NCBI GenBank assembly: GCA_026182355.1
Contig: JAPFBL010000546.1
Coordinates: 10,001 to 74,000, forward strand
Reading direction: 5' to 3'
Source of the DNA: Hermatobates lingyangjiaoensis
Lineage: Eukaryota; Arthropoda; Insecta; Hemiptera; Hermatobatidae
DNA: 64,000 nt
Below are positions 1 to 64,000 of this stretch, piece by piece. How positions within the stretch are numbered: position 1 is the first letter of the stretch; the number at the start of each line of letters is the position of its first letter. The notes under the pieces were generated by a model. The model was not told the DNA's origin, ran no database searches, and saw only the letters and a list, made by a program, of their open reading frames with translations. The translations under genes and the position numbers were made by a program.

Positions 1-57
1 CAACGGTATAATGGACTAATAGGTAATAAATAGATTAAGATATATATATTATATATA

Positions 58-140
58 TATATTAGGCAGCAGACTTTCGTTAATACATATTTGATTAAAA
101 TCTTTCTGGATCCTTTTTCTAGCTTACTAATAAGTTGTTT
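58..140 (-). mobile_element. PLE N-terminal junction fragment next to (TA)n
   Basis: A (TA)n tract is followed by TTAGGCAGCAGACTTTCGTT, the antisense form of the junction seen elsewhere in this window, where a PLE N-terminal coding segment runs into (TA)n (compare 4091, 8344, 37901 and 40094). Too short to assign a family. Confidence 0.35.
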
Positions 141-1045
141 GAAATTGCAAATACATCCAATAACAATTGTTCATATGTTTTATCCACAATGCTAGTCAGT
201 TACTTATTTATTAAAGAAAGAATAAATAATTATAAGAAAAAACAATAACACAATCAAAATGCATATCACACTGATAAAAGAAGGTAACAGTTAGGCTATG
301 GTAATTTGAAATGTTTATAGGTTTACACTAGACCTGAGATATTTGGTCTTACAGGTTTTTGATTTATTTCCAGTTCCTTTCTGATGTTTCTTCTGATACG
401 ATGAATTGAAAAAAAAGGGGTTTTGGGTTTTGGATTGTATTGGGACAATTGATTTGAGATTTCCTTGCAGAGGCGATATAATGAAACATTGCCTTGATAC
501 TGTGGTAGAGGGTTTAGAGTTTAGGATATATGCTATAATGGACTAAAACTCGTCTGAACCCGAGCACACTACCTTCTACTCCCAGACCATGGGTCACTTA
601 CAAATCAATCCTCATTGTCAAAAAGAGGCTTTTGTTAGTCTTAATTACAACTCAGAAAAAGAAAGAGGGATAAAAAAACCGCAAACCGCCCAGTCCCATC
701 CAGGTTTCCTATGAACCAACTTCTCAGACCTTCGAACAACCCTGATATTAATTTAAGAGGAGTGACCTTACAAAACAATTAAATATATATTTATATATAA
801 AAACAATTACAGAGTAATATTATATATGCGATAAAATAAAAAGACTGTAACAAAGTTTATTATGGATAAACCAGTCGTTTTTTGATAGAAAGGACTTACC
901 AGCAGTTATTGTATAAGAAAAAAGAAAATTAATGCCACTGCATTAACAGAACATAAATTAATGAAGGTTAGAATTTTGTTTTTGATGAAATAAAAATAAT
1001 ATTAAAAAAAAATGGATGAACAGAGAAGAAAAATTCTGGAAATGT
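141..1045. other. AT-rich stretch, nothing recognised
   Basis: No coding frame, RNA gene or repeat boundary that I can support. Contains ordinary A/T homopolymers and short TA runs near 785-800. Confidence 0.4.
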
Positions 1046-1049
1046 TATA

Positions 1050-1311
1050 TATGAGCCGCTTATTTTGAAAGTGGCCTAATTCCATTTATGTTAAAATCGA
1101 GATATTTAAGGGTTTGCGTTTTACAAAATTTAATAATATTGTCATTTTATTTATCAACTAATTTTTGTTATAAAAAAACTTAGTAATTTTAAATAAATTT
1201 TGTACAATTTGCTGTAAAAGGTAAAGATAACGTAAAAATGTAATTATTTAAATAGCTAGCTAAATTTTTTTGGAAAATGGAATTAGGCCACTTTCAAAAT
1301 AAACGGCTCAT
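1050..1311. mobile_element. MITE-like element with about 38-bp terminal inverted repeats
   Basis: The left end (about 1050-1090) contains TTTTGAAAGTGGCCTAATTC. The right end (about 1276-1311) is its reverse complement with one or two changes. The termini read ATGAGCCG and CGGCTCAT, and both abut TA-rich sequence consistent with a TA target duplication. About 260 bp with no coding capacity. A Tc1/mariner-type non-autonomous element is plausible from size and TA target, but the superfamily is inference. Confidence 0.75.
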
Positions 1312-1697
1312 ATTAGAAAGGACCAATCATCCGTTAATTATAGAAGTGATATTTCAAATTTAAATAGTATTTATTCGGGTGTATTAATGTAAACATTGTT
1401 GATGGATGAAAAATTGTGTTAGTGACTTTTTGGGGTTGCTTGTTTATTTCAGTTCAGTGTCACGTGTTCATTCAGACTACAGTTGTTGTTGAAATCCACA
1501 GAGTACTTTTCTTTGTAAAATAATTTGTAATGTAATATTAGTTTTTCTGTTTCAAAATTTATAATTGTGTAAGTTCTCTCACTAACCTATAGTCAAAAAT
1601 TTCTATTGTAATTTCTTATTTGTAACAAATAGCGCTTTTTGTGTATGTTTTATTTTTGAACGATTGAATTATTTCTTATATTTCCTCTGTTTTTATA
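1312..1697. other. AT-rich spacer, nothing recognised
   Basis: No frame or repeat boundary that I can support between the MITE and the first PLE terminal motif. Confidence 0.35.
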
Positions 1698-1792
1698 GGC
1701 CTATGAAAACAGTTTTAAATAAAAACCGAAATGTTGGCATTGTGAGTTTAATTTGAACCTGAAGAACTGACCGAATCCTGATAAACATAAAC
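1698..1792 (+). mobile_element. PLE terminal fragment, 'CCGAAACGTCGG' family
   Basis: Carries CCTATGAAAACAGTTTT and then CCGAAATGTTGG (1700-1737), followed by a segment that reads AACTGACCGA. The same order of blocks occurs at 24346-24440, 41228-41310 and 49410-49470. It is diverged and has no flanking (TA)n at its left end. Confidence 0.6.
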
Positions 1793-1884
1793 ATAGTTTT
1801 GTATATATTTTTATTTAATAAAGTTTGTTAATATATATATTGAAGAAAGAGGTAAATCTTTTGTTTGAAATATTTAAGTTGTGG

Positions 1885-1990
1885 CAGCCCTGTTTAAGTG
1901 ATGCTTAAACACAGGATATAAGGATACTGTTTTCTTTATTGGATAGAAGGATTAATTTAAATCGAGTTTCTTAAACAAATTTAAATAGAA
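1885..1990. repeat. Dispersed repeat, second copy near 21665-21755
   Basis: Shares the blocks TGCTTAAACACAG, GGATATAAGGATACT and GATTAATTTA, in order, with 21670-21745. Identity of the family is unknown. Confidence 0.5.
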
Positions 1991-2690
1991 TAGTGATTAA
2001 AATGTTTCAATTTGAAGACAGAAATCAATTAATTTTGGTGAAATTAAATTTTGGGGAAAGTCGGTCCCTTTTTTGTTTATTTAAAGCAGATGATTAGAGG
2101 AGGATTTACTAGAAGAATGGTTTTCGGTGTCTTGATGGCGTTAAAGGGGTTGGTTTTTAGGGGTTGTGATGGAGGGTAGGGGGTGGTGGGGGGGGGGGGT
2201 GAGAGAGGGAGGAAAGCATCGATTGAAATGGAAGACATGCGATCTCACAGTTAAGCAATAAACTATTCATAACTGTAACTCCCTATAAGTGTGTCTTCCT
2301 TTTTACTTTTAGCTTATAGCTTTTGAAGATGAAAACAATTTTTGCTTTTAGCTTATAGCTTATAGAAGATGGAAAATAATCATCCTTTTGGTTATTAAAC
2401 TTGAAGAAACAAACAATAAGTCGAACCAAGTGTTATTATAGATATCAATTGGTAATCAAAACAGAAAAAAAAAAACAAAGTTAACTCAAACAACAGACAA
2501 CAACATATCATTCATGAAGAAAAAAAATTGCGTCATTTTCATTTAACTGAGGTAGTAATCGTGGAGTAGTATTCCATTAAGGAGTCGAACTATTTAAATA
2601 TGATTTTGTACTTTCATTTTTTGTTTGTCTTATTTCCTGTCTGATATTGTACCTGTTTTTTTATTACTTGTCTTGTATTACTTATATATA
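1991..2690. other. Spacer with a G-run and a short direct repeat
   Basis: Holds a purine-rich stretch with a G-run at about 2189-2201, and two close copies of TTAGCTTATAGCTT near 2309 and 2347. No gene seen. Confidence 0.4.
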
Positions 2691-2699
2691 TATATATGA

Positions 2700-2866
2700 C
2701 TCAGAGTCACCGCCCTGTCTTACTGCGGGACACTTCGCTCTTCACACCTCCTGATGACGACGATGGTCGAAATATCGATGTGAGTTATGTCTGTGTCTTT
2801 CTCTGTGTTTCCTTCGTTTTGAATTTATTTTATTAAAAAAGTCCGCTGGACCGTTTCTTTTAATTG

Positions 2867-2870
<4 letters not shown>
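2700..2870 (+). mobile_element. PLE terminal fragment with hammerhead-like hairpin
   Basis: Bounded by (TA)n at both ends. At 2751-2773 it reads CTGATGA, C, a GAC...GTC stem, then GAAA. This is followed by TATCG and a GTGAGT that resembles a 5' splice site. Confidence 0.65.
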
Positions 2871-2903
<33 letters not shown>

Positions 2904-2906
<3 letters not shown>

Positions 2907-3040
2907 AGTGGAGTCGCATTCCACGCACAATCTTGAACGCACGTCGCTCTTCTTCTTCCCTTCTACTCTCTTCCTGATGACAAACGTCGGTTCGAAATAT
3001 TGATCCAGTAAGTGTTCTCGTTCTTTATGTGTCGTTTTTT
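2904..3040 (+). mobile_element. PLE terminal fragment with hammerhead-like hairpin
   Basis: Lies between two (TA)n tracts. CTGATGA (2974-2980) is followed by a short AAC/GTT stem and GAAA (2994-2997), then CCAGTAAGT, with a splice-donor-like GTAAGT at about 3008-3013. Confidence 0.6.
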
Positions 3041-3043
3041 TCA

Positions 3044-3405
3044 GTTATATATATATACACTTTAACACATAGAAAAGAACACAGAAAGACACTACAGAAC
3101 TCACTTCGATATTTCAACATCCGTCGTCATCGGGAAGAAGTGCAAAGTACTCGCATTGAGAAGCAAACTGCTACTGGCCTCCAGAGTAACTCGTGGAACC
3201 ACCGCAATGCTGCCCCCCAGCGGAGGAGAGGAAAAATAGAAATCCCTCCAATATTTATTTAGAAAACAAGATAAAAAATATATAAAAAATATATAAAATA
3301 CGAAATAATAATAATAACAAATAAATAATAAAATAATAATAAAATAAAAAATAATTAACGGTACAGGTTAAGACCAGGAGGAGAACGAGCCCCAAGGAGG
3401 CATAT
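3044..3405 (-). mobile_element. PLE 3' end: last codons of the ORF plus terminal segment
   Basis: On the minus strand, 3403-3353 encodes CLLGARSPPGLNLYR and a stop. This closely matches the C-terminus of the PLE protein at 54575-55780 (LLGARNSPGLNLIR). It is followed downstream by an A/T-rich 3' region and then, at 3140-3044, a terminal segment nearly identical to 54005-54130. That segment carries CCGATGA, a hairpin and GAAA, with a TTGAAA variant in this copy. The coding part is cut off at a (TA)n tract at 3406-3426. It is a remnant. Confidence 0.7.
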
Positions 3406-3427
3406 GAATATATATATATATATATAA

Positions 3428-3626
3428 GGTAAGGTGGCTGCACTGCGTGTAATTGTATCGTTGTTTACATCGGCCAGTGGACGCATTTACGTCTCCGTTC
3501 CTTCATTTCTTCTCCTTTTTCTTTTCTTTTTTTTTTCTTCTCTCCTGAAGACGGCAAGACACCGAAATTATCGAGATTCGTGAGTGTTAGTCCTTTTTCT
3601 TCTGTTCTCTAGCTGTAACTTTAATT
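3428..3626 (+). mobile_element. Solo copy of the PLE terminus (pLTR-like)
   Basis: Nearly identical to the reverse complement of 54165-54375, which lies directly downstream of the PLE ORF. Includes CTGAAGA (3545), a GG...CC stem, GAAA (3564-3567) and a GTGAGT at 3580-3585, and ends near AGCTGTAACTTTAATTATA. Flanked by (TA)n on both sides with no coding sequence attached. Confidence 0.75.
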
Positions 3627-3954
3627 ATATATATATTTTATGATTTTTGAGGATTTAGGTCATATGATTGAAACTGCTTCTCTCACCATTATTTCGACAT
3701 ATATTTATGTCTTCTTTGGCATATTTATTTTTGACATAAATATATATATATATATATTTAAATTTGCGTTTAACAACAGATTTACTACAGTTAGTGACTA
3801 TTACTCCTACAATGTTGGTTATTGTTTCAATTTAAGATGCATAAATGATGGGTAATAGAAAGGTAGTCATTATCCTTCATTTATAATGAATTTAAAATGA
3901 AAATAATAACCAAAAATTGTTTTAGTAATAGTGCTTATTGTAAAAAAAATACAT

Positions 3955-4045
3955 GTTGTAGCCCTGAAGAAGACTAAAATATATGTCGAAACGTCACCGA
4001 GAGAAATATTTTCAATCATAAGACCTAAACCTCAAAAATCTTGAA
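3955..4045 (+). mobile_element. PLE terminal fragment, 'CGAAACGTC' family
   Basis: CCCTGAAGAAGAC, a loop, then GTCGAAACGTC (3964-3995). Hairpin stem GAC/GTC. Upstream sequence back to about 3640 is partly coding-like but not assignable. Confidence 0.5.
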
Positions 4046-4090
4046 ACATATGAGTATTGGGTCAAAAAAACAAATCATGATGTATATATA

Positions 4091-4276
4091 TATATATTAG
4101 TACAAATAGGGAGCAGACCTTCTTTTATACATATTGTGTTGAACTGAATTGCCTTAATTAAACATACCTTCGCTCAAATAATCCACCAGCTAAATCAAGA
4201 CGATTTAAAATTAGCAAGGAAATATGAAAAACTGCTCAAAAAAAAAGTATATTTAATTAAGGACATTCAGTTCAAC

Positions 4277-4290
<14 letters not shown>
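4091..4290. repeat. Palindrome made of a PLE N-terminal segment
   Basis: The left arm (about 4132-4175) and right arm (about 4246-4282) are inverted copies of AATTGCCTTAATTAA with its surroundings. On the plus strand the right half reads LARKYEKLLKKKVYLIKDI, the charged N-terminal helix typical of the PLE pieces here. Both ends run into (TA)n. Confidence 0.65.
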
Positions 4291-4315
<25 letters not shown>

Positions 4316-4317
4316 TA

Positions 4318-4475
4318 ACTTTAAATTACACAAAGCACGACACAGAAAAGAGAATACAAAGAAAACTTACAGAATTCAATATTTCGAACTGTTGTTCGTC
4401 ATCAGGAGAGTAGACTAGAAGAGAGGACGAAGTGAGAGAGATCTCCCCACGTCGAAGAACGGAGCGCGAAACAAT
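4318..4475 (-). mobile_element. PLE terminal fragment with hammerhead-like hairpin
   Basis: On the minus strand, 4405-4382 reads CTGATGA, C, a GAAC/GTTC stem, then GAAA. CTGTAAGT follows. Closely related copies are at 42480-42640 and 52480-52635. Flanked by (TA)n. Confidence 0.65.
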
Positions 4476-4539
4476 ATATATATATATATATATAATTATA
4501 TATATATATATATAACATATATATATATATATATATATT

Positions 4540-4910
4540 TGTAAATTTTGGTAGCAGTCATTTGACACACACATTATAGAAAATGACACCACATTTAGCT
4601 GATACCTGTTTCTTAACAAGTTTCTCAATTTTTCTAAATAACACTCTCGTTATTTCGCCTACACAATAAAGTACATCTCCTATGGTCGACATGTTTCGAA
4701 TGACCGAATAAACCAGATAATTTAACTTAGATCTTATTCACGTCCTGATGATGAATGTTGATCATTCGAAACATCTCGACCATTTATTGTGCGGAGATGT
4801 ACTTTATTGTGTAGACGAAATAACGAAAGTGTTATTTAGAAAAAATTGAGAAACTTGTTAAGAAACAGGTATCAGCTAAATTTGGTGTCATTTTCAATAT
4901 TATATATATT
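4540..4910. repeat. PLE palindrome: hairpin motif plus N-terminal helix, inverted
   Basis: Arms of about 130 bp, about 4578-4704 and 4767-4902. The plus-strand arm begins with CTGATGA, T, a GAATG/CATTC stem, then GAAA (4745-4771), and continues into a frame encoding a KIEKLVKKQVSAKFGVIF-like helix. The minus-strand arm has lost its CTGATGA half. The same family is intact and single at 27750-27960 and 43580-43765. Confidence 0.7.
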
Positions 4911-5655
4911 TATATATATTATAAAATCGGAAAGAGGATCCAAACAAGGCATCAAAAGAAGAAGAGTAACACAGAGATTAAAGAAAAACACTTGATAAAT
5001 CAACTTTTCTGGCAATCCGTCTTCAAAATATTTTATATTTTGACATTCGTCAACTTCAAAGAAACATGATGGCTACCTATAAATGAGTAGCTGCTCAGAC
5101 GATTTTTCTTTAATTCTTTGCAGTAGGACAAATATTGTAAATAAATATAACAGAAAACAAAATAAACATTTTGTTAGGAATTAGTTTTGAGGAAAGTGAC
5201 AAGATGAGAAATTAGTGAAATATAACAATGATATTAGATAGGAGGCGGGTAGGTAGAATCAATAATTTACCTTGTGAAGCAAAGACATGGTGACAGAGAG
5301 AGAGAGAGAGTGAGCGAGAGAGAGAGTGAGCGAGAGAGAGAGATGCTCAATGGAACAGACATGTAATGCTTGACGTGTCACAAACATCAACTGAATCATT
5401 CAACCAAACTGTCTTCTCATCATCTATTGCATCATGAACTAATAATTATCGACTTGAAAAAGAAAAAAAAAAAGATTTTCTAAATCCAATTTAATGACAA
5501 TCCAACGAAAGCAGAAGTAATGAAGAAAAAAAAAATTATATTTCGAAATTTATAGATTAAATCCAGCTTTTCCTTTACTATAAGTAATGTATAGTGATCG
5601 TGAAAAAATTCGATATCGATATATGATATCAAGAGTTATTGTTGATTATTAATTT
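4911..5655. repeat. Spacer with a (GA)n microsatellite
   Basis: A (GA)n tract with GAGCGA interruptions lies at about 5294-5342. The rest is AT-rich with no supported gene. Confidence 0.5.
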
Positions 5656-5659
5656 ATAT

Positions 5660-5815
5660 ATATATATATATTAACGGTTACTAGCCGTTGCGTCTACAAT
5701 GTGCTTGGTCTCCCTTTCTCTTTTCTCCTGAAGACGGATTACCCGAAAATTTGAGTCTGTAAGTGTGTTTCCTTACTCTGTGTGTTACTCTTCTTGAATT
5801 TTGAACTCGTGTATA
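5660..5815 (+). mobile_element. PLE terminal fragment, 'GTCTGTAAGTGTG' family
   Basis: CTGAAGA (5728), a CGG...CCG stem, GAAA (5745-5748), then TTTGAGTCTGTAAGT, with splice-donor-like GTAAGT at 5759. Related copies: 23855-23990, 37685-37880 (-), 52155-52335 and 56205-56330 (-). Confidence 0.6.
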
Positions 5816-5819
5816 TATA

Positions 5820-5940
5820 TACAATAGCAGTTTGCTTGTCAACGCGAGTTGTCATCTTCCTGATGACGATGGATGTCGAAATATCGAAGTGAGTTTATTG
5901 TGACTTTTTGGGTTCCTTCCTATTTGTTAAAGTATATATA
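5820..5940 (+). mobile_element. PLE terminal fragment, 'ATATCGAAGTGAGT' family
   Basis: CTGATGA (5860) with a short hairpin, GAAA (5878-5881) and then GTGAGT (5889-5894). Same family as 34858-35095. Flanked by (TA)n. Confidence 0.6.
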
Positions 5941-5966
5941 TATATATATATAATACATATATATAT

Positions 5967-6148
5967 ATAATCTAGGAGGTGTCAGAGCTTATTTTTCTTC
6001 ATTGTGATTCTTCCTACGTCATTTTGTCTCATATACATATCTTAGGTGTTGCTGTTCTGAATACTGGGCCGTGACTGAGTGTCGGCTTGGCGAGTAGCTG
6101 GTGGTTGGTCACCTAGTAGCTGCAAGCTCTGACACCTCCTAGATTATA
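5967..6148. mobile_element. Foldback MITE-like element, copy 1
   Basis: Terminal inverted repeats start ATAATCTAGGAGGTGTCAGA and end with the reverse complement. The interior includes GTGACTGAGTGTCGGC and CAGTAGCTGGTGG-like sequence. A second copy with the same interior is at 35154-35400. Both insertions are in (TA)n. No coding capacity. Could also be an inverted pair of PLE ends, but it lacks the GAAA hairpin motif. Confidence 0.7.
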
Positions 6149-6169
6149 TAAAGAAGAGTAAATAAATAA

Positions 6170-6204
<35 letters not shown>

Positions 6205-6209
<5 letters not shown>

Positions 6210-6472
6210 GTATATTTAGGAAGCAGTCCTTCATTTATACAGGTTTGATTAAATAATACGCCATATTTACGGTTGACTAGTTTCCTTGTGTATTTCTCAA
6301 GGGATCTGAATAATCATCTGAAATGGAAGATTTAAAGACAATGGAATCATTGGAAATGTTCTATACAATTTAGATGTTTGTGCAAGAAGATTATTCAGAT
6401 CCCTTGAGAAATACACAAGGAAACTAGTCAACCGTAAATATGGCGTATTATTTAATCAAACCTGTATATATA
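6205..6472. repeat. PLE palindrome, arms about 80 bp, loop about 73 bp
   Basis: Left arm about 6236-6315 and right arm about 6389-6469, perfect or nearly so. The right arm, on plus, encodes FRSLEKYTRKLVNRKYGVLF and then NQT before (TA)n, a PLE N-terminal helix. The left end shows the typical junction AGGAAGCAGTCCTTC. Confidence 0.75.
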
Positions 6473-6498
6473 TGAATATATATATATATATATATATA

Positions 6499-6626
6499 TA
6501 ACACTTAAAATAAACAGTGACATAGACTGAAACATAACAAAAGACTCACTCTTCAATATTCGAAATATTGAAGAGTGAGTCTTTTGTTATGTTTCTGTCT
6601 ATGTCACTGTTTATTTTAAGTGTTAT
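6499..6626. repeat. Zero-spacer palindrome centred in a PLE hairpin motif
   Basis: The sequence is almost self-complementary over about 128 bp, centred on TATTCGAAATA near 6561. Each arm reads outward GAAATATTGAAGAGTGAGTC and on to ATTTTAAGTGTTAT. The arms therefore start at the GAAA end of the motif, and the CTGATGA half is missing from both. Same family as 31142-31240. Confidence 0.8.
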
Positions 6627-6672
6627 CTGTCCTGCCGGACCGTTTTTTCGTTTATCTTGTATATATATTATA

Positions 6673-6699
<27 letters not shown>

Positions 6700-6703
<4 letters not shown>

Positions 6704-6890
6704 ACAAACACTTTTTTTGTTCTTGGAATTTGGTCAGGGTTAATATACGGAATCACCTTTTTGCCAACGTTTCGTCTTTATTTTAAAACATCCTCAGGGC
6801 TATAAACTAACAAAAAAACAATAAGCAATTGACATTTGTCATTTCTACTTTAAAAACATCATAACATATTCAATAAGCTTACTCAAGGCT
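6700..6890 (-). mobile_element. PLE terminal fragment, 'GAAACGTTGGC' family
   Basis: Minus strand 6797-6770: CTGAGGATG, an A/T hairpin, then ACGAAACG. Matches one arm of the palindrome at 40387-40680. Confidence 0.6.
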
Positions 6891-6981
6891 AGCTTGTTAC
6901 CTTACCAACATAATCGTTATCTGTCATTACATGTGCTACTACCAAGCGACATATTATTGAAACACTTTTTTTTATAATACA

Positions 6982-7024
<43 letters not shown>

Positions 7025-7033
<9 letters not shown>

Positions 7034-7175
7034 CGGATAAAACGAAATACGATCCAAACTGGACACAATACGAGTTCGAGATTAACAAAGAGCAACACAC
7101 AACCCTACTATTATTGTATGAAGTTTCCCTACTTTGTGTGTTGCTCTTTGTTAATCTCGAACTCGTATATTATAA
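7025..7175. repeat. Short palindrome of PLE end sequence
   Basis: The arms, about 7062-7098 and 7133-7168, share GAACTCGTAT and GTTGCTCTTTGTTAATCTCG in inverted orientation. Flanked by (TA)n. Confidence 0.6.
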
Positions 7176-7484
7176 TATATATCTATAATATAATTATAAT
7201 ACAATCATCCATAGCAATATAAACTAGATAACATTGCAACTTTAACTATTTATGATGGAACTATAAATCCTACTTAAATTGTCTGTATCTGTTTTTCTAT
7301 TCCAAGTATTATTAGTATTTTTGATATGTATCATTTCTTTGATCAATCTTTTATTGTATGAACTTTCATAATCTATTCCAAGAAGAAGAAAAAGTGTTTG
7401 TTAGAAATTTATGGTCAAGAAAACAGTACCGTATTATATTATATAAGTTAATTGGATTGATTAGGAACTCGAGTTGTAAATGAC

Positions 7485-7640
7485 AGGAATGAAAGGTAAT
7501 GTTTATTATACAAGCGCGACACACTGACTGGCTGACCCCCTCCTCGAGGCCAGCCTTGATAATCTGTCTCTGTGCGTAAACAAAGACTTTGACCCGCGTA
7601 TGCCGGCGGTACAGCCACCGCCAACTCCGCTAACTTATAT
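7485..7640. other. GC-richer island of unknown origin between (TA)n tracts
   Basis: Distinctly higher G+C than its surroundings, with an inverted CTGGC/GCCAG pair and ending at (TA)n. No match to the other PLE pieces that I can see, and no supported frame. Confidence 0.35.
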
Positions 7641-7699
7641 ATATATGATACATGCATATTGGTTAAAAACCAACCGCGACCGATATAACCATACATAAT

Positions 7700-8322
7700 T
7701 TTTCAATTCATCCAAAGCAACAAGAAATTTCTGCCTTTCGGTATATGATAGATTGATTAATAAGAATTCCGATGAATCAAAACAACTATAATAAGGAATT
7801 AAATATAATTAAAAAAATAGCAACGAATAACGGTTATAATGAAAGCTTAATAAAAAAAATATTAAAAAATGGAAAGAATAAAATTAATAACAAATACAAA
7901 AGCCCTAGCAATAATAAATACGCGTCTCTAACATACCTATGAGATATTAGTAAAAAAATAGCGAACTTAATAAAACGATACAACATAAAACTAGGATTTA
8001 AAACTAATAATTCTATAAGTCAAATATTAACTTGCTCAACCGAAAATGTAATTAATAAATATGAAAAAAGCGGGGTATATAAATTAAAGTGTAGTGATTG
8101 TAATCAAATATATATTGTCAGACGAGAAGAACCCTAAAAATAAGATTTAAAGAATATCTTAAGGACTATTTAAATAATACAAATAAATCAAATTTTGCAA
8201 ACCACCTGACTGAACACGGACATACACCTGACAGCTTAGAAAACATAATGGACTTACTACAGAAAGGACAGAGACTCAACATTACTGAACAGATAGAAAT
8301 ATACAAGTGTGTTCTCTAATCG
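7700..8322 (+). pseudogene. Decayed PLE ORF end with GIY-YIG-type endonuclease
   Basis: In one frame, 7790-8130 reads NKELNIIKKIATNNGYNESLI, a lysine-rich linker, SLTYL, stop, DISKKIANLIKRYNIK, then GVYKLKCSDCNQIYI. The last part is the Tyr/Cys-rich start of a GIY-YIG nuclease domain as found in PLEs. After a frameshift near 8130 it continues TLKIRFKEYLKDYL, then NFANHLTEHGHTP and a stop near 8320. There is a TGA stop near 7944 and a TAA near 8137. Lysine- and asparagine-rich, AT-rich codon use. It belongs to a different PLE lineage from 54575-55780. Confidence 0.65.
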
Positions 8323-8339
8323 CGATTCGGTCTATATAT

Positions 8340-9148
8340 ATATATATTAGTGTATATTGGCAGCAGATTCTCTTGTAAACATATTTTATTAAAGTAGACG
8401 GCAGCTTCTGCATTACGACCTTTTTGCTGGTGTTTTCTAGTTTTCTTTGGTATGGAGTGATTTCATGAAGGAGTTGTCCCAGAGATATCAAAGAAATAAT
8501 TTCATAGCTTACTCAATATTATATTTTTACTTAAAAGTTTCGGTTTCACTGAAATCATCATCAGGTATATCGTATAAACTGATTAAGCGTAAACTAACAC
8601 AATAACAATTTTGAAAAAGTTAAACAAACATTAAAATAATTAAAATTAAGAGGATAAATAGAAATAGACAATCATTGTGAAAATACAAGTCCACTGTGAC
8701 AAGTGGAAGGTTACAACTTGTTATACACATTGCTTGTTATAAGCCTACACTAATAGGCCTACACTGACAGGACCCCCCAAGCAATGTGTATAACAAGTTG
8801 TAACCTTCCACTTGTCACAGTGGACTTGTATTTTCACAATGATTGTCTATTTCTATTTATCCTCTTAATTCTAATAATTTTAATGTTTGTTTAACCTTTT
8901 CAAAATTGTTATTGTGTTAGTTTACGATTAATCAGTTTATACGATATACTTGACGATGATTTCAGTGAAATCGAAAGCTTTTAAGTAAAAATATATTATT
9001 GAGTAACCTACGAAATTATTTCTTTGATATCTCTGGGACAACTCCTTCATGAAATCACTCCCTACCAAAGAAAACTAGTTAGAAAACTAGAAAACACCAT
9101 CAAAAAGGTTGTGAATGCGGAAGCTGCCGTCTACTTTAATAAAATATA
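8340..9148. repeat. Largest PLE palindrome, arms about 360-370 bp, loop 41 bp
   Basis: The left arm (about 8380-8736) and right arm (about 8778-9146) are inverted copies with scattered differences. The loop is about 8737-8777. The plus-strand arm carries the hairpin motif TTGACGATGATTTCA...TCGAAAG (about 8950-8975), then a frame encoding ISLGQLLHEITPYQRKLVRK and KKVVNAEAAVYFNKI, the PLE N-terminal region, ending in (TA)n. The minus arm has CTGATGATGATTTCA...CCGAAA at 8564-8538. The inner 200 bp of each arm is non-coding. Confidence 0.8.
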
Positions 9149-9152
9149 TATA

Positions 9153-9412
9153 TACACTTCAATGTACATAAAGAAACATAATAAAAACACAAACTTACAG
9201 TCCCTAATTTTTGGTTGAACCATCTTCTGGAGAAATAAGAGAGGGAAACCAAGCGCACTGGTACCGAGACGGTGGTCTCCAACCATCTCTGTACCAGTGC
9301 GCTTGGTTTCCCTCTCTTATCTTTCCTGAAGATGGTTCAACCGAAAATTAGGGACTGTAAGTTTGTGTTTTTAATTTCTCTATGTTTCTTTATGTACATT
9401 GAAGTGTATTTG
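9153..9412. repeat. PLE terminal palindrome, arms about 112-118 bp
   Basis: Arms about 9153-9264 and 9294-9409, with a spacer that also partly pairs. The plus arm has CTGAAGAT, GGTT/ACC stem, GAAA (9326-9346), then GGACTGTAAGTTTG. Related single copies: 28430-28565, 34745-34855 and 42180-42475. Confidence 0.75.
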
Positions 9413-9454
9413 TCCATTTCGGATGGTATTTTCATCGAAAAGGTGTATATATAT

Positions 9455-9548
9455 ATATATGATCAAACCACAATAAGAAATGGGAAAGCAAGACTGTGGT
9501 TTGATCATTGATTGTTGTTTCACGTGTTTATGTGAAATCTTTTTATAT
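9455..9548. repeat. Truncated copy of palindrome family X
   Basis: GATCAAACCACAATAAGAAA is followed after a few bases by an inverted GTGGTTTGATC and CACGTGTTTATGTGAAATC. Family X is full length at 28918-29130, 34260-34485 and 46205-46425. Confidence 0.65.
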
Positions 9549-9549
9549 A

Positions 9550-9778
9550 TATATCAGTGTATATTGGCAGCAGATTCTCTTGTAAACATATTTTATTAAA
9601 GTAGATGGCAGCTTCCGCATTCACGACCTTTTTGCTAGTGTTTTCTAGTTTTCTCTGGTAGGGAGTGATTTAGTGAATTTCACGAAATCAATCCCTACCA
9701 GAGAAAACTAGTTAAAAAACTAGAAAGAACTAGCAAAAAGGTCGTGAATGCGGAAGCTGCCGTCTACTTTAATAATAT
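9550..9778. repeat. PLE N-terminal palindrome, arms about 80 bp
   Basis: Inverted copies of the N-terminal piece seen at 8380-8470 and 9040-9145. The plus arm encodes a KKVVNAEAAVYF-like helix and runs into (TA)n. Spacer about 9673-9688. Confidence 0.7.
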
Positions 9779-10059
9779 ATATATATCATTGAAGTCAATT
9801 GTAATGTTATAGTTGCAGAGTCAGATTTGGGATATAACACATCAAGTCTGCCTCGAATGGCAGCTAATCATGGCTAAATAAGTAATGTTGCTTTGGAGAA
9901 GGGATCTCGTCTTATTCATTATTTTGTGAGCATTTACGTCTCACTGTCTAACCCCTTATTTCCTATGAGAAGCTAAAACTAAAACTAGACTAAATAACTT
10001 ATTTGTTTTATGCTATGTTTCTAGTTTGTTTTTCACCTTTCTTCTAAAAAAAAATTAAT
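9779..10059. other. Spacer, nothing recognised
   Basis: AT-rich sequence with no supported frame between the PLE palindrome and the Helitron-like region. Confidence 0.3.
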
Positions 10060-10159
10060 TGTTATAATATTAATCGGTATACATAAAATACAAAGTTTGT
10101 TTGTCTGACTGTTATAGAAATAAAACTGCATACATTTATTTCATTAATTGTGCAATCTC

Positions 10160-10378
10160 TTATAGTGTGGTATTTACTCATATTGGGAAAAGTATTATGA
10201 CTCGACAAAAAAAAAAGTTTATTATAAAAAAACTAACCAAGCAGAGTCCTTGCTTGGTGTCACTCACTGAATAACCACCTCAGGAGAGCAGGTGTAACCT
10301 GAAGAAGAACATCAAGTGTTTGAAACGCGTAAACCTTTTTTGTGTAGAGACATAATATTTTCCCCCAATACGGAGACA
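10160..10378. mobile_element. PLE terminal pair, 'GAAACGCG' family
   Basis: At left, TGGTATTTACTCAT is the antisense end of this family. At right, on plus, CTGAAGA (10299), an AACAT/GTGTT stem and GAAACGCG (10322-10329). Other members: 31978-32335, 37010-37100, 58250-58335, 60090-60235 and 61060-61140. Confidence 0.6.
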
Positions 10379-10619
10379 TTTAGATACAAAGAAACATATG
10401 GATCTTACATAACATTTTTCGGGGGAACTAACTGCAGTATTTTTTTTTAAATATCAAAATGTTATTATTTATTACATAATATCCATAGATGACGTATCCA
10501 CAACGGCGATGCAAGGTATATTACACTCTATTTATAGAAAACATAAAAAGTAATTAAAAAAAAATAGGTCCTTTTTTGGGATCAACCACCCATAAGCAAT
10601 CTGTGTATATAAAATACAT

Positions 10620-10632
10620 AGTTTGTCTGTCC

Positions 10633-10670
<38 letters not shown>

Positions 10671-10690
10671 CTGTCTGTCTGTCTGTCTGT

Positions 10691-10724
<34 letters not shown>

Positions 10725-10758
10725 CTGTCTGTCTGTCTGTCCGTCTGTCTGTCTGTCC

Positions 10759-10800
<42 letters not shown>

Positions 10801-10812
10801 CTGTCTGTCCGC
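10620..10812. repeat. (TCTG)n microsatellite
   Basis: About 190 bp of CTGT units with scattered CCGT variants, flanked by TATAGAAATAAAACTG on the right. It is open in several frames on both strands, but the translated products are pure repeat and I do not call them genes. Confidence 0.95.
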
Positions 10813-11639
10813 TATAGAAATAAAACTGGTGGCATTTAGATACAAAGAAACATATTGCTTTCTTTGCATTACTACTTACTTACTTACTACTTACTATTAC
10901 TTACTGCATTACTGCTTACTTTGCATATAAAAATATGTACTGCTTTATATTTTAAATAATTTCAATATATGAACATAACATATGGTGCCGAAGCCGTGGT
11001 TAACCTCAAATCATGACTCGTAAAATGAATCTTACATAACCTTTTTTGGGGGGAATTAAATAAAGTATTTTTTTTTAAATAACAAAATTTTACTATTTAG
11101 TACATAATATTCTCAGATGACGTATTCACATTGCCGATGCAGGATATTTTATACTCTATTTATAGGAAAAATAAAAATTATAAAAAAAATAAAGGTACTC
11201 TTTTTAAATACGTTTAGATGCCAAGAAATAGATGGATCTTTAAAAAAATTTTTGGGGGAACTAACTACGGTATTTTGATTTTGATCGGGGTCCTTTTTTG
11301 GGATAACTATCCCTTTCCGATAACCACTTATAACCAAAACGCTGGGGCATAATCTACCGACCAGGCAACGCCGGGTAGATCAGTTGGTTTTATTTTTTTT
11401 TATAGTTTCTTCTTCAAATACAATCATACATCGGTTCTACGGATTTCGGACAAAATCTAGAGCTTCATACATGACTGGATCAGCCAGACGTGGTCCGATA
11501 TTTCCTCCAGTTGACTACATGTCCAACCACATATATTCAACTGGAAATACATACATACATATGTATGTATGGCCACATGTTCCTGGCAGTTGATCACTAA
11601 ATGACATGTGATCGCTTTGTCATCACGTGGTGGACTACC

Positions 11640-12565
11640 TCATAAAGTAATCTTAGTAGGTTTACATCGTTTCAAACTTGAAAGGTTTACCTTAGAAGAC
11701 TACCCCAAGAAGTTATCTTCGTAAGATTTATTCATTTGAGGCTTAATAAGATTACCTTATAAGACTACCTCAAGAAATTATCTTCGAAGATTACTTCATT
11801 TCAGATATAGTAAGATTACCTTATAAGACTACCTCAAGAAGTATCTTCGTATGATTACTTCATTTCAGGCTTAGGCGGAGTAAGATTACCTTATAAGACT
11901 ACCTCAAGAAGTTATCTTCGTAAGATCACTTAATTTCAGGCTTAGTAATATTACCTTATAAGACTACCTCAAGAAGTCATTTTCGTAAAATTTATTCATC
12001 TCAGGCTTAGTAATATTACCTTATAAGACTACCTCAAGAATTTATCTTCGTAAGATTACTTCATTTCAAGCCTAGGCGTAGTAAGATTACCTTATAAGAC
12101 TACCTCAAGAAGTTATCTTCGTAAGATTGATTCATTTCAGTCTTAGTAAGATTACCTTATAAGATTACCTCAAAAATTAATCTTCGTAAGATTTATTCAT
12201 TTCAGGCCTAGGCGTAGTAAGATTACCTTATAAGACTACCTAAAGAAGTTGTCTTCGTAAGATTGATTCATTTCAGGCTTAGTAAGATTACCTTATAAGA
12301 TTACCTCAAAAATTAATCTTCGTAAGATTTATTCATTTCAGGCCTAGGCGTAGTAAGATTACCTTATAAGACTACCTAAAGAAGTTGTCTTCGTAAGATT
12401 TATTCATTTCAGGCTTAGTAAGATTACCTTATAAGATTACCTCAAAAATTAATCTTCGTAAGATTACTTCATTTCAGACCTAGGCGTAGTAAGATTACCT
12501 TATAAGACTACCTCAAGAAGATATCTTCATAAGGTTACTTAATTTCAAACTTAATACTTGAAGGT
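11640..12565. repeat. Minisatellite of 65/71-bp units with 136-bp higher-order period
   Basis: About 13 units share AAGATTACCTTATAAGACTA, CCTCAAGAAGTTATCTTCGT and TTCATTTCAGG. A longer variant adds CCTAGGCGTAG. That insert starts at 12071, 12207, 12343 and 12479, exactly 136 bp apart, so the right half is three copies of a long+short dimer. Confidence 0.9.
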
Positions 12566-12589
12566 ATTACCTTAGGAACACTTACAGCT

Positions 12590-13215
12590 GTTTGGTCCGA
12601 GTTTTTTGACCTTTTTTGGTCGAATATTCAACATGTTTTTTTCTAACTATACCAGCTTCCGAAATACTGTAAAACCTGTATGTTTCGGACAATCGGGAAT
12701 TTCGGACAGGTGTTTCTCCCTTTTAGTCTGTAGAACAAACGTATACGTCTATATTATTGTTATTTAGTAAAATTAGCGCTGAGTGACTTTTTAACTTTTT
12801 AGTCACCATTTCACAGAAAACTAAAAACCAATAAGTCCTTACTATTATATATTTTCCTTAATTTATTTTTGAATGTTTGTCATCTGTCTATATTAGTTTT
12901 ACCTCGACCTAATAAGAAATTTAGAAGTTTTGAAATAACCTGAATATTGACAATACAATAGCAAAATACAATTACAATTACTAATTTTTGGTTAAGCCAT
13001 CATAAGGAGAAGAAAAGGATCGAATTATACTGGTGATAAAACTGTTGGGAACTAACAGTGTAGTCATGCTGATGTACTTGGTGAAAAAGTTACCAGAAAT
13101 GTAAATGAAGGCGGAAAAATATCGTAGAAAGAAAATAAAAAACTATACGAAAGTACACCAATTAATAATAGAACTTATTTAACTTAATTGATATAATAAT
13201 AGTAATATAAATATA
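12590..13215. other. AT-rich spacer, nothing recognised
   Basis: No supported gene or repeat boundary. Contains CTTTTTTGGTCGAATATTC near 12612 and ordinary A/T-rich sequence. Confidence 0.4.
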
Positions 13216-13216
13216 A

Positions 13217-13537
13217 GGGGTCGGGCTAGCTCAGTGGTTACGTGCTCGCCTCTGAACTGATAGGACCGGGGTTCGATCCCCACCTGGCCCTCGATTTATT
13301 CATGCGGGAGGTCAATAAATCTGAGCACGTCGTCCCTCGGAGAAGGACGTTAAACTGTCGGTCCCGAGCCTGTACAATGCCAGGTTCTCGTTAAAGATCC
13401 CTACTCTAAATACATTTGAGTTAGGCAAAATTTAGGACTCCCACTGTAGAATCAGTCTTCATTGTGTGGTATCACAAAGGGCCAATGCTCGGCCTAAGTG
13501 TGTTCTCTTGTGGGACTACCACTGCAACCTAACCTAA
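13217..13537 (+). mobile_element. tRNA-derived SINE, full length
   Basis: The 5' head looks like a tRNA: box A-like TAGCTCAGTGG and box B-like GGGGTTCGATCCC, with the ends able to pair as an acceptor stem (GGGCCAGG-type with CCTGGCCC). The body has a hairpin around GATTTATTCA...AATAAATCTG, then ACGTCGTCCCTCGGAGAAGG, CTCGTTAAAGATCCCTACTC and TGGTATCACAAAGGGCCAAT. The tail is (CCTAA)n. About 320 bp, presumably transcribed by Pol III and mobilised by a LINE. The partner is not identified here. Confidence 0.85.
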
Positions 13538-13584
13538 TATAAATATAAATCAGTGATAATAAGAAATAAAAGAATGAAAACTAT

Positions 13585-13904
13585 AAGGTTAGGTTGCAGT
13601 GGTAGTCCCACAAGGGAACACACATAGACGGAATTATTGGCCCTTTGTGATACCACACAAAGAAGATTGATTCTACATTACAGAAGATTGATAAACTCAA
13701 GTGTATTTAGAGTAGGGATCTTTAACGAGTACTTGACATCGTACAGGCTCGGGACCGACGGATTAACGTCCTCTCCTGAGGGATGACGTGCTTAGATTTA
13801 TATATACACTTTCCATGTAATTAAATCGAGGGCTATAGTGGGTATGAACCCTGGACCTACTAGTTCAAAAGCGAGCATGTTGCCACTAAGCTAAACTGGT
13901 TCCC
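13585..13904 (-). mobile_element. tRNA-derived SINE, inverted neighbour
   Basis: Same family as 13217-13537, opposite strand, 47 bp away, tails facing each other. Head box A is TAGCTTAGTGG and the body is diverged. The pair forms a large inverted repeat. Confidence 0.8.
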
Positions 13905-13909
13905 ATGAA

Positions 13910-14660
13910 AAGAATAAAAAATAATGGTTAAATAAAGATGTTTATACTACTGTAATAAAAGTACGTTAAAGACTGGCTGACTTGTCAACGAAAAGCGTAA
14001 ACTATTGGTAACCAGAACATGACTTGGGATCCCTTTTATGACCCAAGCAAGACATAAAAAGAATTTAACAACATTTACTCCTTAAATGTGTAAAATAGAT
14101 AATAAAGTTGTAGTAAAGTAAAAATAACTAAACATCTAAATTGGTAAAAGTGAAGAAATCCTAAAAGTAAAATTATACAAGACGACACACATACACACAC
14201 CAACCACACACACACACACACAACACACACACACACACACCCCACCACACATACCCAAACAAAAAAAAAAAAAATAAAAATTATAATATAATAACGTATA
14301 ACAATTCTAATATTCCCCGCACATTGTTTACCAAATTTGTTCAGTTTAGGTTTGTTAAAAGATTAAAAATTATTTGCTGCAATAAAAAGTGGCATTTAAA
14401 AATAAAAAACCCAACACACCTCAGCCCCCCCCCGAAAAATTTAAACCCAAACACACCACAAAACACACAGCCACAAACCCTAACCACACAAAAAAAAACA
14501 AACAAACCAAACCAACCAATAAGATAAATAACGATACTACAACGTAGGAAATAGATAACGTTTCTCGAAAGGGCGAAACGGCCCAGACACCCCCCCCGAA
14601 AAACAGAAGGTTTGAGGATTGAAAAACCCGGTCTTTCAAATCAGGTGGCAGTACCACTTT
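13910..14660. other. Spacer with (CA)n and A/C-rich tracts
   Basis: A (CA)n-type tract at about 14185-14260 and an A/C-rich stretch at 14405-14520. Frames open here are compositional. Confidence 0.5.
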
Positions 14661-15560
14661 CAGCTTTGCCCCTTTTGGGTCAGATTATTTAAGTGTGTAA
14701 AACAAAAAAAACCTAAAGATCCAGATGGGTGATGAATATCTCAGATCGTTCTGAGAATTGCCCCAACTTTGATGCTATATTTAAATTTGTGATCAACAAC
14801 ACTGTTCTCATTAAAAGAGTATGTTTATACTTCAATGACTTTTTTTTTGTTTTTGTTTAATATGTATTGTTAACTAATGCTGTTCTTTTATATTGTATCT
14901 TGCGCTGAAATGGCCCACCTGTCAGATTTTTAAATCAATGTGGCCACCTGTCAAATTTTAAAGTTAATGTTTCCCGAGAGTCAAAATAATTGTGCCCACC
15001 CCTGTTATATACCAACATTTGTCTAAACATTTTTCCTCGTATTTTAATATCTATTTACACATCTATTCTATTAAATTATTCTCTAAAAATTGTTATTAAA
15101 TGTATATTTTCATTCCAAAGAATAACAAACAAAATAACAAACGTCTACCTCGAAAGATGTCTTCGTAACTCGACTGCAGTCTCGAGGGAAACCTGCAATG
15201 TAAAAGTATAAAATTACATACATTTTTGTTTATCTATGTTATATAGTGTAATATAAGCTTAAAAAGAGCAGTTAATTATTTTTTTTTATAATATAAATTA
15301 TTCAATGTTGAGGAGTTTTTTTTTAAACTGGTTGATCATTTTGTTAAATAATTGCCCACCCCTATTCTGAGGACATCATAATCATACTAGATTTACTTCC
15401 TCTATTAATTTTTTATTTGATTTTATTTTAAATTAATTTATATTTCCGCAATTGTTGAGATAAATCGTGTTATTGCATTGCTGATTTTCATTGTTTTACC
15501 TTTTTGGAAATAGATTATATAATTAATTTATTATTAAATTAATTTGAAGAACAGATTAGG
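14661..15560. other. Spacer with loose repeats of 'GCCCACC' blocks
   Basis: GGCCCACCTGTCAGATTTT-like blocks recur near 14911 and 14941, and GCCCACCCCT occurs near 14995 and 15353. No gene seen. Confidence 0.35.
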
Positions 15561-15935
15561 CCTAGGGGGGGGTGGGGGGGATGACTACCAAACATTATAG
15601 ACAATCAATAGGTCTGACTAGTAGGGAAGCGTGGTTAATCTCCATCTGAAATATAACTGAAGAGAGAGAGTGAGAGAGAGGGTGAGAGACCAGAGGAGCA
15701 GATTAACAGAATGGACTGACTGTGGGGGGGGGGGGGGGGTGCTTATCTAGGCTTGCTGTGACTCTGCAGTTAAAGGGCCTAATGCTGCCACGATAGCGTT
15801 CAAGGCCCCCCCCCCCTCCCACCAGACCACCTTCCACTACTATTCCAAACCCCTTTACAGTCTCGTTAACCATTAAAAACCCCCTCTCACGCCCCCCCCC
15901 CCCCACCAACCATCAAACTCAATCACTTCGCAGCA
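15561..15935. repeat. Poly-G/poly-C tracts with a (GA)n tract
   Basis: G-run near 15567-15580, (GA)n-like at 15661-15686, G-run of about 17 at 15723-15739, C-runs near 15807 and 15893. Candidate G-quadruplex/i-motif sequence. No gene. Confidence 0.6.
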
Positions 15936-16166
15936 CTTTAAATTGTTATATTTGAAAATTAAAACAATATTAGTTTATTTAAAGAGACGATAATTACCTA
16001 CAATTATAATTAACTCGTATTTCATTATTACTCAGCATTTAATAATAATGGACTAATTAATTTAATTGATACCGTTTATCTTCCTGATTTTGTATATGCT
16101 TGTAATTAACGGTTTACACAAACGACACTACGAGTATCCTATTGATATTGCATACACATGCTTTTT

Positions 16167-16625
16167 AGCTACTTGACCTTTGACCCCCCCCCCCCACTAC
16201 CGTCTAGACAAACTTACCATACATACCCTCCGATCATCTTTAATACATTCATTACCTTTTATATAAATTAATAGTACATGCATACTTTCTACGCTACGCC
16301 AACTTCTATAAGACTTACATTAGATCCTTTTGACTCCTTTCCCCCCCCCCCCCCCAATAGCCAGACAAAACTTATCATCATACCCCCCGCCCGATCATCT
16401 TTCGTAGTTTCATTACCTTTTATATAAATTATAAAAAGTAATAACTTGGTGCTTTTAGCTACTTGACCTTTGACCCCCCCCCCCCCCCCCATAACCAGAC
16501 AAAACTTATCATCATACCCCCGCCCGATCATCTTTCATAGTTTCATTAACTTATATATAAATTATAAAAAGTATATAACTTGTAGGTTTTAGCTACTTGA
16601 CCTTTGACCCCCCCCCCCCCCCCTC
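16167..16625. repeat. Tandem repeat of about 134-145 bp, each unit with a C-run
   Basis: AGCTACTTGACCTTTGACC followed by 12-18 C occurs at 16167, 16457 and 16591, with a diverged unit near 16320. Between them CCAGACAAAACTTATCATCA and TTATATAAATTATAAAAAGT recur. About 3.4 units. Confidence 0.8.
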
Positions 16626-16713
16626 GAAATTGACGACCCCCCCCCGCAATGCCCGTTCGTTCATTAACTATAATTCTAAAATTCAATTGTGTTTCACTGC
16701 TTTACCCGTATCA

Positions 16714-16790
16714 CCCAAAGTCCTGCCAATGTTCAGTCTATGTGTGTTCTCTCGTGTGACTGGCTATTACTGCAACATAACCTAGCCTCG
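16714..16790 (+). mobile_element. SINE 3' fragment
   Basis: CCAATGTTCAGTCTATGTGTG, TTCTCTCGTGTGACT and ACTGCAACATAACCTA match the 3' third of the SINE family. Confidence 0.65.
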
Positions 16791-16946
16791 TTTCTGTTCG
16801 CTTATAACGGTCTTTAAGATTTGGTTAATGATGGGAGAGGGATAAGCAGGATATTTCGCAGTTGGCACTCAAAATCGAAAGGAAGACTAAAAAGTGGTTG
16901 AATGATTTGGAGGACTTAAGATCGCTGTAAGGTTAGATAAACCCTA

Positions 16947-17540
16947 GGGAGCCAGGCTAGCTCAGTGGTTACGTACTCGCCTCTGAACTGATAGGATTGG
17001 GGTTCAATCCTCACCTGGCCCTCGATTTATTCACGCGGAATGTGAATAAATCTGAGCACGTCGTCCCTCGGAGAAGGATGTTAAACCATTGGTCCCGTGC
17101 CTGTACGATGTCAGTAACTCGTTAAAGATCCCTACTCTAAATATACTTGAGTTAGGCAAAATTTAGGAACTTCACTGTAGAATCAATCTTCATTGTATGA
17201 CGTATTACGTATGTTATGGAGCCATGTTAGCTCAGTGGTTAACTTACTCGCCTCTGAACTGATTGGACCAGGGTTCGATCCCCAGCTGGCCCTCGATTTA
17301 TTCATGCAGGAAGTAAATAAATCTGAGGACGTCGTTCCTCGGAGAAGAACGTTAAACTGTCGGTCCCAAGCCTGAACGATGTCAGGTACTCGTTAAAGAT
17401 CCCTACTCTAAATACACTTGAGTTAGACAAAATTTAGAATTCCCAATGTAGAATTAATCTTCATTGTGTGGTATCACAAAGGGCCAATGCTCGGCCTATG
17501 TGTGTTCCCTTGTGGGACTGCAACCTAACCTAACCTAACC
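16947..17540 (+). mobile_element. Head-to-tail SINE dimer with target-site duplication
   Basis: Copy 1, about 16947-17203, has a complete tRNA-like head but lacks the 3' quarter. Copy 2, about 17217-17540, is full length with a (CCTAA)n tail. The pair is flanked by a perfect 13-bp direct repeat containing AGATAAACCCTA (16934-16946 and 17541-17553). The duplication surrounds both copies, so they were inserted together, or copy 2 integrated into the tail of copy 1. Confidence 0.85.
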
Positions 17541-17554
17541 TAGATAAACCCTAT

Positions 17555-18200
17555 CACTGTTCAGTATCATAAAATAATAAAAATCAATGTTATATTTGTT
17601 TCGAAGTTCATATATTCTTGTTAAACATCAATTCTACGGTTATTTATAAACAACAAATAATGTTAAAAACGTTTAATGGATAAGGGAGGGTAAAATTGAC
17701 TAAAATTTTACTTCCGATGAATGCTCCTAAAAAAAAAAGATTTTTTAATTAATTACTACCTTTTAAAAAGAATTAATTTATTTAGGATATTGTCAAGTAA
17801 TAATGAAAATGGCCTAGGACGGCATTTCATGAAGAGACCCATGCAAATATTGACGATCCAGTATTTCACTGAATTATGTTCTCGTGCACCTGATTCCAAT
17901 TAGATTGCGCGTATTAATTAATTAATTAGTAAATTAATTACCATCGCTATGACTAAGGAAATGTTAAGAGATTGAATAAAAAACATTCTCTTCAAATATT
18001 AACATTCATTGTTTGATTCAGTTAGTGACAGTATACTTTATATATATATATATAAATAAAAAAAGAAAAGGATTCCGTCTGTACATTGCTTAGAACTGAC
18101 TCATTTCGTGTTATCTTTACGTTTTATATATTGCAGAAACTGAATTTCCCCTTAGAGAAATTTCTGTATGTGTGTTTGTACGCAAAATTTTGTCATAAGT
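17555..18200. other. AT-rich spacer
   Basis: No supported gene. A (TA)n tract lies at about 18040-18055. Confidence 0.4.
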
Positions 18201-18204
18201 AAAC

Positions 18205-18470
18205 ACAGCCAGCAACTGATGGACTGATTGCACCGGGGTTCGATCCTCACCTGGCCCTCGATTTATTCACGCGGAAGGTGAATAAATCTGAGCACGTCGT
18301 CCCTCGGAGAAGGATAAAAATTAAACCGTCGGTCCCGTGCCTGTACGATGTCAGGAACACGTAAACACTAAGAACACATAGGAGCGTGTCAGTTACTGAC
18401 ATCGTACAGGCACAGGACCAACTGTTTAACATCCTTCTCCGAGGGACGATGTATTCAGATTTATAAGTGT
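18205..18470. mobile_element. SINE fragment followed by an inverted SINE fragment
   Basis: Plus-strand SINE from just before box B through GTACGATGTCAGGAACACGT (about 18212-18360), then minus-strand SINE from ACTGACATCGTACAGG to CAGATTTATAAG (about 18393-18465). The junction carries ACACTAAGAACAC and TTCTTAGTGTTC inverted copies. Confidence 0.75.
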
Positions 18471-18479
18471 TCTTAGTGT

Positions 18480-18898
18480 TCCTAAGAACACTAGGAACAC
18501 TTAAAATCTAAGATTTGAATAGATTGGATATGCAACGTAGGAGCGAAGATATGAAATTTTAAACTGTGTTTGGTGAGCTACACAGAAATTATTATTATAA
18601 AAATAGAAATATAAAATTATTTATTCATATTATTTTAAAAAGTGTCTAATTCTGTGGCAAGTAAGTAGTGTAAGTTAATTTTAATTTCGTTTGCGTTTAA
18701 GCTTCCAATATGAGTTTCTTACAAGGTGTTCCCCGGTGTTCAAGATCCACTATCTATTCAGAATAACGGGCTTTGTGAACGAGTAATTCTCACCCCTGAT
18801 AATGAACAGGAAGAAAAAATTCAATAAACAAGCTGTTACACTATATCAATCTGAGGGAAGAACTTACAAGTCAGTAAACAGAGTGATTAGTGATGAGG
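18480..18898. other. Spacer, possible transposon relic
   Basis: The frame around 18797-18895 reads RKKKFNKQAVTLYQSEGRTY, which has a helix-turn-helix flavour but is too short to assign. Nothing else is recognised. Confidence 0.2.
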
Positions 18899-19203
18899 AC
18901 GCTCAGTGGTTAGCATGCTCGCCTTTGAACTGGTAGGTCCGGGGTTCGATACCCACCTGGTCATCGATTTATTCACGTGGGAGGTGAATAAATCTGAGCA
19001 CGTCGTCCCTTGGAGAGGACATAAAGCCGTCAGTCCCGAGCCTGTACGATGTCAGGTACTCGTTAAAGATCCCTACTCTAAATACACTTGAGTTAGGCAA
19101 AATTTAGGACTTCCCAATGTAGAATCAGTCGTATTGTGTAGTATCACAAAGGGCCCAATGTTCAGTCTATGGTGTTCCCTTGTGGGACTGCCACTGCAAC
19201 CTA
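18899..19203 (+). mobile_element. tRNA-derived SINE, slightly 5' truncated
   Basis: Starts in box A (GCTCAGTGGTTAGCATGC) and has box B GGGGTTCGATACC and the whole body. The usual (CCTAA)n tail is replaced by (CTA)n, about 19203-19232. A segment GATTAGTGATGAGGA just before the SINE is inverted just after it (TCCTCATCACTAATC, about 19252-19266). Confidence 0.8.
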
Positions 19204-19458
19204 CTACTACTACTACTACTACTACTAGTAGTAGTAATGATGAGAAAGCAGTTCCTCATCACTAATCAGTAACTGCTCCTGGACCCCCTGATCATAAGTT
19301 AAAATTTAAAATAGGGGCACCAATCATGAGTGCCCCAAAAATATGCAACGTGACACGACTCTGACTTTGTGCTCTACACAGATACGTCATGGAGGTAGAC
19401 ATCATGACTGGGTGTGGTACTGGGGAGTCTCTGTTTACATCACGCATATCATTGATTC

Positions 19459-19625
19459 CGATGTCAGGTACTCGTTAAAGATCCCAACTCTAAATACACT
19501 TGAGTTAGGCAAAATTTAAGACTCCTAAAGTACAGTCAAACTTCATTGTGTGGTATCACAAAGGACCCAATGTATGGTCTATGTGTGTTCCCTTGTGGGA
19601 CTACCACTCAACCTAACCTAACCTA
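19459..19625 (+). mobile_element. SINE, 5' truncated
   Basis: Begins GATGTCAGGTACTCGTTAAAG and ends with (CCTAA)n. The 5' truncation is typical of target-primed reverse transcription. Confidence 0.8.
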
Positions 19626-19639
19626 ACCTATATTTATGG

Positions 19640-20560
19640 ATTAAATTTTAATTATTGTTTGAAATATTGTCTTTCTATTTCATTAGCCTCTACTAAAAGA
19701 CCTGTGACCTCTTGGGTTACTCTTTATTGAGCAATTGTGACAAAGATAATAAAATAAATTCACCGAAATTGATTAGCAAGAAGAGATCGCTGGCCCAAAG
19801 TAGCGACATAGTATTCTGAACAAGTTTCGAGATACACAGCAAATATGAAAAAAAAAATAAAAAAAATCATTAAATGTTAAACATTCCATTTATTTTACCA
19901 AACACAAACAAAATAACAAGAATGGAAGAAATGTTTACTCTACAAAATTCTAGAGTTCATTTAAAATAATCGAAGTTTAATTTAAAGTAATCCAAGTGTA
20001 ATTTATAATAAATCCAAGCTTAAATTAAAATTATCCAAGTTTAATTTAATACTGTTGAAATTGATTTAAAGCATTTATCAACTTGAAATACATATATATA
20101 TCTATACTGAGGTTTAAATTGAACTTGGATTATTTTAAATTAACCCGGAAAAAGTTGAAAAAATATTAGTTGGTAGAATAGTAAAATAATAATAAAGAAT
20201 AATATTAATAGTTATCGTAATACAACTTTAAACTGTCACTAAAGTTAATGAAATAATTAAAACCTGATTATTATATAGTCATTCAATTAATTCATAAAAT
20301 AATAATTGATTTAATAACCTAACCGTACAGCAAGCCCAAGGAGTTACTACATTCTCTCACCAGGAAGCGCTACTTTGAGTTTGGCCGCAATCAAAGAAAT
20401 GTTATAATAATATAGATATTAAATACGCTAATATCTACTACGTACGTACGCTGAGTTTTAGCACTCATTTACGATATTCTAATTATAATGTTACAGCAAT
20501 TAGTGTAATTTGACTCCGTCAATTATCCATGGTAATATAATCCACAGCTAATTATAATAT
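19640..20560. repeat. AT-rich spacer with loose inverted repeats
   Basis: Blocks of TTTAATTTAAAGTAATCCAAG occur in loose tandem at about 19965-20055, and an inverted copy (ACTTGGATTATTTTAAATTAA) lies near 20123-20143. Perhaps a decayed foldback element. No gene. Confidence 0.4.
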
Positions 20561-20561
20561 T

Positions 20562-21345
20562 TAGGCAATGATGCAGTTTGTCTGGTCATTACTGATAATT
20601 AGTAATTACTGATTAGTCATGGATTAAAGTGTCATTCAATTAAAGTAATTACTTCCTTTTTAAAAATGTTGCTTTAGATTTCTAAACCTTTATAGATATA
20701 GTAATATTATATGTATTAATATATAGCACAACCGCAATTCTCTATAAGATGTTTATATAACTAATGTATTCATGTATAAAGCAACGGTAATTCTCTATTT
20801 ATTTTAATTGTTACCCAAGTCTCGTAAGCAAGGTTGTGGCATTTCTTCAGAACCCGCTAGTGTATATAAAAACATATTTGATGACTAGGTATGTATTGTC
20901 CGAAAGAAACTTGCTGACCGATACAAAAGGAGATTTATTTTGAAAAGGGAAAAGAAGAAAAACAACTTTCCAAACTAATAGAAAGTTTGAAAACTGTGGG
21001 GTTTAAAGGATTTTTCACCCCTATGACTTCAAGTCAAGTTTAGCAAGGCGATCTTAGCGGGATCACTTGCCTTCGTTTTAATCTACGTTGAAATCTTTAG
21101 CGCGTAATTAAATTGAACGTACTAAATTTATAATGTGTTCACTGTTGTACACATCTTGGCTAGAGTAGATTAGTCATCATCAAGCTTCAATTACTTGGTT
21201 GTAAGTAAGAAGCTTAGTAACTGATACGTTTACCAAGTCATTACTCATAATTAGTAATCACCGATTAGTCATGGATTCAAGTTTCATTCAATTAAAGTAA
21301 TTACTTCTTTTCTAAAACTTTTGCTTTAAATTACTCTACTATCAT
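20562..21345. repeat. Direct repeat pair about 665 bp apart
   Basis: 20600-20690 and 21240-21330 share GATTAGTCATGGATT, TCATTCAATTAAAGTAATTA and TTTGCTTTA blocks in order. The sequence between them is unassigned. Confidence 0.55.
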
Positions 21346-21359
21346 GTTGTATTCAAACA

Positions 21360-22375
21360 TAAAGCAACTGGAATTATCTACAGTGGCGTAGCATAGGAGG
21401 GGGGGAGGGGGAACAGGAGAGATTGCAAATGCCAGGGGGCCACATTTTCAAGGAATAAAAATAGAAAAAAAAAATAAAAATAATAAAAATTTAACAAAAA
21501 AATCTGTTCTTATATACCTAAATGAGTTTGTCATTTGTCATGAGTAATTGTTTTTATGTTTTATGTGTGTAATACTGTTTTTAAACGGATTTTTCAACTG
21601 TAATATTTGCAAATTAAAAATAAAATTTATTTTCTTTTTTTTCGAAACTAGTTGTTTAAAGAACTGTTTGAGTGCTGCTTAAACACAGTGACTATTGGAT
21701 ATAAGGATACTATTTTCATCATTGTATACAATGATTAATTTACATCCGAGTACCTTTAACAGATTTCACGTTGCTACTGAGCTAACCCCCCCCCCCCCCC
21801 TCAAACGCCAAATAAGTGTTAAAAAAAATGAAACATCGAAATTTGCTAATTTTAATATTTCATTTTTTAATAATGTAATATATAAATTATATGAAATTAT
21901 GAAAGTTGAAGAAAGCAGAGAATACATTTCAGGTCTCTACTGTTTAACCAAAGTTCATTTCTCATTATAAGGAGGTATTTTAAATTAGTATCAAAAGTTT
22001 AGGTTTTAATGAATTATGAAAATGATGAAGTGGCATAAATTAAAAGCGAGTTTATGAGAGCTTTCTTATCTGACAAACACACCATTCATATAAATATATT
22101 GCAAACATGTCTTATACCTTTTAATACAAAACTTCCATTCCTCTAGAGTATGGTAGTATAAAATATATTGTAATTAGACGTCTCACATAACAAACTGTAT
22201 GGAGCTTCTAAATTAATGAAATGAACAGCTTCTTATGGAATATAAAGCAAAATTACTAGATCAATGCAGCTTTCCACGGACAGTTCGCCTAAATAAATAA
22301 TGCTATGCTTATCATATAGTCACTCAATTACTGCTGTTGACTTTCATACTTGGCTTCATACACACACACACAATA
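21360..22375. other. Spacer with a C-run and a dispersed repeat
   Basis: A dispersed repeat at 21665-21755 pairs with 1885-1990, and a C-run lies at about 21786-21800. CAGTGGCG near 21383 is followed by a G-rich tract and could be a lone hAT-type end. No gene is supported. Confidence 0.4.
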
Positions 22376-22377
22376 TA

Positions 22378-22620
22378 TATATATATATATACAACTAAGA
22401 AATGATTGATCGGGATGCGGTCAGTTTCTTCCACTTTCAATTCAAACTGTCATTGCCGACGTTTCGATTTTATTTAAAATCTTTTTCCAAAGGCCTACAA
22501 ACTGACCGCATCCCGATCAATATAAAATCGAAACGTCGGCAATGAGAGTTTGAATTGAAAGTGGAAGAAACTGACAGCATCCCGATCAATCATTTTTTAG
22601 TTGTATATCTGTCACACGGT
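22378..22620. repeat. PLE terminal palindrome, 'CGAAACGTCGG' family
   Basis: Arms about 22390-22480 and 22520-22606. Minus strand 22493-22456 reads CCTTTGGAAAAAGATTTT, AAAT, AAAATCGAAACGTCGG. Its hairpin differs from the relative at 24346-24382 by a G-C to A-U exchange. An extra copy of CTGACCGCATCCCGATCAAT lies in the middle. Confidence 0.75.
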
Positions 22621-22634
22621 CGAGAAGTTATTAG

Positions 22635-22670
<36 letters not shown>

Positions 22671-22679
22671 AACTTGAAA
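22621..22679. repeat. (TA)n-linked PLE end
   Basis: TTTTTTAGTTGTATATCTGTC and GGTCGAGAAGTTATTAGTGT, followed by (TA)n, recur near 26608-26665. Confidence 0.5.
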
Positions 22680-22684
22680 CGGTC

Positions 22685-22918
22685 CAACAGGACTACTAGT
22701 TCACACATCAAAGAGAAAAACAAATAAAAACACACACAAAAAAGACTCACAACGATATTTCGACATTCGTCGTCATCGGGCAGAAGTAGTCCCTTTCAGT
22801 AGCTGAAGGTGACTAGAAGGGACTACCTTCTGCCCGATGCCGACGAATGTCGAAATATCGTTGTGAGTCTTTTTTGTGTGTGTTTTTATTTGTTTTTCTC
22901 TTTCATGTCTGAACTATA
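22685..22918. repeat. PLE terminal palindrome, 'ACAACGATATTTCGAC' family
   Basis: Arms about 22698-22797 and 22813-22914 with a short, partly rearranged centre. The plus arm has CCGATGCCGAC...GTCGAAATATCG. The CTGATGA core is changed to CCGATGA/CCGATGC in this family. Homologous to the near-perfect palindrome at 45614-45831. Confidence 0.8.
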
Positions 22919-22927
22919 TATATATAT

Positions 22928-23732
22928 CAGTGGCGATTTCTCAGGGAATGCAACACATGCATTGCATGCATAGAATTCATCTTTAAAGAAACCAAAATGT
23001 TCGAGACTCGAAATATTTAAAGGAACCCCTTTTTTTTTTATTCCACTACACGCTAAGGAACCATTTTCTATGATTGCACTAAGCTTCCCAATGCAGGGGT
23101 TTACTCTTATCATTTCTGGTTAATCAAAATGGTCTTAATTGCCAAGAGAAACTAGAATGAAGTTTGCATACACTGCAACTCAGGCTTGCTGAGCTCCTCA
23201 AATACATACTGGAAAGTGATTTGCACACAGGTCTTCCGGAAATTTATAAACTCATGAATTTGGTAATGACTATTCCCATAACAACAGCAAGTGTTGAGAG
23301 ATCGTTTTCTGCCCTCAAAAGAATTAAAAGTTATTTACGAAGCTCCCAAAGTGAAGAGCGATTGTCTAATTTATCCCTAATTTCAATTGAAAGACATTTA
23401 CTTAAAGATCTCATGGCAGATAGAGAGAAGTTTTATGGTTTTGTTATCGAAGAATTTTGCAAGAAGTTTTTATTCAAATGATGTATTGTGTATCTCTTTC
23501 TTTAATAAAAACATGTTTTGCCTATTTTTATTGTATTAGTTAATAAAAGTTAATGTTAAAAGTATTTCCAAATAAAACCTGATTCAAAACCCCATAAAAT
23601 GTTTTTAATACATCATTATCCTTTTGTGCAACATGAAAAGACTGAACATGAGCATTAGAAGGGTATTTCTCTGTATTTCTTTTATTCTTTGAAAATTGCA
23701 TGCCTAAAGAAAAAGGTCAGGAGTCGCCACTG
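22928..23732 (+). mobile_element. hAT element, 805 bp, internally deleted
   Basis: The left end CAGTGGCGATTTCT and right end AGGAGTCGCCACTG are inverted repeats of the CAGTGGCG type common in hAT elements. It sits in (TA)n, so the expected 8-bp duplication would be ATATATAT on both sides, as seen. It contains only the C-terminal part of a transposase. Non-autonomous. Confidence 0.85.
23164..23481 (+). pseudogene. hAT transposase C-terminal (dimerisation) domain remnant
   Basis: A 105-residue frame with the hATC signature: LPEIYKLMNLVMTIPITTASVERSFSALKRIKSYLRSS (residues about 25-62, quoted here only as TIPITTASVERSFSALKRIK), then RLSNLSLISIER. This C-terminal domain mediates transposase dimerisation in hAT and ZMYM-like proteins. 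The BED finger and catalytic RNase H-like part are absent, and the apparent start Met is internal. The frame is otherwise open, suggesting fairly recent loss or selection only at the DNA level. Confidence 0.85.
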
Positions 23733-23744
23733 ATATATATATAT

Positions 23745-23998
23745 ATATATATTCCAAATATATATTGACAGTCTGTTACAAGAGTACTAAGAGTATAACA
23801 TAGAAATTGTTATAAGTGTAAATAAACGTAAATAAATCGAGGTTCAAAATGGGTTTTGAACCGTTGCGTCTACAACGTGTTTGGCTTATCTCCTGAAGAC
23901 GGATTGCCCGAAAATATGAGTTTTTAAGTGTTTTTCTTTACTGTGTGTGTTGCTCCTCTGTGGTTTTAAACTTGTATTGCTTTCCGTTTGGATCGATT
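23745..23998 (+). mobile_element. PLE terminal fragment, 'TGTAAGTGTG'-like family
   Basis: CTGAAGA (23893), a CGG...CCG stem, GAAA, then ATGAGTTTTTAAGTG. The donor-like GTAAGT is degraded to TTAAGT here. Bounded by (TA)n on both sides. Confidence 0.6.
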
Positions 23999-24004
23999 CT
24001 ATAA

Positions 24005-24053
<49 letters not shown>

Positions 24054-24074
24054 CAAATTCAATAATATATCAAC

Positions 24075-24439
24075 CGTTGGATAGAATAGGAGTATAATGT
24101 AATCGGGATTCGGTCAATTTTCCAGGATCAAAATCAAACTCTCAATGCGACGTTTCGGTTTTATTTAAAACCTTTTTCATAGGCAGAAGTCAGAATTTTT
24201 GAATTAGAAAAATGATGAAATTTACATTATATAAAATGAAGTAACAATAGATAGTTAGTGAACTAACATCTTAACTATCTATTGTTACTTCATTTTATAT
24301 AATGTAAATTTCATCATTTTTCTAATTCAAAAATTCTGACTTCTGCCTATGAAAAAGGTTTTAAATAAAACCGAAACGTCGGCATTGAGAGTTTTATTTT
24401 GATCCTGGAAAATTGACCGAATCTCGATTACATTATACT

Positions 24440-24450
<11 letters not shown>
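24075..24450. repeat. PLE terminal palindrome, arms about 172 bp, loop 13 bp
   Basis: Arms 24086-24257 and 24271-24444. The plus arm has CCTATGAAAAAGGTTTT, AAAT, AAAACCGAAACGTCGG (24346-24382), and the minus arm has a near mirror at 24183-24149. Flanked by very long (TA)n on both sides. Confidence 0.85.
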
Positions 24451-24480
<30 letters not shown>

Positions 24481-24499
24481 AATATATATATATATATAT

Positions 24500-24645
24500 A
24501 TATAAATAAAGCTTCAAAATCAAAAACACAGAAAGAAGACAACCACTCACCATCTCAATAATTTCGAGAACAAGCCGTCTTCAAGAGAATAAGAAGAATA
24601 TCTTCTGCTTCTTCATGAGAAATAAGAAAGGTGAAGAAGGGATTG
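24500..24645 (-). mobile_element. PLE terminal fragment
   Basis: Minus strand 24586-24562: CTTGAAGACGGCTTG, then CTCGAAATTATTGAG, followed by GGTGAGTGG, again donor-like. Related to 3428-3626. Confidence 0.55.
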
Positions 24646-24699
24646 TTTCAAGAAAATTGGAAAACATTTCTTTGGAAAACTGTAACGCATTTTCATTTA

Positions 24700-25265
24700 T
24701 ATATATAAAGTTCGTGAGTTTGTTTATTTGTTTGTTTGTTCACCCATTTTCAGTGGAGATAGAGACCTGAAATTATTATAATCTTTACTTTTGTTGTGAC
24801 TAGCTTTGTTATAGTTGCATTACATAATACAAATTGTATTAGGGGGTCAGGGTAGCCCAGTGGCTTGCGTACTTGCCTCGACTTTCTACAATATTATTTA
24901 ATATTATTTCTCTTTTGGGGATCAGGGTAGCCTATTATATCTAATAAGCTATTACATTAGATGTTAAAAATGAATCATTTTAAAAACATTTTTTCTAAAT
25001 AGCAAATAAGTTTGTGTTCAAACTTGAACACAACTGTCATGTAAAATACGAATGTTCTAAAGTAATATTATAAAGACACATTCCTTTCATTAATCTTATT
25101 TCATGTTGGGTAATAAATGTAATATTTCAATTTACAAGTTTTTTTTGTAAGAAATATATTTCATTGTGTATACAACTTGAATTGATGTTTTATTTATTTA
25201 TATCATAGAATAAATGGTTTTGTTTTACTTTTAAATGATTTTTATTTTGCTAACTATACTTCGTA
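24700..25265. other. Spacer with microsatellite-like TTTG units and SINE heads
   Basis: (TTTG)n at about 24718-24738, followed by TTCACCCATTTTC and GAGATAGAGACCTGAAATT, reminiscent of Helitron-like ends but unproven. GGGGTCAGGGTAGCCCAGTG (about 24842) and GGGGATCAGGGTAGCC (about 24917) are tRNA-like SINE heads without bodies. Confidence 0.4.
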
Positions 25266-25267
25266 TA

Positions 25268-25660
25268 TATCTTGAATCATGTTAAGAATACTACATCAAA
25301 AGCTTAGGTCATATAAGAATCTGTTTCCGTGCCTTAATAACAAGAAACAACAATTAAAATTATCTCTGTCAATCATGTCAGTGAATTTATTACAATAACT
25401 ATTGCTATAATTTCTGAGTTACACAAAGGGTCACGGGTAGTCTAGAAACTATACACTATAAGTTCACCGATTTATTCGCTTCTGAACATTTTTCTGCTAC
25501 ACTACCGTCTTTTTTCGAAAATAAGACACTATTTTACTTTATTTTTAGGTCAAAATCCCTGCTAGGGCTTATTATCGGGGAAGGGTTTCAAGTACATTAA
25601 ATAGATTTCCATATTTTCGTTTAATATTTATTTTTATACAGGTAATCTAGTTCCTATATA
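25268..25660 (+). repeat. Dispersed repeat, copies at 33450-33640 and 49690-49860
   Basis: 25268-25445 aligns with 33450-33640 (ATGTTAAGAAT, AAAAGCTT, TCTGTCAATCA, TCTATAATTTCTTA-like blocks). 25500-25660 aligns with the reverse complement of 49690-49860 (TTTTTAGGTCAAAATCC, TAGGGCTTATTAT, GTTTAATATTTAT). An unidentified interspersed element of at least 390 bp. Confidence 0.65.
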
Positions 25661-26080
25661 TTATCGTATAAATAAAATTATATTTGCTAATAAGTAAATC
25701 GAATGTTGTTTTTTTTTTTAAAAAAAACAATAATTATATTTTGATATATTGATGGAATGAAGAGTTTAGTGTATTAGCAGAGAAGAGAATACAGTCTCTA
25801 GGAAAGAGGGTAAAGGAAGTTTTATATGTGGTTCAAGTTTACGAGGCCTGCCTTCCATCAAGGTATTACCTACCAGTTGATATTGTACGCACGCTACCTC
25901 CCTAAAGTCCGCATTGTGTCATCTCTCCTGGGATGGCAGTAGGGTGTGGAATGGGGACTACTAACTTTTCTTAGAATTCACTAAACCTATTCGATTCACT
26001 TGATTCTCTCTTTCATTCCTGTCTCTCTCTTTTCCAGACTTATCTACATAAGGTATTATCTTCATTTATATATACATATA
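25661..26080. other. Spacer, nothing recognised
   Basis: No supported gene. Confidence 0.4.
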
Positions 26081-26084
26081 ATAA

Positions 26085-26172
26085 AACGATTTCACATAAA
26101 CACGTGAAACAACAATCAATGATCAAACCACAATAAGAAATGGGAAAACAAGACTTGGTTTGATCATTTATA
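26085..26172. repeat. Truncated copy of palindrome family X
   Basis: TTTCACATAAACACGTGAAA to GAAATGGGAAAACAAGACT, then TTGGTTTGATCATT, so most of the second arm is missing. Confidence 0.65.
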
Positions 26173-26177
26173 TATAC

Positions 26178-26223
<46 letters not shown>

Positions 26224-26245
26224 ATATAATAATATATATATATAG

Positions 26246-26277
<32 letters not shown>

Positions 26278-26278
26278 T

Positions 26279-26520
26279 ACGCCCCATATTTGGCTTGTAT
26301 CTGTTTCTTACACAATTTCTCCAGTTTCCGGAATTCCTTCCTCGTCTCTTCATTAAAACTCAAGTTTATCAAGACAGTTTTAATGAAGAGACGAGGAAGG
26401 AATTCCGGAAACTGGAGAAATTGTGTAAGAAGCAGATACAAGCCAAATATGGGGCGTTATTTAACAATATATGTTTAAATGAAGGACTGCTTCCAACTTT
26501 TACAAACATATATATGTATA
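26279..26520. repeat. PLE N-terminal palindrome, copy A of a pair with 40129-40331
   Basis: Left arm 26279-26359, loop 26360-26376, right arm from 26377. The plus arm encodes a KEFRKLEKLCKKQIQAKYGALF helix (given in part: RKLEKLCKKQIQAKYG), then FNNICLNEGLLPTFTNIY, and runs into (TA)n at 26505. The right arm is longer than the left, so (TA)n cuts the left arm short. The loop sequence recurs in opposite orientation at 40222-40240. Confidence 0.8.
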
Positions 26521-26574
26521 TACATATAAATGTATAGACCATATGTATAGACCAAATGTATAGTAAATGTACAT

Positions 26575-26665
26575 ATCAAGAAACTGACCGCTTCCCGATC
26601 TTTCATTTTTTAGTTGTATATCTGTCACATGGTCGAGAATTTATTAGTGTTTATATATAAATGTA
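26575..26665 (+). mobile_element. PLE terminal fragment
   Basis: GAAACTGACCGCTTCCCGATC, then TTTTTTAGTTGTATATCTGTC and GTCGAGAA. Same family as the right arm at 22560-22645. Confidence 0.55.
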
Positions 26666-26727
26666 TATACACCTATTCTATCCAACGGTTGATATATTAT
26701 TGAATTTCATATATATATATATATATA

Positions 26728-26884
26728 AAGATTTCACATAAACACGTGAAACAACAATCAATGATCAAACCACAATAAGAAATGGGAAAACAAGACTAAG
26801 ATCTTTCAACCGTAACAAGCGGTCTTCGTTAGAGTCAAAAACACAACTCAGTTAGGTATAACCACATTTCTTATTGTGGTTTGA

Positions 26885-26895
<11 letters not shown>
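26728..26895. repeat. Palindrome family X, second arm mostly lost
   Basis: The left arm is complete through AACAAGCGGTCTTCGTTAGAG, centre ACAACTCAGTTAGG, then only ACCACATTTCTTATTGTGG remains of the right arm. Confidence 0.7.
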
Positions 26896-26920
<25 letters not shown>

Positions 26921-26924
26921 ATTA

Positions 26925-27035
26925 ATTTACCACAATGAAAAACAATTTTTTGAAACAATGCTCTAAGGCCTTTCGTTAACACATCGTCAGAGAGCAATTG
27001 TATTTCATTGTGGTAAATTAATCCATCTATTATAT
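26925..27035. repeat. Palindrome family Y, collapsed copy
   Basis: GGATTAATTTACCACAATG at left and CATTGTGGTAAATTAATCCA at right. Minus strand near 26995-26970: CTGACGATGTGTTAACGAAAGG, the hairpin motif with a GTxxxxAC stem. Full palindrome at 45890-46185. Confidence 0.65.
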
Positions 27036-27054
27036 CAAGTGTTATTTTGATTAT

Positions 27055-27325
27055 TATTCATATATATTGTTAAATAGCAGAGCAGATTCTGCATTCACCA
27101 TTTTTTTCAGGAATTGTTTTTTTATACAGTTTTTTTCAAAATCTCCTCTGCTATTTAACAATACATGCTTAGATGAAGACCTGGTGCCAGTTTATACACA
27201 CATATATATTTTATTAAAATGAGCAGCAGCTTCTGCATTGACCAGTTTCTTGTTTGGACCTTGTTTGCTTGCTTGGACCAGTTACTTGGACCTGCTGCCA
27301 TTGTACACACATATATATTTATTCA
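27055..27325. mobile_element. Short PLE N-terminal pieces between (TA)n
   Basis: AGCAGAGCAGATTCTGCATTC with an inverted partner, ACATGCTTAGATGAAGACCTG on plus, and GAGCAGCAGCTTCTGCATTGACC on minus are N-terminal ends of the families at 28300-28425 and 40735-41115. Several (TA)n breaks. Strongly fragmented. Confidence 0.5.
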
Positions 27326-27329
27326 TATA

Positions 27330-27412
27330 TTTGAAAATGACACCAAATTTAGCTGATACCTGTTTCTTAACAAGTTTCTCAATTTTTCTAAATAACACTC
27401 TCTAAAACATAC
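27330..27412 (-). mobile_element. PLE N-terminal fragment
   Basis: Minus-strand frame FRKIEKLVKKQVSAKFGVIF, the same family as 27750-27960 on plus. Confidence 0.65.
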
Positions 27413-27414
27413 GC

Positions 27415-27680
27415 AGGACAAGCATAATGTTAAATTAACCCGAGAGATGCTGGTTTCAAATACTAAAATTATAAAAAGAGAAAGTAACGACCATAAACTG
27501 AAAATTTTAGAGGCTATATTAATTCAAAAACTGAAGCCACTCCTAAATTTTCAGGTCGGAAACAGTAGCCGTATTTTGAAGCTATTTAGTTCACATCAAG
27601 GGCATCCAGAAACCCTTGCAGGTAGCGACTCAGGCCGAGAGGCCACTCACCCCACAGGATTAACGCCCACCATTTCTTAA
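27415..27680 (+). pseudogene. PLE C-terminal (endonuclease tail) fragment
   Basis: The frame reads TREMLVSNTKIIKRESNDHKLK, then KILEAILIQKLKPLLN (given in parts). The pattern of a basic segment, 'ND/EH..LKI.EAL.I...KP.LN' and a hydrophobic end is shared with 38055-38290 and 52960-53110. It fits the region after the GIY-YIG core in PLEs. No stop interrupts the 77-residue frame, but it has no RT. Confidence 0.5.
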
Positions 27681-27734
27681 ACTTTATGGAAAACAACCCC
27701 CTTCTACCTTCTCCATGTATATAATAAACCAGAT

Positions 27735-27965
27735 AATTCACCTTAGAACTTATTGACATCCTGATGATGAATGTTGATCATTCGAAACATGTCGACCATA
27801 GGAGATGTACTTTATTGTGTAGACGAAATAACGAGAGTGTTATTTAGAAAAATTGAGAAACTTGTTAAGAAACAGGTATCAGCTAAATTTGGGGTCATTT
27901 TCAATAATGTGTGTGTCAAGGAAGGACAGCTACCAAAATTTACGAATATTTATATATATACACTT
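27735..27965 (+). mobile_element. PLE 5' unit: hairpin motif followed by N-terminal coding helix
   Basis: CTGATGAT, a GAATG/CATTC stem, GAAA (27761-27787), ACATGTCGACC, then a frame that reads VDEITRVLFRKIEKLVKKQV and continues to VCVKEGQLPKFTNIYI before (TA)n. This is the cleanest example of the order hairpin, helix, (TA)n. Flanking AATAAACCAGATAATTCACC is shared with 4700 and 43572. Confidence 0.75.
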
Positions 27966-28034
27966 CGTATATATGTATACACAATATGTATATTAATGCA
28001 TATTCATTTGTGTATATATATGTATATAAAATTT

Positions 28035-28205
28035 TAAAACAGAAAGAAACATGAATGAAAAGTAGACCCTAAGACTCACTTTTGATTTTCGACCTTTTTG
28101 ATGACTATCTTCAGGTGAATAATAATAATAATTTATTATTTTCTTCTGCCTGAAGATGACCTATGAGGTCGAAAGCTTGTGTTTTCCCTTATAATCTCAA
28201 GTAAG
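28035..28205. repeat. PLE terminal inverted pair, 'GGTCGAAAGC' family
   Basis: Plus: CTGAAGAT, GACC/GGTC stem, GAAA (28150-28174). Minus: CTGAAGATAGTCATC...GGTCGAAAA (28114-28087). Short arms. Confidence 0.6.
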
Positions 28206-28299
28206 TAGTGAATAAAATTTTAGTAGTTATTGGACAATGTTATTTACCTGAAAATATCGCTGGGAAATTTGCTATTTTCATTGCCTCTGCAATAGAGAA

Positions 28300-28425
28300 G
28301 TGTAATTAGGAAAAAAGAACAGCTACTTGAAAAAAATCGTGAATGCAGAATCTGCTCTATTCTTCAAATATATATGGTTGGATGAAGATCTGCTGCCAAC
28401 TTATACAAATATATATATATATATA
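28300..28425 (+). mobile_element. PLE N-terminal fragment
   Basis: CGTGAATGCAGAATCTGCTC, then GGATGAAGATCTGCTGCCAAC and TTATACAAATATA, entering (TA)n at the 'PTYTNIY' codons. Confidence 0.6.
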
Positions 28426-28429
28426 TATA

Positions 28430-28570
28430 TATAGTTCAATATAGACAAAGAAACATAGAGAAATCAAAAGAACACACTTACAGTCTCTAATTTTCGGTTT
28501 GAACCGTCTTCAGGAGAGAAGAGAGGGAAACCAAGCGCACTGGTTCAGAAACGGTTGGGGACCAACAGTC
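28430..28570 (-). mobile_element. PLE terminal fragment, 'GAGACTGTAAGTGTG' family
   Basis: Minus strand: CTGAAGACGGTTCAAACCGAAAATTAGAGACTGTAAG (broken here as CTGAAGACGG, TTCAAACCGAAAATTAG, AGACTGTAAGTGTG). Stem CGGTTC/AAACCG. Also at 34745-34855 and 42180-42475. Confidence 0.65.
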
Positions 28571-28589
28571 AGTATATATATATATATAT

Positions 28590-28918
28590 ATATATACTCC
28601 AATAATTGTTCTTGACCTCTTCTATTCTATTCTATGTTTTGTTATTGAGGGCTAGGTTAAATAAAAGAAAATAAACTCCTTCCTAGGCCGACGTTTCGAT
28701 GTATTTGTACATCATCTTCAGGGCTAAAATTAGAGTAAGAACTATAATACATTTACCAAAACAATTTACAACTCACATTGTTTTGGTAAATGTATTATAG
28801 TTCTTACTCTAATTTTAGCCCTGAAGATGATGTACAAATACATCGAAACGTCGGCCTAGGAAGGAGTTTATTTTCTTTTATTTGACCTAGCCCTCAATAA
28901 CAAAGCATAGAATATATA
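28590..28918. repeat. PLE terminal palindrome, 137-bp arms, 11-bp loop
   Basis: Arms 28629-28765 and 28777-28913. Plus motif CTGAAGAT, GATGTA/TACATC stem, GAAACGTCGG (28821-28852), the longest perfect stem among the short-loop motifs. Minus mirror at 28721-28694. Confidence 0.85.
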
Positions 28919-29130
28919 AAAAGATTTCACATAAACACGTGAAACAACAATCAATGATCAAACCACAATAAGAAATGGGAAAACAAGACTAAGATCTTTC
29001 AACCGTAACAAGCGGTCTTCGTCAGAGTCAAAAACCCAACTGGGTTTTTGACTCTGACGAAGACCGCTTGTTACGGTTGAAAGATCTTAGTCTTGTTTTC
29101 CCATTTCTTATTGTGGTTTGAACATTGATA
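28918..29130. repeat. Palindrome family X, almost perfect, 2-bp centre
   Basis: Arms about 28956-29038 and 29041-29123, centred on ACCCAACTGGGT. Each arm carries, reading outward, CTGACGAA, a GACCG/CGGTT stem with 7-nt loop, then GAAA. Upstream TTTCACATAAACACGTGAAA is itself a CACGTG palindrome. Nine related copies are listed in the findings. Confidence 0.85.
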
Positions 29131-29139
29131 GAATATATA

Positions 29140-29600
29140 TATATATATATAAATATATAATTGGGATGGGCTGTGGAGTGAGGTGAGTGACAGTTCAAAA
29201 AAGTACGAGCGAACTATAAGCCTGGGGGGGGGGGGGGAATGGAGGTGTTTTGACACGCAGGGTGACATATGAAGGGTGACATACGGCCTGGATAGGAGTC
29301 AACAGGGCTTCAGTCATCAAAACACGACCCTTCTTTATCTCATAAAGTCTGGTACAGGGACATCACACTCACCCAATATATCCCATTATTCTTCTTTTCC
29401 AGCAATTCATACACCCCCTCCCCCCACCCACTACTCACTCTATACATATATAATGCTAAAATACATTTGTATTCCCTAACAACATGTTTATCATACATTT
29501 GTAAATACGAAATAATATATAAAAAGAAAAATAAAAATAAAATATTATATAACACAGCGTTTCTCTTAAGCAGCAGATAGAATGTCTATCTATACTATGA
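29140..29600. other. Spacer with a G-run
   Basis: G-run at about 29223-29236 with nearby C-rich sequence at 29410-29430. Short (TA)n. No gene supported. Confidence 0.4.
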
Positions 29601-29605
29601 ATTCT

Positions 29606-29712
29606 AGGAGCCAGGGTAGCCGAGTTGCTTGCCTGCTTGCCTCCAGATTGGTAGATCCAGAGTTCAAAACCAACTTTTACCCTCGATTTATTTATGCGTA
29701 AAGTGAATAACT
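29606..29712 (+). mobile_element. SINE head fragment
   Basis: GGAGCCAGGGTAGCCGAGTTG, then CAGAGTTCAAAACC in place of box B and CCTCGATTTATTTATGCG. Diverged tRNA-like head and first hairpin only. Confidence 0.6.
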
Positions 29713-29869
29713 TTCATTACATCATCTTTGGATTGTTGCGCCAAATTTTTTCAATTATAAAGGATTTTTATTTTAGACTTCTAATCTAATAATTCATTGG
29801 TTTATATTTTTGAAATGTGCATCTGGTAAGTTTTCTTACTTTTTATTCCAGAGTATATATATATATTAT

Positions 29870-30170
29870 ATATATATCATCAGCCTGATGATGGTCTACG
29901 AGACCGAACATATTGTTGTTTTATTGAAAATTATATTTAGTTACTTCTTAAACAGTGTTAGATATAAATAGTGTCAGAATGTGTGGTTATGAAAAGAAAA
30001 AGTTTGAGTCAGTTGATTTTTTTATTCCCCGAGGAACTGAGAAGAGCCTGTAGGACATTAGAGAAACTCTCAAAAAAGGTTACCAAGCATGAAATTGGCA
30101 TAAAATTTTTAGAAACATGTTTGCAAGAAGGATTGCTACCAACCTTCACTAATATATATATATATATATA
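29870..30170 (+). mobile_element. PLE 5' unit: hairpin motif and N-terminal helix
   Basis: CTGATGAT, GGTC/GACC stem, GAAC in place of GAAA (29885-29908). After about 90 bp a frame reads FPEELRRACRTLEKLSKKVT, then IKFLETCLQEGLLPTFTNIY, entering (TA)n at 30150. Another clear case of the hairpin-helix-(TA)n order. Confidence 0.7.
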
Positions 30171-30171
30171 T

Positions 30172-30266
30172 TGTTGAAATGCTGACCAATAGGAGAGTAG
30201 AGTTAGTAGGTCCATGCGATTTCAACGAATCATATTTCTTTCCCCGGACAACTCATAGAAAACAAT
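30172..30266. mobile_element. PLE terminal fragment, 'CATGGACCT' family
   Basis: GACCAATAGGAG, GGTCCATGCG, AACGAATCATAT and CAACTCATAGAAAA between (TA)n tracts. Relatives at 42820-42965 (antisense order) and 44325-44405. Confidence 0.55.
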
Positions 30267-30274
30267 ATATATAT

Positions 30275-30995
30275 ATATAATATATTTCTATAATTAGGAA
30301 GCAGATTTTCATTCATACAAATTTCGTTAAACACCTTTTGAAACTTTGTTTCGGTTTCTTTTCTTACTAGCTTTTCTAATTTTTTAATTAGTGTTTTGAT
30401 GTTTTCTGGGATATGAAATAATTACTGTCTAAAAGTTTTATCTTTAAAACTCATTGTTCAGAATATACACTTTTTAACAATTGACCGACGTTTCAATCTC
30501 CATGGACCATCTTCAGCGTATTTTTTTTATAAAACTGTAACAGACTATGGCTAGAAATTTAAAACTCTATATAAACTAAGATTAAAAACTATACAAAAAA
30601 CAATAACACAGTTGACATGCATAATGGTTACATAAATAAGAGAGGTTACGATAAGGCTATGCTCACCCAATTTAAACAGTTTAAACTAGATATTTGTCCC
30701 CTAAGGCTAAGCCTAATTTCAATTATCTTCTGCATTCCTGCTCGCTGACTCCTCTACATGTAGCTTCAAAATTCTTGTAAAACTTGTAAGTTGGCCATTT
30801 ATTTTAGGTTGCTTTTCTAATATCTGGAGTGCCTCTATTTATATAGAGGCACAAATTTGATAAAACTTTTGGACAGTTAATATTTCATATCCGAGAAAAC
30901 ATCGAAACACTAATTAGAAAATTAGAAAAGTTAATAAGAAAAGAAACTAAAACAAAGGTGCATAAACTGTTTAACGAAATATATATATATATAAT
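30275..30995. repeat. Large PLE inverted repeat with about 415-bp centre
   Basis: Arms about 30318-30445 and 30862-30983. The plus arm encodes HIRENIETLIRKLEKLIRKE, an N-terminal helix, and ends in (TA)n. The centre holds the hairpin motif on minus, 30516-30491 (CTGAAGATGGTCCATGGAG, then ATTGAAACGTCGG). Confidence 0.7.
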
Positions 30996-30999
30996 TCCA

Positions 31000-31245
31000 T
31001 GATAAACATAATATATCTCTCTTAGCTCTCGACTCCTTAGTTCCTTTTTTATTTTTTTCTCCTTTGCGGCAGCACTGCTTTAGTCCTCACCCAGTGAGTT
31101 CTTTAGTTGACTGTCGTCCCTCCGTCAATTCGCTTCTTCTCCTGAGGACGACCGCCATTACGGTCGAAATATTGAAAAGTGAGTCTTTTGTTATGTTTCA
31201 TTCTATGTGTCACTGTTTATTTTAAGTGTTTTATATATATATATA
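31000..31245 (+). mobile_element. PLE terminal fragment, 'GAAAAGTGAGTC' family
   Basis: CTGAGGAC, GACCG/CGGTC stem with a 6-nt loop, GAAA (31142-31169), then ATTGAAAAGTGAGTC, with donor-like GTGAGT at 31179. Same 3' sequence as each arm at 6499-6626, showing what that palindrome lacks. Confidence 0.7.
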
Positions 31246-31249
31246 TATA

Positions 31250-31410
31250 TATTGTTATAAGTAGCAGCAGCTTCACGATTTTTGAGCTGGTGGCCTCGAT
31301 CTTGCAGGCGATTCTTCTATCTTGCGGTTGGATCTTCCACATCAGTTGTCCAAGGGACATCAGTTCATTCGAGCTTTTGACTATAATTACATTCGTCATC
31401 GTCAGGTAAT
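31250..31410 (-). mobile_element. PLE N-terminal fragment
   Basis: Minus frame LMSLGQLMWKIQPQDRRIAC, then KIEATSSKIVK, related to the ISLGQLLHEI family at 9024. (TA)n at both ends. Confidence 0.65.
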
Positions 31411-31439
31411 ATATATATATATATATATATATAAAGTTA

Positions 31440-31975
31440 TCTATCATTTCTCATTCATTCCACTTGATGGTCGGTAATGGAAGCAACAGGGTGTTTTTTT
31501 TTAAAAAAAAAATGAAATATAATAAGCGACAGCAGTGAATTAATGTTCTTAAAAAGTTTTTTTTGTTTTTTTTTTGTATGACGAGCTAAAAGGATTAATT
31601 TATAAAACTTGCCAGTCATAGTGGTTGGTGTATAAGAGTGATGTTGGGAGGGATTTTGAAGAGCAAGTTTGAAAAGGTGTTGAAAGGCTGAAGATAAGTG
31701 ATCGAAGGATCCTTTTTAGAATCAGTGTTGCGCTTCTCTTTAGAAAAGAAAAAAATCCCTACTTACTTGAATTACCCTAAAAAAAAAAACATAACGTATT
31801 TCATTTTACTTTATTAATCTTTTTATTAGAACTCCCAACACTTTGAAATATACTCGCTTTTTGAGTCAAGGGTCCCCTTTTCTCTATGCATTATTATGAT
31901 TCATTTAATATAAAACTGTAGCCACCTGTTATACTATTAAACTTGTAATATTAATTATACTTTTTATTCATTGTA
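31440..31975. other. AT-rich spacer, nothing recognised
   Basis: Homopolymer-rich with no supported gene. Confidence 0.4.
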
Positions 31976-31977
31976 GG

Positions 31978-32338
31978 GTAAAAAGCTAATGAAATGGTCT
32001 CCACATATAAAAATTTAATCGTATAAACAACGCGTTTCGAACATGTAGTGTTCTTCATCAAGCATTAACTAAAAAAAAAACAATGTCATCAGAGAGTTAT
32101 ATATAGTACAAAGTAAATATAGTACAAAATAAAAATAAAATAAAATAATGAAGGGAATACGAATCTACGGGTGTGTGTCTGTGGTACAACTGACTGGGAA
32201 TAGGATGGAAGTGGGTCCAACCACATTGTAGTCTTCAGTTAATGCCTGAGGAAGAACACTAAGTGTTCGAAACGCGTTGTTTATACCATTAAATTTTTAT
32301 ATATGGATACCTTTTCCTTAGCTTTTTACCCTATAATG
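31978..32338. repeat. PLE terminal inverted repeat, 'GAAACGCGTTG' family
   Basis: Arms about 31978-32075 and 32236-32333. Plus motif CTGAGGAA, GAACAC/GTGTTC stem, GAAACGCG (32245-32275). Minus CTTGATGAAGAACAC...GTTCGAAACGCG (32062-32030). Outer ends TAGGGTAAAAAGC and GCTTTTTACCCTA. Not flanked by (TA)n, unlike other families. Confidence 0.75.
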
Positions 32339-32339
32339 A

Positions 32340-32900
32340 GTAAATACCACATAATAACTGATTACACTGCGTTAGAATATACTTCTTATTATTATACTTA
32401 TTATACATAAAGGTCCTTTTTTAACTCCAACCTTAGAGGACGTTAAGCCTGTTTTGATCTTCGCGTTCCTCGGCATTTTGTGCCATAACCGCTTAGTCAA
32501 GCCAGGCCGCCTTGTTGACAAGTTACCCTTTAGCCACCTCCATTAAAGGCATGGAGGTGCCCGAGGGCATTTCAAGTAACTCAATGCTAAGCACGAATTC
32601 TGACAGTTTTTCCGCAAAACGGTACCGAGGCCACGAGTAATAGACAAGATAAAGCCCAGGTAACATGCGGAGATAATTACCGATAAAGGTACTCAAAATT
32701 CCCTTACCAGTTGCACTTTAATTAAAGAACAGATATAACGAAGACAAAAAATACACATCAAGACCAACTCAACTTATCACTACACCTCAAGGTACTAAAG
32801 TATTCCCTTGAGGTGGAAATTAAACTAACTTATAACTAAGAAACACTCAATACTAAAATACTAAAAATTAATATAATTAATAAAAACTAAAACAAATATA
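32340..32900. other. GC-richer unassigned segment
   Basis: 32430-32700 has higher G+C than its surroundings and short inverted blocks (CACCTCCATTAAAGGCATGGAGGTG near 32535, quoted in part). No frame or known repeat end recognised. Confidence 0.35.
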
Positions 32901-32904
32901 GAGG

Positions 32905-33022
32905 ATGCTAAGCCGTCGGTCCCGAGCCTGTACAATGTCATGTACTCGTTAAAGATCCCTACTTGAAATTCACTTGAGTTAGGCCAAATTTAGGACTCCC
33001 AATGTAGAAGCTGTAGAATCAC
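32905..33022 (+). mobile_element. SINE body fragment
   Basis: CGTCGGTCCCGAGCCTGTAC, CTCGTTAAAGATCCCTACTT and TTTAGGACTCCCAATGTAGA. The tRNA-like head and tail are missing. Confidence 0.75.
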
Positions 33023-33089
33023 CTATCAAAGAAAAAAGTCAGTAAACGGATGACGGTATCACCCACTAGGGGATCGATTTAAACAATAA

Positions 33090-33230
33090 TATATATATAT
33101 ATAACGACTGATATCAGTCGTTATCAGCCTTTGGAGCGATTCACTTCTTTTACTGAAGACGAGGACATCGAAATATAGTAGTGAGTTCAGTGGTTTCCTT
33201 TCTATGTGTTCTTTTTTAAATTCTAGTTTA
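33090..33230 (+). mobile_element. PLE terminal fragment, 'ATCGAAATATAGTAGTGAGT' family
   Basis: CTGAAGAC, then GAGGACATCGAAATATAGT (33153-33180), then GTGAGT. Relatives at 48000-48095 and 52355-52480. A short hairpin ATATCAGTCG/CGACTGATAT lies near 33106. Confidence 0.6.
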
Positions 33231-33237
33231 TATATAT

Positions 33238-33440
33238 ATCAATGATCAAACCACAATAAAAATGGGAAAACAAGACTAAGATCTTTCAACCGTAACAAGC
33301 GGTCTTCGTCAGAGTCAAAAACCCAACTCTGACGAAGACCGCTTGTTACGGTTGAAAGATCTTAGTATTGTTTTCCCATTTCTTATTGTGGTTTGATCAT
33401 TGATTGTTGTTTCACGTGTTTATGAGAAATCTTTATATAT
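33238..33440. repeat. Palindrome family X
   Basis: Two full arms with AACCGTAACAAGCGGTCTTC and its reverse complement, centre TCAAAAACCCAA unpaired. CACGTG at the right end. Confidence 0.8.
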
Positions 33441-33449
33441 ATATATATA

Positions 33450-33640
33450 TATATTCTTGAATAATGTTAAGAATTCTATTACAAAAGCTTGCAGTCATAA
33501 AAGAATCCTTTTTATGGCTTAATTACAAGAAAAAGATATAACAGTTTCTGTCAATCAGATTCAGTGAATGTATTTTATGAACTGTTCTATAATTTCTTAA
33601 CACTGAGTGACACAAGTCGTCTAGTATTGAATAATATTTG
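33450..33640 (+). repeat. Dispersed repeat, copy of 25268-25445
   Basis: Shares AATGTTAAGAAT, AAAAGCTT, TCATAAAAGAAT, TCTGTCAATCA and GTCTAG blocks in order. Confidence 0.6.
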
Positions 33641-33699
33641 TAGAATTTAAATTGAGTGACTGCTCTTACAAGCTATGGTGAGACTAAATCTTACTTCAA

Positions 33700-33945
33700 T
33701 AGATTCCATACCATAGACAATGGCAGGTGTTCTTGTGATGGTGTATCACCAGAAGCTTGGAACTATATACCATACTCTTCAGCTGCCCAATTCTTGACCA
33801 AGAACGACAACGATTTATGAAATTCACAACAAGAATAACCAGCTGTGGCTGGCTTCCGGCAAATAGTATGATAGTGCAAAACGGTCAACTATTTCAAAAT
33901 TTTAAAATATTCATAGACCTCATAGACTTTCATACATTTTGATAA
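33700..33945 (+). pseudogene. Possible LINE reverse transcriptase tail
   Basis: The frame reads GRCSCDGVSPE and, after a frameshift near 33755, YTILFSCPILDQERQRFMKF. This resembles the C-terminal Cys-Cys-His-Cys segment (CxC...H.LF.CP...R) after the RT of I/Jockey-type LINEs. The His is replaced by Tyr/Thr here. Only this tail survives. Confidence 0.35.
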
Positions 33946-34049
33946 TGTGTATCTCAATTTTTAATTTAAAATAAGGAAAGGTTTAATTTAAACTTAGTGC
34001 AATCCATTTTATTGTTAAATAGATTCGATTGCATGTAATATATATATAT

Positions 34050-34140
34050 ATACATATTTCATTAAAACTTACCGCAGCTTTCGGCATTCACAACTTACAA
34101 ACTCAGCTGTTTTAGTCTCCTGACAATCCCACGGCTAGGG
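34050..34140 (-). mobile_element. PLE N-terminal fragment
   Basis: CATATTTCATTAAAACTTACC, then GCAGCTTTCGGCATTCAC on plus, antisense of the NAEAAVxF helix. Related to 42665-42800. Confidence 0.6.
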
Positions 34141-34144
34141 GTAG

Positions 34145-34149
<5 letters not shown>

Positions 34150-34205
<56 letters not shown>
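34150..34205. repeat. (CA)n joined to (TA)n
   Basis: A (CA)n run from about 34149 passes directly into (TA)n to about 34205. Confidence 0.9.
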
Positions 34206-34209
<4 letters not shown>

Positions 34210-34257
34210 AAAATGTTTGGGTTATTTGGGTTTTAGTCAAAAACCCAAATTATATAT

Positions 34258-34490
34258 ATATAAAACGCTTTCACATAAACACGTGAAATAACAATCAATG
34301 ATCAAACCACAATAAGAAATGGGGAAACAAGACTAAGATCTTTCAACCGTAACAAGCGGTCTTCGTCAGAGTCAAAAACCCAACTCAGTTGGGTTTTTGA
34401 CTGTGACGAAGACCGCTTGTTACGGTTGAAAGATCTTAGTCTTGTTTTCCCATTTCTTATTGTGGTTTGATCATTGATATATATATATAT
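34258..34490. repeat. Palindrome family X
   Basis: Complete arms with centre ACCCAACTCAGTTGGGT, the same centre as 46205-46425. CACGTG outside the left arm. (TA)n on both sides. Confidence 0.85.
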
Positions 34491-34499
34491 ATATATATA

Positions 34500-34742
34500 T
34501 TGAAAATCTACATGAGATGTCCGGTTCTGATATCTGATTAGTTGATGCGGGACAAATAAGCTGGACTCATTTTTTCAAGTTGAAGGCTTCTAGCTCTTAT
34601 CGAAGTCACGTACAGCGGTTCTTCTCTTCCATGGAGTCATTTCCGCCGACACAGCAAATAGTATAAGGGCTCTTACTCCCTCAGAAAATGAACAGTTGCC
34701 GTGCGATGTCGACTTTTCCACTTCGAGTTTTCCCGGTCTCTT
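34500..34742 (-). mobile_element. Single arm of the coding-like palindrome family
   Basis: AAGTTGAAGGCTTCTAGCTC, GTCACGTACAGCGGTTCTTC and GTTGCCGTGCGATGTCGAC match the left arm of 48210-48860. Present here once, without inverted partner. Confidence 0.65.
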
Positions 34743-34744
34743 GT

Positions 34745-34856
34745 GCATTGGTTTCCCTCTCTTATCTCTCCTGAAGACGGTTCAAACCGAGAATTAGAGA
34801 CTGTAAGTGTGTTCTTTTGATTTCTCTATGTTTCTTTGTCTATATTGAACTATATA
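34745..34856 (+). mobile_element. PLE terminal fragment, 'GAGACTGTAAGTGTG' family
   Basis: CTGAAGACGGTTCAAACCG (34771) then AGAATTAGAG. The GAAA of the motif is GAGA here. GTAAGT follows. Confidence 0.6.
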
Positions 34857-34857
34857 T

Positions 34858-35098
34858 ATACACTTTAACACAGAGAAAAGAACACAGAAAGACACTACAG
34901 AACTTCACTTCGATATTTCGACATCTGTCGTCATCGGGAAGAAGTGCGAAGTACTCTCGTTGAGAAGCAAACTTTGAGTAGCAGTTTGTTTCTCAACGCA
35001 AGTACTTCGCACTTCTTCCCGATGACGACGGATGTCGAAATATCGAAGTGATTTCTGTAGTGTCTTTCTGTGTTCTTTTCTCTTTGTTAAAGTGTTTA
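34858..35098. repeat. PLE terminal palindrome, arms about 106-112 bp
   Basis: Arms about 34861-34972 and 34987-35092, centre TTGAGTAGC. The plus arm has CCGATGACGACGGATGTCGAAA, with CTGATGA changed to CCGATGA. Outer ends CACTTTAACA and TGTTAAAGTG. Single arms at 3044-3180 and 54005-54130. Confidence 0.8.
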
Positions 35099-35153
35099 TT
35101 GTCCACACGGACCTTTCTTTTTATTCGAAGTATATAAATATGTATATATATAT

Positions 35154-35400
35154 ATAATCTAGGAGGTCTCAGAGCTTATTTTTTCTTCATTCTGATTCTT
35201 CCTGCGACATTTTGTCTCATATACATATCTTAGGTGTTGCTGGGCGGTGACTGAGTGTCGGCATGGCGAGTAGCTGGTGGTTGGTCACCTAGTAGCTGCA
35301 GTGTGCGTGAAACCGCCGTGTGAATGAAGAAAAAATAAGCTCTGAGACCTCCTAGATTATGAATGAAGAAAAAATAAGCTCTGAGACCTCCTAGATTATA
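35154..35400. mobile_element. Foldback MITE-like element, copy 2, duplicated right terminus
   Basis: Same ends and interior as 5967-6148. The right terminal segment (AATGAAGAAAAAATAAGCTC to CCTAGATTAT, about 38 bp) is present twice in tandem. Inserted in (TA)n. Confidence 0.75.
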
Positions 35401-35421
35401 TAAAGAAGAGTAAATAAATAA

Positions 35422-35439
<18 letters not shown>

Positions 35440-35467
<28 letters not shown>

Positions 35468-35468
35468 C
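35440..35468. repeat. (GA)n microsatellite
   Basis: Directly follows a (TA)n tract. Confidence 0.9.
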
Positions 35469-35824
35469 ATGTTGAATAAATGGATTTAAAAAAAATTGAG
35501 TGATTCTGTGGCGCTGTGTATGCCAAGCAAGTTAAAGATTGTATGTCGTTGAAGTGTTGATATAAGGTTTGTTTAATCCGCCTGGGGTGAAATGAAAACC
35601 CTGCATGATTGAGATGGGGCATTTCCAAGTCTATTTTAATTTAACATATGTTATTCTGATTTTGATAAGGGTCTCCCTCTTGCCTGGTATTGAGTGATTT
35701 CGTCCTAAGGCCAGTTTATACTTTCTCTTGATTTAATACTTGATAGGAAACATGAACAATCATTTTCAATTGTTTAACAAACAATTTCGGCATTATCGTA
35801 AAGTTCATATACAATTCGTGACAA

Positions 35825-36300
35825 GTCACAGCGAGAGAACACACATAGACTGATCATTGACATAGCGCAATTAGGAGTCGTAAATTTTGAATAACTCAAG
35901 TGTTTTTGAGAATAGGAATATTTAACGAATACCTGGCATCGTACAGGCTTGGAACCGACGGCTTAATATCCTCTCCTAAGAATGAAGCAATCAGATATTC
36001 CCACGTGATTTGATGTCCTTTTAGCATTATGGTAAAGTTCATATACAATTCATGAGAAGTCTCGCGAGAGAAGTCACGTAGACTGATCATTGACATAGCG
36101 CAATTAGGAGTCGTAAATTTTGAATAACTCAAGTGTTTTTGAGAATAGGGATCTTTAACGAATACCTGATACTCGTATCGTATAGGCTCGGTACTATCTG
36201 CTTAATATCCTAGGGATGACGCATTCAGATTGATTTACTTCTCACGTGAATAAATTGAGTGCCAGATGGGTATCGAACTCTGTACCTATCAGTTCTAGAT
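35825..36300 (-). mobile_element. Two diverged SINE bodies in tandem
   Basis: GAACACACATAGACTGATCA to ATCGTACAGGCTTGGAACC occurs at about 35835-35960. A second unit at about 36055-36195 shares GTAAATTTTGAATAACTCAA and TAGGGATCTTTAACGAATAC with it. Both are antisense SINE. The repeated AGTTCATATACAATTC preceding each unit shows that a segmental duplication of about 230 bp created the pair. Confidence 0.7.
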
Positions 36301-36442
36301 CTCTGCTCTAAATACAATTAAGTTAAGCAAAATTTATGACTTCCAATGTAGAAACGATGTCCATTGTGTGGCATCAAAGGGCCACACAATGTTGGCCTTG
36401 TGTGTCCTCTTTTGTAGCTACCACTCTAATTTAACCTAACCT
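36296..36442 (+). mobile_element. SINE 3' half
   Basis: TCTAGATCTCTGCTCTAAATAC to the tail TTTAACCTAACCTATAAC (in parts). Opposite in strand to the preceding pair. Confidence 0.7.
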
Positions 36443-36592
36443 ATAACTAGATAGGTTAGAACCGGTACCTTACCGTCCTATTAAAAACAAAAATTAAAGG
36501 TCGCTGTCCTCTCTGTTCAAACCTTAGGTAGAGTGGTAGTATAACCTCTTTGTTTCCATGTCCTGTTCTGTTTGTTAGTTATATGTTGTGTA

Positions 36593-36917
36593 GGGGGCCA
36601 GGCTAGCTCAGTGGTTACGTGCTCGGCTCTGAACTGGTAGGACCGGGGTACGATCCTCACCTGGCCCTCGATTTATTCACGTGAGAGGTGAATAAATCTG
36701 AGCACGTCGTCCCTCGAAGAAGGACGTTAAACCGTCGGTCCCGAGCCTGTATACTGTCAGGTACTCGTTAAAGATCCGTAATCGAAATACACTTGAGTTA
36801 GGCAGATGTAGGACTCCCACTGTATAATCAATCTTCATTGTGTGGTATCACAATGGGCTAATGCTCGGGCTACGTGTGTTCCCTTGTGGAACTGCCACTG
36901 CAACCTAACCTAACCTA
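36593..36917 (+). mobile_element. tRNA-derived SINE, full length
   Basis: GGGGGCCAGGCTAGCTCAGT head, box B GGGGTACGATCC with one substitution, complete body, tail CCTAACCTAACCTA. One of the best-preserved copies. Confidence 0.85.
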
Positions 36918-37009
36918 CACACACACATACACACGCATACAACTCGTTTAGAACACCTTACATTTTTTGTATATTTAAGATGTAACCTAACGATGAACAC
37001 ACTAACTGT

Positions 37010-37100
37010 ACAAAACGCGTTATATGATTAAATCCTTTTTCTTAATGTGAAGACTTTGTGTTTCTTCCCCTCTCCAATTATGAGTAAATACCATAAAACT
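37010..37100 (+). mobile_element. PLE terminal fragment, 'AAACGCG' family
   Basis: GATGAACACACTAACTGTAC, AAAACGCGTTATATG, then CAATTATGAGTAAATACCA. Diverged: the GAAA is CAAA and the stem is imperfect. Confidence 0.5.
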
Positions 37101-37680
37101 ACTCGCATATCTCGTAAATATTAAAATAAAGAAAATATACTTAAATTAAGATATGTTAGGATATTTTACAAAATTCTTATAAAACAATATATTTAAACAA
37201 CTTGCAAAAGTTTTTTATTAAAACTATAATGTGTTCTAAAAGAAATGCTTTTACAGACACACTCTTACGAGAGAAAAAAAAAGACATTAAAAATTTCCAT
37301 ATTCCATTTAAAAAAAAAAAACAAAAAAAAAACTCTCTACTGACTCGAGAGACACAATTATTTATGGATTTTGGTGGAAAAGTAATAGCTGGCTTGGCAT
37401 AGCTTTCCTACACACGCCGTCTTCTACCTACTTTTCAAAGTCTTGGACAGAAATATTATACCTTTGGCCAGGGCATTTCATTTTCAAAACTACATCTGTC
37501 TTGTTATAAATATTAAACTTCTACCAATTCATTGCATGCATATATAGAAAGGTCACAAAGAAAAAAAACTGACACAAATATCTTTTAATTTTCCAAGTTG
37601 ATACAAGTTGACTTTAATTAGGATTCAAGTTATCAGGAGGAGGAGTGGTCCGCTCGGATGCCAGGCAAAGACTGATATAT
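37101..37680. other. Spacer, nothing recognised
   Basis: A-rich frame 37202-37402 is compositionally biased (poly-Lys) and not called. Confidence 0.4.
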
Positions 37681-37684
37681 ATAT

Positions 37685-37882
37685 ACGAGTTCAAAATTTA
37701 AGAAGAGTAACACACAGAGTAAAGAAACACACTTACAGACTCAAATTTTCGGGTAATCCGTCCTAAGGAGAAAAGAGAAAGGGAAACCAAGCACGTTGTA
37801 GACGCAACGGCAAGTAACCGCTTGAACGAATTTTGAACTCGTATTGTGTCCAGTTTGGATCGTGTTTCGTTTAATTAAGTGA
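37685..37882 (-). mobile_element. PLE terminal fragment, 'GTCTGTAAGTGTG' family
   Basis: Minus strand: CTTAGGACGGATTACCCG, then AAAATTTGAGTCTGTAAG. Same family as 5660-5815. Ends GAACTCGTAT...TTTGGATCG. Confidence 0.6.
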
Positions 37883-37897
37883 TATATATATATATAT

Positions 37898-38035
37898 ATA
37901 TTGGTAAATTTGGGGAGTAATCCTTCTTTTATACATGTTTTGTTGAACGACCTTTGTACTGTGGCATGAATAAATTTCATTGTCCATCTTTCAAATTTTC
38001 TCACCTTTGTATTAAATCTATTTGTTTTAAATATA
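37898..38035 (-). mobile_element. PLE N-terminal fragment
   Basis: Minus frame VRKFERWTMKFIHATVQRSF, then NKTCIKEGLLPKFTNIYIY. The C-terminal side runs into (TA)n at 37899. Confidence 0.7.
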
Positions 38036-38054
38036 TATATATATATATATAAAG

Positions 38055-38290
38055 AACATAAAACCATACTGACTCGAGAAATGCTGGTGAAAAACAATGA
38101 AGTTTTACACCATGAAAATGATCACAATAGACTGCAAATTGCTGAAGCCCTTAAGATAATAGAACTGAAACCAAATATTAACAACCAAACCACAGGAATC
38201 AACAGGACGTTAAAACTATATTCTAGAACAACGCAGGAATACGAACCAAGATTGAAGACCCAACAGATGGAACCTAGAGTCATTTTATAA
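38055..38290 (+). pseudogene. PLE C-terminal (endonuclease tail) fragment
   Basis: Directly after (TA)n: REMLVKNNEVLHHENDHNRL, QIAEALKIIELKPNINNQTT, then NRTLKLYSR. Parallel to 27415-27680 and 52960-53110. Open from the (TA)n edge to a TAA at about 38288. Not a gene by itself. Confidence 0.5.
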
Positions 38291-38690
38291 AAAAAAGTGA
38301 ATTTCTCATCATGGACAATTGCTCCAAAAACAATAGGGTTCATCTATACTATTTAGCCCAATGTTTTGTTTAAAATATCAATTCAATGCATCAAAGATTC
38401 TGGACTGTAGTATGGGCACAGCTTTTGGGTACACTCCACCTACACCCAAACATCGCCAGAAAAAAAAAAATCATAAAACGACCTCTTGGACTCAAAACTT
38501 GCAATTGCGTCAATATTTCAAAATGGAATTCTTTTACGATTACTATAGTTATAGTAAAGTATTAACTATCATTTTTATTATTATTGTATTTGTGTAAGCA
38601 TACAAAAATGATTTGCTATGAAAATATAACTAAATATACTACAAAGCACACACTGAAAGTAGTTTTAATTATGTTAACATTATGTTTAGT
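38291..38690. other. Spacer, nothing recognised
   Basis: AT-rich, no supported frame. Confidence 0.35.
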
Positions 38691-38780
38691 TACTCCCTGA
38701 TGATTATCTAAGAGGACCGAAACGTTGCTATAAACTTTGTAGAATAAATTGAATTTAATATTAAAAATCTTTTGGTAAAT
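38690..38780 (+). mobile_element. PLE terminal fragment, 'GAAACGTTGC' family
   Basis: CTGATGATTATCTAAGAGG, then ACCGAAACGTTGC (38697-38727). Stem weak in this copy. Confidence 0.5.
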
Positions 38781-38984
38781 TATAACATGTTTCCATGATA
38801 AACGCAAATGCAGTAATAAGAAAGCTGAAAAATATATATATATATACAGAAAAAACAGAAAAGAAATAGGTAAACACTTTATTTTGTGTATATATGAGAT
38901 TGAGAACGATAAAAGGTAATATATGAAACTATTAAAAGAAAAGAACACGTAGAAAGAACAGAAAATAGCAAAACAGTGTTGTTG

Positions 38985-39075
38985 TTTGCCTGTCAAGTAG
39001 TTTTTCTCCTGATGATGATGATGAGGTCGAAATATTGAAGAGAGTTGTATGATATGTTGTTTTAACGGACTGTTT
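38985..39075 (+). mobile_element. PLE terminal fragment
   Basis: CTGATGATGATGATGAGGTC, then GAAATATTGAAGAGAG (39009-39040). Confidence 0.5.
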
Positions 39076-39079
39076 CACG

Positions 39080-39655
39080 ATTTGATCTTGAGTTTTACTT
39101 ATGAATTCTTGAAACAAGAACTATATTATCGGTCTCGAATTGTAATAGAGCGGTTACCTTGTGAATGCTTGTTTTCATTCAATATTCAAACAAGCTTTGC
39201 ATTGTGAACTCTAAAATTCACTCTATATAGTTATTACCGTAATTGGACCTGTTTTTGTTATTGACAGATTCAAAAAAAAAAAAAAAAAACACTCCAAGGA
39301 ACAATGACTTCTTTTTTTTTGTGGAATATATTTAAGGAAAGAAGAAAGACAGTATAAAGAGACAATGATTGTGTTTTTGTAACAATGGACCGTGGCATAT
39401 AGAGAAGTTAGAAGGAGGGGGCGGTGGGTAAGAAATAAGCATAACAGCGGGTGCTCTCCTTACTGGCGGACTGTTGGAATGTAAGGAAGAAAAACACAAA
39501 AAGAAGGCATTTGCCCTTGTCTTTCAAATAGGCTTGAGCAACAAGTTTAAAAGAATCAAAGTTAAGGGTTCAAAGTTCATCAATGTTTATCAACACAGGT
39601 AAAGCAATACAAGTGCACTGTTTACACTTGTCATGCTTCCGATAATTATTATTTA
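39080..39655. other. Spacer, nothing recognised
   Basis: No supported gene or repeat. Confidence 0.35.
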
Positions 39656-39659
39656 ATAA

Positions 39660-40038
39660 ACAAATGTGCTATCTCTGTCTCTCCTAACCACTCCCTCACT
39701 CCAGTATTATCTTTCGACATCACTCTCTCACACACACTCTCTCTCTCTAATTTGATTCTCTAATTTACCCAGTATTTTTTACCTTTCTTATTAGAAAGTA
39801 AATTAGTAATTGTATTTTCTTTCCATACCTCTCACTCTCTCCCCCTGTTTCTCTCACTCCCTCCCTCTCTCACTCTCCCTCTATTTATCCATCTATCCCA
39901 CCTATCAGTATAAATATATATGTGGGTGTTTGTGCTACTTATTAATTATACATTTCCTCTCTTTCCACTATCCCTCACTCCCTCTAATATATATATTAGA
40001 TAGATAGAGATAGACAGAGAGAGAGAGAGAGAGAAAGA
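39660..40038. repeat. Polypyrimidine tract and (GA)n
   Basis: CT-rich from about 39670 to 39990, switching to (GA)n at 40008-40037. Open frames here are composed of Ser/Leu repeats and are not called. Confidence 0.75.
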
Positions 40039-40051
40039 ATGAGGGTATGTT

Positions 40052-40089
<38 letters not shown>

Positions 40090-40097
<8 letters not shown>

Positions 40098-40335
40098 AAA
40101 AGTTGGAAGCAGTCCTTCATTTAAACATATATTGTTAAATAACGCCCCATATTTGGCTTGTATCTGCTTCTTACACAATTTCTCCAGTTTCCGGAATTCC
40201 TTCCTCGTCTCTTCATTAAAAGTCTCTTGATAAACTTGAGTTTTAATGAAGAGACGAGGAAGGAATTCCGGAAACTGGAGAAATTGTGTAAGAAGCAGAT
40301 ACAAGCCAAATATGGGGCGTTATTTAACAATATAT
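40090..40335. repeat. PLE N-terminal palindrome, copy B of a pair with 26279-26520
   Basis: Left arm about 40129-40221, loop 40222-40240, right arm about 40241-40331. The loop reads TTGATAAACTTGAG, the reverse complement of the 26360-26376 loop. Arms encode the same RKLEKLCKKQIQAKYG helix. Left side extends to the junction GGAAGCAGTCCTTC next to (TA)n. Confidence 0.85.
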
Positions 40336-40386
40336 ATATATATATATATAATATATACGGTACTGTTTTCTTGACCACAAAATATT

Positions 40387-40678
40387 AACAAACACTTTTT
40401 CTTCTTCTCGGAGTTTGGTCAGGGTAAATATATGGAATCACCTTTTTGCCAACGTTTCGTCTTTATTTTAAGGCATCCTCAGGGCTATAAATCCAGGCTG
40501 GGTTCTGTTACATTACAACAACCATTAACCGTCAACACTTAACGGTTGTTGTAATGTAACAGAACCCAGCCTTGATTTATAGCCCTGAGGATGCCTTAAA
40601 ATAAAGACGAAACGTTGGCAAAAAGGTGATTCCATATATTTACCCTGACCAAACTCCGAGAAGAAGAAAAAGTGTTTG

Positions 40679-40680
<2 letters not shown>
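40387..40680. repeat. PLE terminal palindrome, 137-bp arms, 20-bp loop
   Basis: Arms 40387-40523 and 40544-40680. The plus arm has CTGAGGATGCCTTAAAAT, then AAAGACGAAACGTTGGC (40585-40618). Ends AACAAACACTTTTTC and GAAAAAGTGTTTGTT next to (TA)n. Single arm at 6700-6890. Confidence 0.85.
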
Positions 40681-40713
<33 letters not shown>

Positions 40714-40734
40714 CAGTGAACTGTATTTGTCCAT

Positions 40735-41118
40735 TTCGGATCGTATTTTCCTCGAAAAAGTGTATATATATATATATATTATTAAAATAAGCAGCAGCTT
40801 CTGCATTGACCAATTTCTCGTTGACACTCTCTAGTTTTCGTATCACTTTGCGGTGAAACTCTGGTAGCTTCCAAAGAAGGTTAGCGAAAGACATTAACAC
40901 ACACTATAAACTTTAGGTCAAACACAAAAACACTTGAATAAACCACTTTTTTTTAAAAAACTTTCGCTAACCTTCTTTGGAAGCTACCAGAGTCTCACCG
41001 CAAAGTGATACGAAAACTAGAGAGTGTCAACAAGAAATTGGTCAATGCAGAAGCTGCTGCTTATTTTAATAACATATGCTTAAGGGAAGACCTGCTGCCA
41101 TTGTACACAAATATATAT
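40735..41118. repeat. PLE N-terminal palindrome, 111-bp arms, 70-bp loop
   Basis: Arms 40780-40890 and 40961-41071. The minus arm encodes LMSFANLLWKLPEFHRKVIR and KLVNAEAAAYFNN. The plus arm has the same and continues CLREDLLPLYTNIY into (TA)n at 41110. Confidence 0.8.
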
Positions 41119-41159
41119 ATTTGTGACTGACTACTGTCAGTCTAGTCGAAGGTTTTGTC

Positions 41160-41330
41160 CGGTTAACATTGTTGTTCCTTTAAATAATGTCAATTTCATT
41201 TTCTTAGTTAAAAAATTCTTACTTCTCCCTATGAAAAAGGTTTTAAATAAAACCGAAACGTTGGCAACAAGAGTATAATTTTTTATCCTGGAAAATTTAC
41301 CGAACCCCGATTAGAGAACACACCTATATA
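41160..41330 (+). mobile_element. PLE terminal fragment, 'CCGAAACGTTGG' family
   Basis: CCTATGAAAAAGGTTTT, AAAT, AAAACCGAAACGTTGG (41228-41264), as in 24346-24382. Ends at (TA)n. Confidence 0.65.
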
Positions 41331-41354
41331 TATATATATATATATATATAATAT

Positions 41355-41552
41355 GATCAAACCACAATAAGAAAATGGGAAAGCAAGACTAAGATCTTTC
41401 AACCGTAACAAGCGGTCTTCGTCAGAGTCAAAAACCCAACTGAACACTAGATGCAGAAAACATCTGGTGAGGAGTTGAGAAAAGTGGGAGGGAAGAGATT
41501 TTCCCATTTTCTTATTGTGGTTATTTCACGTGTTTATGTGAAATCTTTATAT
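41355..41552. repeat. Palindrome family X with unrelated centre
   Basis: The left arm is complete to GTCAAAAACCCAACT. Then about 60 bp of unrelated sequence, then only TTCCCATTTTCTTATTGTGG and CACGTGTTTATGTG. Confidence 0.65.
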
Positions 41553-41559
41553 ATATATA

Positions 41560-42118
41560 TATACATCTACCCACCTATCAGTCTAGATTTGTATCTAGGC
41601 TTTTAATCAATATACCGAGTGGTTTGTTGACCTTTCTCTTTGATAACTCTTAAAGAATGTTCTAATATTTAGCCATATATATTAAAGCAGATGAAATAAT
41701 TATTGTTGTATCGAAAATACTCTATAAATATTGTTGTTTTCTCCTCATATATGTAATAACTGATAAAGTTTACAGTCGATGATACAGGTATTGTAAAATT
41801 TTTAGTATATTTAGATAAAATAAGTAACAATCAGGAAAAGAATCTATTTTAGATAAAGAAATCCCCTTCGGAGTGGGAATGCAGGTGACAGGAAATTGAC
41901 TTTAGAAGATATCTTGAAAAGAACAGAGAAATCAGATCGATCTACCGCTGGAAATTAACTTTCAGCTTGACTGATATAACTGCTGGTGGAATGTATCGTA
42001 TGTTCTAAATACCAGAAAGTACATTGGTAAAGGGGATTCTAGACTATTTCATGAGTAGAGGCGTTACTGGAGCCTGTGTATATCTCAAATACAAAAAGTG
42101 AAAAACATAAATAAAGGC
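41560..42118. other. Spacer, nothing recognised
   Basis: No supported gene or repeat. Confidence 0.4.
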
Positions 42119-42119
42119 A

Positions 42120-42175
42120 TATAAAACTTACAGCTATATTTCGACTGGCGTCGTCATCAGGTTCGAGCAGCCGAA
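42120..42175 (-). mobile_element. PLE hairpin motif
   Basis: Minus 42160-42139: CTGATGAC, GAC/GTC stem, GAAA, then TATAGCTGTAAGTTTT with donor-like GTAAGT. Confidence 0.6.
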
Positions 42176-42179
42176 TATA

Positions 42180-42478
42180 TATATATGTACACACTTTTTC
42201 GTTGGAAATACGATCCAAAACGGACAAATATAGTTCAATATAGACAAAGAAACATAGAAAAATCAAAAGAACAGACTTACAGTCTCCAATTTTTGGTTTG
42301 AACCGTCTTCAGGAGAGATAAGATAGGGAAACCAAACGCACTGGTTCAGAGACGGTTGGAGACGGTCTCCAACCTCTCTTCCCTCTTTTATCTCTCCTGA
42401 AGACGGTTCAAACCGAAAATTAGTGACTGTAAGTGTGTTCTTTTGATTTCTCTATGTTTCTTTGTCTATATTGACTAT
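42180..42478. repeat. PLE terminal palindrome, 'GACTGTAAGTGTG' family
   Basis: Inverted arms of about 125 bp around TTGGAGACGGTCTCCAAC (about 42356-42373, itself a short palindrome). The plus arm has CTGAAGACGGTTCAAACCG, then AAAATTAGTGACTGTAAG. Confidence 0.75.
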
Positions 42479-42479
42479 A

Positions 42480-42645
42480 TATATATAACTTTAAATTACA
42501 CAAGGCACGACACAGAAAAAAGAATAAAAAGAACACTTACAGAATTCAATAGTTTGAACTGTTGTTCGTCATCAGGAGTAGACTAGAAGAGAGGACGAAG
42601 TGAGAGAGATCTCCTCACGTCGAAGAAAGGAGCGCGAATCTCCGT
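42480..42645 (-). mobile_element. PLE terminal fragment, copy of 4318-4475
   Basis: TTTAAATTACACAAGGCACG to GTTGTTCGTCATCAGGAG, then GAGATCTC. The GAAA is changed to CAAA in this copy (AGTTTGAAC). Confidence 0.6.
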
Positions 42646-42664
42646 TATATATATATATATATAT

Positions 42665-42805
42665 ATAGCTCATATATGTCTCAATGTCCTTTGGGCAACT
42701 TATTTGGCAATTACCACCATGCATTCGAAAAACTGTCAGGAGACTGGAGCAGCTTAGTCTGAAAGTCGTGAACGCCGAAGCTGCCGCACATTTTAATAAT
42801 ATATA
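42665..42805 (+). mobile_element. PLE N-terminal fragment
   Basis: The frame reads CPLGNLFGNYHHAFEKLSGD..., degraded; the helix part GAACGCCGAAGCTGCCGCAC encodes NAEAAAHF. Enters (TA)n at 42797. Confidence 0.55.
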
Positions 42806-42819
42806 TATATATATATTTC

Positions 42820-42968
42820 CTATGAGTTGTCTGGGGAGAGGAAAATGATTCGATGCGATGTGGACCAATGGGAGTGGAGTTTGCAGGTCCATGCGTAAGG
42901 TCCCAGTTGCCCGCTGCTCAACAAAAAGCCTCTGTCTTTCTGCTAATAGGTATAGAGGTTGCACAGTC
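42820..42968. mobile_element. PLE terminal fragment, 'CATGGACCT' family
   Basis: CCTATGAGTTGTCTGGGGAG, GATTCGATGCGATG, GGACCAATGGGAG and AGGTCCATGCG, inverted relative to 44325-44405. Confidence 0.55.
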
Positions 42969-43011
42969 CCTCTGTGTTAAATGATGTTTGGCAGAAAACA
43001 TTAGCCTCACT

Positions 43012-43425
43012 TTACAAGTGAACTCCTGTTCCCTTTCTATTTTTGATTTTTGTGGTGGTTGGGTGTTGTTGTTGTTTACTATTTTCTGTTACAGATATTG
43101 CTAGATTTTTAATTGATACTTTTGGTTGTTTACTGCGAAAAGCAGCCTTCATCTTCATGCCAACAGAGGTAGAGGTTGCACAGTCCCTCTTGATTATTAA
43201 AAGATGTTGACACTGGATTCCAACTTTTTCTCGTAGAAACATCTTCAAGTTGTAGGTTTTGCTTATTGTTCTCTTCGGTTTCTTATGTTCATGTTTTTTC
43301 TTCAGTTGAATGTTATTGCTGCTATTGATGTATGGCTGGAAGGTGATGAAAAGTTCTGCACTGTTGACCTGGTGGTGGTATTTGCGACATGTTTCAACCA
43401 TTCTCTGGTTATCTTCAGGCAAGGA
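43012..43425 (-). mobile_element. PLE-related segment with hairpin motif and an open frame
   Basis: Minus 43418-43391 has CTGAAGAT, AACCA/TGGTT stem, GAAACATGTCG. A 136-residue lysine-rich frame runs through it (beginning PEDNQRMVETCRKYHHQ). It has no domain I recognise, and its start codons coincide with the hairpin, so coding status is doubtful. Confidence 0.45.
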
Positions 43426-43564
43426 AATGGCCCAGACGTGGTCCTTATATACAGTTTTCCTATATATATATATATATAGGAGTGGCTTCAGTTTATGGAT
43501 TAATATAGCTTCTCAAATTCTCAGTTTATGGTGGTTTCTTTTTTTTTTCATTATTTTAGAATTT

Positions 43565-43755
43565 ATAAATATAATAAACCAGATATTTCACCTTAGATCT
43601 TATTCACGTCCTGATGATGAATGTTGATCATTCGAAACATGTCGACAATAGGAGATGTACTTTATTGTGTAGACGAAATAACGAGAGTGTTATTTAGAAA
43701 AATTGAGAAACTTGTTAAGAAACAGGTATCAGCTAAATTTGGTGTCACTTTCAAA

Positions 43756-43770
<15 letters not shown>
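43565..43770 (+). mobile_element. PLE 5' unit: hairpin motif and N-terminal helix
   Basis: CTGATGAT, GAATG/CATTC stem, GAAACATGTCGACA (43611-43646), then the KIEKLVKKQVSAKFGV helix frame with a poly-A interruption before (TA)n. Near-identical to 27735-27910, so a relatively recent family. Confidence 0.75.
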
Positions 43771-43791
<21 letters not shown>

Positions 43792-43829
43792 TGACTCTTT
43801 AATGAAAATCATCCCTTACTCTTATATTC

Positions 43830-44115
43830 TCGATTGCCTCTCTCTCTCGTTCACTCCCTACATACCTTACACCTTTATTCACAATCAACACACTCTTTGT
43901 ATCTTTCTCTCTCTCTCTCTCTCATCTCCGTTACTCCTCTCTTTGTCTCTCTCTTATCACTCTTCTCTATCATCTTCTCACTCTTCTTTCTCTTCGCTCT
44001 CCCTCTCTCCCTCTCACTCTCTCTCTCTCTCTCGTTCTCTATTTCTTCCTTTCATAAATGTAGATCCACCAACATCACAAAATCCCCCCCCCCCCTCTCT
44101 CTCTCTCTCTATTTA
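43830..44115. repeat. Polypyrimidine (CT)n tract
   Basis: Long CT-rich stretch with a C-run near 44085-44095. Frames here are Ser/Leu repeats and are not called. Confidence 0.8.
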
Positions 44116-44324
44116 TCCTCCCATACAACTATTAGTCTAGTAATATATGCAGACTTCTAAATAATGTACCCAGTGGATGTTTACCTTTCTCCTTGATCAC
44201 TCTGAATGATTAGAAGATGGTAAATAACTCTTACATGTGATAAGCCTGCACTTACAAGATCTGAAGACCTACAGACAATATATAACACAGTAGGTGATTT
44301 TATAATATATATATATATATATAT

Positions 44325-44400
44325 ATAGTTTTCTATGAGTAACTATAAACCGCATGCATGGACCTGTAAACTTCACTTCTATTGGTCAACATTGTAACGA

Positions 44401-44440
<40 letters not shown>

Positions 44441-44460
44441 TATAAATAGGCAGCAGATTG
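44325..44460. mobile_element. PLE terminal fragment and N-terminal junction
   Basis: TTTTCTATGAGTAACTATAA, GCATGGACCTGTAAAC and ATTGGTCAACATTG (family of 30172-30266), then after (TA)n the junction TTGGTATAAATAGGCAGCAG. Confidence 0.55.
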
Positions 44461-44639
44461 CTTCCGGACTGCGTGCTTATCGATGGATGGATTGTGAGCT
44501 CGTTAAATGTATTCATTAAAATGTATACACCCTCAAAGGGTAATCACCTCCAAGAGGTGATCGAACAATTATTATTTTATCTTATTATTATTATAATTAT
44601 TATTGTTATCGTTACATTGATCATTATATTATATTATCA

Positions 44640-44862
44640 TTATATTTACGTGCCCCATGGAGCCCGAGGGTGCTGCTTGTTCCTTTGGGCCGCAGATATG
44701 AATGCAGGGTTGACAAATGCATTTATGAATGCAGTCTTGCAATTTCTAACTCTGCTTTCGTGCTGTGTGCTTGATGATGAGTAGACCGTGGAATGGGCTC
44801 CACGTGATTAATTAATTAATTAATTAATTAATTATTATTAATTCTAATTCTTATTATCATTA
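44640..44862. repeat. Unassigned repeat with TA-rich tail
   Basis: Begins ACGTGCCCCATGGAGCC and ends GGGCTCCACGTG (inverted 8-9 bp blocks), then (TTAA)n and ATT-rich sequence at 44806-44840. (ATT)n also precedes it. Possibly a non-autonomous transposon; family unknown. Confidence 0.4.
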
Positions 44863-45104
44863 TTAATACTTTCATGTATGTTTTTTGATTTTTAGTCTCT
44901 ATTTGCATATGCCTGTTGGTCACTGGTCAAAGGTTCACACTAGCCAAGGAAATTCTACTTTTTAATACAAGGGACAAGTAAAAGCGCCAGTTTAGCTTGT
45001 ATCCCGCCAAGTTAACTAATTCAGAGAATGAAGTGGTAAAAGGCCTAGATGCCTGTCCACTAATTTGGCATGCACCTTGCTGTGCATGGCTAGCTGACCC
45101 TTGA

Positions 45105-45275
45105 CCCTTGATAGGCAGCAGATCCTCTTTTAAACAGGTATCATTAAAATTAACCGCAGTCTCGGCATTCACGATCTTAAAACTGAGAGATTCGATCCTA
45201 CGAACTAACCTCTTGCTAACAGGGTTGAACTGGAAAAATAGTTGGCCAAGTGATATGTTAAATTAAAATCGATGA
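45105..45275 (-). mobile_element. PLE N-terminal fragment
   Basis: Minus frame around 45240-45110 includes KIVNAETAVNFNDTCLKEDL and LP. The junction GGCAGCAGATCCTCTTTTAA is present but no (TA)n follows: the neighbour is unrelated sequence. Confidence 0.6.
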
Positions 45276-45595
45276 CTCATACTTAGTCATTGCTATAAAT
45301 AGATTAAAAGGATTAGTACAGGTTAATATAAAGAGAAGGTCAAAGGTCAATAATGAACAAGAAACAAGCGGTTAGAATAAAAGAGTTGAAAGGTCAACGG
45401 TATAACTGTACTAATAGAGAATAAATAGATAAATAATATTAAAGTAAATGAAAGAGTTGAATAATTCTTGAATAAATTGAATAAATGAAAGGAGTAAGAG
45501 AGTTGAATGAAAGTAAGAATTAATATGGAAGGTATAATTAGAAATAAAGAAAAGTACAATAAAGATAAGAATAAAAGAGTTAAGAGGTCAGAATA
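45276..45595. other. A-rich spacer
   Basis: Purine-rich on plus. Nothing supported. Confidence 0.35.
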
Positions 45596-45613
45596 TATAT
45601 ATATATATATATA

Positions 45614-45831
45614 GTTAACACATGAAAGAGAAAAAACAAATAAAGATACACACAAAAGACTCACAACGATGATATTTCGACAGTCGTCGTCATCGGGTAG
45701 AAGTAGTCCCTTTGAGTAGCTGAAGCTACTCAAAGGGACTACTTCTACCCGATGACGACGACTGTCGAAATATCATCGTTGTGAGTCTTTTGTGTGTATC
45801 TTTATTTGTTTTTTCTCTTTCATGTGTTAAC
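45614..45831. repeat. Near-perfect 218-bp palindrome of a PLE terminus
   Basis: Left arm 45614-45721, 2-bp centre GA at 45722-45723, right arm 45724-45831, with no mismatch that I can see. The plus arm carries CCGATGACGACGACTGTCGAAATATC (split: CCGATGACGAC, GACTGTCGAAATATC) and GTGAGTC. Right flank CTAGTAGTCCTGTTGGACC also follows the relative at 22685. Confidence 0.9.
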
Positions 45832-45856
45832 TAGTAGTCCTGTTGGACCATTTCAA

Positions 45857-45884
<28 letters not shown>

Positions 45885-45891
<7 letters not shown>

Positions 45892-46190
45892 TAATAATCA
45901 AAATAACACTTGATATAATAGAGGGATTAATTTACCACAATTAAAACAATTTTTGAAACAATGTTCTAAGGCCTTTCGTCAACAAATCTTCGGAGAGCAA
46001 GTGAACTAAAAAAACAATAAATACTTGTTAACTTGGCTGATTTTAAATTCTGGAAATTTCAATCAGCCAAGTTAACAAGTATTTATTGTTTTTTTAGTTC
46101 ACTTGCTCTCCGAAGATGTGTTAACGAAAGGCCTTAGAGCATTGTTTCAAAAATTGTTTTCATTGTGGTAAATTAATCCATATATATATA
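45885..46190. repeat. Palindrome family Y
   Basis: Outer ends GGATTAATTTACCACAAT and ATTGTGGTAAATTAATCC. Arms about 120 bp; the inner arms TCAGCCAAGTTAACAAGTAT and ATACTTGTTAACTTGGCTGA surround a short centre. Plus motif CCGAAGATGTGTTAACGAAAGG, minus GCGAAGAT-type equivalents. Confidence 0.75.
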
Positions 46191-46202
46191 TATATATATA
46201 TA

Positions 46203-46416
46203 TAAAAAGATTTCACATAAACACGTGAAACAACAATCAATGATCAAACCACAATAAGAAATGGGAAAACAAGACTAAGATCTTTCAACCGTAACAAGCG
46301 GTCTTCGTCAGAGTCAAAAACCCAACTCAGTTGGTTTTTTGACTCTGACGAAGACCGCTTGTTACGGTTGAAAGATCTTAGTCTTGTTTTCCCATTTCTT
46401 ATTGTGGTTTGATCAT

Positions 46417-46428
<12 letters not shown>
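46203..46428. repeat. Palindrome family X
   Basis: Arms include AACCGTAACAAGCGGTCTTC and its complement, centre CCCAACTCAGTTGG. Outer left CACATAAACACGTGAAA. Very long (TA)n on the right. Confidence 0.85.
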
Positions 46429-46474
<46 letters not shown>

Positions 46475-46479
46475 CCCTT

Positions 46480-47008
46480 AAAATTCGGAAAACGATCCAA
46501 CCTGGACGCAAATCAGTTCAAAAACAAAGAATTAGTAATATTACTAATACTATTACTAATTAATAGTAATATTAGTAAGAAAAAAGAATATCATTACTTG
46601 ATCTAGGATTCTATGCATTCTTAATTAATGATTTAAAACTTAACCTTGACATTAAGACATTATACTTTGACACTGTTGTTTAGATTGTTTTTATTTGGAT
46701 GAATATTATTTTTCTAAAAAATGATTTTGTTACTATTATATGAAAAAAATGTATTGGTTCTTATATTAATTTATTTTATTTGAGTGATGAATTTGATTTA
46801 CTACAGCATTTTTATATTGCGCTATTTTCCAGTTTTTGTTTAAATAAATCTAATGACTTGTAAAAATTATTTTGATTTTCCAAAAGTTTTTTTTATTTTT
46901 TGGTAATTTGGTATTGGTTAAATATAGTATTTCTAGTGAAAATAGGATTCATTTTTTTTTTTTTTTTTTGGAGGAGAGGTGGAAGGAATTTTTCCCCGGG
47001 GGTTTTTT
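46480..47008. other. PLE end trace, then AT-rich spacer
   Basis: AAAACGATCCAACCTGGACG and CAAATCAGTTCAA (46490-46520) match 48905 and 49105. The rest is AT-rich with T-runs. Confidence 0.4.
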
Positions 47009-47009
47009 C

Positions 47010-47262
47010 CTCCCACAAATCCTTCGGAGTCGCTCAAGAGAACACACATAGACCGAACATTAGCCCTTTTGTGATACCACATAACTATAACTGCACATTC
47101 TACTATAATAGACTGACGGCTTTAAATCCTCTCCGAGGGATGGATGTGTTCAGATTTGTTCATCTCCCCCACGTGAAGAACTCGAAGGCCAGACCGGGTA
47201 TTGAACCCAGGACCTATTTGGTTGAAAAGCAAGCACGTTGCCGCTGAGCTAACCTGGCCCCA
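47010..47262 (-). mobile_element. tRNA-derived SINE, internally diverged
   Basis: TAACCTGGCCCC at the right is the head end. Box A antisense CCGCTGAGCTAA and box B antisense GGTATTGAACCC are present. The body lacks the GATCCCTACTC segment. The left end lacks a clear tail. Confidence 0.75.
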
Positions 47263-47264
47263 AT

Positions 47265-47995
47265 ACATTTTTACCTAACTCAAGTTCATTTAAGACTAAA
47301 ACTAATTTAGAATTATGATAAACTGTTCACAATGATGTTTAAAGATTCCATTATGATGTATAACCGATGAAAGAATACAGATGACAGCTAAGGCGTTTGT
47401 TAATGTACAGCTGAACGCTTTTGTATATACAAACACAAGAGAGGCGAGAAGTAAACACGATGTTAGTGTATAATCCAATGCAAGCCAGCCCCCCCCCCCC
47501 CCCTCTCTAAAACTATACCAGAACAAACAAAGTCTGTCTCATAAACCCCCCACCCCACCACCATTCTAGAGCTTCCAATTACCCCCACTCCACTATTCCA
47601 TCAAACTCATTAATTAACCCAACCTTTTTTTTATCGTTTAAAAAAGAAAACTGAAAAAAAAAACTGGTAACCTAAAATATTCTACTTTTTATGATAATGA
47701 TAAGGGAAATTTCCATTTTTCAAACCTGTCTGCAATATATAACATGATATCTTACCGCTTACTGTACAGTTTTCTGCCTACCATAACCAACACGTGAATT
47801 TATATATAACACGAACTATATTCATAAACTATATTAATGCAAAGAACACACCTGTGCTAATAGTTTTTATTTTCATTCGTTATAATTTATTTTTGCTTCT
47901 ATTTCTTTATCTATCCTTGCCTCCTTGCCCCACCCTCCGTAAGTTGGCTACACGGTTCTGTGCTCCCTCAAGACCACTGGCCAGTCGTTGTCTGC
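47265..47995. other. Spacer with C-run
   Basis: C-run at about 47490-47503. No gene. Confidence 0.4.
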
Positions 47996-47999
47996 CTGC

Positions 48000-48195
48000 G
48001 GAGCGACTTGTTTCTATCTTCCTGATGACGAGAACATCAAAATATAGTAGTGAGTTTCTGTTTCATTTCTGTCTGTTCTTTGTGTCAATATAGTTTATAT
48101 ATATATATAAAGAATTCACATAAACACGTGAAATAACAATCAAAGCACAATGATTTCCCATTTTCCCATTTCATATTGTGGTTTTATCATTTATA
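48000..48195. mobile_element. PLE terminal fragment and remnant of family X
   Basis: CTGATGACGAGAACATC, then AAAATATAGTAGTGAGT (48022-48055; GAAA changed to AAAA). After (TA)n, TTCACATAAACACGTGAAAT and TTCCCATTTCATATTGTGG are what is left of an X palindrome. Confidence 0.6.
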
Positions 48196-48199
48196 TATA

Positions 48200-48865
48200 T
48201 ATATACCATGATAAACGAAAAACCGGCAACACAGATCACACTTAAAATAAACTATGACAAATTGAGAGGAACAGAACAAAGACTCACTTTTCAATATTTC
48301 AACCGTTATGGCCAAATAAGCTTGACTCATTTTTTTGCGTGCTGTTTTCAAAAGTTGAAGGCTTCTAGCTCTGATCGAAGTCACGTACAGCGGTTCTTCT
48401 CTTCCGTGAAGTCATCTCTGCCGACACAGCAAATAGTATAAGGGCTCGCACTCCCTCAGAAAATGAACAGTTGCCGTGCGATGTCGACTTCTCCACTTCG
48501 AGTTTTCCCGGTCCGGTCCTGAAAAAAGCCATAAGACTGCCACTGCTATCTTTTTGAGACTGGTTACAGCATGATTCATCGTGGCAGCGGTTTCCTCATG
48601 CAGTAACCAGTCTCAAAAAGATAGCAGTGGCAGTCTTATGGCTTTTTTCAGGAACGGACCGGGAAAACTCGAAGTGGAGAAGTCGACATCGCACGGCAAC
48701 TGTTCATTTCTGAGGGAGTGCGAGCCCTATACTATTTGCTGTGTCGGCAGAGATGACTTCACGGAAGAGAAGAACGCTGTACGTGACTTCGCATCAGAGC
48801 TAGACTGCCTTCACTTTGAAACTGCACGCAAAAATGGTCAAGCTTATGTCCTGCATCAACCATTC
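48200..48865. repeat. GC-richer, coding-like palindrome, arms about 250 bp
   Basis: Arms about 48310-48567 and 48603-48858, loop 35 bp. Both arms are open in one frame, about 90 residues on plus (SSGSLMAFFRNGPGKLEVEK..., ...RDFASELDCLHFETARKNGQ). The family is not recognised. Codon use and G+C differ from neighbours. A single arm is at 34500-34742. Left of the arm is the motif remnant CTCACTTTTCAATATTTCAAC. Confidence 0.75.
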
Positions 48866-48889
48866 AGATATACTATATATATATATGCA

Positions 48890-49240
48890 CTCAAATGTCG
48901 AAAGAACGATCCAAACTGGACGGAAATCAGTTCAAGAACCGCTGTGTTTCCGGCGTGACTTCGATCAGCCCTATAATCTCTTTCATCTTGAAAACGGATC
49001 ATCGCGAAAAATATGAGTTTGTTAGTGTGTATCTTTCTGTGTGTTGCTTCTCATCTTTGAACCATTCAGATATATATATATATATATATATCACTCAAAA
49101 TTCGAAAAACGATCCAAACTGGACGCAAATCAGTTCAAGACCGTTAGTGTTTCCGGCGTGCCTTTCAGGTTCGCCCATTCTCTTTAAACATCTCATTGAA
49201 GACGGTATCATCGAACAATTAAGTTATGTTGAGCAATTGA
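48890..49240 (+). mobile_element. Two tandem PLE terminal fragments
   Basis: AACGATCCAAACTGGACG, AATCAGTTCAAGA and TGTTTCCGGCGTG occur at about 48905-48955 and 49110-49160, separated by (TA)n. CATTGAAGACGGTATCATCG near 49193 is a decayed hairpin motif. Confidence 0.55.
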
Positions 49241-49293
49241 TCTTTAACTGTGTGTATGCTTTTAAGGTCTGCTCATGTATGAATGATATATAT

Positions 49294-49335
<42 letters not shown>

Positions 49336-49364
49336 TATGATAAAAGATAAAAGTATCGGCCGTG

Positions 49365-49475
49365 GAATAGAAACAAAACTAAAGTTTATCGGGACTCGGT
49401 CAGTTCTTCTCAAGGCAATGAGAGTTTAATTTGAACCTGAAGAACTGACCGAGTCCCGATAAATTTTAGTTTTTA
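49365..49475. repeat. Short PLE palindrome, 33-bp arms
   Basis: Arms 49377-49409 and 49439-49471 (TTTATCGGGACTCGGTCAGT and its complement), with the centre AATGAGAGTTTAATTTGAAC. Confidence 0.75.
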
Positions 49476-49479
49476 AACG

Positions 49480-49689
49480 AGGTTTAAGTCAACCTCGGTT
49501 TCTGCTGTATTTGCCATAGTTGTAGGATAAGGTACTTAGACAAGAAATATTAATTTAACCACAGCTATATTGCAAGACATGAGAGATTCATACCAATGAT
49601 TCTACAGGAAATAAGATTTGGAGAAAAATCAGAACGGAATTCAAAATTTTTATAATTCATGATAATATTCCAGAAGATGACATGACTCT
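49480..49689. other. Spacer
   Basis: Nothing supported. Confidence 0.3.
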
Positions 49690-49862
49690 AATCGAATAAA
49701 TTTAAATTCCTATATAAAATATAAATATTAAACAACAAATATGTAAACCTAGTTAATATACTTGAAGCCCTCCTCCAATAATAAACCCTAGGACGGATTT
49801 TGACCTAAAAATAAAGTAAGAAGGTGTCTTATTTTCGGAAAAAGATGGTTGTGAGTTTTCGT
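49690..49862 (-). repeat. Dispersed repeat, inverted copy of 25500-25660
   Basis: Antisense GGATTTTGACCTAAAAATAA and GTCTTATTTTCGGAAAAAGA match the 25500 copy. Confidence 0.65.
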
Positions 49863-50189
49863 AATCTAGGACTTTAGAGTAGCCAACGCATTAGTACTAG
49901 TCAACGCGTCACCAAATGACTAAGCAGCCAAAAGTGACCGTTCGCTAGAAGAAGGGCTTTTGCAGTCTCATTTATGTATGTTCTTTCTATGAGTTTAGTT
50001 TATAGATTGTATATAAATGTTAAGTGTTGAACATAAGCCTATTTATGTAATTCATAATATCGAATAAACTATTTCTTATCCATAATTTCCTTTCATTGAG
50101 ATAAGAATGATAAATATATACAATTCTAAGTTGTTTAAAGGAAAAGGATGTGAAAAGCCATTACTTGTGAAAAGCTAATGGAAGTGTTT

Positions 50190-50290
50190 TCGGTGGGGGG
50201 GGGGGGGGTTTGTGGTAGGGTTGTTGGGGTGTGAGGTGTTGTGGAGAGCAACAGTTTGTTACCCCCCCCCCCCCCCCCCCCCGGGGCACT
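50190..50290. repeat. G-run and C-run pair
   Basis: A G-run of about 14 at 50197-50210 and a C-run of about 20 at 50263-50282 lie 52 bp apart and could pair or form G4/i-motif structures. Possible assembly length error in the runs. Confidence 0.7.
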
Positions 50291-50739
50291 GATTGTAAGA
50301 TAGGGCCTCCCCCACCTGCACCCACACCAGTGTGAAGGGCTCCTGAGACCAATTCAACCTGTTTTGCGGCAGTCCACAGAGCTAAATACGAAGGCAAGTT
50401 AAACGATTCCAAGAATATCTCTCTACCAGCCGATATCATTAGTAGAACATGTGTTTTCCTCTCTTGTTCACTAAAAGTCTATTTGTTTTACTTTATTTTA
50501 TCTAGGCCACTAGTTAGTTCACTACAGTCAACTCTATAATAGTTAAACTGGGAATTATCAATAAAACTAATGTTTGTTACTGCTACAGGTACACTAATTT
50601 AAAGCTATAGTCACTAAATGCAATCATAAATGATTGATAACACTCAAATCACTAATTTCAAACAGTCAATCATCAAATATTCATTCAATCACTAACTTTA
50701 TTCACAGACCCAAATCAATAAGTTGAATATTCAATGTCT

Positions 50740-52158
50740 AAGACTTTCTTTCACTTTCTCTCTCTGTTCCCCGATTCATACTTCTTCAACTTTCTCTCAC
50801 TCACATATAATCACCTATCTTTCTCTTTACATTTCCAACCCTTTATCTCTCACTCACTCTCTATTCTCTTACATAATCTTTCCTTCAGTTATACTTTCTC
50901 ACTATGTTCTTTCTTAGACGTTACACGTTTATTTCTCCCACTCTCCTCACTTTCTCTTTTCCATTTCTTTATCTTCTTCACCTTTCACTCACTTCACTCT
51001 TTCTCTCTGGCAAACTTTCTCATCCCATACTAATTCTCAATCCCTTATTTCCCTCTTTTAATTTGCCTCCCTAGTGGAATCTCTCACTCTCTCTCTCTCT
51101 GTTCCCCGACTCACACTTCCTCAACTTTCACTCACTCACACATAATCACCTTTCACCTTTCCTTCTCTCTATTCTCTCACACTATATTTCCTTCACTTAT
51201 ACTTTCTCACTTAGATATAAACACCTATTTCTCCTGCCCCCTTCACTTTCTCTTTTCCATTTCTTTATTTTCTTCACGTTTCACTCACTTCACTCTTTCT
51301 CTCTCTCTCACAAACTTTCTCATCCCATACTAATTCCCAATCTCTTATTTCCCTCTTTTAATTTGCCTCCCTAGTGGAATCTCTCTCTCTCTCTCTCTCT
51401 CTCTCTGTTCCCCGACTCACACTTTCTCAACTTTCACTCACTCACACATAATCACCTTTCACCTTTCCTTCTCTCTATTTTCTCACACTATATTTCCTTC
51501 ACTTATACTTTCTCACTTAGATATAAACACCTATTTCTCCTGCCCCCCTCACTTTCTCTTTTCCATTTCTTTATTTTCTTCACCTTTCACTCACTTCACT
51601 CTTTCTCTCTCTCTCTGAAAAGCTTTCCCATCCCGCACTAATTCCCAATCCCTTATTTCCCTGTTTCAATTTGCCTTCCTCGCGGAATCTCTCACTCTCT
51701 CTCTCTGTTCCCCGACTCACACTTCCTCAACTTTCACTCACTCACACATAATCACCTTTCACCTTTCCTTCTTTCTATTCTCTCACACTATATTTCCTTC
51801 ACTCATACTTCCTCACTGAGACTTCAAAACCTATTTCTCCTGCCCCCTCACTTTCTCTTTTCCATTTCTATATTTTCTTCACCTTTCACTCACTTCACTC
51901 TTTCTCTCTCTCTCTGAAAAGCTTTCCCATCCCGCACTAATTCCCAATCCCTTATTTCCCTGTTTTAATTTGCTTTCCTCGCGGAATCTCTCACTCTCTC
52001 TCTCTGTTCCTCGACTCACACTTCTTCAACTCTCACTCACTCACACATAATCACCTTTCACCTTTCCTTCTTTCTATTCTCCCGCATTATATTTCCTTCA
52101 CTCATACTTTCTCACTTAGACATCAAAACCTATTTCTCCAGCCCCCTCACTTTCTCTT
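50740..52158. repeat. Polypyrimidine minisatellite, period about 300 bp
   Basis: GTTCCCCGACTCACAC-like blocks start at 50766, 51101, 51407, 51707 and 52006, giving periods of 335, 306, 300 and 299 bp. Every unit has CACATAATCACCTTTCACCT and CTTTCTCTTTTCCATTTC. The last unit breaks off inside TTTCTCTTTTC, where a PLE fragment starts. Confidence 0.9.
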
Positions 52159-52340
52159 TTCGAGAAAGGGAGACGAAGCATGTTGTAGACGCAACGGCAA
52201 CTAACCCGTTACTAGCCTTCTGAAGACCGATTGCCCAAAAGTTTGAGTTTGTAAGTGTGTTTATTTACTTTTTGTGCTACCTATCCTCAATTTTGAACTG
52301 TTATTATGGCCAGTTTGGATCGTTTTTCCGTTTATTAAGA
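52155..52340 (+). mobile_element. PLE terminal fragment joined to the minisatellite
   Basis: CGAGAAAGGGAGACGAAGCA, then TCTGAAGACCGATTGCCCAAA and TTTGAGTTTGTAAGTGTG. The GAAA is CAAA. No (TA)n on the left; the right side ends at (TA)n. Confidence 0.6.
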
Positions 52341-52354
52341 GAATATATATATAT

Positions 52355-52482
52355 GAGTCCTTGTCTGGCTGCGGAGCGACTCGTTTCTATCTTCCTGATG
52401 ACGAGGACATCGAAATATAGGAGTGAGTTTCTGTTTCATTTCTTAGTGTTCTTCGTGTCAATATAGTTTATATATATATATA
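52355..52482 (+). mobile_element. PLE terminal fragment, 'GACATCGAAATATAGGAG' family
   Basis: CTGATGAC, GAGGACATCGAAA (52395-52415), then AGTGAGTTTCTG. Close to 48000-48095. Confidence 0.65.
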
Positions 52483-52483
52483 A

Positions 52484-52636
52484 CTTTAAATTACACAAAG
52501 CACGACACAGAAAAAATAATAAAAAGAACACTTACAGAATTCAATATTTCGAACTGTTGTTCGTCATCAGGAGTAGACTAGAAGAGAGGACCAAGTGAGA
52601 GAGATCTCCCTACATAGAAGAACGGAGCGCGAATAT
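52484..52636 (-). mobile_element. PLE terminal fragment, copy of 4318-4475
   Basis: ATTTCGAACTGTTGTTCGTC and ATCAGGAGTAGACTAGAAG antisense, with (TA)n both sides. Confidence 0.65.
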
Positions 52637-52644
52637 ATATATAT

Positions 52645-52785
52645 ATATATATATATATTTTATTGAAAATGATCGCACTTTCTGCGTTAACGACCTTTTT
52701 GTTAACTGATTCTAACCTCCTGGCTATTCTCCTTATTGTAGTAGGTAAACTATAAATCAGGTTCGCCAATAACATTTCCAAGTAA
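52645..52785 (-). mobile_element. PLE N-terminal fragment
   Basis: Minus frame MLLANLIYSLPTTIRRIARR and LESVNKKVVNAESAIIFNKI, entering (TA)n at 52660. Confidence 0.7.
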
Positions 52786-52959
52786 AAGGGTCAAATTAAG
52801 AAAGAAATTTAAAAACATGATCTAAATCTATAATATATATATATACTCTGGAATTGTTTTTGACCTCTTCATTCAACAGAACATTTAGTAAGTTTTTTTT
52901 CTGGGGGCTAGGCCTTTGAATATCATACATAGCCTCAAACTTACAGTAGAAAAATTAAA

Positions 52960-53350
52960 TGACAATCTTTAAATATTATACCACGAAAAAGAACATAACT
53001 GACTGCAAATTTTAGAAGCCCTGTGTATAAGACAGCACAAACCTAACCTGAACAATCAGGCCACGAGTTTCGTGAAAATTTTAAAACTACATGCAGAAAC
53101 CGTGATTAAGTAAAAGACTCTATATCTTTAGTGTCATTAATTAGCTATAGGAATCCTAAAGCAAAAACTGAAATACTAGAACCTTACAAGGCTGTGTAAC
53201 CTCCCAGGTATACACCATGTAATAATTCTCTATTGTTTCAATGTAGTTAGTAATTTGAATTGTTACAGTATTTATTGTTATTTTTTATTATTTAGTTATT
53301 AATCTGTAATGTCCTTGAAGATGGTCAAAGTTGACTGAAACGTTAGAAAT
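52960..53350 (+). pseudogene. PLE C-terminal fragment followed by hairpin motif
   Basis: 52985-53110 reads HEKEHN, stop, LQILEALCIRQHKPNLNNQA, then ILKLHAET, the same pattern as 27415-27680 and 38055-38290 with one in-frame stop. About 200 bp downstream, CTTGAAGAT, GGTCAA/TTGACT stem, GAAACGTTAG (53314-53347). The order C-terminus then terminus is that expected at a PLE 3' end. Confidence 0.55.
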
Positions 53351-53579
53351 GCAATTTAGAGTGTATATGCTCGTAATAGAGTTTGTAACATTAGATTAAA
53401 ATAATGTAACTAACTGGTATGCAGTTTGGTGCATTGTTGCATAGTACCTGATAGATTAAAAAATATCTTTAGAAGAATGAAAAAATTAATTAGAAGAATA
53501 ACTACAATGTAAATAGCCATATCATTCAATGAAACATGTTTGAATAAAGGTTTTTCCATCGAAATATAGCAATATATTT

Positions 53580-53920
53580 ATTTGTAAATTTTGGTAGCAA
53601 TACTTTCTGTATACATACATTGTTAAAAATTAGACCATATTTAGCTGAAACTTGCTTTTTCATAAGTTTCTCGAGTTTCCGGAATAATGATCTTGTTACT
53701 GTATCCACAGAATATAGTAAGTTACCAATATAAAGCTTTAAATTTCAAAATGCATTCATATCTTGATAATGGCTGAAACAGCAGAAACATGTGTTCATTT
53801 AGCATGTCCATTAGTAACATACTATATTCTGTGGATACAGTAACAAGACCGTTATTCCGGAAACTCAAAAAACTTATAAAAAAGCAAGTTTCAGCTAAAT
53901 ATGATCTAATTTTTAACAAG

Positions 53921-53930
<10 letters not shown>
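53580..53930. repeat. PLE N-terminal palindrome, arms about 100 bp
   Basis: Arms about 53628-53724 and 53815-53919. Both encode the TRSLFRKLEKLMKKQVSAKY-type helix (minus) and its near copy (plus). The left end carries TTTGTAAATTTTGGTAGCA at the junction, here without long (TA)n. Confidence 0.75.
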
Positions 53931-53956
<26 letters not shown>

Positions 53957-53974
53957 TTTCCTACATTGAACTAC

Positions 53975-54004
<30 letters not shown>

Positions 54005-54022
<18 letters not shown>

Positions 54023-54135
54023 TTTAACACATAGAAAAGAACACAGAAAGACACTACAGAACTCACTTCGATATTTCGACATCCGTCGTCATCGGGAAGA
54101 AGTGCGAAGTACTCGCGTTGAGAAGCAAACTACTA
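54005..54135 (-). mobile_element. PLE terminal fragment, copy of 3044-3180
   Basis: CACTTTAACACATAGAAAAG to AGTGCGAAGTACTCGCGTTG, with antisense CCGATGACGACGGATGTCGAAA. (TA)n both sides. Confidence 0.7.
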
Positions 54136-54137
54136 CT

Positions 54138-54159
<22 letters not shown>

Positions 54160-54182
<23 letters not shown>

Positions 54183-54574
54183 GTTACAGCTAGAGAACAC
54201 AAGAAAAAGGACGAACACTCACGAATCTCGATTATTTCGGCGTCTTGCCGTCTTCAGGAGAGTAGAAAGAAAGAAAATAAAATAAAAGGAGAAAGAATGA
54301 AGGAACGGAGACGTAAATGCGTCCACTGGCCGATGTAAACTGGCGCGATACAATGACACGCAGTGCAGCCATCTTACCAACGTGAACCAGTGTAGGCTGT
54401 GAGTTAAAAAAATTATAAAAGTGATATTTAAGTAAAAGGGAGGAGAAAAGTAAAAAAGAGAAAGGAAAGGAAAAAAACATAAAACTAACTAAAATTAAAC
54501 GAGGAAAAAAAAAATATATATATAAATAAATAAATAAATGAATAAATAAATAAAGATAAAAATAAAATAAAAAA
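54160..54574 (-). mobile_element. PLE 3' region and pLTR-like terminus
   Basis: Directly downstream of the PLE ORF on its strand. About 190 bp of A/T-rich 3' sequence, then the terminus 54375-54165, with CTGAAGAC, GGC/GCC stem, GAAA (54257-54235) and GTGAGT (54222-54217), ending at (TA)n near 54175. Matches the solo copy 3428-3626, where the stem is GG/CC. Confidence 0.75.
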
Positions 54575-55780
54575 TCATCTGATTAAATTTAGACCAGGGG
54601 AATTTCTTGCACCCAATAACCAAATGAAGGCTTCCTCAGAAGCCCTTAGAGTGGTCTGGGTGTCATCATTTGAGAGTTTTCTTAATATTTTAACCCTGAA
54701 GCAATCGTTGAAGGGAAGGTTATGGAGATTGGCGTGGGTGGCAACAGGCAGCTGCTTGCGTTGACCAACGGATGACCTGTGACCATTCATACGGAGGCTA
54801 AGTGACGTGGAAGTCAGGCCCACGTAGAATGAGTCACATTGTGTGCAGTCCAGACGATAAACACAATTGCTGGAAGTGCAAGAACTAGCAAAGGAGAGAG
54901 GGTATGAATGGTTGTTCACTGTCGAAATGAAATGGCTGTCAGGATTGATGATGGGACAGGTGAGGCATTTCCTTCTGCCACATTGCTTTGTGCCAAAAGT
55001 GTCAGGTGCAGGCCTGGAGCGTTTAAAACTTCTATGGGAGAAGATATTGCCCAGAGTGGGGGGTCGTCTAAAGGAAATCCGGGGTGATTTGGTGAAAATA
55101 TTGGAAGTGGTCGGAGAGGATGACAGGAGAGGGAAGAGTTCCTTGATGACTAAGCGTAACTTATTAATTGTGGGAAAGTATGTGGTGGTGAGGAAGGGGC
55201 TATTATTATCGGAAATGCAATTATTTCGAGGTGTATGAATGATTCCAGCCGGGATGATACGCTTGTCAAGAAGATGTTGGGGGTAGCCACGTTCAAGAAA
55301 TTTATTTTTCAGTTGACTAATCTGGTGTCGTTTGTCCTGAATATTGCTACAAATTCTATGGATACGATGTGAAAGGGAACGTGGAATAGACTTCATAATG
55401 TGTGGCGGGTGACAACTGCTGAAATGGAGATATTGTTGGGGATTGGTTGGCTTTGTGTATATGGAGGTGACCAAACTACCTTTGTCTATGGTGATATTAA
55501 CATCTAAAAAGGTTATAGCTTTATCAGAAACGGAGTGAGTGAATGAGATGGAGGGGGAAAAATGTTCAAATGAGTTGATAAAAAAGGTCAAATTGGCTTC
55601 CCCGTGGGGCCATATAAAAAAGATGTCATCTATGTAACGGGTATAGAGAAGGGGCAAGAGAGAGCAGGTATTGAGAAAGGCCTGTTCCAGCTTTGCCATG
55701 AACAGACATGCGAAAGATGGGGCCATACTAGTTCCCATTGCTGTACCTCTGACTTGGAGATAGTATGTATCATCAAACAC
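54575..55780 (-). CDS. Penelope-like element protein, 5'-truncated: RT (second half) plus GIY-YIG endonuclease
   Basis: An open frame of 401 codons. The first codon (GTG) is not a real start: the frame continues upstream into (TA)n, so the element is truncated there. Order of domains: RT motif B-like QVRGTAMGTSMAPSFA (residues about 9-24), catalytic YIDD (49-52), ITFLDVNI and YTKPTNPQQYLHFSSCHPPH typical of the PLE/TERT-related RT, a thumb region, a Cys-rich linker CGRRKCLTC (about 250), then a GIY-YIG-type domain with CVYRLDCTQC and FYVGLTS and an R...H pair (LRMNGHRS), ending LGARNSPGLNLIR. Lacks the N-terminal region and RT motifs 1-3. Intact downstream to its terminus. In the family the RT copies RNA and the nuclease nicks the target, often at AT-rich DNA. 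No stop or frameshift in 1.2 kb suggests a fairly recent insertion. Confidence 0.9.
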   Translation of the reverse strand: MFDDTYYLQVRGTAMGTSMAPSFACLFMAKLEQAFLNTCSLLPLLYTRYIDDIFFIWPHGEANLTFFINSFEHFSPSISFTHSVSDKAITFLDVNITIDKGSLVTSIYTKPTNPQQYLHFSSCHPPHIMKSIPRSLSHRIHRICSNIQDKRHQISQLKNKFLERGYPQHLLDKRIIPAGIIHTPRNNCISDNNSPFLTTTYFPTINKLRLVIKELFPLLSSSPTTSNIFTKSPRISFRRPPTLGNIFSHRSFKRSRPAPDTFGTKQCGRRKCLTCPIINPDSHFISTVNNHSYPLSFASSCTSSNCVYRLDCTQCDSFYVGLTSTSLSLRMNGHRSSVGQRKQLPVATHANLHNLPFNDCFRVKILRKLSNDDTQTTLRASEEAFIWLLGARNSPGLNLIR

Positions 55781-55830
55781 GATACATATATATGTATACG
55801 ATATGTATACGATATATATATATATATATA

Positions 55831-56197
55831 TCAGGGTGATTGAAAAGTTAAATACAATTTATTTTAAATCTCAATTTTGTGTATATATTACTTAATGTAT
55901 GGCAATTTAATTTATGTTCTTGTTTTTTTCAGATTTATTTAAATCTGAATTTGGAAGAACTTGAAGGGCGAATACGAGAAGTTATGATTTCCATCCCACA
56001 AGAATTTCTTGCGAAATCAGTTGATGCGATTCCTGGTCGACTTGAGAAGCTGGTGGCAAATAAAGGCGCCCATATCGAATTTTAAATAAAAGCCCATGCA
56101 TTATACTTCCTTCTCATATTCATTAATTGTAGAAATTATATTTTAAAAATAAATTATAGTTTTTTTAAAATAGAGAGTTACTTTTCAATCACCCGCA
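55831..56197 (+). mobile_element. Tc1/mariner-type deletion derivative in (TA)n
   Basis: Ends CAGGGTGATTGAAAAGT and ACTTTTCAATCACCCG are inverted repeats, and both lie next to TA. 55930-56085 encodes LNLNLEELEGRIREVMISIP, then FLAKSVDAIPGRLEKLVANK and a stop, which fits the last helices of a mariner-type transposase. About 367 bp; the catalytic domain is missing. Confidence 0.8.
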
Positions 56198-56204
56198 TAT
56201 ATAT

Positions 56205-56335
56205 GAGTTCAAAATTCAAGAAGAGTAACACACAGAGTAAGGAAACACACTTACAGACTCAAATTTTCGGGTCATCTGTCTTCAGGAGAAAAGAAAAATG
56301 GAGACCAATTACGTTGTAGACGAACGGCAAGTAAT
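56205..56335 (-). mobile_element. PLE terminal fragment, 'GTCTGTAAGTGTG' family
   Basis: Minus 56285-56264: CTGAAGAC, AGATGACCCGAAAATTTG, then AGTCTGTAAGTGTG. Ends GAACGGCAAGTAATATA near (TA)n. Confidence 0.6.
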
Positions 56336-56344
56336 ATACATATA

Positions 56345-56700
56345 TACTCTCGAATTGTTCTTGACCTCTTCATTCGACAGAGTATTTAGTCAGTTTTTTT
56401 TAGGGCTAGGTCTTTGAATTGAAATAATCAGTCTTATACCAACGTTTCAATGAACTATATGCATTTTATTTATATATTTGAATGAATATACATTTGCAGT
56501 ATGGACTATAATGTTAAGTTTTAATTTTAGTATTGTAGTCAATACAGACATTGTATTTTAATTTTGAAAATATTGTAGCCATATCTTATTTTTGTAACCC
56601 TGAGGAAGATGTATAAATTTATTGAAACGTTGGTATAAGGAGGAGTAGTTCAATGCAAAAACCTTGTACTCAAAAAAATATAAATACTTATATTAAATAG
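56345..56700 (+). mobile_element. PLE terminal fragment, 'GAAACGTTGGTATAAGG' family
   Basis: CTGAGGAAGATGTATAAATT, then TATTGAAACGTTGG (56600-56634). At left, CTCGAATTGTTCTTGACC and TAGGGCTAGGTC also occur at 52840-52920 and resemble the 28590 palindrome ends. TACCAACGTTTCAATG near 56440 is the antisense end, so this is a wide inverted pair. Confidence 0.6.
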
Positions 56701-58590
56701 TTATTATAAAGTATTATAGAAAAAAGTAAGAAAAACATTTGAAATAAGATGCAAAATTAATCTTAACCATTAATATAAGACTATTATTGCATTATAAGGT
56801 CACAAATTGCTCAGGTCTTTTATATGAGAATTATATAAAAAAAATTCTACAAGTATAGCAGGTCATCCCTTAGTCCAGGATAAACAAACAGTTTTTATAA
56901 CTTTATTGCTATTTGCCCTGATTAAAATTTCATGGATTTTTTTTTATAACTTGGTAATTTTTTGTTCCATTTTTGGTCAAATTTTCATGATTTTTAATGA
57001 GCTGTTTAGCGTCAAAAAAACATTTTATGAACACAGAAATCGTACTGTAACGCCCATTTGAAGAATGTAATTTTAAAAAAAAATCTCAACTCATTCTCCA
57101 CATACTGTTCTATCTTTAGGCATATTTTCATTTTGATCTGTCAAACGGTATGGTTTTTATGACTCTCACAAGCTTTGAGATTGAATTATAAGTCAAAAAT
57201 ATTTTTTTTGTTTTAAAACTCTGAATATATTTTTCGTTTATTACATTTGTAACCTTAAAGATAATGCCAAACTTTCAAAACTCTAAAATTAGCAGTTTAG
57301 GAGAAAAAAAGTTTTCTAAAAACCGGTTATGGCAAAAAAAACTGACTTTCCCATCATGTATAATTCTTCCCAAACAATAGGGAAAGTATAAAAAACTATT
57401 AATTCACTGTACTGTTCATCCTTGGAGGTAAAACAAATCATCAAACATAAGAAATAATATTCAAATCCAGAAATAATGGACACCAAAGGCTACCACTAAT
57501 ATAAAAAATAAATTCCATTTGGCAGAATATTGGAATAAACTTAGGATTTATACATAAACAGTAAAATGTTTTATTAAAAGAAAGAAAATTATCCCAAATT
57601 AATTTTCAAAGAGCAAATTTATTTTCTTAATTTTCTTACTTATGTATTAATAGTAATACATAATTTTAAGTATTTTAACATTTAATAGTACAAATTAATA
57701 GTACATAGTACATTGTACTAGTACTAGTAATTGTAATAGTAATAGTACATTGCATTAGTTAATACAAAAAGTGAAGTCCTTACAATATATAATCTATTAA
57801 ATTAAAACAAAGTAATTTCATTTTTATATCGAGCAAAAAAAAAAAAGAATTTAATTTAAAAATAATAATTAGTAATATTTTTCTAAATTCTTTTTTTTTA
57901 ATAAGATACTAATATATTACAATATTGTAGAGTCTGATATGTTTTCTTTAAGTTTCATTGTATTATGTATTATGAAAGTATTATGTTACGTATTATGAAA
58001 GGTAAAAATGATAAAACCAAATTATAAACTATTAATGTCAGAAAAAACATACAAGATACCAGTTATCATCTTATATCTTGCAATAATAAGTAGAAATAGT
58101 AACTAATTTAGAAAATTAACACTAATTTAAAAATATTAGCTAATTTAGTTAATAATTAGAAATAGTAAATCATTAATGAACTATTAATTGAGAGATTAAA
58201 GAAAATAAAGTACAACAATTATAATATATACAAGAAACCTAAGAATTATTGTAGGGTATAAATTATATGTGGAGACCATTTCATTAGATTTTTATCCTAC
58301 AATGAGTAAATACCACATAATAACTGATTGCACTACATTAGAACTAAGAATTATTACATAAATAGTTCTCACTTAATTAAAATTAATGACTTATTAACTT
58401 ATTAATTAACTTAAATTAATGACTTTATTACTCAATAATTAAATTAAAAGCAGTAATAAGTTAAATAATGATTTTATAACGATTTGCAAGTTCTATCAAT
58501 TTAATTTAAACTGAATATAAAAAATATAGGTTTATGATAGATTACTAAGAAATTAGTTTAAAACAAAAAATGGCTTGTGAAATACCTTTC
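56700..58590. other. Very AT-rich stretch, one PLE end
   Basis: No coding frame supported. 58255-58335 contains TATGTGGAGACCATTTCATT and AATGAGTAAATACCACATAA, the end of the 'GAAACGCG' PLE family without its hairpin. Confidence 0.5.
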
Positions 58591-58591
58591 T

Positions 58592-60055
58592 ACATAATCA
58601 ATATTAATACAAAATAAACTTTTTTAATTAAATAATGAATCTAATACATATACTAGTCGAATTTAGTAATTGAATTTTCAGGTTATTCGATATCAGGTTA
58701 TTCTGATTTATTTTAAGAATTGAAACATTAATTAAAAAAAAAAAGTTGTATTCATATTCTGTTACTGATTTTATTTTAAAGTTGTTAAAATTACTTTAAA
58801 ACTTTGTATATAAAGTTGTAAACAATATAAAAGTTAAAATTTCATTAAAAATTGAATCAGTAGTCATATTATAACCTGCTTTTATTAATATTTGTTTCTA
58901 TGAATAGAACTATTCATTTTACTATTTTCCTTTTTTGTCTAGTATTAAAACAATATATTTGAACTACATGAATTGTTATTAATACATAGAAAACCATTTA
59001 ATCATATAATATTCTAATAATTAGAAATAATTAAATGGTTCTATATTGGATTAGTTTTTGTAGGAATAACTATTTTTTAAACTATAGTTTGATTGTATAT
59101 TTGTTTAAATGAGTCACTTTTTAATGTTTTTGAAAGTTTTAGTGCTATTATTTAATTAAAAATAACTCTTATACTAATTGGATGGTAATTTTTAAATTGT
59201 GTTCTAACCTTCTTCTTGTTGTGCAGAGTATATTCTTTCTTCTTTTCAAACAGTTATACACGAATACGAATAATAATTTGAAACGTGTGCATGACTTGGT
59301 AATTTAATTAATAAAATCACTTTTAAACTTCTTAATAACAGTTTTTGTTTAAAAAAACCGATTAAAAGAAACCGAAGCTTACAGATTTAACAAAGAAGGA
59401 CGCCATGATGATTTCAAAGGAATATAGCAGAGATTTGGCTCTGAATTCAATCAGTGTTGACACAATGGACAGAAAAAAACTATAAACTAAAAACACACCT
59501 ATACATATTGGTTTGTTGTATTAAATAAAAACGATTCTATACAATCAATATTAATACAAAATAAACTTTTTTAATTAAATAATGAATCTAATACATATAC
59601 TAGTGGAATTTAGTAATTGAATTTTCAGGTTATTCGATAACAATATGTTTTATGCTTTTAAAAATTTGTTTTGGTGTATGTTAATTTACTGTAAATAAAT
59701 TTATTAACTTAGATATTAATTCAAAATAAACTTATTCAATTAAATAATTTTAAATAATGAATCTAATACATAAACTAGTGGAATTTAGTAATTGAATTTT
59801 CAGGTTATTCGATAACAATATGTTTTATGCTTTTAAAAATTTGTTTTGGTGTATGTTAATTTACTGTAAATAAATTTATTAACTTAGATATTAATTCAAA
59901 ATAAACTTATTCAATTAAATAATGAATCTAATACATAAACTAGTGGAATTTAATAATTGGATTTTTTAGGTTGGTCGATAACAATCTGTTTTATGTTTTA
60001 AAAAAATTCTGTTGGTGAATATTAATTTACTGTAAATAAATTGATTAAGTTAGTC
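58592..60055. repeat. Tandem and dispersed repeat of 164-176-bp units
   Basis: AATGAATCTAATACATA starts at 58633, 59581, 59757 and 59921. The last three are tandem (176 and 164 bp) and share GGTTATTCGATAACAATATG and TTGGTGTATGTTAATTTACT. The first copy is about 950 bp upstream. Confidence 0.8.
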
Positions 60056-60089
60056 AACTAGCAATTATATTCAATTATTTAAATTATTA

Positions 60090-60240
60090 GTTGTGCAATC
60101 CATAATTGTGTGGTATTTACTCATTCTGAGGTAAAATGGATAAACAAACAAAAGTCTCCACACAAATTAAGTTTTATTCAACAAACAACAACTCGTTTCG
60201 AACACTTTGTGTTCACCATCAGGAAGACACCAAGGATTTG
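60090..60240 (-). mobile_element. PLE terminal fragment, 'GAAACGAG' family
   Basis: Minus 60222-60192: CTGATGGT, GAACAC/GTGTTC stem, GAAACGAG, running to TGAGTAAATACCACAC. The stem matches 32245-32275 exactly while flanks differ. Confidence 0.65.
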
Positions 60241-61055
60241 GTGCTGAAGGGTTGATTAATTTCCTGATGGGTTTTGTATTAAATTCCTACCAGTCAAAAC
60301 AACTAGTAGGAAATGAATTTATCACTGTTTATTTATTCTTTATTTATCATTCATTGATAAATCTTCATTGAATTTTATCATTCAATTATTTGTTTTTAAT
60401 GCAGTTATCTCTATTTTGTTAATTTCAATGAATATGTAATAATTCTCACAACCTTGTAAAAAAATCAAATCAACTACAATGACTAATAATCAAGACTAGA
60501 GTCATTTCTTAGGTAGTATTTTTAATTAATTTTCAACATATTGCAAATTTATATTGTTGAGTTTATATAGTTTATTATTATCATTTCAAAGAGTTTAGTT
60601 TAGCTAAAACAAATAAAGAAGGAACCATTTTTTTTAAAAAAATTACTGAGAACACTACATTTTTAAGTTTTATTTGAATAATTAATTATTTTATCAATTA
60701 CATTTTATTCTAAGTCATGTAATTAGTTGTGTAATTTCTTTTACATAATTATCTTAAAATTTAAATTAACTTAATTCATTTATATTATTAATTAAAGCGG
60801 TATTTTTGTAAAAAATGAATTCTATCAAATCATGAGCAACGCAAGCAGTTATTGTGTGTTTTCTTTTAATTGTAATTAATGTTACTCATTGCATTACTTC
60901 CATTTTTTTTACACTTTTTGTACAGTAAATCTTATTTTTATTTTGATAATAGTAGAATTAAGTTATTGTGTTGTATTTATCTTTGAATAGAAATCTTAGT
61001 CTTTTCACATAAAGGAATTAGTGTCCTTTGACTCCTGAAACAGTCAATATCACCT
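60241..61055. other. AT-rich spacer, nothing recognised
   Basis: Homopolymer-rich, no supported gene. Confidence 0.4.
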
Positions 61056-61059
61056 TACT

Positions 61060-61150
61060 GAGGCAAATGTAACCTGAAGATGAACACTAAAGTTCGAAAC
61101 GAGTCATCAAAACTTTTTTTGTGTGTGAAACTTATTATTTCTTCCTCTTT
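61060..61150 (+). mobile_element. PLE terminal fragment, 'GAAACGAG' family
   Basis: CTGAAGAT, GAACACTAAAGTTC hairpin, GAAACGAG (61074-61101), then TTTTTTTGTGTGTGAAAC. Faces the copy at 60090-60240, making an inverted pair about 830 bp apart. Confidence 0.65.
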
Positions 61151-61495
61151 CTAATATAAATCTATTAAATAACCTATTTTGAAAACTAGATAGGTTTTTA
61201 ATATAATTATAGAAATCCTGCAAGGAACTACACATAAGAATGCCTTAACAGATTTTTAGGGTTAAGTTTATTTCTATAACAATAACTCGAATTAGTACTA
61301 ATAATTTTTTATTTTGTTATATACTAATACTAATATTAGTAAGAGTAACATAAAAATATTAATTAGTAATGTTAATTAACACATTTGGTATAAACATTTT
61401 AAAAATCAAATAAAATGATTTTGGGTAAAAAAATTTATAAAAAAATACAAAACTGCGTATCATATAGTTTCTAATGGCTAAATAGTGGTTATGGT
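61151..61495. other. AT-rich spacer
   Basis: Nothing supported. Confidence 0.35.
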
Positions 61496-61498
61496 AAT

Positions 61499-61680
61499 GG
61501 GTGTCAGAGTAGTCCAGTGGCTTGTGTGCTCACCTTTGGATTGGTAGTTCCGGGGTTCAATACCCAATCTGGTCTTCGATTTATTCACTCGGAAAGATGA
61601 AAAAAAAAACTGAGTTTGTTTTTCTTCAGAGAGGACGTTAAGGCTGTACTATTCAGGTACTCGTTAAAGATTTACTGGGG
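61499..61680 (+). mobile_element. SINE, diverged, 3' truncated
   Basis: GGGTGTCAGAGTAGTCCAGT head, box B GGGGTTCAATACC, TTCGATTTATTCACTCGG, AGAGGACGTTAAG and GGTACTCGTTAAAGAT. Confidence 0.75.
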
Positions 61681-61739
61681 TAGTAATGGCGTGATTAAGC
61701 ACCATTTGACTCCGACTTTCGGTCTTCACGAGGCTACTC

Positions 61740-62200
61740 TGTTAACCTGCTGTATGCAGGGACAAACGAAAGAGGAGAAGGGGATCAGGGGCTGGGCCTG
61801 GCCACCTTCGTTTCACATCCTTCCTAATCCCAAATCCCCTCCTTTTATCTCAGCCCCAATCTAAGGTGTAATGCGATCCGTGCCGAAATATGAATGATAC
61901 AGGGGTTACTGTATTATGAACGGAGCCTCAATAGTACCAGGCGACCCCCTTGAGTAAATTGCCTTACTCCGGTATGCGGTGTTCTTCCGGAGCGGACAAA
62001 ATACCACCGATAAAGCTTCAGGGATTTTCCCCTGTATGATACTAAGGAGAAGGAAGTCCGGAGACCATCTTCCGGAAGCGCATATTGTCCAAAAGCGCTA
62101 ACTAGTGGGAGCCAACCTCCCACAAGTGCACCTGAAGACCCGAAGAAGGAGAAAGGAAGTTACTTTCTCCCGAAACGTAAGGAGTCTGAATAGACATTAT
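61740..62200 (+). mobile_element. GC-richer element with a long-stem hairpin motif
   Basis: Base composition is unlike the surroundings. 62132-62176 reads CTGAAGACCCGAAGAA, then an 8-bp stem GGAGAAAG/CTTTCTCC with a 7-nt loop, then CGAAACG. Just before, GTGGGAGCCAACCTCCCAC is a second hairpin (62105-62123). Both are found inverted at 63306-63361. Probably another PLE family terminus. Confidence 0.6.
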
Positions 62201-62660
62201 CAATGATGGTTTGTGCAGATTCGTCAAAGAGGAAGAAACACCATTGCACCTGCTGACTGACTCTTAGCCAACTTTGCTGCACAGAGGTAGGTGCTTCGGG
62301 ATACTCAACAAAACCATAGAAAAACTTTTACCCGCTGGAACCAGCAAAAGTGCTGACCTTCTTGGAGGCGTTGAAGCTAACTGCTGGGATACTTTAGTAC
62401 AGAAGGGGGGGAAGTACAATAGTTTTTTTTATTAAGATGCAGTGCTATAGTCACCCTCAAATAATAATAAAGAGTTACTACTCTAAATACGGTTGAGGCG
62501 TGACGTAGAATCGTGGTGCCCGCCTCCGCGAGGTCCACCTCGGACACCCCCCAAGTTTGGGTGGCTAAACTTAGAGGTGACAAAAAGGGCAACACGTTAA
62601 ATAGTCGGCCTGATTTGATCTAATGGTGTAAATGGCTAGAAAGTTAAGGTGAACAGCGAT
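62200..62660. other. GC-richer unassigned segment
   Basis: Contains CCGCCTCCGCGAGGTCCACC (about 62522), inverted at about 63786-63810. No domain recognised in any frame. Confidence 0.35.
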
Positions 62661-62665
62661 CAAAA

Positions 62666-62790
62666 CAGGTTGAGTGAGACAAAATTTAGGACTGCTAAAG
62701 TAGATGTTCATTTCTGTAGTGTGACAAAGGGCTAATTTTCGTCCTTTGTTTGTGGTCTCATGGGACTGCGATTACAATTCAACCACCACT
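62666..62790 (+). mobile_element. SINE 3' fragment
   Basis: GAGTGAGACAAAATTTAGGA to GGTCTCATGGGACTGCGATT, diverged. Confidence 0.6.
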
Positions 62791-62794
62791 CCTC

Positions 62795-63300
62795 CTCCTT
62801 CATGGTGACGGTACTTCATGGACACTAACTTATGTTCTATAGACAGCCTTATGATATTTATAGCCATCATAAGTAATCATTGTTATCTGAATAACACCAT
62901 CATCAGGTACATCGCTAATTCCGTTTGTATCGAACAACCTCTCCTTTAGTCAGTCATAAATATAAATTAATTCAAATGACACCTCCTTTATATACTTCTT
63001 CAATTATTCATCACAAACTTGAGAATTTCAAATTATTATAACCTTTAGAGGTTCCTCCCTCTCTCCCACACAACCTTACCTCTCCCCCCCCCCCCCCGTA
63101 TTCTAATTTAATATTTACTCTAGTACTCAGTTAAACAATGACTATTCATCAAGTTATTACCTTATAACTTATCTTTTAACATTCTTTTTTTGAAAATTTT
63201 TTTCAATGTAAATTGCGAAATTATTAAAATAAATCATCATATTTAAAAAAAAAATACCTTTGTAAATAACTAAAAAGTTGAAGAGAAATGTATATTTTTT
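62795..63300. other. Spacer with C-run
   Basis: CATCATCAGGTACATCG near 62900 could be a decayed antisense hairpin motif. C-run about 63085-63097. No gene. Confidence 0.35.
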
Positions 63301-63305
63301 TCCTT

Positions 63306-63361
63306 TCTCCTTCATTGGGATTCTTCGGGTCCTTAGGAGCACTTGTGGGAGGTTGGCTCCC
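63306..63361 (-). mobile_element. Inverted fragment of the 61740-62200 element
   Basis: TTCTTCGGGTCCTTAGGAGC, ACTTGTGGGAGGTTGGCTCC and CAC are the reverse complement of 62105-62150. Interrupted at 63362 by a SINE. Confidence 0.75.
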
Positions 63362-63362
63362 A

Positions 63363-63635
63363 CGAGGTTAGGTTGCAGTGGCAGTTCCACAAGGGAACAC
63401 ACGTAGGCCGAGCATTGGCCCTTTGTGATACCACACAATGAAAATTGATTCTACAGTGGGAGTACTAAATTTTGCCTAACTCAAATGTATTTCGAGTAGG
63501 GATCTTTAACGAGTACCTGATATCGTACAGGCTCGGGACCGACGGTTTAACGTCCTTCTCCGAGGGACGACGCGCTCAGATTTATTCACCTCCCGCGTGA
63601 ATAAATCGAGGGCCAGGTGAGTTCGAACTTGTTTT
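63363..63635 (-). mobile_element. tRNA-derived SINE, head truncated
   Basis: Starts GGTTAGGTTGCAGTGGCAGT (3' tail antisense) and runs through GGGCCAGGTGAGTTCGAAC, stopping inside box B. Body well preserved. Confidence 0.85.
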
Positions 63636-64000
63636 GATATTAGAACGTGTACCCAGCCTTTCGGCCATATCACGGATAATAGCAACACAGATTGATGCCT
63701 TTTAACGTGAAAGTTCTTTCGCCGCATCTCGGGAGCACCAAGCTCTATCCGAGGATAGGACAACGAGCCTCCGAGATATGCCCGAGGTGGACCACGCGGA
63801 GGCGTGCTTCCACGACCCTACATCACAAAATTAAAAGGATGAAAAACAAAGAAAACATAAAACCTTGTACTTGTTTAAAGAAAAAAACACTTTATAATTA
63901 AAACAAACATATATCCTCTTTTTCTTCAGTCTACGGACGTCCAGTGGCTACCAAACCTGGGCTCCTTCTCGTTCTTCTTATGCCCTCAATGTATTTCAAG
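63636..64000. other. Unassigned segment, partly GC-rich
   Basis: 63783-63810 is inverted relative to 62518-62544. GTACCCAGCCTTTCGGCCATAT near 63648 has a tRNA-like look but no boxes. No gene supported. Confidence 0.35.

Follow-up and report, generated by a model that had tools for sequence, protein, structure and literature searches.

A 64,000-nt window of the Hermatobates lingyangjiaoensis genome (GCA_026182355.1, JAPFBL010000546.1, positions 10,001-74,000) carries many copies of a short hairpin motif, which raises the question of what this motif is and what keeps it. The original prediction read it as a hammerhead-like RNA element in the ends of Penelope-like elements (PLEs). Our analysis strongly favours a small, dimer-type hammerhead ribozyme of type I, located in the repeated termini of Penelope-like retroelements. 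This kind of ribozyme is already known; the extra base beside the catalytic core is an uncommon trait of these copies.

Frequency and families of the motif

Both strands of the window were scanned with a strict descriptor consisting of CTGANGA, a spacer of 0-3 nt, a stem of at least 3 bp with at most one GU pair, and GAAA. The scan found 32 sites in the 64 kb, and in 30 of these the spacer was a single nucleotide; 20 first-order Markov sequences had a mean of 1.1 sites overall and 0.2 with spacer 1. With stems of at least 5, there were 18 sites, all with spacer 1, compared to 0.1 in the Markov sequences. The repetition that had drawn attention to the locus is therefore real. A working set of 37 copies was collected allowing one core mismatch (36 by script and the copy at 10299 by hand) and was reduced at ≤75% identity to 22 representatives. 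The core is exact in 31 of the 37 working copies and has one mismatch in 6, and GAAA, as a descriptor requirement, is present by construction. A covariance model built from the 22 non-redundant rows gave 67 matches at E≤0.1 on both strands of the window, with 9 further matches at E 0.1-1 left out of this number. Thirty of the 67 lie outside the working set, and 25 of those 30 have a stem III palindrome.

Stems listed in the original prediction were located at 2751, 4745, 27761, 28821 and 31142, in family X, and on the minus strand at 60222 and 43418; the stem given at 32245 is present at 32246, and the copy given at 62132 fits poorly (Table 1). CCGATGA and CTATGA each mark a genuine family: eight CCGATG[A/C] copies are among the covariance-model matches, and three copies have the CTATGA core, in which G5 is missing. 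Broken-core families have multiplied too, and this is counted against the hammerhead reading. The estimate of at least ten families was right, although a shared GTRAGT lying 11-16 nt past the first base of GAAA may unite eight of the 22 representatives into one superfamily.

Table 1. Features in the window (hammerhead motifs unless another feature is named; positions are those of the window).
Position	Strand	Extra base	Stem III	Other traits
2746..2784	+	c	ATAT	then GTGAGT
3959..4003	+	a	ACGT	first two stem I positions unpaired
4370..4410	-	c	ATAT	
4740..4783	+	t	ACATCT	broken palindrome
5855..5893	+	c	ATAT	then GTGAGT
6758..6802	-	t	ACGT	
8945..8988	+	t	AGCT	TTGACGA core
9321..9358	+	t	AATT	then GTAAGT
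10294..10337	+	a	ACGCGT	G-U pairs in stem II; hand-added
24141..24388	.		ACGT	inverted pair; CTATGA core (G5 missing); stem III retained
26792..26837	-		AGATCT	family X (CTAACGA core)
27756..27799	+	t	ACATGT	
27771..27953	+			open frame from inside stem II of the 27761 motif to ...KFTNIY at (TA)n; repeated coding tail
28145..28186	+	t	AGCT	
28480..28518	-	c	AATT	
28682..28726	-	t	ACGT	inverted partner of 28816-28860
28816..28860	+	t	ACGT	stem I GCC/GGC
28985..29030	-		AGATCT	family X
29049..29094	+	a	AGATCT	family X; stem I GACT/AGTC
31137..31181	+	c	ATAT	then GTGAGT
32023..32066	-	a	ACGCGT	TTGATGA core
32241..32284	+	a	ACGCGT	
33272..33317	-			family X
33324..33369	+			family X
34329..34374	-			family X
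34398..34443	+			family X (GTGACGA core)
34904..35052	.		ATAT	CCGATGA-core (U4 to C) copies, both strands
39004..39044	+	t	ATAT	
40443..40624	.		ACGT	inverted pair; CTGAGGA core
41226..41270	+			CTATGA-core family, third copy
41385..41430	-			family X
42127..42165	-	c	ATAT	then GTAAGT
42392..42430	+	c	AATT	then GTAAGT
43380..43423	-	t	ACATGT	stem II AACCA/TGGTT; stem I TTGC/GCAA
43606..43649	+	t	ACATGT	
45663..45782	.			inverted pair; CCGATGA core; arms 1.00 identical across 70 nt
46271..46316	-			family X
46340..46385	+			family X
52535..52575	-	c	ATAT	then GTAAGT
53310..53352	+	t	ACGT	TTGAAGA core
54223..54262	-	c		stem I TCTC/GAGA; inexact palindrome (ATAAT)
54578..55780	-			PLE reverse transcriptase reading frame, 401 aa
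60184..60227	-	t	ACGAGT	CTGATGG core
61069..61111	+	t	ACGAGT	self-pairs only with G-A mismatches
62127..62166	+			doubtful member; 9-nt spacer before stem by eye; covariance-model E=0.76

Anatomy of the copies and the proposed pairing of stem III

All 37 working copies have, as predicted, one extra base between A9 and G10.1, which is T, C or A and never G. In none of them does stem II open directly after A9, a usual hammerhead trait though not a defining one. The fourth and fifth pairs of stem II are formed in 17/22 and 13/22 representatives (shuffled means 11.4 and 7.0), the first three pairs being demanded by the descriptor. Right after GAA stands an even palindrome whose first base is A15.1, and the base next to its end is not G. 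It reads ATAT, AATT, ACGT, AGCT, ACATGT, ACGCGT or AGATCT, and is exact in 18 of the 22 representatives (33/37 copies) compared to 123 of 1126 other GAAA sites. Every Watson-Crick combination is represented at its inner pair (CG 8, UA 7, AU 2, GC 2, other 3). The original prediction had seen no obvious stem III, and here it was mistaken. Since a 4-nt palindrome is unable to fold on itself, stem III would need a second copy to form, and because a palindrome of 4-6 nt can pair between copies, the missing obvious stem III is a mark of the dimeric type.

In register, stem I forms 2.0 contiguous pairs on average. Shuffling the partners lowers this to 1.23, a mean of 2.0 being reached once in 5000 shuffles, and wrong registers give 0-0.36; five of the 22 representatives have zero contiguous pairs, which counts against the hammerhead reading. 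Position 17 is T in 10, C in 8, A in 4 and G in 0 of the 22, with stem III length hand-set in three. The covariation score was 0.675 compared to 0.219 when shuffled and 0.03-0.13 when slid, though two of five covariation measures failed to rise clearly above shuffles. Collectively, the core, GAAA, A15.1-U16.1 and the non-G base at position 17 are found in most representatives and speak for a hammerhead, as does, less clearly, the short in-register stem I of most of them; this anatomy and its covariation are directly visible in the sequence.

The search with Rfam hammerhead models that the original prediction had proposed returned no hammerhead in the window, either at gathering score or at E≤10, and the best of the 104 Rfam matches listed were miRNA-type models on inverted repeats. 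Rfam also matched none of the extra-T phage sites (see below) on the 14 loci examined, so that its silence is weak evidence against membership. In nearest-neighbour energy calculations on 18 representatives, a pair of monomer folds was more favourable than the double hammerhead in 17; the double hammerhead was two copies in one chain with no linker, and the energies ignore the catalytic core. These folding energies give no support to the dimer model and are kept as a result against it.

Penelope-like elements and known hammerheads

The PLE reverse transcriptase frame lies about 320 nt upstream of the hammerhead copy at 54257. It has 68 homologues and, among the matches listed, 39 carry PF00078 and 15 carry PF01541; the frame's own match to Pfam RVT_1 is weak, scoring 19.2 bits where the cut-off is 29.6. 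Species-named relatives from leafhopper, sharks, sea urchin, coral, sea cucumber and frog are 31-40% identical, and one sea-cucumber protein reaches 47% identity across one third of the query. The hammerhead motif was found in four of five PLE contigs of other organisms, the four being picked by eye for stems I and III from nine rows listed by the scan, and two of them have the extra base. Three have exact palindromes (ATAT, AGCT and ACTAGT), and the covariance model recovers three of the four. The predicted link to PLEs is thus seen in the sequence: residence in a PLE is shown for one copy (54257) and is supported by the PLE contigs of other organisms. The frame at 27396-27677 resembles, by eye, a GIY-YIG C-terminus; Pfam returned no GIY-YIG match, and tblastn of the 68 homologues matched only 54587-55777. 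Viral contigs yielded no PLE relative of the reverse transcriptase alignment, and none of their 61 pattern-matching stretches was confirmed.

Minimal type I hammerheads of Penelope-like elements were reportedly described by Cervera & de la Pena (2014) and by Lunse, Weinberg & Breaker (2017). Other papers state that PLEs carry minimal type I hammerheads and that these may act as dimers (PMC7761336; PMC6155905), that dimerisation requires a palindromic stem III (PMC6466107), that they are said to have no loop I-loop II tertiary contact (PMC6155905) and that their activity and role are a mystery (PMC7761336). The window copies resemble the published kind in element class, in lying near the ends of the element, in having a type I layout with a minimal stem III, and in expected dimer action; they may differ from it by the extra A9-G10.1 base, present in 37/37. 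In the Anolis PLE PAc, the hammerhead reportedly cleaved only upon protein addition and catalytic mutants were still inserted in vitro (PMC11167929). The PAc hammerhead is similar in overlapping a frame start, and genomic copies stop where reverse transcription begins inside the RNA (PMC11167929); PAc differs in its host and in having been assayed and found protein-dependent.

On IMG/VR contigs, 65 of 79 distinct sites were complete phage type I hammerheads with an extra U after A9. For one stem II pattern, the phage extra base is almost only U (65 complete T sites compared to one complete A/C site). The phage hammerheads share with the window copies the core and the single extra base before a G-C pair of stem II. 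In contrast to them, they come from prokaryotic viruses, use U almost exclusively and have their own stem III hairpin, and are therefore monomeric. The viroid hammerhead of CChMVd has its own stem III. In the plus-strand hammerhead of CChMVd, A10 stands between A9 and G10.1 (passages of PMC3705267), the position of the extra base in the window. As an accepted natural hammerhead has this insertion, the A9-G10.1 base marks a variant rather than a non-member. In the same passages, U at this position was better than A, and C or G much worse (PMC3705267); the window copies, in contrast, carry T, C and A. The extra base is C in 7/22 representatives, which counts against the hammerhead reading, given the severe harm reported for C at this position in a viroid hammerhead. 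Tentatively, and with more doubt than belief, we suggest an A9-N-G10.1 subclass of hammerheads with an obligatory extra base, spread through a large PLE radiation and, as U, among the hammerheads of phages. In that case the insertion would be a widespread natural form under selection, serving to tune the rate or to link cleavage with dimerisation or protein, rather than the oddity of one viroid.

Proposed mechanism and alternative readings

From the family we infer dimerisation, cleavage and a role in processing, as follows. In each copy a short stem I leads into the CUGANGA core; the extra base, stem II and GAA come next, followed by a palindrome of 4-6 nt from A15.1 to U16.1 and then by the cleavable base H17. 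Two copies, whether on separate RNAs or in tandem within one transcript, would pair via stem III, and each would provide half of its partner's stem III and stem I. Multimers of the element RNA would then be cut into units by cleavage after H17. Family X is the one family in the window with same-strand copies less than 6 kb from each other, forming 8 pairs at distances of 1.1-5.3 kb. Since no other family has such pairs and most family X copies lie in short inverted units, the window scan gave no clear tandem element and no clear full element with two copies. A dimer within one transcript requires tandem copies, and their scarcity counts against the dimer model.

The hairpin might instead be mainly a protein-binding handle for the element RNP, recognised by the PLE protein, with catalysis a relic or of minor importance, which we regard as unlikely. 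The protein dependence of the Anolis hammerhead and the in vitro insertion of its catalytic mutants (excerpts of PMC11167929) are consistent with such a handle, as are the retention of stems II and III in the three CTATGA copies without G5 and the location of some copies just upstream of coding-tail ends. However, conservation falls on the catalytic core (CUGANGA, GAAA, A15.1-U16.1 and a non-G 17), with stem sequences and loops free to vary, and a binding handle has no need to avoid G at position 17. Very improbable is a DNA-level palindrome or hairpin, acting as an endonuclease or strand-transfer site rather than as an RNA motif. It would accommodate the divergent orientation of 11/11 neighbouring pairs within 120 nt and the (TA)n within 260 nt downstream of 54/67 copies, but (TA)n is nearly as common upstream (51/67). 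Symmetry also leaves the one-sided core, the non-G position 17 and the stem I register unexplained, and the palindrome varies in sequence among families while its location is constant. Conservation for an encoded peptide (PED...ET) of the element protein is scarcely credible and was rejected: although the 43418 copy lies inside the open frame 43015-43512 and the 27771-27953 tail frame begins within stem II, the core-to-GAAA spacing of 17-25 nt falls in all three classes mod 3, which argues against coding, stops interrupt the listed frames of many copies, and changes are paired across the stem.

The window is a natural mutagenesis experiment, in which the families differ in stem III yet each stays palindromic. 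This is evolutionary evidence that the ribozymes are maintained for pairing with a second copy. The T, C and A variants at the extra position are available for comparing rate, dimer dependence or protein dependence. Since the Rfam models miss both the window set and the extra-T phage sites examined, such ribozymes are probably under-annotated.

A recurrent motif with hammerhead architecture

It had originally been observed that about 40 places in the window share the core, one base, a hairpin and GAAA, and this was borne out. On both strands, a plain descriptor of CTGANGA, a spacer, a hairpin and GAAA matched 32 places, 30 of them with a spacer of exactly one base, compared to 1.1 in all and 0.2 with a one-base spacer in first-order Markov sequences. 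Permitting one core mismatch and adding site 10299 by hand gave a working set of 37 copies, which collapsed to 22 representatives at 75% identity; these were aligned without difficulty. When stem II was the only structure supplied, a covariance model yielded 67 window matches at E ≤ 0.1 (~1 per kilobase). Its E-values are rough, and part of its window matches had served as its training set. On 13 other loci (82,713 bases), all ten of its matches at E ≤ 0.1 fell on hammerhead sites, and the hammerhead site in L031, a PLE-bearing contig from another organism, was missed.

Across the whole structure, 86.3% of the cells were paired with a covariation score of 0.675, compared to means of 62.2% and 0.219 in 500 shuffles, none of which equalled the observed values, although related sequences are able to beat such shuffles. 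Sliding the partner by 1-3 columns lowered the score to 0.03-0.13. Pairs 1-3 of stem II were demanded by the descriptor, leaving pairs 4 and 5 and the stem III palindrome as the independent tests. The originally proposed covariation was upheld by the score but not by two of the five measures, double-sided pair changes (40/500) and further pair types (105/500), which stayed within the shuffle range.

Stem III had been described as not obvious, which did not hold: an exact palindrome of four or six bases, starting at the last A of GAAA, was found in 18 of the 22 representatives, compared to 123 (10.9%) of the 1126 remaining GAAA sites in the window. The palindromes were ATAT (six), ACGT (four), AGCT, AATT and ACGCGT (two each), and AGATCT and ACATGT (one each). 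Representative 4745 is a mutated copy without an exact palindrome, both of whose sisters carry ACATGT, and two further representatives have ACGAGT at this position, which could self-pair through two G-A mismatches. Among copies outside the working set, 25 of 30 have the palindrome at the same position. The inner stem III pair in the alignment was CG in eight, UA in seven, AU in two, GC in two and unpaired in three. Constant in position but changing in its letters, the palindrome bears the trace of selection for two identical strands to pair; one of four bases is too short to form a hairpin of its own.

With the first base past the palindrome taken as H17, the predicted cleavage base, the bases before CTGANGA and after H17 formed a mean of 2.0 contiguous pairs compared to 1.23 with shuffled partners, a mean attained by 1 of 5000 shuffles; wrong registers gave 0 to 0.36. 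Stem I is short, its longest unbroken run being four pairs, with zero pairs in five of the 22. H17 was T in ten representatives, C in eight, A in four and never G. Judged by sequence, this motif is a hammerhead: it has the core, GAAA, A15.1-U16.1, a non-G base at 17 and, arranged as in type I, three stems.

Association with Penelope-like elements

The prediction of hammerhead-like motifs in Penelope-like elements (PLEs) was right in the main, given the core, the type I stem order and an adjoining PLE frame. Among the 68 homologues of this frame, a reverse transcriptase domain (PF00078) was listed for 39 and GIY-YIG (PF01541) for 15; in the frame itself, RVT_1 was under the Pfam cut-off. Motif 54257 lies ~320 nt downstream on the same strand. 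One coding-tail pattern, ending P-x-[YFS]-T-N-I-Y at (TA)n, was repeated ten times, and copies 27761 and 28150 continue into it. The host element is a PLE, shown through an adjoining frame for one copy and probable for most others. Coding tails of different families share the same last codons (TNIY) and give way there to (TA)n, which would be expected if pairing with (TA)n set a single conserved start for reverse transcription.

(TA)4 or longer was present within 260 nt downstream of 54 of the 67 copies, compared to 38.7% of random positions, and upstream of 51 of the 67. The Anolis PLE is described as starting reverse transcription internally (PMC11167929), and the (TA)n and coding-tail pattern would fit both this and 5'-truncated PLE insertions into (TA)n. 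Every neighbouring pair of motifs no more than 120 nt apart (11 of 11) was divergent (minus then plus), which none of 10,000 strand shuffles matched, and the arms of 10 of the 14 divergent pairs within 200 nt were 81-100% identical over 70 nt. Extension of both strands is described for the Anolis PLE protein (PMC11167929); divergent pairs could arise if insertion was primed twice at (TA)n, once from each strand. The 5' splice site consensus GTRAGT occurred 11-16 nt past the start of GAAA in eight representatives, and within 45 nt in nine of 22 compared to 0.03 expected per site; an intron may start just past the ribozyme.

Features of the window
Feature	Position	Strand	Details
PLE reverse transcriptase frame	54578-55780	minus	68 homologues
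Coding tails ending TNIY	27771-27953, nine other places
Divergent motif pairs	22746-22867, 28682-28860, 28985-29094, 40443-40624, 45663-45782, 46271-46385, others
GTRAGT-bearing copies	2751, 5860, 9326, 31142, 42160, 42397, 52570, 54257
hAT transposase C-terminal dimerisation region	23161-23478	plus	PF05699, E 2.3e-11
Repeated unit, part tandem	13240-13522, 16948-17524, 36617-36899, 63365-63619		271-nt period; perhaps a SINE, start tRNA-like by eye
Tandem array	11633-12547		65/136-nt unit
Tandem array	50930-52161		299-nt unit
Tandem array	10624-10809		(TGTC)n

A single scan of prokaryote assemblies with a PLE protein alignment gave five contigs (L028-L032). The contigs belong to assemblies labelled bacterial, archaeal or cyanobacterial and are probably eukaryote contamination. 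A hammerhead motif was on the same contig as the PLE in four of the five (four motifs chosen by eye from nine scan rows); none was found in the scan of L029. PLE hammerheads exist with and without the extra base, since L028 (stem III ATAT, stem I 6 bp) and L032 (stem III AGCT) have an extra A and L031 (stem III ACTAGT) and L030 (long near-palindrome) have none.

Proposed dimer formation and the possible need for catalysis

Two copies in one PLE transcript, or two transcripts, would be joined via their palindromes, each supplying half of stems III and I of its partner, with cleavage of the RNA predicted after H17. Reviews describe PLE hammerheads as minimal, with stem III absent, possibly self-cleaving via dimers, and call their role unknown (PMC7761336, PMC6155905, PMC6466107). 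Against the dimer, folding as a pair of separate monomers was favoured by nearest-neighbour energies for 17 of 18 representatives, and the window showed no obvious tandem element. Same-strand, same-family pairs within 6 kb were found for family X only (stem III AGATCT; eight pairs).

Alternatively, the hairpin may be mainly a protein-binding handle for the PLE RNP, with catalysis secondary or a relic. The window holds three copies of a CTATGA family, in which G5 is missing, and eight of a CCGATG[A/C] family; elements with a damaged core have therefore multiplied, perhaps aided by intact ones. For the Anolis PLE, it is described that catalytic mutants left in vitro insertion unaffected and that the protein was required for cleavage (PMC11167929). 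Because of the damaged-core families and these Anolis results, we give the handle, which we consider unlikely, a fifth of the weight.

The extra base after A9

All 37 working copies of the hammerhead have one base inserted between A9 and stem II, which among the representatives is T in 11, C in seven, A in four and never G. In chrysanthemum chlorotic mottle viroid, the plus hammerhead is described as having an additional base at the same place (PMC3705267), A in the viroid compared to T, C or A in the window. U at this position of the viroid hammerhead is reported to speed up trans-cleavage three- to fourfold, and C or G to be very harmful (PMC3705267).

Among phage sequences, 74 IMG/VR stretches matched a pattern that places an extra T ahead of a GGC/GCC stem II. 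Of 79 distinct sites, 65 were complete, having 4 bp or more in stem I as well as a stem III of their own; shuffling the downstream part left none. With an extra A or C there were four sites, one complete; without an extra base there were 47, 34 complete, compared to two in the shuffled control. Phage type I hammerheads thus carry an extra U at the insertion place of the window copies. Examples are on the IMG/VR loci L012, L016, L023, L024, L033 and L044. By eye, GG of the phage stem II loop could pair with CC past stem I, which could be a pseudoknot.

Rfam reported none of the extra-T phage sites on 14 loci (gathering score, E ≤ 0.1 or E ≤ 1), nor the sites of L038, L074 and L083, which lack the extra base; the only match, weak and under the gathering score, was on L106, also without an extra base. 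Because phage hammerhead sites are missed as well, the silence of Rfam on the window is little evidence.

The pseudoknot and core-variation sections of Perreault et al. 2011 name no insertion after A9, and three viroid variants are mentioned there without detail (PMC3088659). Given the reviews of minimal PLE hammerheads and the title of Lunse et al., the ribozymes of the window are newly found but of a kind already known, and, as a class, only the fixed extra base may be new.
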